Shown here piece by piece: positions 1 to 64,000 of a DNA stretch of 64,000 bases (positions are counted from its first letter, which is position 1; each line of letters begins with the position of its first letter). Made by a program: the position numbers and the translations under genes. Source of the stretch: Xestospongia bergquistia (taxonomy: Eukaryota > Porifera > Demospongiae > Haplosclerida > Petrosiidae); contig OZ014412.1 of the NCBI GenBank assembly GCA_963965975.1, forward strand, positions 1,986,501 through 2,050,500, in the 5' to 3' direction. Below the pieces are notes generated by a model that saw nothing but the letters and a program-made list of their open reading frames with translations, was not told the DNA's origin and did not search any database.

Positions 1-180
1 GACTAACAGATCTATTTAGTGACTCATATAATGCACAAGATAAAGTCAAGAGCATTATTATGTCTATTTCCCTCCCATTACTTAGTGAACTCTGAGTCTC
101 TATATTTAGCTGAACATACTTTTTAAGGAAGGTATAGAAGCAAGGATAGTGCTGTGATGATCATAATCAGTAACTATCAA

Positions 181-2677
181 AAACAAGCAAATATTACATT
201 TTATTTAACATCAACTTTACTATTGGGTGTCAGTGAACTGACAGTCATCATATATTGTGAAGTACTCTCATCATCTTGAACTGTGATAGGATCTAAAACA
301 GTAGTTTTTATAGAGCTACTAGTAACTGATGGTAGTACAGATCTAGAATACATGTCAACTCATAGGACCTGACTGACTAATATGTCTTTCTAATGCATTT
401 TCAAGCTAGAAAAACAATAATTACTATTCTCTTATTTATTGTTATTACCTGTGACTGTGATAATTTTTTGCTATTTGTCAAAGGATCTATAATTGTTATA
501 GCAATGTGTCCTATTTCAAAACAATGAAATGACAACATAATGTGAGACAAACAATGTGTACTTACCAACAGTCTTAGTAACTGACTCACTCTTTTCTTGA
601 CTATAATATATAATACCTCCTCTTTTTTCATTCTCATCTGCTATAGCATCTTCAGTGATATATTGATCATTGCTGTTTAAAACAGAAGCAGGATACAGAC
701 TTTCATCAGTAACATTATCTTGTTGCTATATTGATAATGGAACAAAGGATAATTATACACGAGATCAATTTACTGTTTTGTTCTCCACTTCTGTTGATGT
801 AGCAAGACAGTCTACAAAATATATTATTATAATAATATATATCAAAATACAATAATATACTTACTGTAATAGCAATCAATGGTTTCAGATTGAAAACTAC
901 AAGGAGTCACAACAATATCATTCTGTCCTATTTCAGATTAAGGGTTCCATTTTAGATTAGGAGGAATTTGAAGTTTTGGTGGTCCCCCAGTATCTTTGTA
1001 CCAATGTACCAATTCTAGTTACAGGTGTAACTGGAATTGGTACAACTTTACTATATGACTAAATATTTATTCATTACTAACTCCTAATTTCTATAGTATT
1101 AATTACCTGATCATTATTAGATCCATCTTCTACAACTGTTGACTGGTAGCTTAATTCAGTATCATTTACTGTTAGCTTTTCAGAAGAGGATAGAGATTGG
1201 GCATCACTATTTCCAAGCTAGAATGAAATTAAATGTGTTTCATCTTATACTTTTTATTATTACTTGTGCTATTCTTGCCTCAAATGTTGGCTCTACTTTG
1301 CTGGTACTGGCAGATGTTAGTTCTCCAGTGATCTCTTCATCATTGGATGATGTCTGCTTAATAGTATCTGATGTCTTGTTAGTTTTAGCTGGTATAGGAG
1401 GTGGTATATCATCATCTTGAACATTAGCTGGTATAGGAGGTGGTATATCATCATACATTAGCTGGTATAGGAGGTGGTATATCATCATCTTGTACATTAG
1501 CTGGTATAGGAGGTGGTATATCATCATCTTGTACATTAGCTGGTATAGGAGGTGGTATATCATCATCTTGTACATTAGCTGATATAGGAGGTGGTATATC
1601 ATCATCTTGTACATTAGCTGGTATAGGAGGTGGTATATCATCTTGTGCTTTAGCAGGCATAGAGGTGGCATAAAAATGAAGAGGATAGAAAAATACATCA
1701 AACAAACTCCATATCATGATAACCTGTTGTTATTCTAGGTTACTATCTGATAAACACTAACCACCAAAGCCTTTTCCAGTTTTAAAAAGCAGTTCTTTAT
1801 TAAGCTCTGCTTGCTACCAAAATATTCCTCATAGTAGCTATGACAGAAATTATTTGATGGTGGTGTAATATGATATGGTATAGTCATTTATTTTTATTGG
1901 ATAAAAGAAATAATTAATTATAACAATAATACTTAATATAGACTTACTTCAACAATGGAATCTCACTTAAGAATATGATTTGAGAACTCTCAGTATTATA
2001 GTACCAAGTTGGATATTCTAAAACAGTTCTAATGAAATGTTATTGGAAATTGACTAACTTAAGTCATTTCTCTTCTTGACCTTTATCCAATATGGTATAC
2101 CGAGTAATAAAAATAACAATTCTTACATAATGGTGCTGATGTAGTTGGTAATGTAGTCCCCAAAGTAGGTGGATTGGTTGTCATGGTAACTACATGTATG
2201 AAAGCAAAAACATAACACAGCTCAAGTCTAAACTTAATTATATACAAGTTAATATAAGGTAATTTGTATCTATTTTAAGCAACAAATTCGTACGTCTAAA
2301 CAAACATTGAAGGCGATCATTTATCTAATGTTACTCACCACTATTTGAAAAATCTTCCTTACAGCATGGACTTATAGTCAATAGTCTCCTGACAACTTCT
2401 AATGACTTGTTAACTCTACCATATTTATCCCAAATATATACATATATTATATATGTTCCATTATTAGTCAGACATGTACTACTGTTATCAACAGCATATG
2501 AACTAATAGATGAGAGACGACTTATGTTCTGACTAAATATATACTCTCCTGTGTCATTATTAACTACTTCAATAGCACATCCTTTAGCTTGTGATCCAGG
2601 TAGAAATGTACACTTTATACTGAAGTATCCTGTTGATGTATCCTCTGATATGATAACCTCTTGTATTTCATATGTAT
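181..2677 (-). CDS. Receptor gene Z, 3' part: ectodomain exon and cytoplasmic exons (partial)
   Basis: I see a run of minus-strand exons with good splice signals. The exon 2677-2339 encodes a cysteine-bearing extracellular domain (motif IKCTFLPGSQAKGC, several N-glycosylation sites). A Thr/Pro-rich piece follows near 2190-2130. The remaining exons look cytoplasmic: the repeat exon 1700-1250 with DDDIPPPIPANVQ units, 1214-1108 (starting LGNSDAQSLSSSEK), one near 900-840, one near 750-568 (contains GGIIYYSQEKSE), and one near 345-180 (contains YSRSVLPSVTSSS). I could not find a membrane helix or a signal peptide. The extracellular domain resembles one in the UNC5-like gene at 43964-43617, sharing the CxF...GCxIxVxN spacing. 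The gene may run beyond base 1. It could be a live gene whose front I cannot assemble or a decaying paralogue; the repeat exon shifts frame once. Confidence 0.45.
1387..1651 (-). repeat. 39-bp coding minisatellite encoding proline-rich repeats
   Basis: Seven units lie head to tail. Five are 39 bases, one (1426-1459) is 34 bases and the last is 36 bases. On the minus strand a full unit reads DDDIPPPIPANVQ, a PPPIP motif of the kind bound by SH3, WW or EVH1 domains. The 34-base unit lacks five bases, so units on its two sides are read in different frames. Confidence 0.85.
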
Positions 2678-2827
2678 CTAATGTAAGTGAAGATATTATG
2701 TAATCATGATAAATATCATCCTAATTAAACTCTATATCTACTAATACTCTTAAATTTACCAACCTCTAATTTAGTATTTTACTAGTTTAATTAAAATTAT
2801 AGCAAGTTTGAATTTTATTGATTATTA

Positions 2828-3285
2828 TTATAGTTGTAACATGAATACATGTAATTTTAATAACAGGTTAAAAAGTACTATATTAATGAAAACTGTAATT
2901 AGTGTTTTCTTACTTTGATTTATAATATATAATTTATGATCTCCTGGAGACATAGTAACATTACAGTTCCTTTTATTAGGATAAATAAAGAACAACCTAC
3001 ACAATCTAACAACATTCACAGTACAATTAGGAGATATGATAGGATTTCTGAAAACTGCTATAGAATATATGAGAGTGTTAATCATTAGAATTATTATAAT
3101 TTGCTAAATTCTGTTATAGTAATATTACATTGACCTCATGATGCTGAATTACATCTCAAAACAATCCAATACTGAGTGCATTCCAGGATTTAGTAGTATT
3201 AACATAATCCTCTAATATTAATAAGAACACTTACATTGTTTGAATGAGTAACACTGTCATCATTGATGATATCACAATACTGTTA
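2828..3285 (-). pseudogene. Decayed Ig1/Ig2 exons of the receptor family
   Basis: Downstream of receptor A the minus strand holds a worn copy of the Ig1 exon (about 3285-3100), still recognisable from the order of its residues around the strand that reads LILLNPDN in intact copies. It is followed by the start of an Ig2-like exon (FRNPIISPN, near 3050). Stops interrupt both. A sister remnant lies at 18790-19010 downstream of receptor C, so both were copied together with the 3' end of their receptor. Confidence 0.6.
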
Positions 3286-3555
3286 TAATGCCAATATTAT
3301 AATACTAGTTGTATTATAGTCTCTACAATAATGAGACCATGAGGTGATAATGAGAGTCAGATAAATTTTGCAAAATTTTGTGGTCATTAATAACAAAAAT
3401 GAGCAACTACTATTTTTATGCACAATATTTAAAAGGAATGTTTTATTGTAACTATGACAACAGTTTAATATTAACAGTTTATTACTAAAATAATAACTAC
3501 AAAATTCAATAAAAGGTTTGATCATTAATTATATAATAATTAATTTTATTAACAG

Positions 3556-6500
3556 TTAATTACTAGTAAAATTTTCATAATCATCATTGTCTTGTTGTTG
3601 TTGTTCACCAGGTAATACTTCATACATTATATCATCATTTCTATTTACTGAGGTACTATATGATATATTATGTTGTGTAGTAAGTACTGGTTCATATGAT
3701 ATATTAGACTGTGCTATAATATCAGATGTTGTATGATAATTGTAAGTTGGTATATTGTTATCTAAATATTAAAAATATTATATAAACTATTATATTAATA
3801 ATTTATTACCTTTTTGTTTTTGTTTTAAGTAGACAATAAAGAATATAGTAAATATTATAACAGCTGTCAATATGGAAGAGATCACACTAGCTATTATGAC
3901 TGATACTATCAATGTTGTAATAGTAATACTAGTAGTAGTAGCTAATAATAAATTGATATATTAATTATTATTACAATAATATAGAACATACCAGTTATTA
4001 ACTGGTTATTAACTACAAGAGAAAATGTATAACTGACATTTTGAAATGAACATGTGTAGTTAGCAGTGTCTTCAACTTGAGGATTTGTAATGTTAATTAC
4101 ATTACCAAATATGACATCAGTAGGAATAAGTATTCCATTGTCACGTCTAAATAGATATATCAATGATGTCATTATGACAACAGACATATCATACATGACT
4201 TATGTCCATGTGACAGAAGTAGGCGGGGTTCCTCCAGTGTCCAAGTTACAAACAAGGACTACACCATTACCAGCTGTAACAGGTCCATTGACTGTACTAG
4301 TTACTACAACTTTTAATTCTAAAAACAACATTAAAGTATGAATTGTGACCACACCCATTTATTATTACCTAATGTAGTAAAGATGACAGTTGGACTGATA
4401 AGTTGTGGACAATTATCATTTCCAATTCTGATTAATCGGATTTCATAAACAGTCTCTGGCATTAAGTCAGTAATTGTGTACTGAGACACACTAGAATTAA
4501 AGATTTTCTCTGTAGTATTAGACCAATCTTGACCTGTTGAAAAAATTATAGTCAATCATCTTTTATTGTTGTATATACCTTGTAGTTGATATTGTAGATG
4601 TTGGTCTAGGTTCTCAGAGGATGGAGTCCACCTCACAGTAGCTTTTAATGCAGTAATGTTTGATACAGAGGGTACTAGAGGAGCATCTGGTCAAATGACA
4701 ATCACATGATTATTAAGAAAACTGGAAAGCAAACCTGCTGTTTTTGATATAGTAGTGTTCGGACTTTGTCCACCTTCTATGTTAGAGACAGCAACACTTA
4801 CACTACATTTGTGTGTGTGAGAGAGAGAGAGAAAGTGAGGAGAGAGAAATAGGGAGTAACCATACATGATATCATTGACAAGACTTACCTGTATTTATTT
4901 GAGTTCATTAGTGGTTCTACTATATATGTCAGGTCAGATGGTCCTAAGTTACCATGTAGCATATAGTCCTCAGTGGGTGTGGCATTATCATTTCGTACAT
5001 ACACTTGATAACTTGATAAATTCTGTCCACCATTTTCTGAAGGTGGTTGCCATGACACACATAAAGAGTCAGGATAAGAAATAATGTTGAGCATGTTAAT
5101 GGATAATGGAGCTAGAAAGAAGACCAATAGATGAATAGATCCAGAAATAGACAGATAACAATAAGATTACACACCACATCATTACCAACACCATTACCAT
5201 ATATAACATTTATAAGACCACACACAGTATGCCAAGTAGAAATGATTGACTAATTAGTTTACCACAGTATCATAATATTAATTATTATTAAACTAGTTAT
5301 AATATGATTCCTTCTAAAAATAGAAAGTAACCTGATGTGAAAACATTTTGTTAACATCCATAATTTTTGAAAATTGCAAAGTAAATTGATAAAAATATGT
5401 GACAAATGGATATAAGTAATGATGTATATGTAAACAATATAGATATACTAATTAATAAATGGACATATAACACAGTAACTTACAATCAATATCAGTTCTT
5501 GTTATCACATTGTTACTATCAGGACTCCTTCCAACACTATTATTAGCATATATAGTCACATTGTAATATGTACCCTTCATTAGATCACCAATATCAACAG
5601 TAGTGGTTGGAGCTAATACGATCACAGATAACATTAACTGTGACTGATCTACTGGAACATATGTCACTGTATAAGACTGTACTGGTGTCTGTGTAAATGG
5701 ATCTCTATTATCCTATATAAATAAATAGGAGTGATATAATAAATGATGATATATAGTTAATTGGTCATAAAATAATTGTTCAATCCCAGCTGTTATAATG
5801 ACAGTTTGTCAACTCAAGTTATAACAGGATATAGTAGCATTAACAGTGACTATACATTAGGTAGTATATTAGATCATAGGATCATAAAGCTATATAGTTA
5901 TAATGATTGCTGGCAATAACTGTTAGAAGTTATTAATGTGTATGTTGTTCAAATCATTTATGAGTGATTTAATATATGTATATTGTAATAATACTTACAG
6001 TCCATGATACCCTCAAAGCAGTTGCGTTGATTGGAGTGACAGAATTAAGAGTAGAAGCATTAGGAACTGAGAGAGAGAGAGTTAAGATGGCATTCATTAG
6101 TCTTACATACCTAGTGGTGCAGTTTCAATAGTTACACTCACTGGTATACTAGTACCTACTATATTACTAACAGTATTAATAACAACAACAGTAAAATTAT
6201 ATATTGTAAATGGTTGAAGTTCTGATATAGTTGTCTCTGTCCCAGGGACTGGCCCTTTCTTATTAGAGTCAAAAGTATTACTATTACTAACAGCTTCATA
6301 TGTTATATTAACTCCAATAATATCAGCATTGCCATTAAAACCATAAGACCACATTAGTTTAACAGAACTGGTACCAGTTAGTTGGGGAATTAATGAAGTC
6401 ACAGGACAAGGAGCAACTGGAGGTGGAGAGAGTGAAAGAGAAAGAGAGAGATTTGTAACCTTATGTAGTCTTAATATAACTAACCTTGTACAGTAATATT

Positions 6501-7625
6501 AAATGCAGAACTGTCCCTTCCAATTATATTTTCTGTTACACACACATAACTTCCACTGTCTTCTAGTCCTTGAAGAGTTAAAGATAACTCGGTATATGTA
6601 GTCTGAGTATCAATTGAAATATGAGTGAAGTTATCAGGATCAAAGACAGTCCCATTATGTTGCCATGTTATATTTTCAGGAGCAGGGTTCCCATCAAAGG
6701 TACAGTTAATAGTGACCATGTTTCCCACAGGTAATACTGAGCTAGCAGGAGTGATAGATGTGATGGCTGCAATATCTAAAATTAAAGAATGATATCAAAA
6801 CTAAGGACTCAGTGACGATGAACACATCAACAATGCAAAGAGTTCAAAGAAGATTAACTTACATTGTACATTAATAGTGACATTGGACATAGTAATGTCT
6901 GGTACAATATCTTTAGTGGATTGACAGATATAGAGTCCACTAGATTGTCTTTGAATATTATTGAATGGCAAGTTGAGAGGAGTAGATGTGACTTTATTTG
7001 TTAGAACACCACCAGTACTGTTGAACCATTGATAGAATGTAGTCCCAAGATTAGTATTACCAGGATTATTACATGAGAGGGTAAGAGTTGTACCTTCTTT
7101 AATATCTACTATACCATTATGAGACAAAGTGGGATTTCTAAAGACTATTATTTAGAGAATATAGCATGTTAGAGTGTACTATATATCATAACTTACTAAA
7201 TTCTGCTATGGTAATATTATATTCAAAATTCTCTGACACTGAATTACATGTCAGAACATTTCCAACATCAAGTACATTGTCAGGATTTAGTAGTATTAAC
7301 CTATTATTGGTAGGATTTACCAGAACATCTCCATTCATACTACCATTAGTTAAAATAGTACCACTTATTGACCACACCATATCAGTTGGGCATGGATTGT
7401 TTGCAGTTGTAAAACAGCACCGAAAACAGAAAGGACTACTCAGTGGTACAGGATATGATTGAGGACCAAAAAAGTTATGAACATTAGCGTTAGAAGGACA
7501 CTGTTGACCTTGTACACTACCTACAATAAGGAGAGATACAAGATAATATATAGTAAATAGAGATGCACTGCTACCAACCTACCCAACACTAGGATAGTTA
7601 CAACACAGAAAACTATGAGCAACAT
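3556..7625 (-). CDS. Ig/FN3 transmembrane receptor A with tyrosine-motif tail
   Basis: Exons that I can place by splice sites: signal peptide 7625-7583 (MLLIVFCVVTILVLG), Ig1 7520-7197, Ig2 7144-6863, Ig3 6775-6485 (DSGSYVC), FN3-1 6416-6111, FN3-2 6066-5999 and 5712-5484, FN3-3 5111-4889 and 4802-4737, FN3-4 4688-4579 and 4533-4369, Ig4 from 4318 and to about 4010 (DTANYTC), membrane helix about 3940-3830, tail 3763-3556. The tail contains ISYEPV and IMYEVL, both fitting the ITIM pattern, plus DDYENF with a YxN (Grb2-type SH2) motif. A likely cell-surface recognition receptor; ligand unknown. The exon Ig4a ends in ATAAGT where copy G has GTAAGT, so the canonical donor is lost and reading through gives a stop directly after TWT, before the membrane helix. 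An AATAAA on the minus strand follows the normal stop within a few bases. Confidence 0.8.
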
Positions 7626-8499
7626 AGTAACTTGATTACTTCTTTTTTATCACTGATCAATATTAGTACAGTGACTATCTTTAGTTGTAGATCCTAACTT
7701 CTGACAGTAAGGGAATGTTTGGAACTTCCCAGCCTTGCTAGGCCAGCCCCTTCCTCTCTAAGAAAAGGGGCTGGCCTCACCAGACTAGCTAAAATAACTA
7801 TTTTTTTGTAAATTTTTGTTATACTACCAGCAACTGAATTAATCTAAATCCTGCAAACTTACCTTAATATGTCGTTTAACTCAATCATGGAGCCAACTTC
7901 TCCCTAGTTACTCGATTAATAAGCTTCCAGGTATACAATATTTCATTATATCATATGTGTAGTCAATACAATCTGATTATTTTAATATTTTGATTATATA
8001 GATGCCGATAATCGACCACGCCTTCATATATAAATATGCAGTGTTTGCACGCATAAAGCGCAACATTTTGCACACCATATCATTCCAACTTGCTGAGAAA
8101 CAACAATTAATAACTAATGACCCCTCAGTACTAATATCTGGATACACAACCGACCACGCCTATTATAATAATTAACAATTAGTAAATTATAAACCCATTA
8201 ACTTTTTTCTATCCTAGTGTACTAAATTTCATGATAAATTGGGACTTATCCACCTTATTAGGGATTTAATAATAAATTAAACAATATATAGTATCACATC
8301 TCAGTGTTCAATTATTCCTCATGTTGTATAGTTCTAATTAGTGGTATCTCATTCTCAATGTCAGAATAAATTAGATTAATAATTCTATATAATTATATAT
8401 GAACTTATTCCAAGAGAATTATTGTATACATTAATGTAAGTTATAAAATATTAAATTCTGTCACAAATCACTGTCTAAATATTTCTAACGTTGTGATAT
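7626..8499. other. Upstream flank of receptor A, no gene seen
   Basis: This stretch carries the presumed promoter of receptor A and a GC-rich hairpin. It is almost identical to the flank of receptor C (22805-23690). I see no open frame or RNA gene that I can support. Confidence 0.5.
7741..7776. repeat. GC-rich hairpin upstream of receptor A
   Basis: Perfect 12-base arms (GGCCAGCCCCTT and its complement) flank a 12-base loop. The GC content stands out in AT-rich DNA. It lies about 115-150 bases before the start codon, so it may fall in the 5' leader or promoter. The same hairpin occurs at 22916-22951 before receptor C. Confidence 0.8.
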
Positions 8500-9240
8500 T
8501 TTGACTATAAAGAAAGGTGATATTTCATTTTCAAGGTCAGTTAGTGGAACATCTGAGTCCTCTTGTTGAGAGGGCTAATATTACAAATAAAAACTGAATA
8601 AAATAAAGACAATATAATGTACCTCTTTTTAAGGAATTATAGATGGTTTGTTTATAAGATCTTGTGTTTCCATTTCTGCTCCTTTGATAGGTGAAAAAGG
8701 ATGTTGCTGCTATTGCGTTGATAATAATTCTTCTTTTAAAATTTGTTTTGATGATTCGATTCTGTCAATATAAACAACAATAACATATAATAAAACAATG
8801 ACATCACATATCAACAATATATATGCTGTGTTTATAAATTCAAAATACTAGTTGTTAATTTATAATAGGAATGTCACAGATATTTAAAAAAAATAAAAAA
8901 TACATATTATACCTTGTTTCTTCAATGCAGCTGTGATTTGATACATCAGGAAGTGGGTATGTATCTAAAAAGTCATGTCATATATATACATACATATGTA
9001 TAAAAGGTTTTAAATAATAGACAATTGTGTTTTCCCCTTTTATCTCTTCTTATTGAAAAGAGGATTAGTAAATTTATTGATATCCTTACCAGCTGGTGAC
9101 ATAGTTTGAGAATGTACACTATGATACTTATTACAAAGAGGATAGTATACACCATCTGGTTCCTCCATTAGTTGTTGCTCAGATTTAGTAGATAAATCAC
9201 TAACGAGTGGAAATTCTCCTTTACAAGTACTGTAAGAGAG
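8500..9240 (-). pseudogene. Relict cytoplasmic exons of the UNC5-like receptor, copy 1
   Basis: Two pieces match exons of the gene at 45243-36630. The piece at about 9240-9060 contains EEPDGVYYPLCNKYH, like EEPDGVYCSLCNRYH at about 37600. The piece at about 8700-8630 contains ETQDLINKPSIIP, like ETQELLNKPSIIP at about 42200, but is followed by a stop where that gene continues. Their order on the minus strand is reversed relative to that gene. No ZU5 or death domain lies here. A near-identical stretch is at 23690-24420. I read these as relict exons, though a short expressed product cannot be excluded. Confidence 0.5.
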
Positions 9241-10768
9241 AAAATATCAATAGTTGTATATTATATAACCAACCAAGAAGGAAAAAAAATAGCACTAGTA
9301 TTCTCAACATGAAGATAGGTAAGAAATTATCCTGTAAACCACTTTAAGCATCTCTGTCAGCAAATTCATCGGACACCATGCAGTGTATCACAGCTCAGAG
9401 CTATTCCTACACAATAATTCTGTCCTTATCTCCATAAATGGTTTATATTATGATAATAACACCATGTACCTACTGTATAAGTGAATAAATTTATGAAATC
9501 TAAGAATAGCAGCAAACCATCTCAAACAAGACTACAGTAAGAATATGGTAGTATAAAACCTCCTACATATATAGCAATAAACAAATTTGAGGGTCATACA
9601 AAACATAATGTTTTAAGATTGACTTCCAAATCTAGGCTAACACTTGATTGTGTCTAACTAAAAAGTTGTGGTTGGAGTGGATGTAGCTAGGACATTGTTA
9701 TAAGGACTGGAGATTTAGTTCAAATCTATTGTCAAGATAATATAGTAATAAACACTTGATAATTAATATATCTTAATTCATTAATTATGTGTATATATAG
9801 GTATTTCATATATTGACTCTTAGAAAAAACATCGTTAATTCAAAGACAGAAATATTTATTATCGACTGGACTATATGTGACTAACACATGTTTGTGAGTG
9901 TCTAATTCATTTGTACTCTACTTTGTAATTGATATATACTCTGTCTGTTGATACAGTATAAAAAGAATTCAACACACAAAACTAATGAATCTTCAAAACA
10001 AACAATGACTGATTAAAGCAGCTATTGCACATTCTAGTTGTTACATTAGGTTTTAGGTTCTATTAAAAGTGTGGTAACAGGTGAATCCACAAACTAAAAC
10101 TAGCTATAAATCTCTATCATCAACAACAACAAACTAAACAGTAACAACAATGTTTAAATACAAAACTGAACAAAGAAAGGTGTAAACTAAAAAAACACAT
10201 TAAGGTATAGCATTTAAGGATTAAGTATTAACACTACTAAATATTGTCACATATTACAAAAGAAACACAGAAAGCTCTTATTAACAAATAACATGAAAAT
10301 TAAATCTAACAAAAGATACATAATAAACAATTAATAGTGACTAAATAAAATATAATTACAATATATTTAAAAAAGTAAAAGAAAACTTAAACCATCTAAT
10401 GTCATCTGAGACTAATGGATATTAAGATAGTTCACTCAAAAACTAAAAACATATTAAAGATTTTGCTATCTCTGAAGAGTAAAATAGTATTGTTTTCAAA
10501 CATTTTACTGTTAGCCTGCAAAGAAATTTATCAAGCAACCAATTGATTTTCTTTTATGAATTGCTGTACAGAATAAAACTACATTTACTTACTTGGGAAC
10601 CTATATCAATCAAAGTAATAAGAGCTGTATGTAATTGTAATACACACCTATGAATAATTAATTAGATGCTAACTTTTTATGCATGCCATACTTTTGCTCT
10701 TTGTGTTTAATTTTATGAAAACTGATACATTTCATTAACTATTGATATGTCTTAACAAGAATGTTAGT
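9241..10768. other. Non-coding stretch within the duplicated block
   Basis: AT-rich sequence without a supported gene. It is repeated at about 24420-26341 with high identity, apart from a 397-base insertion there. It includes the 3' flank of the SMB-domain gene. Confidence 0.5.
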
Positions 10769-13700
10769 TTAAGTAGGTGTATCATGACAACCAATATTAG
10801 CTATATCACTACAACAATCATTCCATTTGTAACAGTGTTCATCACAATAGCATCCTTTATGGGAACATTCAGAAGACAGTGACAATTTACAACATCCAGA
10901 ATAACTGAGATTAAGTGCTAGACATGAACCTAAAATAAACAGATAAACAACATGACTTAATTTGTAGTACACATTTACCAGATGGAGTAACAGTTGGTGT
11001 ACTTGATGGTTTGATTGTTGCGCCTATATTGTAATGGTAATAAAGAATTTATAATGAATATTATATATCTCAAGTTATAATTTATCTGATAATGTTTGAA
11101 TCTTCTCACTAAGGCTCAGTAAAGTCAAGTTACTTTAAAGGACCAATACAGGAGTAATACAAGGACTTACTAAGTATGTCAGTTGAAGTAGGTATTGGAT
11201 AGCAATTAATATTAGCTATATCATTACAACAATCATTCCACTTGTGACAATGCTCATCACAATAGCATTGTTTATGGGTACATACAGGTGACATTGACCA
11301 ATCACAACATCCAGGATAACCAAAATTAAGTGCCAGACATGAACCTAAAATAAATATATGAATAAATTAATTTAATTAGCACTTATTTACCAGGTGGAAT
11401 AACAATTGGTGTAGTTGATGGTTTGATTGTTGTGTCTATATAAGAATAGTAACAAAATAATACAAAGGGATAATTATCACATTATCAGTAATTGTATATC
11501 ATTACTACTTAATACATAAACTGATATAGAAAAAATTAGTATAATTAACCATTATTGTGCTATTAAAAACATAATAGGATTTGACACTCACAGAGTGAAC
11601 TTATTGTTGTAAGCTGAGAATTGTATTGGCTGTTAATCATTGAGTTATTTTTGCTGTTAATAATAACTTTCTTGTTTATTAAGTTCTCATGTGGTGGCAA
11701 AATGGGAATTACAAAATAACATTACTTAGCTACTTCTGGTTCTACAAACAATACAATATGATACTTTTTAATGGCATAACTATTTCAAAGCAAGAAGCTC
11801 TAGATTTTGTTTCCATTTGAGTTTCTGTTATGTTTCAACAATCATTATTATTAAATAATTTTGTAACAACTAAAAGTATATTGAAAGAGAATAACATATG
11901 AAAGTGTACTCTAGAACTCTCTCTACTTCCTAGATATAAGTCACTGTAAAGATCTTTATTTAACTACTATATATCACATAAAGTAAATTGTTCATCATTG
12001 TTCTATTGCTTTGATAGCTATAATTACTATGGTTTTGACACTTATTAATAACTTCTAAAAAAAAGAAAGATAAAGGACTGTGTTATAACAATAAAACTAA
12101 CAACAGCTGTAACATTGTAACATCTAGAAATATGAAACATCTTTTGAAATTCCTTTGTCTAAGTAATGAGATCTTAAACAGAGTCTTAATAACTCTGATG
12201 ATTAACAACATGCTGTCAAGTACAATTAGTAAAATGATATATGATATGAACCTTTAAGTTAAGTATATTGCATAATATCATAATGTCATAATATCATAAT
12301 ATCATTTCTTTCTGTATATTATATGTAACAGTAGATGATCCAATAACAGTAGAAACAGCTGTATATGAGAGAGAGATAGTGAGAGTTATTTGCTAAATCA
12401 ACAAAGGGAGTATTTTAATGACATTGAGGGTATTCTCCCATAACACAGGTCACCTTTACTCTATGAGGAACAATGTCTATTATTACAGTATTTAATATCA
12501 TGAGTCATGTTTGAAATAACATTATTAAAAATTCCTGTCTCATTTTTGTTGCATAACTGGACATTCTACAAAGTACCCTAACAGCCAATGACATCACATA
12601 AGATGTCAACCATGAACAATGGACTGTATCATAATAATGACAAATGTCACTATTACAACTGATACTAAAATCAATATTTTCAAAGACTGACCAAGTTGAC
12701 ATTGGTAATGATAGCACCACCTTTAGAAACCCTCACAATACAACCACAAATCATTCAAATAACATTATATAATACTCACTAAATATAGAAACAGATGTTG
12801 AGACAGATAACACAAGATCAGTGGGTTCAACTATGACTTCACATGTATATAGAGTGTACTGTTTGGAAGGAGATGTAATGTGTAAGGTACTGGAGTTTTG
12901 ACCTGACAGAGTTCTAGAAAGAAAAATGATATCAATATAACATTTCCTTGTAATAAGTAATATCTATTCTCACATTTCTTGACTGGTGTTAGTATCAGTA
13001 ACTTTCCATTTGTATTGTTTGACTGATCTGTCTTCACTCATGAATATACATTTTAATTGGAGAGGGTTTCCTTCAATAATTTGAGTATTACCAGTAATAT
13101 CTAATGTATAGTCTAGAGAAAGAGATGCAAATAATGTCAGATATAGCTTGCTCACTTTGTGATGGAACATTTAAGTAGATTTCCTCTTGAGTTCCATTTA
13201 AAATAGCACGACATTTATATTCACCAATAAACTGTTTGGTAAAAGAATTAATTGTAAGAAGACTCCCTCCAAATGCAGTGGTAATTGATACACCAGATGG
13301 TTCATTCCCATTAATAAACCACTCGTAATTTTCAGTTTCTGGACTGAAACATCCTACTTGAAATTTTTCTCCAAGTATTGGAGGAAATAGTGACACAAAC
13401 TCCCATCTGGTCTGGCCTAAAGTGAGTACAACATTCTTCAAGTAAATATTAGCATTTTTGATTGTCACTATGGCAACACAAAGAGCAGTATAATAAATCT
13501 TAAAGTGCTACGAAGTCACGCTCCTCCCTAGAGTAAAATCACTTCTCCTCCTTTCTCTCTCACATCTCCTCTCACTGATCACACTGATATTTACTTTAAC
13601 ACTTTATCAGTTTAAACTAAAATATATTAACAATAGTTTTAAAGTTTCCAATTTATAAGTAATTATTTCAAAATGTGTGACTTTCATTGTTTTTATACTA

Positions 13701-14646
13701 TAGTGTAGTAAAATACTCAAAATGAATATCACTTTAAACTATTGAAATACTATTAACTAGACACTGTATGAGTGTGTCAGTAAACTTACAAACTAAATGC
13801 TGTACATGTTGTATCAGTAAACTTTAAAAGTAACGTCTAGAAATATGAAACATCTTTTGAAATTCCTTTGTCTAACTAATGAGATCTTAACAAAATCTTA
13901 ATAACTCTGATAATTAACAACAAGTCATAATATCATAATATCACAATATCATAATGTCACAATATCATAATATCATAATATCATAATATCATAATATCAT
14001 AATATCATAATATCATAATGTCATAATATCATAATGTCATAATATCATAATATCATAATATCATAATGTCATAATATCATAATATCATAATGTCATAATA
14101 TCATAATATCATAATATCATAATATCATAATATCATAATATCATAATATCATAATATCATAATATCATAATATCATACTGGTTGTATTAATTATAATAGA
14201 GTGGTTGGAACTGATTCATAACTACATGTCTTGCAAATGGATGCTTTGCCAAAAACAAAATAAACTGTTTTGCTAATTACTTACTATGGAATTTTATAAT
14301 TTATATACTTAAATATACAACTTCTCAAAGAGGACATGTGTGTAGCATGTGCTATAAATTCTAGTATAATAGCTTATACAGCTGTAAAGACATAACAAGA
14401 TTACATATTGACAATGATAACATGAGATTGCTATATAAGAAAAGATATGGAAAGTACTTATTTATAATTACATTAAATAATAATATACAGTGTAAATGGA
14501 ATTAATTACAATGTACCTTGTACAACAATATTAGTGCTAGTATTAACTAATATATTATTTACATACTCATAGTCACTGACATTAGATAATATGTCAAAAT
14601 TACAGGAATACTCTCCACTATCATCAGTATTATTCAATGGATTAAA

Positions 14647-14697
<51 letters not shown>

Positions 14698-17403
14698 CTA
14701 AGTATTATAATATATATAGTATAATTATTATGTAATGACCTGTTCTCAGTACAAAAGTGAAGATATTTAATTCACAATGTATGCAATTTAAAATAAATTG
14801 ATGGAAATATTGACTATTATAATAACAATTTAGTTACCAAAATATTCTCTTTTATATTTAGTAGAAATCATATCAAGTGTGTTGATATAATTAATTCCCA
14901 TAATGTTTGCAAATTTCAAAGTAAATGGATAGAAATATGTGGCTAATGGATACATTAAATGACTTAATGGATATATATGGAAACAAATGGACATATAAAT
15001 TAGTAAATGGACATATAATACAGTAACTTACGATCAATATCAGTTCTTGTTGTCACACTGTTACTATCAGGACTCCTTCCAACACTATTATTAGCATATA
15101 TAGTTACATTGTAATATGTACCCTTCATTAGATCACCAATATCAACAGTAGTGGATGGAGATAATACAATCACAGATAACATTGACTGTGACTGATCTAC
15201 TAGAACATATGTCACTGTAATAGACTGTACTGGTGTCTGTGTAAATGGATCTCTATTATCCTATATAAATAAGTAGGAGTGATATAATGATGATGATATA
15301 TAGTTGATTGATCATAACATTTTGTACTATTGCAGCTGTAATATTAACAATTTATCAAGTCAAGTTATAACAGGATATAGTAGTATTAACAGTGATTATA
15401 TATTAGGTAGGACTATAATGACTATATTAGGTAGTACATTAGATCATAGGATCACAGATTTGATTATAATGATTGCTGGTAGTAACATTGTTAAAAGTTA
15501 TTGATGTGTAAGTCATTTATAAGTGAGATAATATAATGTATATTGTAATAATACTTACAGTCCACAATACAATAATTATAGTTAATTGATCATAGCATCA
15601 TTGAACAATTGCAGCTGTAATATTAATATTTACAGTTTATCAAGTCAAGTTATAACAGGATATAGTAGCATTAACAGTGACTATATATTAAGTAGCAGTT
15701 ATAAAATCATAGAGTTAGTTATAGTGATTGCTGGTAGTAATACTGTTGCAAGTTATTGACGTGTAAGTCATTTATAAGTGATATAAGAGTATGTATATTG
15801 TAATAATACTTACAGTCCATGATACTCTCAAAGCAGTTGAGTTAATAGCAGTGACAGAATTAAGAGTAGGAGCATTAGGAACTGAGAGAGAGATAGTTAA
15901 GAGTTAATCACATTATCAATTTAACTTACCTAGTGGTGCAGTTTCAATAGTTACACTCACTGGTATACTAGTACCTACTATATTAGTAACAGTATTAATA
16001 ACAATAACAGTAAAATTATATATTGTAAATGGTTGAAGGTCTGATATAGTTGTCTCTAACATCCCAGAGACCATTTCATCTCCTGAGTGAAAATTTTCAT
16101 TATTACTAACAGCTTCATATGTTATATTAACTCCAATAATATCAGCATTGCCATTAAAACCATAAGACCACATTAGTTTAACAGAACTAGTACCACTTAG
16201 TTGGGCATCTAAGGAAGTCACAGGAGAAGGAGCAACTGGAGGGGATAGAGAGAGATTTGTAATCTACATTAACCTAATATAGCTAACCTTGTACAGTGAT
16301 GTTAACTTTAGAGCTCCTCTCTATACCAATAATATTTTCTGTTACACACACATAACTTCCACTGTCTTTTAGTCCTTGAAGAATCAAAGTTAATACAGTA
16401 TATGTAGACTGAGTATTAACTGAAATATGAGTGAAGTTATTAGGATTAAGAACAGTCCTGTTTTGTTCCCATGTTATATTTTCTGCAGCAGGGTTCCCTT
16501 TAAAGGTACAGTTAATAGTGACTATATTTCCCCTTGGTAGTACAGCACTAGCAGGAGAGATAGAGTTGATAACTGCTGGGTCTAAAAAAGAGAATGATAT
16601 TATCAAGAAGTATAGATAGAAAGTTTTGACTTACATTGTACATTAATAGTGACATTGGACATTTTAATAACACCTGGTACATTAGTTTTAGTAGATTGGC
16701 AAATATAGAGTTCACTGGAATTCCTTTGGATGTTAATAAAAGTTAAATTGAGAGTAGGACCACCTGATAGACCCGTTAATGAAGAACCAGTACTGTCAAA
16801 CCATTGATAGGATGTAGTTCCAGTGTTACCAGGATCTTTACAAGAGAGGGTAAGATCTGTACCTTCAATAACATCTATTATCATATCAGATCCACCATCA
16901 GGAGATAGGACAGGATTTCTGAAGACTATTTTGAGAGAATGAATACATACAATATACAACAGAATATGACATATGAACTTACTAAACTCTGCTATTGTTA
17001 TAGTATGTAGTCCATTTACTACAGACGCTGAGGAACATCTCAAAATGTCACCAACACTGAGTATATTGTCAGGATTTAATATTATTAAAGTATTTTGATT
17101 TGGATCTACAGGATCTATAAGAACTTCTCCATTCATACTACCATTAGTTAAAGTGTTCCCATTTAATGACCATACAGTATCAGAAGGAAATGGATCATTA
17201 CCAACAAATCCACATCTCAAACAGAGGGTATTGACTAATGGAGTAGCAAATGATGGATCATTACCAAAAAAGAACTGTATATTGTTATGAGGACATTGTT
17301 GTCCTTGTACACCAACTATAGCACAAAATAATAATACAACAGCTGGAATATCAATCTTACCCAACAAAACAACAGCTGCTACAACATAGAACATAAATTC
17401 CAT
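10769..17403 (-). CDS. Gene B: secreted Ig/FN3/somatomedin-B protein
   Basis: The start at 17403 opens MEFMFYVVAAVVLLG, a signal peptide. Ig1 (to about 16983), Ig2 (16925-16640), Ig3 (about 16583-16285), FN3-1 (16240-15925) and FN3-2 (about 15883-15823 and 15260-15030) follow, homologous to receptors A, C and D. Further downstream are a damaged Ig exon (14650-14510), two more Ig exons (13440-13150 with FIGEYKC; 13115-12785 split), Thr/Pro linkers (DTTIKPSTTPIVIPP), and two somatomedin-B domains: 11344-11171 and 10929-10769, each with the CYCDEHCxKWNDCC knot. The last exon ends in TAA without any membrane helix, so the product is probably secreted or matrix-bound. Whether all exons make one transcript is inferred; B could also be two genes split near 14.5 kb. 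Two introns near the 5' end are stop-free multiples of three. Confidence 0.55.
13925..14177. repeat. 8-bp satellite (CATAATAT)n
   Basis: About 30 copies of an 8-base unit with occasional T-to-G change (ATGTC). Short versions occur at 12275-12305 and at 27833-27907 in the duplicated block, so the tract has expanded or contracted since the duplication. Confidence 0.9.
14510..14697 (-). pseudogene. Truncated Ig exon running into an (ATT)n tract
   Basis: The minus strand keeps the second half of an Ig domain (NTDDSGEYSCNFD). The first half is absent: immediately upstream is an (AAT)n microsatellite of about 17 units (14647-14697). The frame that encodes the Ig half reads the repeat as isoleucines, while the exon phase left by FN3-2 does not obviously fit. 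A sister copy at 28260-28420 has a shorter tract and lacks the YSC cysteine context (it reads EYSYNFD). Confidence 0.6.
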
Positions 17404-17957
17404 AGTTACTTTGTTATTTCTCTTATCAGTTGTAATTGATCACTGACTACAGCCATTCATGTGCACTGAATATAATTCAGATTAGTGACTGACCTGGAAG
17501 CGAAGAAAGGAAACCACCATAACAGGATGTTCAACCTCCTAAATCACGAACTAGGCGTGCAAGTTAGCCCACCTCTAGGCTGATATTACAATTAACAAAA
17601 GTTGATTTTAAAGAAGCTGACTTATTTAGGAAATTCATATCAAGCATTCTAACAATACCATATAACATTAATATTAGTGATTACTACTTGATACTAAATA
17701 TGTGATATCAACTGCTAAATACAATTATTATGGTAATTGTTAACAACATTATTGTAATAGATTTAAGAACATTGTGTTAAATAATTTAATATAATAAGAT
17801 AAGAATAAAAAGGTAACATTAATAACACTGTAAGATAAAACAATTATATTCATAATAATTATATTCATAATAATTATATTATATTATACTATTAGCAGTA
17901 CTATGATTTTGTTAATTAACATACACACATATACACATACATATAAGTATACTTAAC
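17404..17957. other. Upstream flank of gene B
   Basis: No gene seen. The first 200 bases resemble the flank of remnant H (54490-54650; both contain AGGATGTTCAACCTC), which supports a common promoter-bearing ancestor. Confidence 0.5.
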
Positions 17958-18500
17958 AGGAGACATTGGAGGGATTTGTCTCATCAAAGACAAATATCTC
18001 ATCAGATGGAGAGGTAGTTAACTATTAATGATAATATTAAAACCATTGATTATAACTTAAATATGATATACCTACAGTAGTGGTTGTTGGTGATATCTAA
18101 TAACAGGATTGTCATTCCTCTCATCTTTTGATATGACACTTTGATTATTTCCAACATCAGGTCCACTCTGCCATTCCATATCAATTTTTAATTGTTCAAC
18201 TTGAATGTTGTCAATAAATTTAAAGTTAATATATAACATGTAACACTAATGTTGTTAGTAAAAACACTACAATAGAAAAGGATACAACACACAACAGTGA
18301 TAGAATAAAATAATCTAAAGTCAATGCTTAAGTTAATTCATATTATATATTACTTCGTGCTACAAAAGTTTTTACAATCATGAAATTGATATTCTACACA
18401 ATCTCAATAATAATATTTAATATAATATATTACAGTTTTAGTAGTACTTCAGAATTAGATGTAATAGATCTTTTGCGAACAATATCTGTATAGAAATTAC
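17958..18500 (-). pseudogene. Relict last exons of the UNC5-like receptor, copy 2
   Basis: The minus strand holds LTTSPSDEIFVFDETNPSN (18015-17958), matching LTASPPDEQSVFDETDLST at the end of the 45243-36630 gene, and VEQLKIDMEWQS near 18200, matching VEQLTTDMKWQT there. A further piece near 18470 (RKRSITSNSEV) matches KRSSSTSNSEV near 37400. Exon order is kept, but no ZU5 or death exon accompanies them. They lie between the start of gene B and the end of receptor C. Confidence 0.6.
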
Positions 18501-18789
18501 AAAATGTCACATACATGCATAGTTATAAAAGGCTCTACATTATAGGCATTTGATTAGACAAGTTAGACTCAGCCAAAACTTAAAGGACATTGCCTTCTAC
18601 TCTAATACCATTACCAATACTACACCATAATGTAACAATAGGAGATAATTTTATTAAAACATTATGTTTGGTAGTTTTCAACTAAAATGTAATTGAGCTA
18701 ATAATTATTATCAGATGACAACACAACTTACATAATTTAGGACAATCATTCATTTTGTCAATGTAGCTATCTGGTAACTCTTGGTGACT

Positions 18790-19015
18790 TGTTTTAGAAT
18801 ATATTGAGAGTGTTAATCATTAGAATTATTATAATTTGGTAAATTTTGTTATAGTAATATTACATTGACCTCATGATGCTGAATTACATCTCAAAACAAT
18901 CCAACACTGAGTGCATTCCAGGATTTAATAGTATTAACATAATCCTCTAATATTAATAAGAACACTTACATTGTTTGAATGAGTAACACTGTCATTGTTG
19001 ATGATATCACAATAC
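18790..19015 (-). pseudogene. Decayed Ig1 exon downstream of receptor C
   Basis: Nearly identical to 3100-3285 downstream of receptor A. It is interrupted by stops and kept only as a passenger of the duplication. Confidence 0.6.
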
Positions 19016-19289
19016 TGTTATAATGCCAATATTATAATATTAGTAGTATTATAGTCTCTACAATAATGAGACCATGAGGTGTAATGCGTGTCAGATAAAT
19101 TTTGCAAAATTTTGTGGTCATTAATAACAAAAATGAGCAATTACTATTTTTAAGCAAAATATTTAAAAGGAATGTTTTATTGTAACTATGACAACAGTTT
19201 AATATTAACAGTTTATTACTAAAATAATAACTACAAAATTCAATAAAAGATTTGATCATTAATTATATAACAGTCAATTCTATTAATAG

Positions 19290-22200
19290 TTAATTACTAG
19301 TAACATTTTCATAATCATCATTGTCTTGTTGTTGTTGTTGTTCATCAGGTAATACTTCATACATTATATCATCATTTCTATTTACTGATGTAATATATGA
19401 TATATTATGTTGTGTAGTAAGTACTGGTTCATATGATATATTAGACTGTGCTATAATATCAGATGTTGTATGATAATCATAACTTGTTATATTGTTATCT
19501 AAATATAAAAATATTATATAAACTATAGTATTAATAATTTATTACCTTTTTGTTTTCTTTTTAAGTAAACAATACAGAATATACTAAATATTATAACAGC
19601 TGTTAGTATGGAAGAGATCACACTAGCTAGTATAACTGATACTATCAATGTTGTAATAGTAATATTAGTACTAGTAGTAGTAGTAGCTAATAATAAATTG
19701 TTATATTAATTATTATTACTACAATATAGAACATACCAGTTATTAACTGTTTATTAACTACAAAAGAAAATGTATAACTAGCATCTCGAAATGAACATGT
19801 GTAGTTAGCAGTGTCTTCAACTTGAGGGTTTGTGATGTTAAGTACATTACCAAATATGACATCAGTAGGAATAGGTACTCCATTGTCACGTCTAAATAGA
19901 TATATCAATGATGTCATTATGACATGTCATACATGACTTACCTCCATGTAACATTAGACAGAGTTCCTCCAGTATCTAAGTTACATACCAGGACTACACC
20001 ATTACCAGCTGTAATAGGTCCATTGACTGTACTAGTTACTACAACTTTTAATTCTAAAAACAACATTATAATATGAATTATGACCACACCCATTCATTAT
20101 ATACCTAATGTAGTAAAGATGACAGTTGGACTGATAAGTTGTGGACAATTATCATTTCCAATTCTGATCAATCGGATTTGATAAACAGTCTCTGGCATTA
20201 AGTCAGAAATTGTGTACTGAGACACACTAGAATTAAAGATTTTCTCTCTAGTACTAGACCAATCTTGACCTGTTGACAAATAATAGTCAGTCATATTTTA
20301 TTGTTGTATATACCTTGTAGTCTATATTGTAGATGTTGGTCAAGATTCTCAGAAGATGGAGTCCATCTCACAGTAGCTTGTAATGCAATAATGTTTGATA
20401 CAGAGGGTTGTAGAGGAGCATCTGGTCACATGACAATCACATGATTATTAAGGAAACTAGAAAGCAAACCTGTTGTTTTTGATGTAGTAGTGTTAGGACT
20501 TTGTCCACCCTCTATATTAAAAGCAGCAACACTTATACTGTGTGTGAGAGAAAGTGAGGAGAGAGAAAAAGGGAGTAACCATACATGTTATAATAGACAA
20601 GGCTTACCTATATCTATTTGAGTTCATAAGTGGTTCTACTATATATATCAGGTCAGATGGTCCTAAGTTACCATGTAGTATATAATCCTCAGTGGGTGTG
20701 GCATCATCATTTCGTACATACACTTGATAACTTGATACCCTTCATTAGATCACCAATATCAACAGTAGTGGGTGGAGCTAATACAATCACAGATAACATT
20801 GACTGTGACTGATCTACTGGAACATATGTCACTGTATAAGACTGTACTGGTGTCTGTGTAAGTGCATCTCTATTATCCTATATAAATAAATAGGAGTGAT
20901 ATAATAATGATGACATATAATTAATTGGTCATAACATTTTGAACAATTCCAGCTGTAATATTGACAGTATTTCAAGTCAAGTTATAAGAGGACATAGTAG
21001 TATTAACAGTAACTATATATTAAGTAGAAGTAGTGACTATATTAGGTAGGACATGAGCTTATAGGATCATAGAACTAGTTGTAATGATTGCTGGCAGTAA
21101 TACTGTTAGAAGTTCTTGACATGTAAGTCATTTATAAGTGATATAAGATAATGTATATTGTAATATTACTTACAGTCCATGACACTCTCAAAGCAGTTGA
21201 GTTGATAGCAGTAACAGTGTTAAGAGTAGGAGAAGTAGGTACTGATAGAGATAGGACAAGAGACTTGATATGAATATAATTAATTTAACTTACCTAGTGG
21301 TACAGTTTCAATAGCTATACTCACTGGTATACTAGTACCTACTATATTACTAACAGTATTAATAACAATAACAGTAAAATTATATATTGTAAATGGTTGA
21401 AGATCTGATATTGTTATCTCTGTCCCAGGGACTGGTCCTATCTTATCAGAGTCAGTAGTATTTCTATTATTAATAGCTTCATATGTTATATTAACTCCAA
21501 TAATATCAGCATTTCCATTAAAACCGTAAGACCACATTAGGTTAACAGAACTAGTACCAATTAGTTGGGGAATTAATGAAGTAACAGGAGAAGGAGCAAC
21601 TGGAGGGGATAGAGAGAGAGATTTGTAATCTACATTAACCTAATATAGCTAACCTTGTACAGTGATATTAACTTTAGAGCTCCTCTCTATACCAATAATA
21701 TTTTCTGTTACACACACATAACTTCCACTGTCTCCTAGTCCTTGAAGAGTTAATGTCAACTCAGTATATGTAGTCTGAGTATCAATTGAAATATGAGTGA
21801 AGTTATCAGGATCAAGGACAGTCCCATTTTGTTGCCATGTTATATTTTTAGGAGCAGGGTTCCCATCAAATGTACAGTTAATAGTGATCATGTTTCCCAC
21901 AGGTAATACTGAGCTAGCAGGAGTGATAGATGTGATGGTTACAATATCTAAAATTAAAGAATGATATCAAACTAATTGTAAGACTCATCAGAAAAGATGA
22001 ACAGATCAACAATGCAATGAGTTCAAAGAATGTTAACTTACATTGTACATTAATAGTAACATTGGACATAGTAATGTCTGCTATAATATCTTTAGTGGAT
22101 TGACAGATATAGAGTCCACTAGATTGTCTTTGAATATTATTGAATGACAAGTTGAGAGGAGTAGATGTGACTTTATTTGTTAGTTCACCACCAGTACTGT

Positions 22201-22804
22201 TTAACCATTGATAGAATGTAGTCCCAAGATTAGTATTACCAGGATTATCACATGAGAGGGTAAGAGTTGTACCTTCTTTAATATCTACTATACCATTATG
22301 AGACAAAGTGGGATTTCTAAAGACTATTATTTAGAGAATATAGCATGTTAGAGTGTACTATATATCATAACTTACTAAACTCTGTTATGGTAATATTATA
22401 TTCAAAATTCTCTGACACTGAATTACATGTCAGAACATTTCCAACATCAAGTACATTGTCAGGATTTGGTAGTATTAACCTATTATTGGTAGGATTTAGC
22501 AGAACATCTCCATTCATACTACCATTAGTTAAAATAGTACCACTTATTGACCACACAATATCAGTAGGGCATGGAGGATCTGCAGTTACAAAACAACATC
22601 GAAAACAGAAAGGATTGCTAAGTGGTAGAGGATATGACTGAGGACCAGAAAGGTTACGAACATTAGCGTTAGAAGGACACTGTTGACCTTGTATACTACC
22701 TACAATAAAGAGAGATACAAGATAATATATAGTAAATAGAGATGCACTGCTGCCAACCTACCCAATACTAGGATAGCTGCAACAAAGTAGACTATAAGCA
22801 ACAT
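19290..22804 (-). CDS. Ig/FN3 transmembrane receptor C, with a fused FN3 exon
   Basis: Signal peptide from 22804 (MLLIVYFVAAILVLG), Ig1 about 22700-22375, Ig2 about 22325-22040, Ig3 21950-21655, FN3-1 about 21600-21292, FN3-2 first half about 21240-21172, then a joined exon about 20878-20605, FN3-3 second half about 20540-20470, FN3-4 about 20422-20320 and 20275-20105, Ig4 about 20054-19940 and 19895-19735, membrane helix 19685-19557, tail 19500-19290. The tail reads like A and D, with ISYEPV, IMYEVL and DDYENV. In the joined exon, FN3-2 breaks off after DIGDLMKG and continues out of frame into FN3-3 (YQVYVRND), so a stop follows soon. Unless that exon is skipped in phase, C is a recent pseudogene; the rest of its exons look undamaged. 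Confidence 0.75.
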
Positions 22805-23689
22805 ATAGCAATTTGATTACTTCCTTTTTATCACTGATCAATATTAGTACTATGTTTAGTTGTAGACCCTAACTTCTGACACTAAGGGAATGTTTGGAAC
22901 TTCCCAGCCTTGCTAGGCCAGCCCCTTCCTCTCTAAGAAAAGGGGCTGGCCTCACCAGACTAGCTAAAATAACTATTTTTTGTAAATTTTTGTTATACTA
23001 CCAGCAACTGAATTAATCTAAATCCTGCAAACTTACCTTAATATGTCGTTTAACTCAATCATGGAGCCAACTTCTCCCTAGTTACTCGATTAATAAGCTT
23101 CCGGGTATACAATATTTCATTATATCATATGTGTAGTCAATACAATCTGATTATTTTAATATTTTGATTATATAGATGCCGATAATCGACCACGCCTTCA
23201 TATATAAATATGCAGTGTTTGCACGCATAAAGCGCAACATTTTGCATACCATATCATTCCAACTTGCTGAGAAACAACAATTAATAACTAATGACCCCTC
23301 AGTACTAATATCTGGATACACAACCAACCACGCCTATTATAATAATTAACAATTAGTAAAATATAAACCCATTAACTTTTTTTCTATCCTAGTGTACTAA
23401 ATTTCATGATAAATTGAGACTTATCCACCTTATTAGGGATTTAATAATAAATTAAACAATATATAGTATCACATCTCAGTGTTCAATTATTCCTCATGTT
23501 GTGTAGTTCTAATTAGTGGTATCTCATTCTCAATGTCAGAATAAATTAGATTAATAATTCTATATAATTATATATGAACTTATTCCAAGAGAATTATTGT
23601 ATACATTAATGTAAGTTATAAAGTATTAAATTCTGTCACAAATCACTGTCTAAATATTTTTAATGCTGTGATGTTTTGACTATAAAGAA
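22805..23689. other. Upstream flank of receptor C
   Basis: Near-identical to 7626-8499, with the same GC-rich hairpin at 22916-22951. No gene seen. Confidence 0.5.
22916..22951. repeat. GC-rich hairpin upstream of receptor C
   Basis: Same 12-base arms and loop as at 7741-7776, at the same distance from the start codon, carried by the segmental duplication. Confidence 0.8.
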
Positions 23690-24420
23690 AGGTGATATTT
23701 CATTTTCAAGGTCAGTTAGTGGAACATCTGAGTCCTCTTGTTGAGAGGGCTAATATTACAAATAAAAACTGAATAAAATAAAGACAATATAATGTACCTC
23801 CTTTTAAGGAATTATAGATGGTTTGTTTATAAGATCTTGTGTTTCCATTTCTGCTTCTTTGATAGGTGAAAAAGGATGTTGCTGCTATTGCGTTGATAAT
23901 AATTCTTCTTTTAAATTTGTTATTGATGATTCAATTCTGTCAATATAAACAACAATAACATATAATAAAACAGTGATATCACATATCAACAATATATATG
24001 CTGTGTTTATAAATTCAAAATACTAGTTGTTAATTTATAATAGGAATGTCACAAATATTTAAAAAATATAAAAATTACATATTATACCTTGTTTCTTCTA
24101 TGCAGCTGTGATAAGATACATCAGGAAGTGGGCATGTTCATGTCATATATATACATACATATGTATAAAAGGTTTTAAATAATAGACAATTGTGTTTTCC
24201 CCTTTTATCTCTTCTTATTGAAAAGAGGATTAGTAAATTTATTGATATCCTTACCAGCTGGTGACATAGTTTGAGAATGAACACCATGATACTTATTACA
24301 AAGAGGATAGTATACACCATCTGGTTCCTCCATTAGTTGTTGCTCAGATTTAGTAGATAAATCACTAACTAGTGGAAATTCTCCTTTACAAGTACTGTAA
24401 GAGAGAAAATATCAATAGTT
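23690..24420 (-). pseudogene. Relict cytoplasmic exons of the UNC5-like receptor, copy 3
   Basis: Second copy of 8500-9240 with small differences. It again keeps the EEPDGVYYPLCNKYH piece (about 24330) and the NKPSIIP piece (about 23815) followed by a stop-bearing or frame-changed end. Same interpretation. Confidence 0.5.
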
Positions 24421-24762
24421 GTATATTATATAACCAACCAAGAAGGAAAAAAAATAGCACTAGTATTCTCAACATGAAGATAGGTAAGAAATTATCCTGT
24501 AAACCACTTTAATCATCTCTGTCAGCAAATTCATTGGACACCAGTGTATCACAGCTCAGAGCTATTCCTACACAATAATTCTGTCCTTATCTCCATAAAT
24601 GGTTTATATTATGGTAATAACACCATGTAGCTACTGTATAAGTGGATAAATTTATGAAATCTAAGAATAGCAGCAAATCATCTCAAACAAGACTACAGTA
24701 AGAATATGGTAGTATAAAACCTCCTACATATATAGCAATAAACAAATTTGAGGGTCATACAA

Positions 24763-25159
24763 CTTCTACAGTTGTCATACAATGAGATTGTCACAATATA
24801 ACAATAAAAGATTAAACCTACTATGTGTTTACTGTTGTGTAGGACTTCTAGTTGTTGGGCTACAGGTGGAACTTAAATGTACATCATTAATGTAATATTC
24901 TCCTTTTTACTTCTATTTATCTGTTCTGTTGAATTGTTCTCTCTTTACCTACATCTTATTTCACCTACTCTGATTATGTCATTTTGTCTATACAACTAAT
25001 AAACTCTAAACAAGATTTTAAACAAATGAAATTTGCTGGCAAAATGAGAGTAGGTAAAATGAGATGTAAACAAAGTGAGAAGCACCTGTTCCATATTTGA
25101 TTTTTGTTATATAAAAATATCTTACAATGATGTTATTTCTCTAAGTGCTGTTATAATAA
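24763..25159. mobile_element. 397-base insertion in the second duplicated block
   Basis: The first block reads GGTCATACAAAACATAATG without a gap at about 9592, while the second block has 397 extra bases at this point. No coding potential, no clear terminal inverted repeats and at most a 2-4 base A-run duplication are visible. It may be a short non-autonomous element, or the first block may have lost it. Confidence 0.45.
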
Positions 25160-26341
25160 AACATAATGTTTTAAGATTGACTTCCAAATCTAGGCTAACA
25201 CTTGATTGTGTCTAACTAAAAGGTGTGGTTGGGAGTGGATGTAGCTAGGAGATTGTTTCATTTGTTATAAGGACTGGAGATTCAGTTCAAATCTATTGTC
25301 AAGATAATATAGTAATAAACACTTGATAATTAATATATCTTAATTCATTAATTATGTGTATATATAGGTATTTCATATATTGACTCTTAGAAAAAACATC
25401 GTTAATTCAAAGACAGAAATATTTATTATCGACTGGACTATATGTGACTAACACATGTTTGTGAGTGTCTAATTCATTTGTACTCTACTTTGTAATTGAT
25501 ATATACTCTGTCTGTTGATACAGTATAAAAAGAATTCAACACACAAAACTAATGAATCTTCAAAACAAATAATGACTGATTAAAGCAGCTATTGCACATT
25601 CTAGTTGTTACATTAGGTTTTAGGTTCTATTAAAAGTGTGGTAATTTGAACAGTTAAATCCACAAACTAAAACTAGCTATAAATCTCTATCATCAACAAC
25701 AACAAACTAAACAGTAACAACAATGTTTAAATACAAAACTGAACAAAGAAAGGTGTAAACTAAAAAAACACATTAAGGTATAGCATTTAAGGATTAAGTA
25801 TTAACACTACTAAATATTGTCACATATTACAAAAGAAACACAGAAAGCTCTTATTAACAAATAACATGAAAATTAAATCTAACAAAAGATACATAATAAA
25901 CAATTAATAGTGACTAAATAAAATGTAATTACAATATATTTAAAAAAGTAAAAGAAAACTTAAACCATCTAATGTCATCTGAGACTAATGGATATTAAGA
26001 TAGTTCACTCAAAAACTAAAAACATATTAAAGATTTTGCTATCTCTGAAAAGTAAAATAGTATTGTTTTCAAATATTTTACTGTTAGCCTGCAAAGAAAT
26101 TTATCAAGCAACCAATTGATTTTCTTTTATGAATTGCTGTACAGAATAAAACTACATTTACTTACTTGGGAACCTATATCAATCAAAGTAATAAGAATTG
26201 TATGTAATCGTAATACACCACTATGAATAATTAATTAGATGCTAACTTTTTATGCATGCCATACTTTTGCTCTTTGTGTTTCATTTTCTGAAAACTGATA
26301 CATTTCATTAACTATTGATTTGTTTTATCAAGTATATTAGT

Positions 26342-28380
26342 TTAAGTAGGTATAGCATGACAACCATTATTAGCTATATCACTACAACAATCATTCCATT
26401 TGTGACAGTGTTCATCACAATAGCATCCTTTATGGGAACATTCAGAAGACAGTGACAATTTACAACATCCAGAATAACTGAGATTAAGTGCTAGACATGA
26501 ACCTAAAATAAACAGATAAACAACATGACTTAATTTGTAGTACACATTTACCAGGTGGAGTAACAGTTGGTGTACTTGATGGTTTGATTGTTGCGCCTAT
26601 ATTACAATGGTAATAAAGAATTTATAATGAATATTATATATCTCAAGTTATAATTTATCTGATAATGTTTGAATCTCCTCACTAAGGCTCAGTAAAGTCA
26701 AGTTACTTTAAAGGACCAATACAGGAGTAATACAAGGACTTACTAAGTATGTCAGTTGAAGTAGGTATTGGATAGCAATTAATATTAGCTATATCACTAC
26801 AACAATCATTCCACTTGTGACAATGTTCATCACAATAGCATTGTTTATGGGAACATACAGGTGACAATGACCAATCACAACATCCAGGATAACCAAAATT
26901 AAGTGCCAGACATGAACCTAAAATAAATATATGAATAAATTAATTTAATTAGCAGTTATTTACCAGGTGGAGCAACAATTGGTGTAGTTGAAGGTTTGAT
27001 TGCTGTGTCTATATAAGAATAGTAACAAAATAATATAAAAGGATAATTATCACATTATCAGTAATTGTATATCATTACTACTTAATACATAAACTGATAT
27101 AGAAAAAATTAATATAATTAACCATTATTGTGCTATTAAAAACATAATAGGATTTGACACTCACAGAGTGAACTTATTGTTGTAAACTGAGAATTGTATT
27201 GGCTGTTAATCATTGTGTTATTTTTGCTGTTAATAATAACTTTCTTGTTTATTAAGTTCTCATGTGGTGGCAAAATGGGAATTGTAAAATAACATTACTT
27301 AGCTACTTCTGGTTCTACAAACAATACAATATGATACTTTTTAATGGCATAACTATTTCAAAGCAAGAAGCTCTAGATTTTGTTTCCATTTGAGTTTCTG
27401 TTATGTTTCAACAATCATTATTATTAAATAATTTTGTAACAACTAAAAGTATATTGAAAGAGAATAGCACATGAAAGTGTACTCTAGAACTCTCTCTACC
27501 TCTTAAATATAAGTCACTGTAAAGATCTTTATTTAACTACTCTATATCACATAATATAAATTGTTCATCATTGTTCATTGTTTTGATAGCTATAGTTACT
27601 ATAGTTTTGACACTTATTAATAACTTCTAAAAAAATGAAATATAATGGACTGTGTTATAACAATAAAACTAACAACAGCTGTAACACTGTAATATCTAGA
27701 AATATGAAACATCTTTTGAAATTCCTTTGTCTAACTAATGAGATCTTAACAAAATCTTAATAACTCTGATAATTAACAACATGTTGTCAAGTACAATATG
27801 ATATGAACCTATAAGTTAGTTATATTGCATAATATCATAATATAATATCATAAATATCATAATATCATAATATCATAATATCATAATATCATAATATCAT
27901 AATATCATACTGGTTGTATTAATTATAATAGATTGGTTGGAACTGATTCATAATCACATGTCTTGCAAATTGATGTTTTGCCAGAAACAAAATAAACTGT
28001 TTTGCTAATTACTTACTATGGAATTTCATAATTTATATACTTAAATATACAAATTCTCAAAGAGGACATGTGTGTAGCATGTGCTATAAGTTCTAGTATA
28101 ATAGCTTATACAGCTGTAATGACATAACAAGATTACATATTGACAATGATAATATGACATTGTTATAAGAAAAAGATATGGAAAGTACTTATCATATCCA
28201 CTTTATAATTATATTAGTTAACAATATACAGTGTAAATGGAATTAATTACAATGTACAACAATATTAGTGCTAGTATTAACTAATATATTCTTTACATAC
28301 TCATAGCCACTGATAATAAATAGAATGTCAAAATTATAGGAATACTCTCCACTATCATCAGTATTATCCAATGGATTAAA

Positions 28381-28416
<36 letters not shown>

Positions 28417-29503
28417 CTAAGTATTATAATATATATAGTATAATTATTATGTAATGACCTGTTCTCAGTACAAAAGTGAAGATATTTAATTCGCAATGTA
28501 TGCAATTTAAATAAATTGATGGAAATATTGACTATTATAATAACAATTTAGTTACTGAAATATTCTCTTTTATATTTAGTAGAAATCATATCAAATGTGT
28601 TGATATAATTAATTCCCATAATGTTTGCAAATTCCAAAGCAAATGGACATATATATGACAATTGGATACATTAAATGACTTAATGGATATATATGGAAAC
28701 AAATGGACATATAAATTAGTAAATGGACATATAATACAGTAACTTACAATCAATATCAGTTCTTGTTATCACACTGTTACTATCAGGACTCCTTCCAACA
28801 CTATTATTAGCATATATAGTCACATTGTAATATGTACCCTTCATTAGATCACCAATATCAACAGTAGTGGGTGGAGCTAATACAATTACAGATAACATTG
28901 ACTGTGACTGATCTACTGGAACATATGTCACTGTAAAAGATTGTACTGGTGTCTGTGTAAATGGATCTCTATTATCCTATATAAATAAATAGGAGTGATG
29001 TAATAATGATGACATATAGTTAATTGGTCATAACATATTGTACAATTGCAGCTGTAATATTAACAATTTAACAAGCCAAGTTATAACAGAATATAGTAGT
29101 ATTAACAGTGACTATATATTAGGTAGGACTAATGACTATATTAGGTAGTACATTAGGTCATAGGATCACAGATTTGATTATAATGATTGCTGGTAGTAAC
29201 ATTGTTAAAAGTTATTGATTTGTAAGTCATTTATAAATGATATAAGAGTATGTATATTGTAATAATACTTACAGTCCATGATACTCTCAAAGCAGTTGAG
29301 TTAATAGCAGTGACAGAATTAACAGTAGGAGCATTAGGAACTGAGAGAGACAAGGAAGAGTTAATCACATTATCAATTTAACTTACCTAGTGGTGCAGTT
29401 TCAATAGTTACACTCACTGGTATACTAGTACCTACTATATTACTAACAGTATTAATAACAATAACAGTAAAATTATATATTGTAAATGGTTGAAGGTCTG
29501 ATA
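26342..29503 (-). pseudogene. Headless second copy of gene B (FN3, Ig half, two SMB domains)
   Basis: From 29503 downward the minus strand holds a broken FN3-1 exon, FN3-2 (about 29340-29274 and 28975-28745), the Ig half exon (28380-28260), and two somatomedin-B exons (about 26917-26740 and 26502-26342) with the CYCDEHCHKWNDCC knot intact. It has no signal peptide or Ig1-3. FN3-1 stops abruptly at 29503, where sequence of the receptor 3' flank begins. The Ig exons present in B at 12785-13440 are absent. It may be transcribed by read-through from D, but as it stands it has no start. Confidence 0.65.
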
Positions 29504-29706
29504 GGTGTCAGATAAATTTTGCAAAATTTTGTGGTTATTAATAACAAAAATGAGCAATTACTATTTTTATGCAAAATATTTAAAAGGAATGTTTTATTGT
29601 AACTATGACAACAGTTTAATATTAACAGTTTATTACTAAAATAATTACTACAAAATTCAATAAAAGATATGATTATTAATTATATAATAATCAATTTCAT
29701 TAATAG

Positions 29707-32700
29707 TTAATTACTAGTTAAATTTTCATAATCATCATTGTCTTGTTGTTGTTGTTGTTCACCAGGTAATACTTCATACATTATATCATCATTTCTATTC
29801 ACTGATGTAATATATGATATATTATGTTGTGTAATATGGACTGGTTCATATGATATATTAGACTGTGCTATAATATCAGGAGATGTTGTATGATAATCAG
29901 AACTTATTATATTGTTATCTAAATATAAAAAATATTATATAAACTATTATATTAATAATTTATTACCTTTTTGTTTTCTTTTTAAGTAGACAATAAAGAA
30001 TATACTAAATATTATAACAGCTGTTAGTATGGAAGAGATCATACTAGCTAGTATAACTGATACTATCAATGTTGTAATAGTAATATTAGTACTAGTAGTA
30101 GTAGTAGCTAATAATAAATTAATATATTAATTATTATTACTACAATAATATATAACATACCAGTTATTAACTGTTTATTAACTATAAGAGAAAATGTATA
30201 ACTGACATTTTGAAATGAACATGTGTAGTTAGCAGTATCTTCAACTTGAGGGTTTGTGATGTTAAGTACATTACCAAATATGACATCAGGAGGAATAGGT
30301 ACTCCATTATCACGTCTAAATAGATATATCAATGATGTCATTATGCTATTATATCATACATTACTAACCTCCATGTGACATTAGATGGAGTTCCTCCAGT
30401 ATCTAAGTTACAAACAAGGACTACACCATTACCAGCTGTAATAGGTCCATTGATTGAACTTGTTACTACAACTTTTAATTCTAAAAACAACATTATAATA
30501 TGAATTGTGACCACACCTATTTATTATTACCTAATGTAGTAAAGTCAACAGTTGGACTGACAAGTTGTGGACAATTATCATTTCCAATTCTGATTAATCG
30601 GATTTCATAAACAGTCTCTGGCATTAAGTCAGTATACATGTACTGAGACACACTAGAATTAAAGATTTTCTCTCTAGTACTAGACCAATCTTGACCTGTT
30701 GACAAATTATAGTCAATCATCTTTTATTGTTGTATATACCTTGTAGTCTATATTGTAGATGTTGGTCTAGATTCTCAGAGGATGGAATCCACCTCACAGT
30801 AGCTTGTAATGCAGTAATGTTTGATACAGAGGGTATTAGAGGAGCATCTGGTCACATGACTATCACATGATTATTAAGGAAACTAGAAAGCAAACCTGTT
30901 GTTTTTGATATTGTAGTGTTAGGACTTTGTCCACCCTCTATATTAAAAGCAGCAACACTTATACTGTGTGTGAGAGAAAGTGAGGAGAGAGAAAAAGGGA
31001 GTAACCATACATGTTATAATAGACAAGGCTTACCTATATCTATTTGAGTTCATAAGTGGTTCTATTATATATATCAGGTTAGATGGTCCTAAGTTACCAT
31101 TTAGTATATAATCCTCAGTGGGTGTGGCATCATCATTTCGTACATACACTTGATAACTTGATATATTCTGTCCACCATTTTCCAAAGGTGGTTGCCATGA
31201 CACACATAAAGAGTCAGGATAAGAAGTAATATTAAGCATGTTAACAGCTAATGGAGCTAGAGAGAAGATAAATAGATGAACAGATCCAGAAATGGATACA
31301 TAAATATGACCTTACATACCATACAATTACCATAGAAACCTAAACCAATATGTCCTTATAAGGACATATATATGTCCATATGTGGACATATAAGGACAAT
31401 CTATTACTATTCATTACATATGGCCCAAGACATCCATCAGGTACACATAACATGTTATGATATTGAAAAACCAATATATTATGATATTGATAGGTAATTT
31501 TATAAACTCTTCAGTTGTTTATTGTCTTAATTTAATGTTTTTTTAGCCTGGCACACAGCATACCAGGTAAATAAGATATAATGATTAGTTTATTACAGTA
31601 TCATAATCATTATTATTAAACTACTTATGATATGATTCCTACTAAAATAGAAGGTACTACTATTGGTATGACATGTTGTCAATATAATAATGAGGATATG
31701 TATTAATTCTAAACAATGTTTGCAAATTGAAATGACTTAATGGATATATATGTAAACAAATGGACATACAGATTAATAAATGGACATATAAGGTGGTTGC
31801 CATGACACACATAAAGAGTCAGGATAAGAAGTAATATTAAGCATGTTAACAGCTAATGGAGCTAGAAAGAAGACCAATAGATGAATAGATCAAGAAATGG
31901 ACAGATAACAATAACATTACACATCACATCATTACCATCACCATTACCATATATAACATATATAAGACCACACACAGTATACCAAGTAGAAATGATTTAA
32001 TGATTAGTTCACCACAGTATCATAATTATAATTATTATTATTAAACTAGTTATAATATGATTCCCTCTAAAAATAGAAAGTAACCTGATGTGAAAACATT
32101 TTGTTAACATCCATAATTTTTGAAAATTGCAAAGTAAATTCATAAAAATATGTGAAAAATGGATACAAGTAATGATGTATATTCTTATGACCACTTGGTA
32201 CACATATTATGCCAGGTAGAAAAGATATACTAATTAGTTTACCACAGTATCACAATTATCATTATTAAACTAGTTATAACATGATAACTTCTAAAAATAG
32301 AAAGTATTATTTTTGGTGACAACCTGTTTAATTTTATGAAAACATATTGTTAATTTCCACAATGTTTTGCAAATTACAAAGTAAATGGATAGAAATATGT
32401 GACTAATGGATACATGAAATGAGTTAATCGGTAAACAATATAGATATACTAATTAATAAATGGACATATAATACAATAACTTACGATCAATATCAGTTCT
32501 TGTTGTCACACTGTTACTATCAGGACTCCTTCCAACACTATTATTAGCATATATAGTCACATTGTAATATGTACCCTTCATTAGATCACCAATATCAACA
32601 GTAGTGGGTGGAGCTAATACAATCACAGATAACATTAACTGTGACTGATCTACTGGAACATATGTCACTGTAAAAGACTGTACTGGTGTCTGTGTAAGTC

Positions 32701-34662
32701 CATCTCTATTATCCTATATAAGTAAATAGGAGTGATATAATAATGATGACATATAATTAGTTGGTCAAAATATAAATATAATTAAACATTTGCAGCTGTA
32801 ACATTAATATTAACAGTTTGTCAAGTCAAGTTATAACATAATATAACAGATTAACAGATACTATATATTAGGTAGGACTAATGACTATATTAGGTAGTAC
32901 ATTAGGTCATAGGATCACAGATTTAGGTATAATGATTGCTGGTAGTAATACTGTTGGAAGTTATTGACATGTAAGTCATTTATAAGTGATATAAGATAAT
33001 GTATATTGTAATAATACTTACAGTCCATGATATCCTCAAAGCAGTTGAGTTAATAGCAGTGACAGAATTAAGAGTAGGAGCATTAGGAACTGAGAGAGAT
33101 AGAATAAGAGAGAGAGACTGAAATGAATTTAATGAATTTATCTTACCTAGTGGTACAGTTTCAATAGTTACACTCACTGGTATACTAGTACCTACTATAT
33201 TACTAACAGTATTAATAACAATAACAGTAAAATTATATATTGTAAGTGGTTGAAGATCTGATATAGTTGTCTCTGTCCCAGGGACTGGCCCTTTCTTATT
33301 AGAGTCAGTAGTATTGCTATTACTAACAGCTTCATATGTTATATTAACTCCAATAATATCAGCATTGCCATTAAAACCATAAGACCATATCAGTTTAACA
33401 GATCTAGTACCAATTAGTTGAGGAATTAATGAAGTAACAGGAAAAGGAGCAACTGAAAGGGGAGAGAGTGAAAGAGATTTGTCAACATGTTAACCTAATA
33501 AACTAACCTTGTACAGTGATATTCACTTTAGAACTAGTCTCTATTCCAATTATATTTTCTGTTATACACACATAACTTCCACTGTCTTCTAGTCCTTGAA
33601 AAGTCAAAGATAACTCAGTATATGTAGACTGAGTATTAACTGAAATATGAGTGAAATTATTAGTATCAAGGACTGTCCCATTATGTTGCCATGTTACATT
33701 TTCAGGAGTAGGATTCCCATCAAAGGTACAGTTAATAATGACCATGTTTCCCACTGGTAATACTGAGCTAGCAGGAGTGATAGATGTGACGGCTGCAATA
33801 TCTAAAATTAAAGAATGATATCAAAACTAATTGTAAGACTCATCAAAAAAGATGAACAGATCAACAATACAGGAGTACAAAGATTAACTTACATTGAACA
33901 TTAATAGTGACATTGGACATAGTAATGTCTGGTATAATATCTTTAGTGGATTGACAGATATAGAGTCCACTAGATTGTCTTTGAATGTTAATAAAAGATA
34001 TGTTAACAGGAGAAGTTGATACTTTATTTGTTAGATTACTACCAGTACTGTTGAACCATTGATAGAATGTAGGATCATTAATAACAGGAAGATCAGTATT
34101 ACCAGGATCATCACAAAAGAGAATTAGATTTGTACCTTCAACAACGTCCATAGTACCATTAGGAGATAGGGTGGGATTTTTGAAGACTGTTATAGAATAT
34201 ATTAGAGTGTTAATAATATATTATTATAACTTACTAAATTCTGTTATAGTAATATAGCGTTGACCTTGTGCAGAACATCTCAAAACATTTCCAACACTGA
34301 GGACATTGCCAGGGTTTTGTAGTATTAAAATAGCATCAGAATTAATAAGAACACTTTCATTAATACTACCATTAGTTAATGGAGTACCATCAAGCGACCA
34401 CATTACATTAGAAGGACATGGGTCTCCACTTGTGAAACAACATCGAAAACAGAAAGGGTTGTTTAGTGGTACAGGATATGATATATCATTAAAAAAATTT
34501 TGTGTTATACCATTAGAAGGACACTGTTGACCTTGTACATCATCTACAGTAGAGAGGAGTAGAGAAAGAGAGGGAATAAAAACAAGGCAGCATGCACTGC
34601 TGCAGATAGACCAACCTACCTAGTACTAGGGCAGCTACTATAGAGTAGATAATTAGCCTCAT
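29707..34662 (-). CDS. Ig/FN3 transmembrane receptor D, apparently intact
   Basis: Signal peptide 34662 onward (MRLIIYSIVAALVLG), Ig1 about 34544-34235 (CFRCCF cysteine cluster), Ig2 about 34186-33893, Ig3 33802-33507 (DSGSYVC), FN3-1 about 33450-33148, FN3-2 about 33089-33022 and 32715-32485, FN3-3 about 31259-31034 and 30965-30898, FN3-4 about 30850-30740 and 30701-30532, Ig4 about 30480-30371 and 30317-30162, membrane helix about 30110-29967, tail about 29922-29707. About 900 residues. Every junction I checked has GT-AG and the phases agree. The tail carries ISYEPV, NISYITSV, IMYEVL and DDYENL. FN3-like repeats with many NxT/S sites suggest a heavily glycosylated surface protein. Ligand and pathway are unknown; the tail predicts SH2-phosphatase or Grb2-type partners. 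It is the best reference copy of the family here. Confidence 0.85.
31794..31866 (-). pseudogene. Partial duplicate of the FN3-3 exon inside an intron of D
   Basis: About 70 bases repeat the 5' part of D's FN3-3 exon (31184-31262) with few changes and then stop. The same flanks (AGACCAATAGATGAATAGAT) occur next to the FN3-3 exon of receptor A. It is a leftover of unequal exchange, not an exon. Confidence 0.65.
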
Positions 34663-34840
34663 AGCTACTGCTTTTTTCTTCACAAATCAATAGCAGCTGT
34701 GTACTTTGCTCAGACACGAAGGGAAGCAACAACCAAGAGTGTGATACGATTCACCGAACGATTGCACTCTCAACCACCCCCATTATTAATTAGACAGTGT
34801 CGGTCACGCCCACTCCGTATACTTGTATCTGAACTAAGCA

Positions 34841-35418
34841 ATGGCGACTGGAGGCGTAGAACCTCTTACATCAAGTTCTAATGATGGGGATCTCCAACAA
34901 CGACCACGAGGGCAGACAAGAGCAGCTGTAGAAGACTCAAAGACCTGGGTGGAGTCTAAAAGATACACTGTTTATAAACTATGTACTAGTTAATAAACAA
35001 TACAAACTATATTATTAACTATTTCTCTTACACTACAGGTTGTAGTCAGATTAGAAGATAAATCATATTTTATATTTAGATGATATAATGAGTTCAATAC
35101 ATTGCAAGAGAAAATAAAAAAGAAATTTCCTGAAGTCTCTCTCAAGTTGCCAGGGAAACATATCTTTCTCAACAACTTTGATCCTAGATTTATTAAACAA
35201 AGACGAGAGGATCTCCATGATTTTATATTAAATCTTGTTAAAGTAAGTGGGTGGAGTCAGACTATGAAATTAGCTAAAAATACATGTATAGTTATATACA
35301 AAACAAGTCTTTGATTTTATTAGTTGTCATGGCAACATAGATGGCTATACACAAACAGTTTTCATTTGTTTTCCTTTAAAATGTTTAGATCATGTTTAAA
35401 ACAAGATTATAATGCTTG

Positions 35419-35451
<33 letters not shown>

Positions 35452-35502
35452 AGTCCTGATATTCCAGAGTATAAAGCAGTACATAAAGTAATCTTTGTTT
35501 AA
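34841..35502 (+). pseudogene. SGK3-like PX-domain gene fragment
   Basis: Three exon-like pieces encode a PX domain that binds phosphoinositides in SGK3-type kinases: 34841-34978 (MATGGVEPLTSSS... KRYTVYK), 35039-35242 (VVVRLEDKSYFIF, then YNEFNTLQEKIKKKFPE and NNFDPRFIKQRREDL), and 35452-35502 (SPDIPEYKAVHK). The order and wording match the SGK3 PX domain. Two defects show: the first exon is followed by CTATGT where a GTATGT donor is expected, and a TGA replaces the second arginine of the RRY motif in exon 2. No kinase domain follows. I read it as a decayed partial gene copy, provided these bases are correct. Confidence 0.7.
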
Positions 35503-35932
35503 CATGTTGTTCACAAGATTATTACAAGAGAAGACAAGATCTGTACCTTAAGTACATCTATTATCACATCCACAATCAGGAGATAGAATAGAATGTATAT
35601 TATTGAGATAGTATATAGTTAACATGTGGTCCAAATAATTATAGGACTGTCTGGCACACTGCAAGTACCAGACAACAAAATTAAATGTTTAAAACAAGTT
35701 TATGAATAGAATAAGAGAAATTTCTTCAATTCTACTGAATCATACATATTATGATTGAATTTATACATGCATAGTAATACAATAAAGGCATAAACTGATG
35801 TTTGAACTTAGGACCTACTAAATATTTTGTCAGATCTGCTTATATTTAACTTTTATGTTATATTATAATATTCTGATATAGCTTGTATTACTTGTTTGTG
35901 ATTAAAGGTTGATTAAATGACAACTTGACAAG

Positions 35933-36203
35933 TTAATCGAGCTCTAATAGATTATGCTGATAGTAACGATCATAATCCACGTGGTATTGATGGGATTGTC
36001 CTCACTAAATTTGATAGCATTGATGATAAGGTATGTATATGAGGTATGTTCCATCTGACTCCACCCCTTCTTTCCAGGTTGGTGCTGCCATTAGTATGAC
36101 CTATACTACTAGTCAACCAATAGTATTTGTTGGTACTGGACAAACATATCAAGATTTGTGTACATTGAATGTACAAGTTATTGTCTCATCATTGTTAAAA
36201 TGA
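35933..36203 (+). pseudogene. SRPRA: SRP receptor alpha, last two exons only
   Basis: Two exons (35933-36030 and 36078-36203) encode the C-terminus of the signal recognition particle receptor GTPase: RGIDGIVLTKFDSIDDK, then VGAAISMTYTTSQPIVFVGT and GQTYQDLCTLN, ending with a normal TGA. TKFD is the guanine-specificity motif of the SRP GTPases (usual TKxD) and GTGQ the closing-loop motif. The intron between them has GT-AG. The N-terminal and G1-G3 parts are not in the window, so it is a 3' fragment, most likely carried by a duplication. It lies downstream of the PX fragment on the same strand. Confidence 0.8.
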
Positions 36204-36629
36204 AGACTAATATGATATAATTGTCTTGTGATGAATGGAAACAATTAATGATATTACAATTAATAAAATTAATTTTAAAGAAGCTAATTTATTTAGAAAT
36301 ATAGGTCAATTATTTTAGTAATAACATATAAAATCAATATTAATTATTAAAACTTGATTATTAATGTGTGACATTAGCTGCTAAATACAATATTACTGAA
36401 AATTGTTAACAAGAGTATTGTAATAAATTTAAGAGCATGGTGCTAAATAATTTAAAATAATAAGATAAACACAAACAACACTATACAAATATAAAATATA
36501 TAAAAATTATGTTGTAGTAATTCCATATAATACATTACATGATATAATTATATTCACAATATATTATACTGTAATATTAACAATAATTATTATGATGTCA
36601 TTAATTAATATATACTATAACAAAAGTTG

Positions 36630-39600
36630 CTATATGGTAGAAAGATCTGTCTCATCAAAGACAGATTGTTCATCAGGTGGAGAGGCAGTTAACTATTAAT
36701 AATAATATTAAAATTATTGATTATAATTTTAATATGATGTACCTCAATGCTAAATAATAGTCGTTGTTGATGTCCAATAAAAGCTTTCTCATTGCTCTCA
36801 ATTTTAGATATGGCACTTTGATTGTTTCCAATGTCAAGGCTAGTCTGCCATTTCATATCAGTTGTTAACTGTTCAACTTTATTCGTTGGTGTCTATAAAC
36901 AATAACAATATTGTATCTTATATAATCAATTATATAAAATGTCTTACTAGTGGAGACATTGATCCTGTGAGGTATCCATTATTAGGATCATCATTATGTT
37001 CACCTAAATTATTAACAGGCCATGCATTATATGGAACAGATAATTCCTGATGATCAGTAACCTTAAAAATAACAACATTATAAACAATAAATTATTATTA
37101 AACAATAGTAGTACCATTTCTGAATTACTAAGAGTTGTTACTTGATTGTTATCAATAAATCTAAAGTTAACATATAACATGTAACATTAATGACAATACA
37201 AACACTTTAATAGTAAAGTATACTACATACAACAGTGATAGAATGAAATAATAATCTAAAGTCAGTGTTTAAGTTAATATATACTATATATTAATTAGTG
37301 GTTGTAGATTTTTGCAATTTGATTATTCTACATAATCTCAATAACTATATTTAATATAATATATTACACTTTTGGTGGTACTTCAGAATTAGATGTGCTG
37401 GAAGATCTTTTTCCAAGAGAATGATGACCTATATGTGAATTACATAATGCCACATACATAATATAAAAGATTCTGCATTAAGATGGATGTTCTCCTCTAT
37501 ATTATTATTATCGAAGAGAAAATTGCTAAATTTACAGATATCCTTACCAGGTGACATGGCTTGAGAATAAACACCATGATACCTATTACAAAGAGAACAG
37601 TACACACCATCTGGTTCTTCCAGTGATAGTTGCTCAGATCTTGTACATAAATCATTAGTTAGCAGAGCTTTCAGTTTATGAGTACTATAAGAGAGAGAAT
37701 ACAACTATATGTCACTAGTTGTATATTATATAACTAACTTATCATCATGAGTGTTGTCAATGGTAGAGAAGATTTTATTGTGATGATCTGGTGTTAATGA
37801 ATTATACTTGTTAAAACTAACAATGTATAAATCTTACCAGCTTCTTTCTGAGCAGTTATATCAACATGATCTATACTTTCTATCATTGGATCATCTTTTT
37901 GTTCTAAGTCTATAATGATATACAATAAATGACATATCAATAATTATTGATATACTTACTAGGAGCTTTCCGTGGCTTGGGGAATTCTTGTTTCAAATAC
38001 TGGAATATCTTCTTAGCTAAAGTATTGTTTTGAATGAGTGGTCCTCTAACAACATCTATGATCATCTTCCAAGTGACATCACTGTCTTTATCTATCCATC
38101 TCTGGAGCACATGATCAAGTTTGTCTTGATCAAACTTATTGGACTGAGCCAAACTGTTAAGATCATTATCACTCACTCTAAGACCATTACCAATACTACG
38201 CCATGATGCATATATAGGAGCTAGTTGTATTAAAACATCATGTTTGGTAGGTTTGTCAACTAAAAATAAATTTCAGATGGATTATTATACATTGTCAGAT
38301 TATTACATTAAGAACTTACGTTGTTCAATAAAATCCATCATTTCTTTGGAGTAGAATTCATCTTCTTGCTCCTGAAGACCTGTGAAATATGTAATAATTG
38401 ATAACCAATAACTGAAAACAAAAAAACAATAACTACAAACATTGAAAATGGACTCATTTCAATTAAAGTCATTATACAAATAAACAGCCACTCACTACAT
38501 TTATCAACTAAGTAGTTAGTTCAATGACACACAACTTTCCAAAATTCTCCTTGTTACTAAAATTTATTTTGTTATTGACTACTAATCTGTTAATAAAATA
38601 TTGTTATAGGAGTCTAACATATGTAGCTACAAATTACAAAAATAGATTCATTTCTGTAGTCACTAAAGAAATAAACAGTCAATGGAAAGTACCTTAATGA
38701 ACTGAGTTTAAGTAACCACAAAAGTTTCCTAAATTATAAGTCTGCTATTAGAATGTGTTTTTGATAATCAATTGTTATTTAACTTCATTTATATTACTTA
38801 TTGTTGTTTAAATATGTAATAGTCAACTTACTAGTTATGGATGGAAAAATTAAATGTTCTTGTGTTTGTAGTTCAGATGGAGTAGTGAAATGATTCTTCA
38901 TAAGAATTGCTAAATCTTTTCTACCAATAGTACTAAGAGCAGTTGTTACTGGCTCAAAAGAAGCTGATATGTTACGTGACCTCCATAGAAGTATGGCTTC
39001 TCTACCACATTCAAGAGATCCACTATATTTCATTTCTATGTTATGAAGATCACCAACAGTAAGTCCTAGTTTAAGACCAAACTCAAACCACTTATCACCA
39101 ATGCCCATTGAACCAGTTTTACTTGCTAATATACACATAATGTCAACAATAAGTGGATCAGTAACTATAAAAGAGATATATATTCTAAACCATTTCTAAC
39201 TAGTTACCTTTAGAAATGATGTTCACATCACTTGTTGAAGAATCAGGTGAACTGTCAGATAAAGGAGGAGTGGGTGGGAAATAAGAATACATCCCTGTAT
39301 ATGACAAGGAATACTAACAAAGTCTTTACTACATTATATTTACCTGGCTTTTTTAAAATGATCTTGTCAATGTGAGGTTTGCCATCATGAGTACAGATTA
39401 TACCATTAAATTTGATGGTTACTTTTGTTCTTGTGTTTTCAGCACCATCATACTCATATCTAAACATGAATCGAGGAGGATATGACCAACGCTGCTCTAA
39501 GACTTTCAGACGCTTTATGTTCTCTTCTCTTACTTCTCCTAGTTTGCAACCCATCACTTCATAAAAATCAATATTGTTTTCTGAAATCTAAATTAAACAA

Positions 39601-42600
39601 ATTCATAATTATGTCTCCTTCAATCTCTCTTCCTCCTTACAGAAGTAAAGATTCCTTCCTCTGATCTGTACCAACCAGGGATGTCATCAGGATCACATTC
39701 AATAGAAACAGATTCCTCAGTAAATATTATTGTTGGAGGTGATCGTTTTATAGTATAGCCTTCCTTTTCATATTGCTCTTTAACTGTCTACATTAAAAGT
39801 GATAATAAATAAATTAATATTTATTAATTAATCACTTACTTCTATGCATTTGTCTTGCAGATATAACAAACAATAGTCTACTAACAAAGTATGTCCATTA
39901 TCTAACAATTTGTCAGCTCTTATAATCAAATATTGTTTTGGAATTATACTATATTCTGTTCTTTTAACTCCAATACAATTTGAACAAAAATGATGAGCAA
40001 GAATTTTTACCAGAGTAGACTCAATGGTCACTTGGTACTTTTGGTTTTGTTTACAAGTAAACAAACTGTCTCTTCTAAAAGATTCATCATCTGCTGTTAG
40101 TAGATATAGTTGGTTATTAGTATCCTTCATATTAGACACATCAATGTGATGAGGTATATATAATTCAGCTGGTTTTATTAACTGACAGTTGATATATATC
40201 CATACAATAGGAGAGACTGGAATATAATCATCTTCAAACTTAAATTTATCACTAAACAAACAGACACCAAACCAGACAATAGCTGTATGTTCTATAGCTC
40301 CTTCTGATATAATGAGAGTAACACCATATTGACTACAATGATGTACTAAACCACTAGTAGTGACTTCTAACACTGTTAGTTCTCTAAATATATCTATTAT
40401 GAAAGTAAAGTGATTATAAAATTTTTTTGGAATAATTACATCAATAAATCTTATTTAATGGGTGTAAATAACTGTAAGTCAAATTGAATATGAAGAAAAC
40501 GTGTCATTTAGTTATGTCCTAAGATTGTTATGGACCATCAGTTAGGTATTTCCATTTCATACATTGTTTATTATCATTGTACCTTTTGAAAGTGACAAAT
40601 GAAATTAAAGTGCATAAAGTAATTGCTGATTGCAACTAACAACTGAGCACCTCTAAATGGGTATGACTAATCAAGGGGTGTAATTATCTAAGAATTAATG
40701 AGCCACCTATCCTGTCTTTAAATGAGCAAAATGAATGAAAAAAATGAGTTTTAGCCCCTTACAGCAACAACATTATCAAAATACTTTTAAGACAACTTTT
40801 ATAATCATAAATTGTTAATGTATGGATAATGGTAACGAAAGGATCAATAATGGATGAGTTGAATGGACAGATAGGTATATTAGAAGTAAATATAACACCT
40901 CCATATATTGTTACCTGTTAGCATTCTATAATCAAATTCTAAGTATTTTTCATGTTGTGATATTACAGAAGATATCTTATTCTCAGAGTTAGTAGATGGA
41001 ATATCATGTATCATAGAGTTCTAGTGATGAGAGGACTAATGTCAAAAGGTAAACACAAATATAATAGATTCATCCCATGAGATTAACTCCATATGATCAA
41101 CTCCCTTTAGATCAATTGTCATCAATGCTTTCATCATGTGTTGATACACAAATTTATATGCATGGTTATTGGATAATACAGTCAATCTATGAACCACAAA
41201 AGATATGAATTTGAGACTTACACTACATTAATGGAAAGTACTGCTAAGTAATTTGGTCAAAGGTATTGTGAACACTTTAGCTAGCCTATAGAAGCTTCAA
41301 AATTTGATCAGCCATACTCATTGGTACAGTAATTTTATTATAATGTTCCTAGCCCTGCCCCTAGATCTTCCTAAACTCTAAAGCATATGGCTAATATATA
41401 GTACTATACACTCACGTGTGTTATATTTTCTGAACCAACAGCACACCCAAGTGATTCAGTTGATTCATTGAGAGATGACAGATTTTCAGTCTCCGGAGCT
41501 ATGTAATATATATTATATATTTATAAATTCACCATGACTTCTTGGTACGCATATATACCAGCAATATCATTATGGAGAAAGTGTAATTATGTCACTAGCA
41601 TCATAGAGGACATACAATATATATTCTATTTGTACAGCATATGAAGTGCATACTTCAATGAGAAATAAATACTATTTACCCTAGACACTAAACCTTAAAT
41701 ATTAAAACTAAATGTATTAATTTCACATTGGAGTACACACTTCTGTGCCATATGAATAGCCATTCTATAAGTTACATAGCAACATCTCCATAAAACTCAA
41801 GCCAGAAACACAATTAATTAATTAAACATTATCCAAATATGCTATTGCTCATACTGCAATAACCTCATATTGCCTCATAATACCTGTGGCGAATCATGAA
41901 AATCATTTGTAGTCATCTGTGGTCTATAACATACCTTTCCAGAGGGGTATACAGTGTACAGAGGACACATATAACAAGGACTTCTCAGAAAGATCATCAT
42001 TTAGATGAAGTGGAAAAAATTCATAAGTTATCTACATAATAGTTATAGAGATGATGAGATTATGTGACTTTAAATACTCAAAAAATAAAGACATTATCTT
42101 GTACCTCACTAAGTATATCAAAGTCCTCCTGTTGAGAGGGCTAATGTTAAGAATAAATCCTGAAGAAAATAAAGAATTATCTTATACCTCTTCTGAAGGA
42201 ATTATAGATGGTTTATTAAGAAGTTCTTGTGTTTCCTCTTCTGCTCCTTTGATAGATCTTTGTGAAGAGCGACGTCGCTGACCCACATATATAATCTCCT
42301 TTAAACTTGATGATAATGATGATTCCAAATTTTGTAATCTACCAATATAAACAATATTAATAAAAACTACTAGAGTATAATATATACTTTTCAGATATTG
42401 TTGATCCACGTCTTTGTTCTTCATGTCTCTCCTACAATATATACATACATACATATATATAATACATATATCTTAAATGTGTCAACATAGTATTTATATT
42501 ACAACTTAACCTCAATAAGCACAGTCTCTTTACTTCTAGCATCAAGAAGCCATTTATCTGACTCTCTATATCATTGATCACATGATTATAATACAAATTC

Positions 42601-45243
42601 TTTATATTACTCACTGTTGGTTCTTATTATGTGTTATTACAAGTTCCTATAATATAATATTGTGAATTACTAAAGAGTTATTATAATGTATAATTACCGA
42701 TAAATTTTTATTGACTGGTTCAGATTCTTCAGCTAGTTCAGCCTCAATACTAGCAGTAGTACTAGTAGTAGTACTAGTAGTAATAGGAATAGCATCAGTA
42801 CTACTAGTAGTACTAGTAGTAGTAGGAATAGCAGTAGTACTAGTAGTAGTACTAGTAGTAATGGGAATAGCATCAGTACTACTAGTAGTACTAGTAGTAG
42901 TAGGAATAGCAGTAGTACTAGTAGTAGTACTAGTAGTAATGGGAATAGCATCAGTACTACTAGTAGTACTAGTAGTAGTAGTGGTACTAGTAGTAGGTTG
43001 TTGAGATTCAGTTGACTCATCTGGATGTTGAAGAGGTGAGAGATTTTCAGTTTCTGGAGTGGTTTCATGATTATTAAGAAAGACATCATCATCATTTGAA
43101 TTACGTGAAGCTACATCATTAGTAATCTATATTATATTTACAGAGATGATGACATCATTATGACTATAAAAGTTATCTTACAATTTCAGGATAAGTCTGA
43201 TCCTTCATTTTGGAATTGTCAACTACTATTCCTGGACTAGGAGGTAAATCAATATATCTAAAGACACAATGCAACATACAATATATAAAGTATATGAGAA
43301 CTACCTTGGTTCAGTAGAATCATTAGTTGATTGAAGAGGTGACATTTCAACTGATGCCACGTTTTTACCTAATATCAATTAAATAGTATTAATTTATTTT
43401 AACGACACTCTCACTTCTTTTTCTTCTCCTTTGTACCACTAACTGAATAACAACAACAACAACAATAACAAGAGCAAGAACAAAAAAAATAATTTCAAAA
43501 ATAACTGAGACCACAATAGCAATAATAATTAGTTTATTGCTAGTTCGTTTATCGATAGGTTCTGAGATGATATTTGCAATAATCACTCAATTATTTGTGC
43601 GATTAAAGTTACTTACCAGTTATCGAAGGATGAACAATGAAATGTGTGGAGAGAGAATCTGAACTTGGACATGAAGATATTGTTCTACAGTTGATACCAA
43701 TCACAATCACTGTTGTCTGTAGGATAATATGACTATAATCCTTATTATAGAGAATGACATTATATTCTCCTGGACATAAGTTAGTTAGAACACCACTAGC
43801 AATGGAAGTTGTTGTATTATAAGAAGCAGTTGAAGTAATGTTATTAGTGGAGTTAGTAACTATTATTCTACAACCCCATAGAGTAGAGTGTAGAAGGAAA
43901 TAACATTGATATCTGATACCATTAGTAATAGGAGTTATGTCAACTGTTTGTATTTGAGATGTATCTATATAGAGAAAAAGTGTTGCAAGAATGACACACA
44001 AATTATATAATAGTCACTTACTAAAATAGTTAAGTGATGTTATATTTGGTAATAAGTTCAAATTAGACCAAATGAAATGTGCTGAACAGTTAAATTGATC
44101 AAGAGGACACACAAGATGTACTCCTTCATTTATTATAATACTTCCATTATTAGTTATAGTAATATTATAATCACTGTAATTAGAGTAATGTTCACATGTT
44201 ATATTAACAGATAAATGAGTAGGATATAATAGAGTACAATCAACATTAATAACCTATATATAGAGGATAGGATCAATTTAATTAGAATAAAGACCACTAA
44301 CTTGTGCTCTAAAGATAACAATAGTATTATGTGGATTATCAGGATCAACTTCAATATGATAATGTGTTAATATTACCTGTGGAACTAAGGACATTATTAA
44401 TGATATAGTATATAGTGATATTACCTAATGAAGTATTGAAATAGTACATTGTCTCATTTCCAGTACTAGCTCCATTAGTAGCTGATATAGTTACTGTATA
44501 TATCTCATTAGATATAATGATATCACTTAATAGATAATATATACTAGTACTAGTAGTGATGTTAGTAATGTTAAGTTCTAATATAGTAATAGTATAATAG
44601 AGTATAGGACAACCAGGTAGACTTGGAGGATGTATCCATGTCAACAGAACACCTGTACAATTTACTGTACTAGTTATAATGACTGGATCAGGAGGACCTA
44701 TATACAATAGTAAACATAGTATTGTTTATATTAATATATCATACTAATGAGTCACTGACCTTGTACTAGTAAAGTAAAATTATTTGAACAATAAAGTAAT
44801 ATTCCATTACTGAGTAACCTTATTCTGACTTGAAGTAAGCAATCATTATAACTCAGAAACACTTCCTCTATTTTTAAACTGACATTGCAAATGTTAATAT
44901 CACTGTACAGGAGATAGTCTACATTTTGAGAATCAAGGTTCTTTTTACTTTCCTGATGATACACATCAATCAGATAATAATTTGGTTCACAATATTCCAG
45001 TCCAGTGATGTTAAGAGTGATTGTTACAGGATGTCCTTCACAAGATGTGATTTCTGATACATAACTGAGATTATGTGAGGACTCTGTACAAACTGAAATA
45101 TATTATATCAATTAATAACTATCATAGTTAACAATACACTTACTGGATAGACAAGGAGACAAAAGATAGAATAAAAAGACTAAAAGGACTCGAACATGAT
45201 CTCTGTCTGGACTTATATTCTTGTTTGAGATGAGAGATAACAT
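36630..45243 (-). CDS. UNC5-like receptor with ZU5, UPA-like region and two death domains
   Basis: Exons placed by phase: signal peptide 45243-45144, ectodomain 45092-44760, FN3-like 44697-44425, 44384-44302, 44253-44032, 43964-43617 (GC-motif domain), membrane helix 43561-43415 followed by RRRKR, 43368-43305, 43257-43182, Thr/Ser repeat exon 43126-42698, small coiled exons 42646-42185, 41490-41410, about 41028-40915, ZU5/UPA start 40381-39840 (GVTLIISEGAIEH), 39787-39641, 39587-39344, 39294-39208, death domain 39164-38832 (WFEFGLKLGL, GRKDLAIL), 38379-38320, second death-fold 38259-37960 (ASWRSIGNGL, DVTWKMIIDVV), 37909-37838, then small exons to a last one 36692-36630. The order membrane-ZU5-UPA-death is that of UNC5 dependence receptors; the ectodomain is not Ig-TSP. 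Joining phases across 41 to 40.4 kb agree, supporting a single gene. The exons between 37838 and 36692 and those at 42.6-41.4 kb are less certain. Confidence 0.7.
42745..43000 (-). repeat. 78-bp coding repeat, Thr/Ser-rich cytoplasmic tract
   Basis: About three units of 78 bases built from ACT/AGT triplets encode a tract with the recurring words STDAIPITTST and AIPTTTSTTS. It lies in the exon 43126-42698, behind the membrane helix, so it is cytoplasmic and a dense set of possible phosphorylation or glycosylation sites. All three minus-strand frames stay largely open, which is why spurious leucine- or valine-rich frames appear. Confidence 0.8.
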
Positions 45244-45398
45244 AGTCAAAAGTGATACTGGAGGAAATAGAAGTAGTCTTCTCTTTTACAATAAGACAGA
45301 TACAAAGGTGTAGGAAGCAATTTCTAAGTGCAGAGGTCAATGATGTAATACGTAGACGTGGCTAGTTAATAATGGGTGGAACAGATTAATTAAATTGA

Positions 45399-45860
45399 TT
45401 AATTATCATTAAGTGAAAATTTTCCAAAGATAGATTCTCTATGGTTTGAACCCTTGACAAAATCGTTGCCAATGTCTATTAATGACAGAGAATCAGTAAG
45501 AGTTTTGTGCACATGGAGTACCATTAAACTATTGAGTCTTGTCTGGCTCATAGTTGCTCTCAAGTAGCTATGTAAGGAGCTGAAAGATCTTTCACTAACT
45601 GCGTTTGTAGCCGGCATCACCAATATCAGCGAAGCGAACCTACAGACTATTGGTATTAAAGATCTTTGTGAGTCTGAAAACTCCCTTAGAAATCCAATCA
45701 CTGAAAAGAAACCGTGGAGAGCGTCCTTTTGCGATTATTGGGGAAGATTGCAAGACATCACTTTATTCACTTGTAACTGCATACTTACCTGTAACTGCTC
45801 AGTGTCAAAGTCATCTTTATAGGAATCCTTGACAAACTGTAACTCTTAGATTCAATGAAG
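45399..45860 (-). mobile_element. hAT transposase C-terminal fragment
   Basis: The open frame 45701-45399 contains MPATNAVSERSFSSLHSYLR and TMSQTRLNSLMVLHVHK, the dimerisation domain typical of hAT-family transposases. A weaker upstream piece near 45835-45785 (KDSYKDDFDTEQLQ) also fits the family, but stops separate the two. The N-terminal zinc finger and catalytic core are missing. It sits between the UNC5-like gene and ATG101. Confidence 0.8.
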
Positions 45861-45954
45861 TGTAAAGAAAGGGAAGAGCTAGAGTAGTAAAATTAATTAT
45901 TATTTATTATTAATAATTTATGAATATTAATAACTATGATAAAGTGTAGCGGCC

Positions 45955-46026
45955 ATGGCTGCTACGGTCGCTACAGCTCCTACGCCACTGAGACATAAAA
46001 AACAAATTATGATGACGAAAAAATAA
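45955..46026 (+). other. Possible upstream ORF in the ATG101 leader
   Basis: A 23-codon frame (MAATVATAPTPLRHKK...) starts in a good context (GCCATGG) inside an unusually GC-rich patch about 170 bases before the ATG101 start. It may be a translated leader peptide, or chance. Confidence 0.25.
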
Positions 46027-46122
46027 TATTATTAATAATTATTACTTGTAATTGACTAATTGTGGGTGTGGTTATTATTTTATTTCGCCAATTGAGCAAA
46101 TAATGTGTATATGGACTAAAAG

Positions 46123-47101
46123 ATGAACACTAGATTTCATTCGTTTGAGTTGGTGGGTCTATTGATAAAATACGACATCTCTCTCTTTATTCTTATTTTA
46201 TAAACAGGAGGTCACTCCATCTCAAGTAGTAGATGCTACTAAAACTGTCTTCCATACTATTTTACTACACAGATCAACAGGAAAGGTAGTCTACCTATCC
46301 ACTCTAATAGTAGTTATGATAATATTCTTCTCCCTCTCTCTCTCTCCATTCAGTATAAATATAGTTCTCATAATCCAGGGACATTCTCTGTAGGTTCTGT
46401 TGGTATTGAAGATACAGACTGTCCCTCTATGGAGTTCACCTATGTACGATTAGCATCACAAGACTTGGATCATTGGTTATCAGGAGAAGTACATGGATTT
46501 GTATCATCACTATGTCAACAAGGATTAGGATCTAGAATAGGAAAAGTGAGCGAATTAGCCACACCCAATTTATTGAGTGAGACCACACCCTTTTCTCTAG
46601 ATCTCATTAGAGTTCTTTGAGCGTAAGAAAGGACGTTGGTTGTTACCAGCAGAAACTAGTAGTTGGGAAACATGGCAACTAATTCTACATGTAGTGGAGA
46701 TTAAGACAGACTCAGGTATCATGTTTGTGGGTGTGGTCACTAATTATATTGCCACACCTTTTTTAGATTGGATACAACATCAGAAGAAATTATCAGAAGG
46801 GTTATCAGAAATTGTATGTTAATATGTGTCACATGATATGTCACATGATTTCGTTATTAGATACTTCTAATATCACAAATTGTAAACAGACCAGAATATG
46901 TTCCTCGAAATCCAACTCTTGATAACCTGTCAAACGTGTTTGAAACTCGTTTCTCAGAAATTCAACCTTATCTTCATAGGGTAAGTGGATGTGACATTAT
47001 GGTCTGTTGTCATAGCAACAAATTAGGTATTTTATGAGTTGCCAACAGAGACGATGGCTGGTACTGTAAGGAAATTGATAAGGAACACTTTTGCTTACTA
47101 G
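46123..47101 (+). CDS. ATG101: ATG101, autophagy-initiation HORMA protein
   Basis: Seven exons with matching phases: 46123-46152, 46208-46285, 46354-46545, 46613-46715, 46767-46813, 46861-46980, 47027-47101; 214 residues against 218 in human. ATG101 pairs with ATG13 in the ULK1 complex and recruits downstream factors through its WF finger. Matches to the family in order: MNTRFHSFELEV, VFHTILLHRSTGK, MEFTYVRLASQDLD, FFERKKGRWLLP, SWETWQLILHV, IVNRPEYVP, NVFETRFSEIQPYL, VRKLIRNTF. The start agrees with the human N-terminus (MNCRS...). Exon 4 begins after TAGAG rather than TAG, which keeps the frame. It ends tail to tail with the SMP/C1 gene. No defect seen, so I take it as functional. Confidence 0.95.
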
Positions 47102-47403
47102 TTAATTGTGGGTGTGGTCATTGTAGACCATGTGTATACAAGATATACTAAGGAGTGGGTGTGGTTTTCAGAACAAGTTAGAACTGAACAATTGAAAATA
47201 ATATTATTTGTGAGTCATATTTTATGTTTACTAATAATAGTAACAGATGAGTCTAGTTTGTTTACTAATAATAGTAACAGATGAGTCATAGTTGATCAAT
47301 CGAGTCATCTTTTGTCTACTTATAATAGTAACGTTTTTGAATGTACAACAAATGGTAGAAATAAAAGAATCTTTTACAGTTGAGAAATTGATGAAACACT
47401 ATC

Positions 47404-47570
<167 letters not shown>

Positions 47571-47591
47571 TATATATGGAGAGGGTGATAC

Positions 47592-50500
47592 TTACAAGTA
47601 CATTTGTGTGACTTTTGATTTTTGACAGAGTGTGTTTGTTTTATTGTGACATTGTTTATGAACAATTAGAGCACAATCTATAAAGAAAACAATTAAACAT
47701 TTAATAAATAAATTTTTAACAATTCATTAAACAACAACAATAGCTAGTCTACTAACTAACTACATGTACAACCACATACTATATTAAACTAACTATTAAT
47801 AATATCTATTAAGTTAATACTATCAGATTTAACACAACTTGTAGTAATTTTAGTAATTTTTCCAATCACATCTATTTAATTTTATTTTATTTGTACTACA
47901 ATTGTTAATGATTATTACAGTAGTCACTAAATTTACTAAAATTAATAGATATTATTAATAATAGACTTAAGAGAGTTGTTTATAATAAGATAACTGTTTA
48001 TAATATAAGTACTAACCTCTACATATGTAACATTGTTTGCCAAATAGACCAGTAACCTTGTCATGACAGACACTGCAAAGATGCTTCCTATAAGAGAGAC
48101 AGAGAGAGAGGGAGGGAGGGAAAGAAGGAAAAAGATTTATCAGATGGATATATAGATAGATAGTAAAGAGAGAGAGAGGATTATAGAGGAACCATTAGAT
48201 GGACACTCACCCTTTAATATGTGTAGCAGTAAAGGTGTGGTCATTATAAACATGAAGTTTAGTATAATTTGTTAACTGTTTTCTTAATTTAGTAGCGTGT
48301 ACTGTATTCATTGCTACTATATGTCTCTTGTGTGTCCCTTCCATTATCTCATAAATTAATGTAGACGCTAACTGTCCTGATGATGTAGTCACTGGATAGA
48401 TAGAATAATAGAAATGGATTGATGATATAATGGTAACTAATAAATGGACAGATAGATGATTAAATGGATCTATTAAAATATAAATGGATTTATAATGAAG
48501 TATAATGGATAGATAAATGATATGTGGTCATGAAAATGGACTGATTTATGAATAAAGAGACAAAAATGGATCAACTATTAGATAAATGGATGGACTCTAC
48601 TTACTTGGAGAGTCAGTATCATAACTTCTAACACTGAGTGTCATAGAACGTCTTTTCATTTTATCATCAATATTATTGTTGTCTAATTTTAAGAGGTCAT
48701 CCTCACTATGAGCTAGTCCTCTAAGATATGACTGATAAGATGGGAGATTAGGGTGGGATGGAGTGCTTATAACAGGTGTTATTGATTCCAATTGTTCATA
48801 GGACTCACTCCGACGCCAAGTGGGAGGGGACTTCTCTTTTAATTTTGGAGGTGTGTCCTCTTCTTTTTCTTCCTCAGGTTCATTAATCACAGGAAGCTCA
48901 GTACTCCATTGACGAGAATAGATCCCTCCATTAAGGGAGGGTGTGGTCATAGATATTTGACCATTAGAGGGGTGTGTGGTCATAGATATTTGACCATTAG
49001 CAGGAGGTGTGGTTATAGGAATTTCACCATTAGTGGAAGGTGTGGTTAGAGGAGTTTCGCCATTAGTGGAAGGTGTGGTTATAGGAGTTTGGCCATCAGT
49101 GGAAGGTGTGGTTAGAGGAATTTGATCATCAGTGGGAGGTGTGGTTACAGCAATTTCATCATTACTGGGAGGTGTGATCAAAGATTCGTCATTTGATATA
49201 GGCCTATTGATACTCTCAACAGGTTCCTGAAATGAGAGGTCAATAATATTGATAATTTATAACTATTAATAACTTACAATAATTAAAGGAACTACTTGTT
49301 CATTGACTTCTCTCTCTGTGTCATTTGATCTAATAATTGGCAGCCCTAACAGGGGCTCACTCTCTTCTCCTTTCTCTTCACCTATGTCATCATTACCTGT
49401 AACAATATTTAATTATTAACTATCCAAGTAGGGACACCCCCTCTCTCTCACTCTAATCATTACCTCCACTTAATACATCCTCAAGAACAATCTCTTGTTG
49501 TACAGTAAACTCAGAAAGATGTAAATTTCTTAACAAAGAAAGAACTCCTTCAGTTACACTACTAGCTAAATTCTCTGAAGCCTATACAAACAACAGAATA
49601 ATACAATCTACAAAGAAATATCCCAGCTGGTACTAATATCAAAGACTTTATTACATAGAATTATTACATTAAATATAGTACTATAATATTTGTATGTATT
49701 CTATTACTATATGTACATGGAAATGTAGGTGGTATACACCCACATATGTAGATATAGTAAACTCTTCTTAGAAGTTTCGGTGTTTGGTTTGTACTTATAA
49801 ATAAATTAATCAACTTAATTACCTGGGTCTCCTCATTCTCTGTGAGTGGGTCCATTATATCAACATTAGCTTTCCAGTGATCTGGTGACACTACGAGACA
49901 CGACAGAGCAGAAGATGGGGGTGTGGTCTGATCCCAATTGATAACCACACCTCGATCTGCATCAGTAACAAATGAAGCGTCAACCTATTGCAGACAATAA
50001 ATTAAGTATGTGTTTCTATGGCAACCTACTTTCATAATCATCCAATCGACCTGCAGATGACATGTGACCTTTTCATTGTTTACTTTAACACTAACCTCTA
50101 TACCAGGAGAACAATCTGGCCATTGTACAAGTAGACTACAACTCTGAATATTGTATAGGAAGAACAAATCAAAATGATACATACATAAAATAGACAAATA
50201 GTAAGAGGAAATGGACATATAGTTGAATGAAATGGACTTATAGTTGGATAATATGGACTTATAGTTGAATGAAATGGACATGTAGTTAAATAAAATGGAC
50301 ATACTAGTTTATCGTCATTAATGTCATTGATGGTAACTATTTGAAAGTCTGGTAATGATGTATCTGGAAGTAGCCTCTCTAGCTTGAGTTCTGTCCATTG
50401 CTATGGCAACATAGAGTGGAATGCATTAATGAGATTGTTATCATAGTGACCAAAAATAAAAAAGTACCAAAGTTGATGTAATTATGTTATCAATAATAAT

Positions 50501-51001
50501 TACTTTATCAATAATAATTACTTCACTATTTGTTTACTTTTGAACTATTATAATTATTTCATTGCTCAATTGTAATTGTCTCAATTAAAGGAACAACCTC
50601 ACATTTAATAAACATGATAACTAATTGATTATTATCAGGGACTGTGTAAATAGCAGTTAATTAATGATAAGTAACAATATATACATCATTATGTGATTAT
50701 ATTAATAAATTATTAATACCTATGATGTTAATAATGGTCGTGTGTTAATTATACAATAATTACTTACTTCTCCCCCTTCAAATGGAGTGATCTCCTTAGC
50801 TTGGTGATTGAGTTCTGATAAAATCATGTCAACTGATGGTAATTGCAATTCGTGACATGTCAGCCATTCTTGTAACAATGTCCTGTTCTCTGCTGGAGTC
50901 CTCTTTGTAGCTCTGTTCTTTAGTTTTCCATAAAAATACAAGATTGTCACTAAACCACTATATATTGTTATAAGCAAAGATATTGTCAGGACTAAAGCCA
51001 T
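47592..51001 (-). CDS. Membrane-anchored SMP-like/C1-domain protein (TMEM24/C2CD2 or PDZD8 relative)
   Basis: Exons: 51001-50768, 50400-50305, 50143-50030, 49984-49823, 49581-49464, 49396-49278, 49226-48605, 48391-48211, 48087-48017, 47677-47592. An N-terminal membrane helix (MALVLTISLLITIYSGLVTI) is followed by about 190 residues that read like the lipid-transfer SMP region of TMEM24/C2CD2 (ILSELNHQA, DFQIVTINDINDDKLSCSLL, GVVINWDQT). Then comes an 11-residue repeat tract and, at the end, a complete C1 zinc-finger pattern: H-x12-C-x2-C-x14-C-x2-C-x4-H-x2-C-x7-C (HTFTATH...KHLCSVCHDK...CRDCALIVHKQC). Proteins of this sort tether ER to other membranes and move lipids. PDZD8 combines SMP and C1, TMEM24 combines SMP and C2; I see neither PDZ nor C2 here. 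The final TAA overlaps a GTAAGT donor-like sequence, so further exons are possible. Confidence 0.7.
48930..49190 (-). repeat. 33-bp coding repeat (TTPSTNGE type)
   Basis: About eight imperfect 33-base units encode 11-residue words such as TPLTTPSTNGE and ISMTTPSLNGG in the large exon of the SMP/C1 gene. It is a flexible Thr/Pro linker between the lipid-transfer region and C1. Confidence 0.85.
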
Positions 51002-51190
51002 GTTGGGTCACAGCTAATCTAGAGAGAAGAAGAGGGAGAGGGAGAAAGTGGGGAGGGAGGGAGGAGAGGACAGTTCAAACTATAGATAGAGGAATTGGCA
51101 CCAAAAGAAGCTCCTGGATTTGTAACCACGCCCCTAACAAAAGAGGCCACACCTTTCATCAATTTGCAATCTATAGTGGGAGGAACACTA
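51002..51190. promoter_or_regulatory. Shared head-to-head promoter region
   Basis: The SMP/C1 gene starts leftward at 51001 and the first usable ATG of MAP2K7 is at 51191. The 190 bases between are purine-rich at first and then balanced. They probably serve both genes; inference from arrangement only. Confidence 0.4.
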
Positions 51191-51874
51191 ATGTCAGTGA
51201 TGGAGGGCCAGAGAAAAACGACCAGACGCTCTCAGAGTGAGGAGATTGAGTCACCAACATCTCACTCACCTTGTCAACCACCCAGGTAAAAACAAGGGAG
51301 ATGTTCTACAAAGAGTAGGGGAACAATATTTTCTTTTTAGTTCTAAAAGTAACTTTCAATATGATGTAAGACAAGTTGAGTCAGGGGAAGGAACCGAGAG
51401 AGACTATAAATAAAGTGGTCTTTCTTTACTTTGAACAGTTTGTAGTAGTAGTTGTAATGATGGCTCAAACAATTGTTACATTTAATAGGTTAGATAGTGT
51501 CCTTGTTGTGTGTGTATGTGTATATTGTGTTGATATATCTGTCTGTCTTTATAGGAGACCTCCTCGATGTCTTTCCCTCGGTCAAGGAGGTGTTGGGGCC
51601 CGATCTCGTCCTAGATTACCTCATCAAATGAGACATGTTCAATCTGTACCAGTTAGCAGGTTTGTTTTATTGTTGTTATCTGTAATTAAATTATTTGTTA
51701 TCTGTGTAATTAATCAATGAGTTATTTAATCTATTGTTAGATCTGATATGATTAATAAAGAAGAAAGAATGTTGAAAGTGAAAGCTCGTATGGGAACATT
51801 AGTACTTCCTGGAGGAAAAGTTAGCTATTTAATTATTACAATTTCCTTATTAATGTGCCTGAATAATGTCTTTT

Positions 51875-51956
<82 letters not shown>

Positions 51957-51967
51957 TCACTCACTCA

Positions 51968-52000
<33 letters not shown>

Positions 52001-53661
52001 TCTCTCTCACACACACACACACAGAGTTATGAAGTATCTATGAGGGACATGGAGGAGTTTAAGAGAATAGGTAGTGGTATTTGTGGAGAAGTATATCGTA
52101 TGGTCCATAGACCATCTGGTATGGCTATAGGAGCTAAGGTATTTCTTATAACAATAATATTAACAAAAAATATTTACAAAAATAATTTAATATATTTTGT
52201 TTTGTTATTTAGAAAATGATCTGGCAACATGATAGTTGGGATGAACAACGTCGTGTCTTAATGGATTTAGAAGTAATGAATTCACATGATAGTCCTTATA
52301 TTGTAGAGTATTATGGCTCTGCTATTATTAATGTAAGTTGTTATAATCATTTGTGGTTCATTTAATGTTTGATGTATTGTGGTTACTACAATGTTATGAT
52401 GTCATAATGATGTCATTGTTTTTTAGTAACAAGTTGTTTGAAATATCTTCATTATTGGTTTTCATATCTTATTTGTCCATTTATCTTTTTTATACATCCA
52501 TTTTAATATGTAATATGCATCCATTTAGAATGAAGTGTGGGTCTTTATGGAACTCATGTCAACCTGTTTAGACCGACTTTTGAAAAAAATCAAAAATCCA
52601 ATTCCAGAACCTATTATTTGTAAAATGTGTGTCTCTGTAAGTGACTAATTACCTATGTGGGTGTGATAACTCCTCCCCCTCTAATTAGATCGTCAAAGCA
52701 CTTGATTATCTTAAAACCCAACACAAAGTTATACATAGAGGTAATAATTTATGGTTGTCATGACAACAGAACATGATGTACCCTATAGATGTGAAGCCAT
52801 CTAATATTTTAATTGATGCTAAAGGAAATGTTAAATTGTGTGATTTTGGGATAAGTGGACGACTTGTTGATTCTAAAGCCTTTACAAGAGGAGCTGGAGC
52901 AGCTGCTTACATGGCAGTAAGAGGATAACCTATTATCTGTTCATTATCTATCAACTCCTTTGTTCATCTTATTCATCCATTTATTGTCTTTCTATCCATC
53001 CATTTCTCATCTATCTATCCATTTATTTGGTAGCCGGAAAGGATTTCCCAATCAGCAGTAGGATATGATGTCAGAGCTGATGTATGGAGTTTAGGTATTT
53101 CATTAGTGGAATTAGCAACAGGGTCTAGCCCTTATAATACCCGAGAATTCACATGTGAATTTGATCTTCTAACTCACATTGTTCAAGATCCACCCCCTCT
53201 ATTAAATGAAGATGAATTTTCTCCTAATTTTTATGACTTTGTAGCACAATGGTAAGTAGTATGGGGTAATGGTAAGTGGTATGTGGTAATGGTAAGTAGT
53301 ATGGGGTAATGGCTATTCTGGAGTATTCTCTGTGGAATGTCAACTCTGTGTTGTGTCAGGTTAGGATCAAAAGTGTTGGGTTTAGGAAGAGTATGTTGAA
53401 TTGGTAAGAGGAATTGGTATGTTGTAAATTGACATTTTGGGAGTTGACATTTGAGACTAAACTATTATTCCTTTCTATCCATACATCTATCTGTCCATTA
53501 ATCCATCATCTGTCTCTTTCTATAGTTTATGTAAAGAAGTAGATAAAAGGCCACATTATGGTGAATTATTGAAGCATCCATTGATCTTGGAATACGAGAC
53601 TAAATCAGTTGACATAGGGGTGTGGTTTCAAGAAATATGTGACACTTATGGTCCTCCTTAG
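51191..53661 (+). CDS. MAP2K7: MAP2K7 (MKK7), JNK-activating kinase kinase
   Basis: Ten exons with agreeing phases: 51191-51285, 51555-51659, 51741-51819, 52025-52138, 52213-52332, 52529-52636, 52689-52740, 52789-52916, 53034-53251, 53526-53661. The dual-specificity kinase phosphorylates JNK on Thr and Tyr. Visible: glycine loop [12 protein letters not shown] lysine in [15 protein letters not shown] catalytic loop, [16 protein letters not shown] with the Ser and Thr activation sites of MKK7, [27 protein letters not shown]. The end [15 protein letters not shown] matches the MKK7 C-terminus rather than MKK4. The N-terminal part has basic docking-like segments ([13 protein letters not shown]). 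The start is uncertain: the frame is open leftward to 51086 after a TATAG acceptor, and a second possible first exon begins at ATG 51457. Confidence 0.93.
51879..52024 (+). repeat. (CT)n/(CACT)n/(CA)n tract abutting a splice acceptor
   Basis: About 75 bases of CT repeats, then CACT-like and CA repeats, end exactly at the CACAG acceptor of the kinase-domain exon of MAP2K7. The tract forms the polypyrimidine tract of this intron. Leucine/serine-rich open frames through it are artefacts. Confidence 0.9.
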
Positions 53662-53968
53662 TTTATTGTTACAAAATTAATTTTAATATTTTAATTTCAA
53701 TCCTTAACAAATTCTTTTTCAGATTTATTATGTAAATAATTATAATTTATTTTTTAAATTTAAATTTGCAAATGATAATATTAAATTTTTGAAATCTTGA
53801 AACATGCAAAAAAGAAAAAAGTTCACTTTAAAAATTTAGAAATTAACTAAGACCCTCTCTAACAATTTATTTCAAGACATAATCAAAGCAAATAATAAAG
53901 AAATAAAACAAAAAACAATGTCCCATAAGGGTAGCAAATAGACCACACCCCATTATTTAATTCATACA

Positions 53969-54489
53969 TCAGTCTGTAGCACTTTGTTGAAGAAGTATAA
54001 AGGAGGTGTGGCCAATTTGTACCTGATCATAAGGTTTAGTTCCAAACTCAATTTTGTCACATTTATAACTTGTAAGTTTCTCTTGACTATATTGATTTCT
54101 ATCATCATTTTTTTCTAACGTATTAAAGGAGGTTGTTATAATTTGTTCCTCAGTTAGACTCCGCCCCTTGCTTTTCTTGCTACAATAGAATAGATAAATG
54201 AGAGATATAGTCAATAAACTACAAGTATTAATAATAATAGTTATAAAATACATGATATACATATAATATCAAATAGAACATTACCAATAAATCCACATCT
54301 CAGACAAAGAGGAACGATTAATAGAGCATTAAATACTTCATTATCATGATTATGAGTAAAGAGCTCTACATTATTATGAGAGCATTGTTGTCCTTGTACA
54401 CCAACTATAGCACAAAATAATAATATAGCAGCTGGAATATTAATCTTACCCAATACAATGACTACTATAACATATAACATAAGTTGCAT
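53969..54489 (-). pseudogene. Receptor remnant H: signal peptide, start of Ig1, membrane helix and tail
   Basis: From 54489 the minus strand reads MQLMLYVIVVIVLG and CAIVGVQGQQCSHNN, as in gene B, and stops matching Ig1 after LCLRCGFIGN (about 54280). Directly beyond lies a hydrophobic stretch ending in FYCSKKSK and a tail exon (GRSLTEEQ... SFNTLEKNDDR... IGHTSF) homologous to the tail of receptor G. Everything from mid-Ig1 to the membrane exon is missing, so it is an internally deleted copy. A short product with signal peptide, helix and tail cannot be ruled out. Confidence 0.7.
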
Positions 54490-57335
54490 AGTTACTTGTT
54501 ATTTCTACTATCAGTTGTAACAGATCATTGACTATAGCCACTCATGTATATACTGAATGTAACTCAATTAGTGACTGACCTACAAACAAAGAGAGGAAAT
54601 CAATATGGCAGGATGTTCAACCTCTTAAATTCTGAACTATATAGGTGTTTAGCTCGTCTAGTCTCTGGACTAAATAATAAAAAGTAGGTGTGGCTAACTT
54701 GTAAGCTTGGCCGATAGATCTTTACCCTGAACTACTGGTTGAAGCCTAGTCTAATCAGTTTACCATCACTGTCAATCGAAGATCATTGCGCAACAAAGAC
54801 AATTAAGATTCTTAGTTCCATAGCTACAACATAAACTCATAGCTACAGATACAACACCTCCTTAGACGTAGCGATTAATTAATTATTATTGTCAGTAATT
54901 GTGGATGTGGTCATTAATTATTTCCCAAATAAATATATGTCCGTATTGGCTTATAATAGCCAATAATTTACCAACAAGATTACATTGTAGACTCTGTACT
55001 ACCTCATTAAAATTTTAACATTTTTCACTCAGGACATTAATTAAGTAATAATAATAATTAATATTCCTGTAAGAGTTAAAATAGATACTGTTCTGACAGG
55101 ACATGCTATCAGCTGTTAAGCAAAAAATTTAACCCCTTCTGTGCTTACATGCTTGTGCTAACTGTGCATACGTTATCTATCATTAAACCATGCATTCACA
55201 TGATAAGTAAGAATATTGGATGAGGAAATATGTATCATATGAACACATATATAATGCCACATAAAAACTGCACAAAAAAGATTAAAATTTATGGCTAGGC
55301 TAAAGGCTAGTTTAACTTTTCAGCATTCATTTTATTATTAAGTGGGTCATGAATGTTATTATAATGTGCTATAGTGCCATTTCAATAGTCTACATTTACT
55401 GATTGTATGTAACTGTTCTCATCTGAAGATGTATCTACACATATAGTCCAGTGGTTCACCAGTGACATCATATATTCTAAACATTGATATAATGCCTCAC
55501 TCACAGGTAGTCAGTAGATGATTTGTGCATTTAATACTAGTTTTGTAGACTGGTCAGACATATAAAGTCAGTCATTGAAGCACAGAATTTGTCATATAAC
55601 AACAACTGTTTATAATTGTCATCAAGTTAATTTAAATGTCATGTTTTTTAAGGTCATCTTATTATATTATACTATTAACCAATTCTATTATTATTGTTAT
55701 ATACTAGTTCATCAAATTATATTGTGTCATTTGTATTCCCTATTTTTGTCAGATTGTTGTTATAAAAGCTAATAATTAATATAATAAATATAATTATTCT
55801 TGCATTTGTATTTATTGTATGTAAAATGAAATATATATCTAGTAAGAGTTAAAACCAGCCATCATTAATTTCACGTTCAAATATGGTGTTTCTTTTCAGG
55901 CTATCTAGATGCTTACCAGCTCAATATTTTATTACATTTAAAGAATAAAGTAGACAGTATGTTACCCATACAATCCGATCCTACTGACTCACCAGCAGGC
56001 CCACCTACTTAGTATTCAGGATTTCCTGCTAACTAGCACCACCATTAGGCATGATAAGTCTCTTCCAAAGGCAAGTTATTCCTAGTTTGAGCATTAATTC
56101 TCACTTTAAACCAGCTGTACTGGGTTTGGAGATAATGGAAGTCGTTGTCAGTAGAACCAAGATTGCAAGGACACCAAACTTCCATTATATTTTAAATATC
56201 GTGTCTTAACTTTTTGAATCAGATTCTCATTCATCAGACTGACCAGTTTTACTGACAATCCTTCCAGTAATTTTAATAGATTTAAGATTTATAAAATTTA
56301 AAAAAAAAATTGTGTGTTGCTTAAACGATCCCTCCTCACTCACCCACTGGGGCTTCCACTTAGGCTCCAGGATTCCCTGCTATTGCTAGCTAGGACCACT
56401 GTCATTGGCCTGGTAAGATCTTCAGGTACTTCTAATATTAACTTCTCAATTGTATACTGATCTTGTGAAGGGACAATGTCCTGATCTTTGGTAGTTTGTT
56501 AATGCCTTTGCCATTATGATGTCCATATATGCCTGAATGACCTGAAATCTTTAATTCTTCAGACTGACCATATAGTTAGTATACACATAATATTCATCTC
56601 ATCTGTTAGGTAGTCCACACATGCTTACACGTGTACATGTTAGATGTTACTCTACATGCTATTATATGTAACATATACATCTACTAGATATTGAAATTAG
56701 TGACAATGTTGTCTATAAAGACAGAACATTGACAGATACTGACTATTCATATTTTATTGAGGTACTCTTTCCAAAAGTAAAAAAAAAAGATTTTAAAAAG
56801 CAGCAAAAGAAGCACTATTACTTAAAATACACATTTTAGAAATGGCAATAATTAAAACATGTAGCACACTAAATGTTATACAGACAATCAGTTAACATGT
56901 ACAGGTAGCTGTCACGATGTTTGAAGGTCTTAATGAAGACAGCAAGTCCTTCCACTTAAAATAAAAATTCCACCAAATTCAAACAATGAAAGGAAAAGAA
57001 AATTTCAACAAAAAGATAAAAACAAACACTAACAACACTACCTAAATCAATAAGATAAGAAAGTAATCTGTGTAAGACAAAAATTTCAAAGGAATATCCT
57101 CTATTTTGTGGTGCTTGCTTAAAAGAGAATGACAGCAATTAAACCAATGTTGAGATCAACTGGAGTCAGTGCGAGGTACACTCTGTATAGCCATGTATTG
57201 TACCAAAGCTTGTACACAATTATATGTGTCACTTTTGTAGCCAAGAAACACTTATGAACTACAATTAAGCATACCATATACTAACATCATCACATTACAC
57301 CACTATAGTAGTAAACAAGTTCATGTATGATTATA
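54490..57335. other. Intergenic stretch without supported genes
   Basis: The first 200 bases resemble gene B's upstream flank. At about 55980-56600 two diverged copies of a 350-base segment lie in tandem (both contain GGATTxCCTGCTA and CAGACTGACCA). I see no protein signal; they may be an old non-coding repeat. Confidence 0.4.
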
Positions 57336-57406
57336 GTCTCGTCCCCAGACCTACTAGCAAGCTAAAGTAGCTTACTTCAGCTTGCTAGTAGGTCTGGGGA
57401 CGAGAC
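57336..57406. mobile_element. Miniature hairpin element with TA flanks
   Basis: A 71-base near-perfect inverted repeat: arms start GTCTCGTCCCCAGACC and end GGTCTGGGGACGAGAC, with a tiny loop and one or two mismatches. TA lies on both sides, as expected of a Tc1/mariner-type target. GC-rich against the background. Probably a MITE. Confidence 0.75.
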
Positions 57407-57639
57407 TAGTATGATTAGAGATTGTCACATTTATTATATTTGATAAAATTTATGTTTACCAGTATGAACATTAGTTACATTGAAGGCAATTGCTAATAAA
57501 AATATGCTCATCTATAGGACTGGAGTCAAGTTCTTTGTAAACACATGCAGGATAAGTGAATGTGTAATCATATTAATTTATACTTAATATCACACAAAAA
57601 CTGCATAAAAGGGTTAAAAGGTTTAGGGGGAAAAGTCTT

Positions 57640-57880
57640 GAGTTGTCTATTAGGAAACTGAGATTTTAGGAATTGGTTTAATATAAATTGACATTTTGAG
57701 AATTGATATTTGAGACTAAACTATTATTTCTCTCTATCTATCATCTGTCCATTTCTATAATTTGTAAAGAAGTTGATAAAAGACTGTAGTATAATGAATT
57801 ATTGAATTATCTATTGAATGCAAGACTAAACCAGGGGTGTGGTTTCAAGAAATATGTGACATTTATGGTCCTCCTTAGTT
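57640..57880 (+). pseudogene. Decayed copy of the last MAP2K7 exon
   Basis: The sequence matches 53430-53661 including the intron end (AATTGACATTTTGAGAATTG) and the end of the exon (GTGTGGTTTCAAGAAATATG, then GACATTTATGGTCCTCCTTAG). Stops and gaps interrupt the frame. The downstream sequence also matches that after MAP2K7, up to the receptor tail exon. Confidence 0.85.
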
Positions 57881-58223
57881 TGTAGTTACGAAATTAATTT
57901 TAATATTTAATTTCAGATTTTATTATGGAAATAATTATAATTAATTTTTTTAAATTTAAAGGTGCAAATATAATTTCAAAGAACCTACAAATTTGTTTGA
58001 AACACAACAAAAGAAAGAAAACAAAAATTAAAAGATTACTTTAAAAATTTATAAATCAACTAAGACACTCTTTAACTATTAATTTCAAGATATTACCAAA
58101 TCAAATACATAGAAGAGGTTGGTGAGAAAAAAAGGAAGACAAAAAAACAATGTCCCACAAAAAAGAACAAGATCAAAGTAGCAAAAAAATAATTCAAAAA
58201 TAGACCACACCCCATTACTAAGT

Positions 58224-61200
58224 TCATACATCAGTCTGTATAGCATTTTTTTGAGGAGATGTAAAGGAGGTGTGGCCAACTGTAGCATATTCAACTCGTT
58301 GCTCATCATAAGGCCTACTAGATTTAGTTCCAAAGTCAATATCAGCATATTTATCATCAGTAAGCTTATCTTGACTACCACTACGATCATCGTTCTTGTC
58401 TAATGTATTAAAGGAGGTCGCTGTAACTTGTTCTGTAGTTAGACTCCGACCTCGTTGTTCTTCCTATAATAGGATATATAAATATAATAAAATGAAAAAT
58501 ATGATTTATCAAATTACAAATACAATGACTATTAAGTACTTGTATAAGAATCTATTGTTTTGTGATATAACATAATAATTCTAGATGTGTGAATACTTTT
58601 GTAATAAAATGTTTAGCAAATTCTATCTAAATAAAAACGTCACGACATTGACCCTCCCACCTCATAACACAATATTATACTTTATGATTAAATTTTATAA
58701 AATAGCTCAATTTGTGAAAATCATGAAATCATTTTACTATATGGTACAACATGTTATATATAGTATATATGGTACAACATGTTATATATAGTATATATGG
58801 TACAACATGTTATATATAGTATATATGGTATAACATGTTATATATAGTATATATGGTACAACATGTTATATATAGTATATATGGTACAACATGTTATATA
58901 TAGTATATATGGTACAACATGTTATATATAGTATATATGGTACAACATGTTATATATAGTATATATGGTACATGTTATATACAGGATATATGGTACATGT
59001 TATATATAGTGTATATGGTACAACATGTTATATATAGTGTATATGGTACAACATGTTATATATAGTATATATGGTACATGTTATATATAGTATATATGGT
59101 ACATGTTATATATAGGATATATGGTACATGTTATATATAGGATATATGGTACAACATGTTATATATAGTATATATGGTACATGTTATATATAGGATATAT
59201 GGTACATGTTATATATAGGATATATGGTACAATATGTTATATATAGTATATATGGTACATGTTATATATAGGATATATGGTACATGTTATATACAGTATA
59301 TATGGTACAACATGTTATATATAGTATATATGGTATAACATGTTATATATAGTATATATGGTACAACATGTTATATACAGTATATATGGTATAACATGTT
59401 ATATATAGTATATATGGTACAACATGTTATATACAGTATATATGGTACAACATGTTATATATAGTATATATGGTACAACATGTTATATGTAGTATATATG
59501 GTACAACATGTTATATATAGTATATATGGTACAACATGTTATATATAGTATATATGGTACAACATGTTATATAGACGTATACAGGACTACATGTACATAT
59601 ACAACACTATTGGAAGGTAAACTATTAGTATCATGTTATTTCAAAGTTTTAAAATAACTAAATAACAAGATCTATTATTAATTCATAAAATCTTATATAT
59701 ATTATATGTATAACTTATATATAATACAGCTGGTATTTATCATTGGATTTCATGAAGACTTGAAAGCACAAAGTAGATTACACAAAAATCATTAAACCAC
59801 AAATTAATTAAACATAATAAACAGACTGACATCATGTAATATATAGTGTTATATGTACACAATATACTGACTATATAGTGTTATATGTACACAATACACT
59901 GACTCTATAGTGTTATATGTACACAATATACTGACTATATAGTGTTATATGTACACAATATACTGACTATATAGTGTTATATGTACACAATACACTGACT
60001 CTATAGTGTTATATGTACACAATATACTGACTATATAGTGTTATATGTACACAATATACTGACTATATAGTGTTATATGTACACAATATACTGACTATAT
60101 AGTGTTATATGTACACAATATACTGACTATATAGTGTTATATGTACACAATATACTGACTATATAGTGTTATATGTATACAATATACTGACTATATAGTG
60201 TTGTATGTACACAATATACTGACTATATAGTGTTATATGTACACAATATACTGACTATATAGTGTTATATGTACACAATATACTGACTATATAGTGTTAT
60301 ATGTACACAATATACTGACTATATAGTCTTATATGTACACAATACACTGACTCTATAGTATTATATGTAGAGATACTTACAACAGTGTCAGCACTGGTAT
60401 GACGATATGTTGGATTAGTTGACATTGTTGATGGCATATATCCACTAGCTCCTTCATCCATCCACATACCTCCAGTAGTCCTATATAAATTATAACAATA
60501 TAATGATAGTATTTTATGAGACAAAGTGAGTTGAATTTATAACAAACTATTTTGTTAATTAATATATACTCTCACTTTTTAGGTTTTTTTACATTGTATT
60601 TCTTATTATCTTTTTTCCCACGGCAGACACAACAGAGTACAATGATCAATACAATAATAAAAATAAGAATGATAACTGCCACACCCCCAGCTATGACAGG
60701 TATAGCATAAACAGGAAGTCCAGCTACAGAGAGAGAGAGAGAGAGAGAGAGATACTATAGCTATAATCTTAGTCTTTACTTACTACTTGCAGTTGCAGAA
60801 GGAGATGAAGTAGGAACTGGATTAACAACTACAAGTGAAAATGTATAACTGACATCTCGAAATGAACATGTGTAGTTAGCAGTGTCTTCAACTTGAGGAT
60901 TTGTGATGTTAAGTACATTACCAGATATGACATCAAGAGGAATAAGTACTCCATTGTCACGTCTAAATAGATATATCAGTGATGTCATTATGACATACCA
61001 TAATATATGACTTACGTCCATGTGACAGTAGATGGAGCTCCTCCAGTGTCTAAGTTACAAACCAGGACTACACTATTACCAGCTGTAACAGGTCCATTGA
61101 TTGAACTTGTTACTACAACTTTTAATTCTAAAAAAACATTATAATATGAATTGTGACCACACCCATTTATTATTACCTAATGTAGTAAAGTTGACAGTTG

Positions 61201-64000
61201 GACTGATAAGTTGTGGACAATTATCATTTCCAATTCTGATTAATCGGATTTCATAAACAGTCTCTGGTATTAAGTCAGTATAAATGTACTGAGACACACT
61301 AGAATTAAAGATTTTCTCTGTAGTATTAGACCAATCTTGACCTGTTGAAAAAATTATAGTCAATCATCTTTTATTGTTGTATATACCTTGTAGTTGATAT
61401 TGTAGATGTTGGTCTAGATTCTCAGAGGATGGAATCCACCTCACAGTAGCTTGTAATGCAATAATGTTTGATACAGAGGGTATTAGAGGAGCATCTGGTC
61501 ACATGACAATCACATGATTATAAAGAAACTAGAAGCAAACCTGTTGTTTTTGATATAGTAGTGTTAGGACTTTGTCCACCATCTATATTAGAGGCTGCAA
61601 CACTAACACTGTGTGCGTGTGTGTGAGAGAGAGAAAGAGTAACCATACATATAACATGATAGATAAGACTGACCTGTATCTATTAGAGTTCATAAGTGGT
61701 TCTACTATATATGTCAGGTTAGATGGTCCTAAGTTACCATGTAGCATATAGTCCTCAGTGGGTGTGGCATTATCATTTCGTACATACACTTGATAACTTG
61801 ATATATCCTGTCCACCATTTTCTAAAGGTGGTTGCCATGACACACATAAAGAGTCAGGATAAGAAGTAATGTTGAGCATGTTAATGGATAATGGAGCTAG
61901 AAAGAAGACAATTAATAATTAACAATAAATAACAACAACAATAATCTTACAAACCACAACTAAAGTTATACTATAATTAGTGCCATTAAGAAACCTAACC
62001 CATTGTGTCTAATATGTCCATATAAGGACATGATTTGATATATGGTATGATAAGAATGTCTATTATTAACTTATGTCACTACATCCTACTGTAGTTGTGG
62101 GTGGGGAAACTTATAGAGCTTTATGTTACACCTAATGTCATATAATGTCAGTAATATAATATAATAATCATACACTATCTATCTAGCACCTGACACTGTT
62201 TCCTTTTCCCTCTTAACACTTTATATATTGTACACAATATATATTAGCATTAAAAACATTAAATTATGACAATAAACAACTGAAGAGTTTATAAAGTTAC
62301 CTATCAATATCATAACATAATAGTTTATCATTTAACATCAACCATCATTATTAATATTAATTAAACTACTAATGTTCCCAGGACTCTATACTGACTATTA
62401 TAACAACAATTTAGTTACCAAAACAATATCTTCCATATTTAGTAGGAATCATATCATGTGTGTTGACATAATTAATTACCACAATGTTTGCAAATTGAAA
62501 AGTAAATGGATAGAAATATGTGACTAATGGATACATAAAATGACTTAATGGATGTGTATGCAAACAAAATGGATATACAAATTAGTAAATGGACATATAA
62601 TACAGTAACTTACGATCAATATCAGTTCTTGTTGTCACACTGTTACTATCAGGACTCCTTCCAACACTATTATTAGCATATATAGTTACATTGTAATATG
62701 TACCCTTCATTAGATCACCAATATCAACAGTAGTGTTTGGAGCTAATACAATCACAGATAACATTGACTGTGACTGATCTACTGGAACATATGTCACTGT
62801 ATAAGACTGTACTTTTGTCTGTGTAAATGGATCTCTATTATCCTATATAAATAAGTAGGAGTGATATAATAAATGATGATATATAGTTAATTGGTTATAA
62901 CATATTAACAATTCCAGCTATTTATCAAGTCAAGTTATAACATAATATGACAGATTGACAGATACTATATATTAGGTAGGACTAATGACTATATTAGGTA
63001 GTACATTAGATCATAGGATCATAGAGCTAGTTACAGTGATAACATTGTTAGAAATTATTAACATGCAAGTCATTTATGAGCGATATAATGTATGTATATT
63101 GTAATATTACTTACAGTCCATGATATCCTCAAAGCAGTTGAGTTGATAGCAGTAACAGTATTAAGAGTAGGAGCATTAGGAACTGCAAGAGATAGAATAA
63201 GAGACTTGATATGAATAAAAACAATTTAACTTACCTAGTGGTACAGTTTCAATAGTTACACTCACTGGTATACTAGTACCTACTATATCGCTAACATTAT
63301 TAATAACAATAACAATAAAATTATATGTTGTATGTGGTTGAAGATCTGATATAGTTATCTCTGTCTCAGAGACTGGCCCTATCTTAACAGAGTCAGAAGT
63401 ATTACTATTATTAACAGCTTCATATGTTATATTAACTCCAATAATATCAGCATTGCCATTAAAACCATAAGACCAGGTCAGTTTAACAGAACTAGTACCA
63501 ATTAGTTGAGGAATTAATGAAGCAACAGGAGATGGAGCAACTGGAGAGGAAGAGAGTAAAAAAGAAAGAAAGATTTGTCATCATGTTGACTTAATATAAC
63601 TAACCTTGTACAGTAATATTAACTTTAGAGCTTCTCTCTATACCAATAATATTTTCTGTTACACACACATAACTTCCACTGTCTTCTAGTCCTTGTAGAG
63701 TTAAAGCTAACTCAGTATATGTAGTCTGAGTATCAACTGAAATATGAGTGAAGTTATCAGGATTAAGAACAGTTCCATTTTGTTGCCATGTTATATTTTC
63801 AGGGGCAGGGTTCCCTTCAAATGTACAATTGATAGTGATCTCACTATCCCTTGGTAAAGAGACACTGGCAAGGGAGATAGAGGTAATGGCTGCAGGGTCT
63901 AAGTTGAAGAGATGGAAAGTATTAATTAGCAATATTGTAAGAGTATTACTTACATTGTACATTAATAGTGACATTGGACATTTTAATAACACCTGGTACG
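58224..64000 (-). CDS. Ig/FN3 transmembrane receptor G with a different tail (5' end beyond window)
   Basis: From the right edge: end of Ig2 (64000-63955), Ig3 about 63900-63605 (DSGSYVC), FN3-1 about 63542-63240, FN3-2 about 63184-63117 and 62845-62615, FN3-3 about 61897-61675 and 61612-61543, FN3-4 about 61500-61390 and 61344-61177, Ig4 about 61130-61016 and 60963-60785, membrane helix 60726-60577 (PVIAGGVAVIILIFIIVLII then CRGKKDNKK), 60480-60372 (EGASGYMPSTMSTNPTYRH), tail 58463-58224 (GRSLTTEQ, KYADIDFG, RVEYATVGHTSF). The ectodomain is homologous to A, C and D; the helix and tail are not, and instead match remnant H. VEYATV fits the ITIM pattern. All exon junctions checked are GT-AG. 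The last intron is about 1.9 kb and filled with minisatellites. Confidence 0.8.
58737..59577. repeat. 28-bp minisatellite
   Basis: About 30 units of TATGGTACAACATGTTATAT followed by ATAGTATA, with shorter 25-base units lacking AAC. Each contains ACATGT and near-palindromic TATATA segments. It lies in the last intron of receptor G. Confidence 0.95.
59836..60370. repeat. 32-bp minisatellite
   Basis: About 16 units of CTGACTATATAGTGTTATAT followed by GTACACAATATA, highly uniform. It ends directly before the tail exon at 60372 of receptor G. Confidence 0.95.

Follow-up and report, generated by a model that had tools for sequence, protein, structure and literature searches.

Putative ITIM-like tails on a small Ig/FN3 receptor family, and multiplied SHP-type phosphatases, in the sponge Xestospongia bergquistia

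The window analysed here, 64,000 nucleotides of Xestospongia bergquistia contig OZ014412.1 (positions 1,986,501 to 2,050,500 of the forward strand), holds several members of a small multigene family of Ig/FN3 receptors, which we take to be type I proteins of the cell surface and whose ITIM-like tails may, on our tentative reading, signal through SHP-type phosphatases. Judging from the sequences, the ITIM reading of the tails is plausible. ITIMs recruit SHP-type phosphatases in vertebrate immune receptors. In the sponge receptors the head, formed by the three distal Ig domains, would recognise a ligand, perhaps a molecule on a cell surface; the tail tyrosines would be phosphorylated by Src-type kinases, and tandem-SH2 phosphatases of the SHP type would dock at the tail and damp nearby signalling.

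Copies A, C and D are tandem copies on the minus strand, within 34662-3556, and comparison of their splice models showed a common 15-exon plan in which the signal exon is followed by those for three Ig domains, four FN3 domains and one further Ig, and then by the transmembrane and tail exons. Copy D (29707..34662) has an uninterrupted frame and GT-AG borders at every model intron, and A and C are damaged, so that D is the sole intact copy of the three and the only intact one in the window with a type-I tail. Of its 908 amino acid residues, E1 supplies 14, and the remaining 894 run without interruption from the start of E2 to the stop; the model passes over a partial extra E8 at 31862-31791. 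The transmembrane exon of D (29967..30107), with a GT donor and an AG acceptor, would join the tail exon (29707..29918) in phase 1. This tail exon contains ISYEPV (29856-29839), IMYEVL (29784-29767) and YEN (29730-29722), at positions obtained by hand count on the exon match 29919-29710. Copy A (3556..7625, minus strand) retains 15/15 exons, but intron 12, which follows exon end 4204, has AT as its donor instead of GT; its tail exon (3556..3761) carries ISYEPV at 3702-3685 and IMYEVL at 3630-3613 (hand-counted). Copy C (19290..22804, minus strand) follows the same plan, with a deletion near 20737 that breaks the frame by fusing E7 with E8, and its tail exon (19290..19498) carries ISYEPV at 19439-19422 and IMYEVL at 19367-19350 (hand-counted). 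The damage in two of these three window copies counts against the main reading. Also on the minus strand, copy B (15032..17315) comprises only E2-E7, no match to the later exons of the plan being found downstream of E7, and a fragment of a further copy (28752..29504) contains part of E5, E6 and E7. The initial annotation had described tandem copies with ectodomain homology whose three tails share ISYEPV, IMYEVL and a YxN site, and both points hold for A, C and D, the YxN site reading YEN. Splice signals that would join the transmembrane exon to the tail exon are present in the genomic sequence of A, C and D.

Copy D has the make-up of a single-pass receptor with an Ig ectodomain, namely a signal-like E1, Ig and FN3 domains, a hydrophobic transmembrane exon and a tail, signal and transmembrane segment being assessed by eye. 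Pfam detected fn3 in four stretches (110.8 bits) together with Ig families; these dominate the 13 Pfam families recovered for D at E 0.01, among which sushi is absent. The E2 exon of D falls under the Pfam Ig cut-offs. An Ig fold was predicted for it (pLDDT 87.3, 10-row alignment), and the 12 PDB matches of the predicted structure at E 0.001 or better were all Ig-containing chains, with modest TM-scores (0.35-0.53 by query length). A Toxin_19 match on the E2 exon of copy K2 (E 0.019, under its cut-off) was taken as chance.

A second type of tail was identified in copy E, whose outer part is as in A, C and D and whose transmembrane segment and tail are different. Its ectodomain (60784..64000, minus strand) continues past the window, with E2 and part of E3 in locus L023. 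The transmembrane exon (60576..60723, minus strand) has AG/GT borders and a frame open across the junctions, and the A/C/D transmembrane exon (E14) gave no match there. The tail (58224..60480, minus strand) is formed by exons 60480-60381 and 58463-58224 and contains VEYATV, the sole strict ITIM match read in it. The last tail exon of E has one other match in the genome, also within the window; in a remnant (53969..54498, minus strand), a 5' piece resembling Ig1 adjoins another type-II tail exon, which is without the VEYATV tyrosine.

We scored 11 type-I tails across the genome, leaving out the broken or partial M, N, P6 and P7 and a tail on contig C5 at position 1043875. At least one strict (I/V/L/S)xYxx(I/V/L) match is present in all nine tails that follow an uninterrupted transmembrane exon, with two each in A, C, D, K1 and K2, six in K3 and one each in P3, P4 and P5. 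The orphan C5 tails P1 and P2 have two and none, respectively, F replacing Y at site 2 of P2. Among the broken copies, N and P6 have no strict site in the letters read, and fragment M keeps two. The two main sites of A, C and D lie 24 residues apart, a spacing that, from what is known of vertebrate receptors, would allow the two SH2 domains to dock together. When each tail was shuffled, at least two strict sites arose in 1.8% of cases for A and in 2.8% for both C and D, the range across A, C, D, K1 and K2 being 1.8-3.8%; the six sites of K3 arose in 0/20,000. With such low frequencies in these six tails, chance is unlikely as a full explanation of the motifs. For P3-P5, 17-21% of shuffles would be expected to contain one strict site. 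The tails of A, C and D, which differ pairwise by 2 to 4 synonymous changes, are recent copies and thus not independent evidence for the motifs.

Site 1 is a 36-bp cassette, present as 1 to 6 units of nearly identical DNA and only in this receptor family: a pattern coding for NISYEPV matched the genome exactly 12 times, each time in a tail of one of these receptors, and its backward control has one match. In K3, one unit has F for Y. We consider it unlikely that the tail is an almost unconstrained, minisatellite-prone stretch whose motifs come mostly from copying of this unit and from recent gene duplication. The near-identity of the units and the few synonymous differences among A, C and D fit such an origin, as does a cross-group dN/dS reaching 1.05, and it is from their recency that the damaged A and C would be expected to keep the motifs. 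However, four of the five alignable tyrosine columns are invariant across a split of 53-67% identity, strict matches persist in every tail with an uninterrupted transmembrane exon, and dN/dS is 0.44 for A versus P3 and 0.60 for D versus P3. For the constraint on tail tyrosines that had been proposed as a check, the comparison falls short of significance: in 7 of the 11 scored tails, 4/5 tyrosine columns against 20/53 other columns are invariant (one-sided p=0.088; the gapped YEN column, which C5 tails lack, was excluded). Cross-group tail dN/dS, 0.44-1.05 over 12 pairs, suggests weak constraint at best, all family comparisons being between paralogues in one genome.

The same tyrosines could also be read as YxxPhi sorting signals for clathrin adaptors, which would direct internalisation with no phosphatase docking. 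Each of the 11 scored tails has 2-6 YxxPhi motifs; YEPV, YEVL and YENF/YENV/YENL provide three per tail in A, C and D, and at site 3 the tyrosine, the E at +1 and the L at +3 are unchanged across 11/11 tails, position -2 being I, V or M (a count by eye). Nevertheless, this -2 residue is aliphatic in all 11, a feature preferred in SHP docking and unneeded for sorting, and comparison with shuffles shows no clear enrichment of YxxPhi outside K3 (p 0.0037 in K3, 0.06-0.44 in the other 10/11 tails). Site 1 of the C5 tails, YDRS, matches neither the sorting nor the SHP-docking pattern. A sorting role seems improbable to us.

SHP docking, the reading that we prefer, requires suitable phosphatases, and the order SH2-SH2-PTP was found at nine loci on C3, C7 and C6, seven of them in one uninterrupted frame, one with a stop and one in pieces. 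Four of the nine (L040-L043) were read, each with Pfam SH2 in two stretches, Y_phosphatase and the loop HCSAGIGRTG; the other five rest on the order of domain matches. L041 matched PTPN11 at 4.7e-152, with the loop kept, and retains the FLVR arginine and the equivalents of D61 and E76. The genome is very rich in PTP domains (194 matches), and it may be receptors outside this family that the SHP copies work with. As to kinases, ten SH2 matches lie in one stretch at C6:1.62-1.70 Mb; the one member read combines SH2 and kinase domains, with Src as best PDB match (3.3e-140) and no SH3 in the frame read. An SH2 gene adjoining the receptor cluster (L021; exons for SH3, RhoGAP and SH2, of p85-type look) was considered as a partner and judged a coincidence, and a viral fold search returned one match at E 0.001 or better, which added nothing.

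At least one Src-like kinase gene and 81 SH2 domain matches in the genome would also suit positive signalling in the manner of adhesion receptors, with tails that bring in SH2 proteins of an activating or scaffolding kind, such as Src kinases or, by way of YxN, Grb2. The YEN of A, C, D and K3 agrees with this; it is, however, absent from K1, K2 and the five scored C5 tails, and YxxM, the p85 site, occurs in none of the 11 type-I tails. We regard positive signalling as the least probable of these alternatives, and quite unlikely.

A query with an ectodomain exon gave 12 matches in the genome, ten of them in two clusters on C2. The heads (Ig1-3) form two classes, each present in both C2 clusters, which are 1.7 Mb apart, whereas the bodies (four FN3 and one Ig) group by cluster. 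Head classes common to both clusters, on bodies that group by cluster, suggest that recognition heads are exchangeable, a new observation here. On C5, a transmembrane-tail pair of the A/C/D type stands behind other outer parts, and this pair thus occurs behind two different ones. Positive selection on the heads was not supported: pooled dN/dS over copy pairs was 0.39-0.52 for E2-E4, and pN/pS among five copies was 0.47-0.63. Head diversity is old and not fast-evolving. A high ratio of the dN/dS type was located in E7, not in the heads. The expanded family of the initial annotation is multigene and of modest size. Its proposal of ITIM logic is supported in part, by the shared ITIM-like tail, the SHP-type phosphatases and the Src-type SH2 kinase; against it are the C5 tails, in which M occupies -2 of site 3, YEN is missing and strict sites are not at the positions they have in A, C and D.

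Vertebrate ITIM receptors, such as PD-1, LILRB, SIRP and PECAM-1, have a comparable site spacing and, like the sponge receptors, an Ig ectodomain, a single transmembrane helix and ITIM-type tyrosines, with SHP genes in the genome; unlike them, the sponge receptors have four FN3 domains and sites that are positionally unconserved across paralogue groups, and their inhibition is putative. The architecture of Hydractinia Alr differs from that of the receptors described here. In a review (PMC12065747), the allorecognition loci of Botryllus and Hydractinia are described as encoding Ig receptors with ITIM or hemITAM tails; the Hydractinia complex, compared by description, resembles the sponge family in its Ig-like receptors with such motifs. 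Botryllus FcoR, according to the same source, are likewise clustered, multiplied type I Ig receptors, with ITIM, hemITAM or core Yxx(I/L/V) tails, and their loci differ in tail motif (PMC12065747), comparable to the two tail types found here. The likeness is one of description, and the FcoR ectodomain differs, having V-Ig, sushi and two C2-Ig where D has three Ig, four FN3 and one Ig. Crassostrea CgIgIT2 is also an invertebrate Ig receptor with an immunoreceptor-type tail, but with an ITAM and five Ig domains (PMC11999971). No report of a sponge ITIM receptor or of a sponge SHP expansion was recognised among the papers listed in the literature searched, which lay outside subscription papers.

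More speculatively, and with distinctly less confidence than in the receptor family itself, two ancient, exchangeable heads and an ITIM cassette that can be tuned through its number of units, from 1 to 6, might feed into multiplied SHP phosphatases and Src-type kinases for inhibitory recognition, possibly of self/non-self, which would place ITIM-SHP logic at or near the animal root. The review cited above states that there is no conservation among the proteins put forward for allorecognition in sponges, cnidarians and ascidians (PMC12065747). If the tails dock SHP, these animals would share the wiring and not the receptor, and the shared wiring would reach as far as sponges. With its two head classes and the putative exchange between heads and bodies, the locus is a concrete candidate for self/non-self testing.

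The receptor copies in the window, all on the minus strand, were rebuilt by homology, exon after exon, and follow a plan of 15 exons encoding a signal segment (E1), Ig1, Ig2, Ig3, FN1, FN2, FN3, FN4, Ig4, a transmembrane segment (E14) and a tail (E15), with one exon each for Ig1, Ig2, Ig3 and FN1 and two each for FN2, FN3, FN4 and Ig4. The tandem copies proposed in the initial annotation were recovered with the full exon set in A (7625-3556), C (22804-19290) and D (34662-29707), but A and C are not intact. Splice borders in these copies are AG/GT, except at the intron-12 donor of A, which is AT (a retained intron 12 leads to an in-frame TAA ahead of the transmembrane exon), and at E7 and E8 of C, which are fused out of frame by a deletion. 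Copy D (908 amino acids including E1) is the intact gene of the region with this tail type, and its Ig3 and FN3 domains are well recognised by Pfam; against the Pfam Ig cut-offs, E3 of K1, a copy elsewhere in the genome, scores above and E2 and E3 of D below, and E2 is called an Ig domain from its predicted fold. Copy B (17315-15032) has exons E2-E7 only, and exon homology marks a further receptor fragment at 29504-28752 (minus strand). As claimed earlier, A, C and D each have ISYEPV, IMYEVL and YEN in the tail.

The outer part of a further copy, E, which starts outside the window and reaches 60784 (minus strand), matches the receptor family, and its transmembrane exon (60723-60576, minus strand) and tail exons (60480-60381 and 58463-58224, minus strand) are unlike those of A, C and D. 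Their borders are GT-AG, the reading frame is open up to the stop, and one strict ITIM match ((I/V/L/S)xYxx(I/V/L)) was read in the tail, VEYATV. The last exon has two matches genome-wide, both inside the window; the second, near 54.0 kb, adjoins an Ig1-like remnant and lacks the VEYATV tyrosine.

Other features lie around these copies. ARAGORN calls a tRNA-Ser at 7703-7791, just upstream of A; since a stretch near-identical by eye, at about 22.88 kb upstream of C, received no call, this may be a repeat and not a gene. A cysteine-rich exon, which we take by eye to be somatomedin-B-like, is duplicated (10769-11023 and 26342-26596), the first copy having no Pfam match at E 0.1. Between A and B, at 12720-14680, lie a further Ig-type frame with an Ig_3 match under the cut-off (13088-13507, E 2e-5) and, by eye, other Ig-like pieces, unmatched by the receptor family exons. 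We also observed minus-strand reading frames at 37937-40454, with a Death domain at 38 kb (23.5 bits, barely above cut-off) and a ZU5-like match at 40 kb under cut-off, an FN3-like frame slightly below the Pfam cut-off (44351-44725) beside a possible transmembrane segment weakly matching E14 (near 43.5 kb), and, among the receptor copies, a hAT transposase dimerisation region (PF05699, 40.5 bits; 45402-45734).

In the genome searched (146.5 Mb, 21 contigs), where the window occupies G000:C2:1986501-2050500, family match counts are lower bounds: at least 17 matches in 14 places for the A/C/D-type tail, and at least 12 each for the C5-type tail, the transmembrane exon and the ectodomain exon E7. 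Ten of the E7 matches fall in two clusters on contig C2; outside them, that at C2:2.20 Mb has an internal stop and that at C2:5.35 Mb is weak (E 0.001). Copies K1 and K2 (C2:0.25 Mb) extend from E2 to the tail, the exon homology search there not locating their signal exons or the K2 transmembrane acceptor, and nearby K3 has some exons matched and six strict ITIM matches in its tail. S1 (contig C1) has an intact-looking head and a broken tail (P6), N (C2:1.978 Mb) a stop within the transmembrane exon and a broken tail, and M (C2:2.081 Mb) is a tail fragment; P1, P2 and P7 are pieces of tail, and the search for a transmembrane exon near them gave none. The contig C5 copies P3, P4 and P5 have transmembrane and tail exons of A/C/D type, and in the stretches fetched around them no E2-E13 match was better than E 0.008, so that the transmembrane-tail pair sits behind at least two outer parts. 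A further C5 tail match lies at 1043875. Short repeated S/T-rich reading frames occur upstream in the stretches fetched around P3-P5, an Ig-like ORF without Pfam match near P3, and an S/T/P tandem-repeat reading frame close to the tail-sharing receptors (L031, a C5 stretch, 9512-10000). Far from known clusters, a transmembrane exon match was seen at G000:C2:15025638-15025760 (59%, E 9e-7).

In the Ig1-3 tree of nine copies, a fully supported split between {B, K1, E, N} and {A, C, D, K2, S1} cuts across location: K1 and K2 sit side by side at 0.25 Mb, the other copies near 2.0 Mb or on C1. The FN1-2 (seven copies) and E9-E13 (six copies) trees join K1 to K2, again fully supported. With constrained groups picked after distances had been seen, K1+K2 was rejected on the head tree (p-AU 2.8e-5), {B, E, N, K1} on the FN1-2 tree (p-AU 2.0e-5) and E+K1 on the E9-E13 tree. 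From E4 to E5, dS falls from 0.53 to 0.055 (D versus E) and from 0.29 to 0.056 (K1 versus K2). The simplest reading is that two old head classes became attached to bodies near the Ig3-FN1 border, and that bodies were homogenised inside each cluster via gene conversion or unequal exchange. Positive selection on the heads found no support (dN/dS 0.39-0.52). Synonymous sites are almost frozen in the FN3 half-exon E7 (e.g. 32713-32485, 5712-5484 and 62842-62614), where pS is 0.05, compared with 0.13-0.43 for the remaining exons of E2-E13, and pN/pS about 1.1 (five copies), with pooled dN/dS 1.46 (eight copies); this pattern may come from conversion in the recent past or from an additional function of the DNA.

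Site 1 of the tail (ISYEPV) is a 36-bp unit, NISYEPVLTTQH, nearly identical in DNA between units and with an HITQH variant in D and M. A, C, D and K2 have a single unit, K1 and M have two, and K3 has five and a further one in which F replaces Y. A degenerate NISYEPV pattern gave 12 genome hits, all within the receptor family, versus one for the backward control. Eleven tails were scored for motifs (M, N, P6, P7 and C5 1043875 left out): two or more strict sites arise in 1.8-3.8% of shuffles for A, C, D, K1 and K2, the six sites of K3 in 0 of 20,000, the two of P1 in 4.0% and the single sites of P3-P5 in 17-21%; P2 has none. In P3-P5, site 1 is YDRS, site 2 is the strict match (ISYISV, VSYVSV and ISYVSV) and site 3 (IMYEVL in A, C and D) has M at -2; judged from these tails, the ITIM-type sites turn over in exact position. 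Across seven of the 11 tails (K1, K3, P1 and P2 dropped for repeats or truncation), with gapped columns set aside, including the YEN tyrosine absent from C5 tails, 4 of 5 tyrosine columns are invariant, as are 20 of the 53 remaining columns (one-sided p=0.088). Tail dN/dS is 0.44-1.05 in 12 pairs of {A, C, D, K2} versus {P3, P4, P5}. We read the tail as tyrosine-rich and probably recognised by phosphotyrosine-binding proteins; it may alternatively be drifting sequence, or its tyrosines a sorting signal.

The SH2-SH2-PTP order of SHP-type phosphatases was found, by coinciding PTP and SH2 searches, at nine or more loci, a lower bound with 150 of 405 PTP candidates scored: C3:1265457-1266926, 1268722-1270194, 1273556-1275043, 1275615-1277096 and 1282056-1283528, C3:1271582-1273050 (stop in the PTP domain), C3:916188-917681, C7:8318067-8319560 and C6:199640-201523 (in pieces). 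A single uninterrupted frame spans seven of the nine. Vertebrates have two SHP genes. All four loci read (L040-L043) have Pfam SH2 in two stretches and Y_phosphatase; L041 matches PTPN11 at 4.7e-152, and L042 gave no match under a strict cut-off of 1e-149. The stretch C6:1.622-1.697 Mb has ten SH2 matches, and the single one read is an SH2-kinase closest to Src in a frame without SH3. PTP matches number 194 genome-wide; the generally large size of this signalling family counts against a special receptor-SHP link.

The sequence itself shows the receptor anatomy, the tail motifs, the SHP genes and a Src-type kinase gene, from which we infer a ligand, tail phosphorylation, docking and inhibition. 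The most likely mechanism is that the head would bind a ligand, a Src-type kinase would phosphorylate the tail, and SHP would then dock on it and damp signalling; alternatively, the receptors may signal positively. The genes are those of an animal, among them fn3/Ig receptors, phosphatases of the SHP type and a kinase of the Src type, and the 95 NACHT matches agree with the large NLR set (135) reported from Amphimedon queenslandica (PMC9505182); the sponge origin proposed in the initial annotation is consistent with these data. ITIM-type Ig receptors are already known from invertebrate allorecognition loci (PMC12065747). The sponge-like case appears to be a new form of these, combining heads that look exchangeable with FN3 bodies, more than one type of tail and an ITIM cassette that is repeated, and a literature search gave no recognised report of it.
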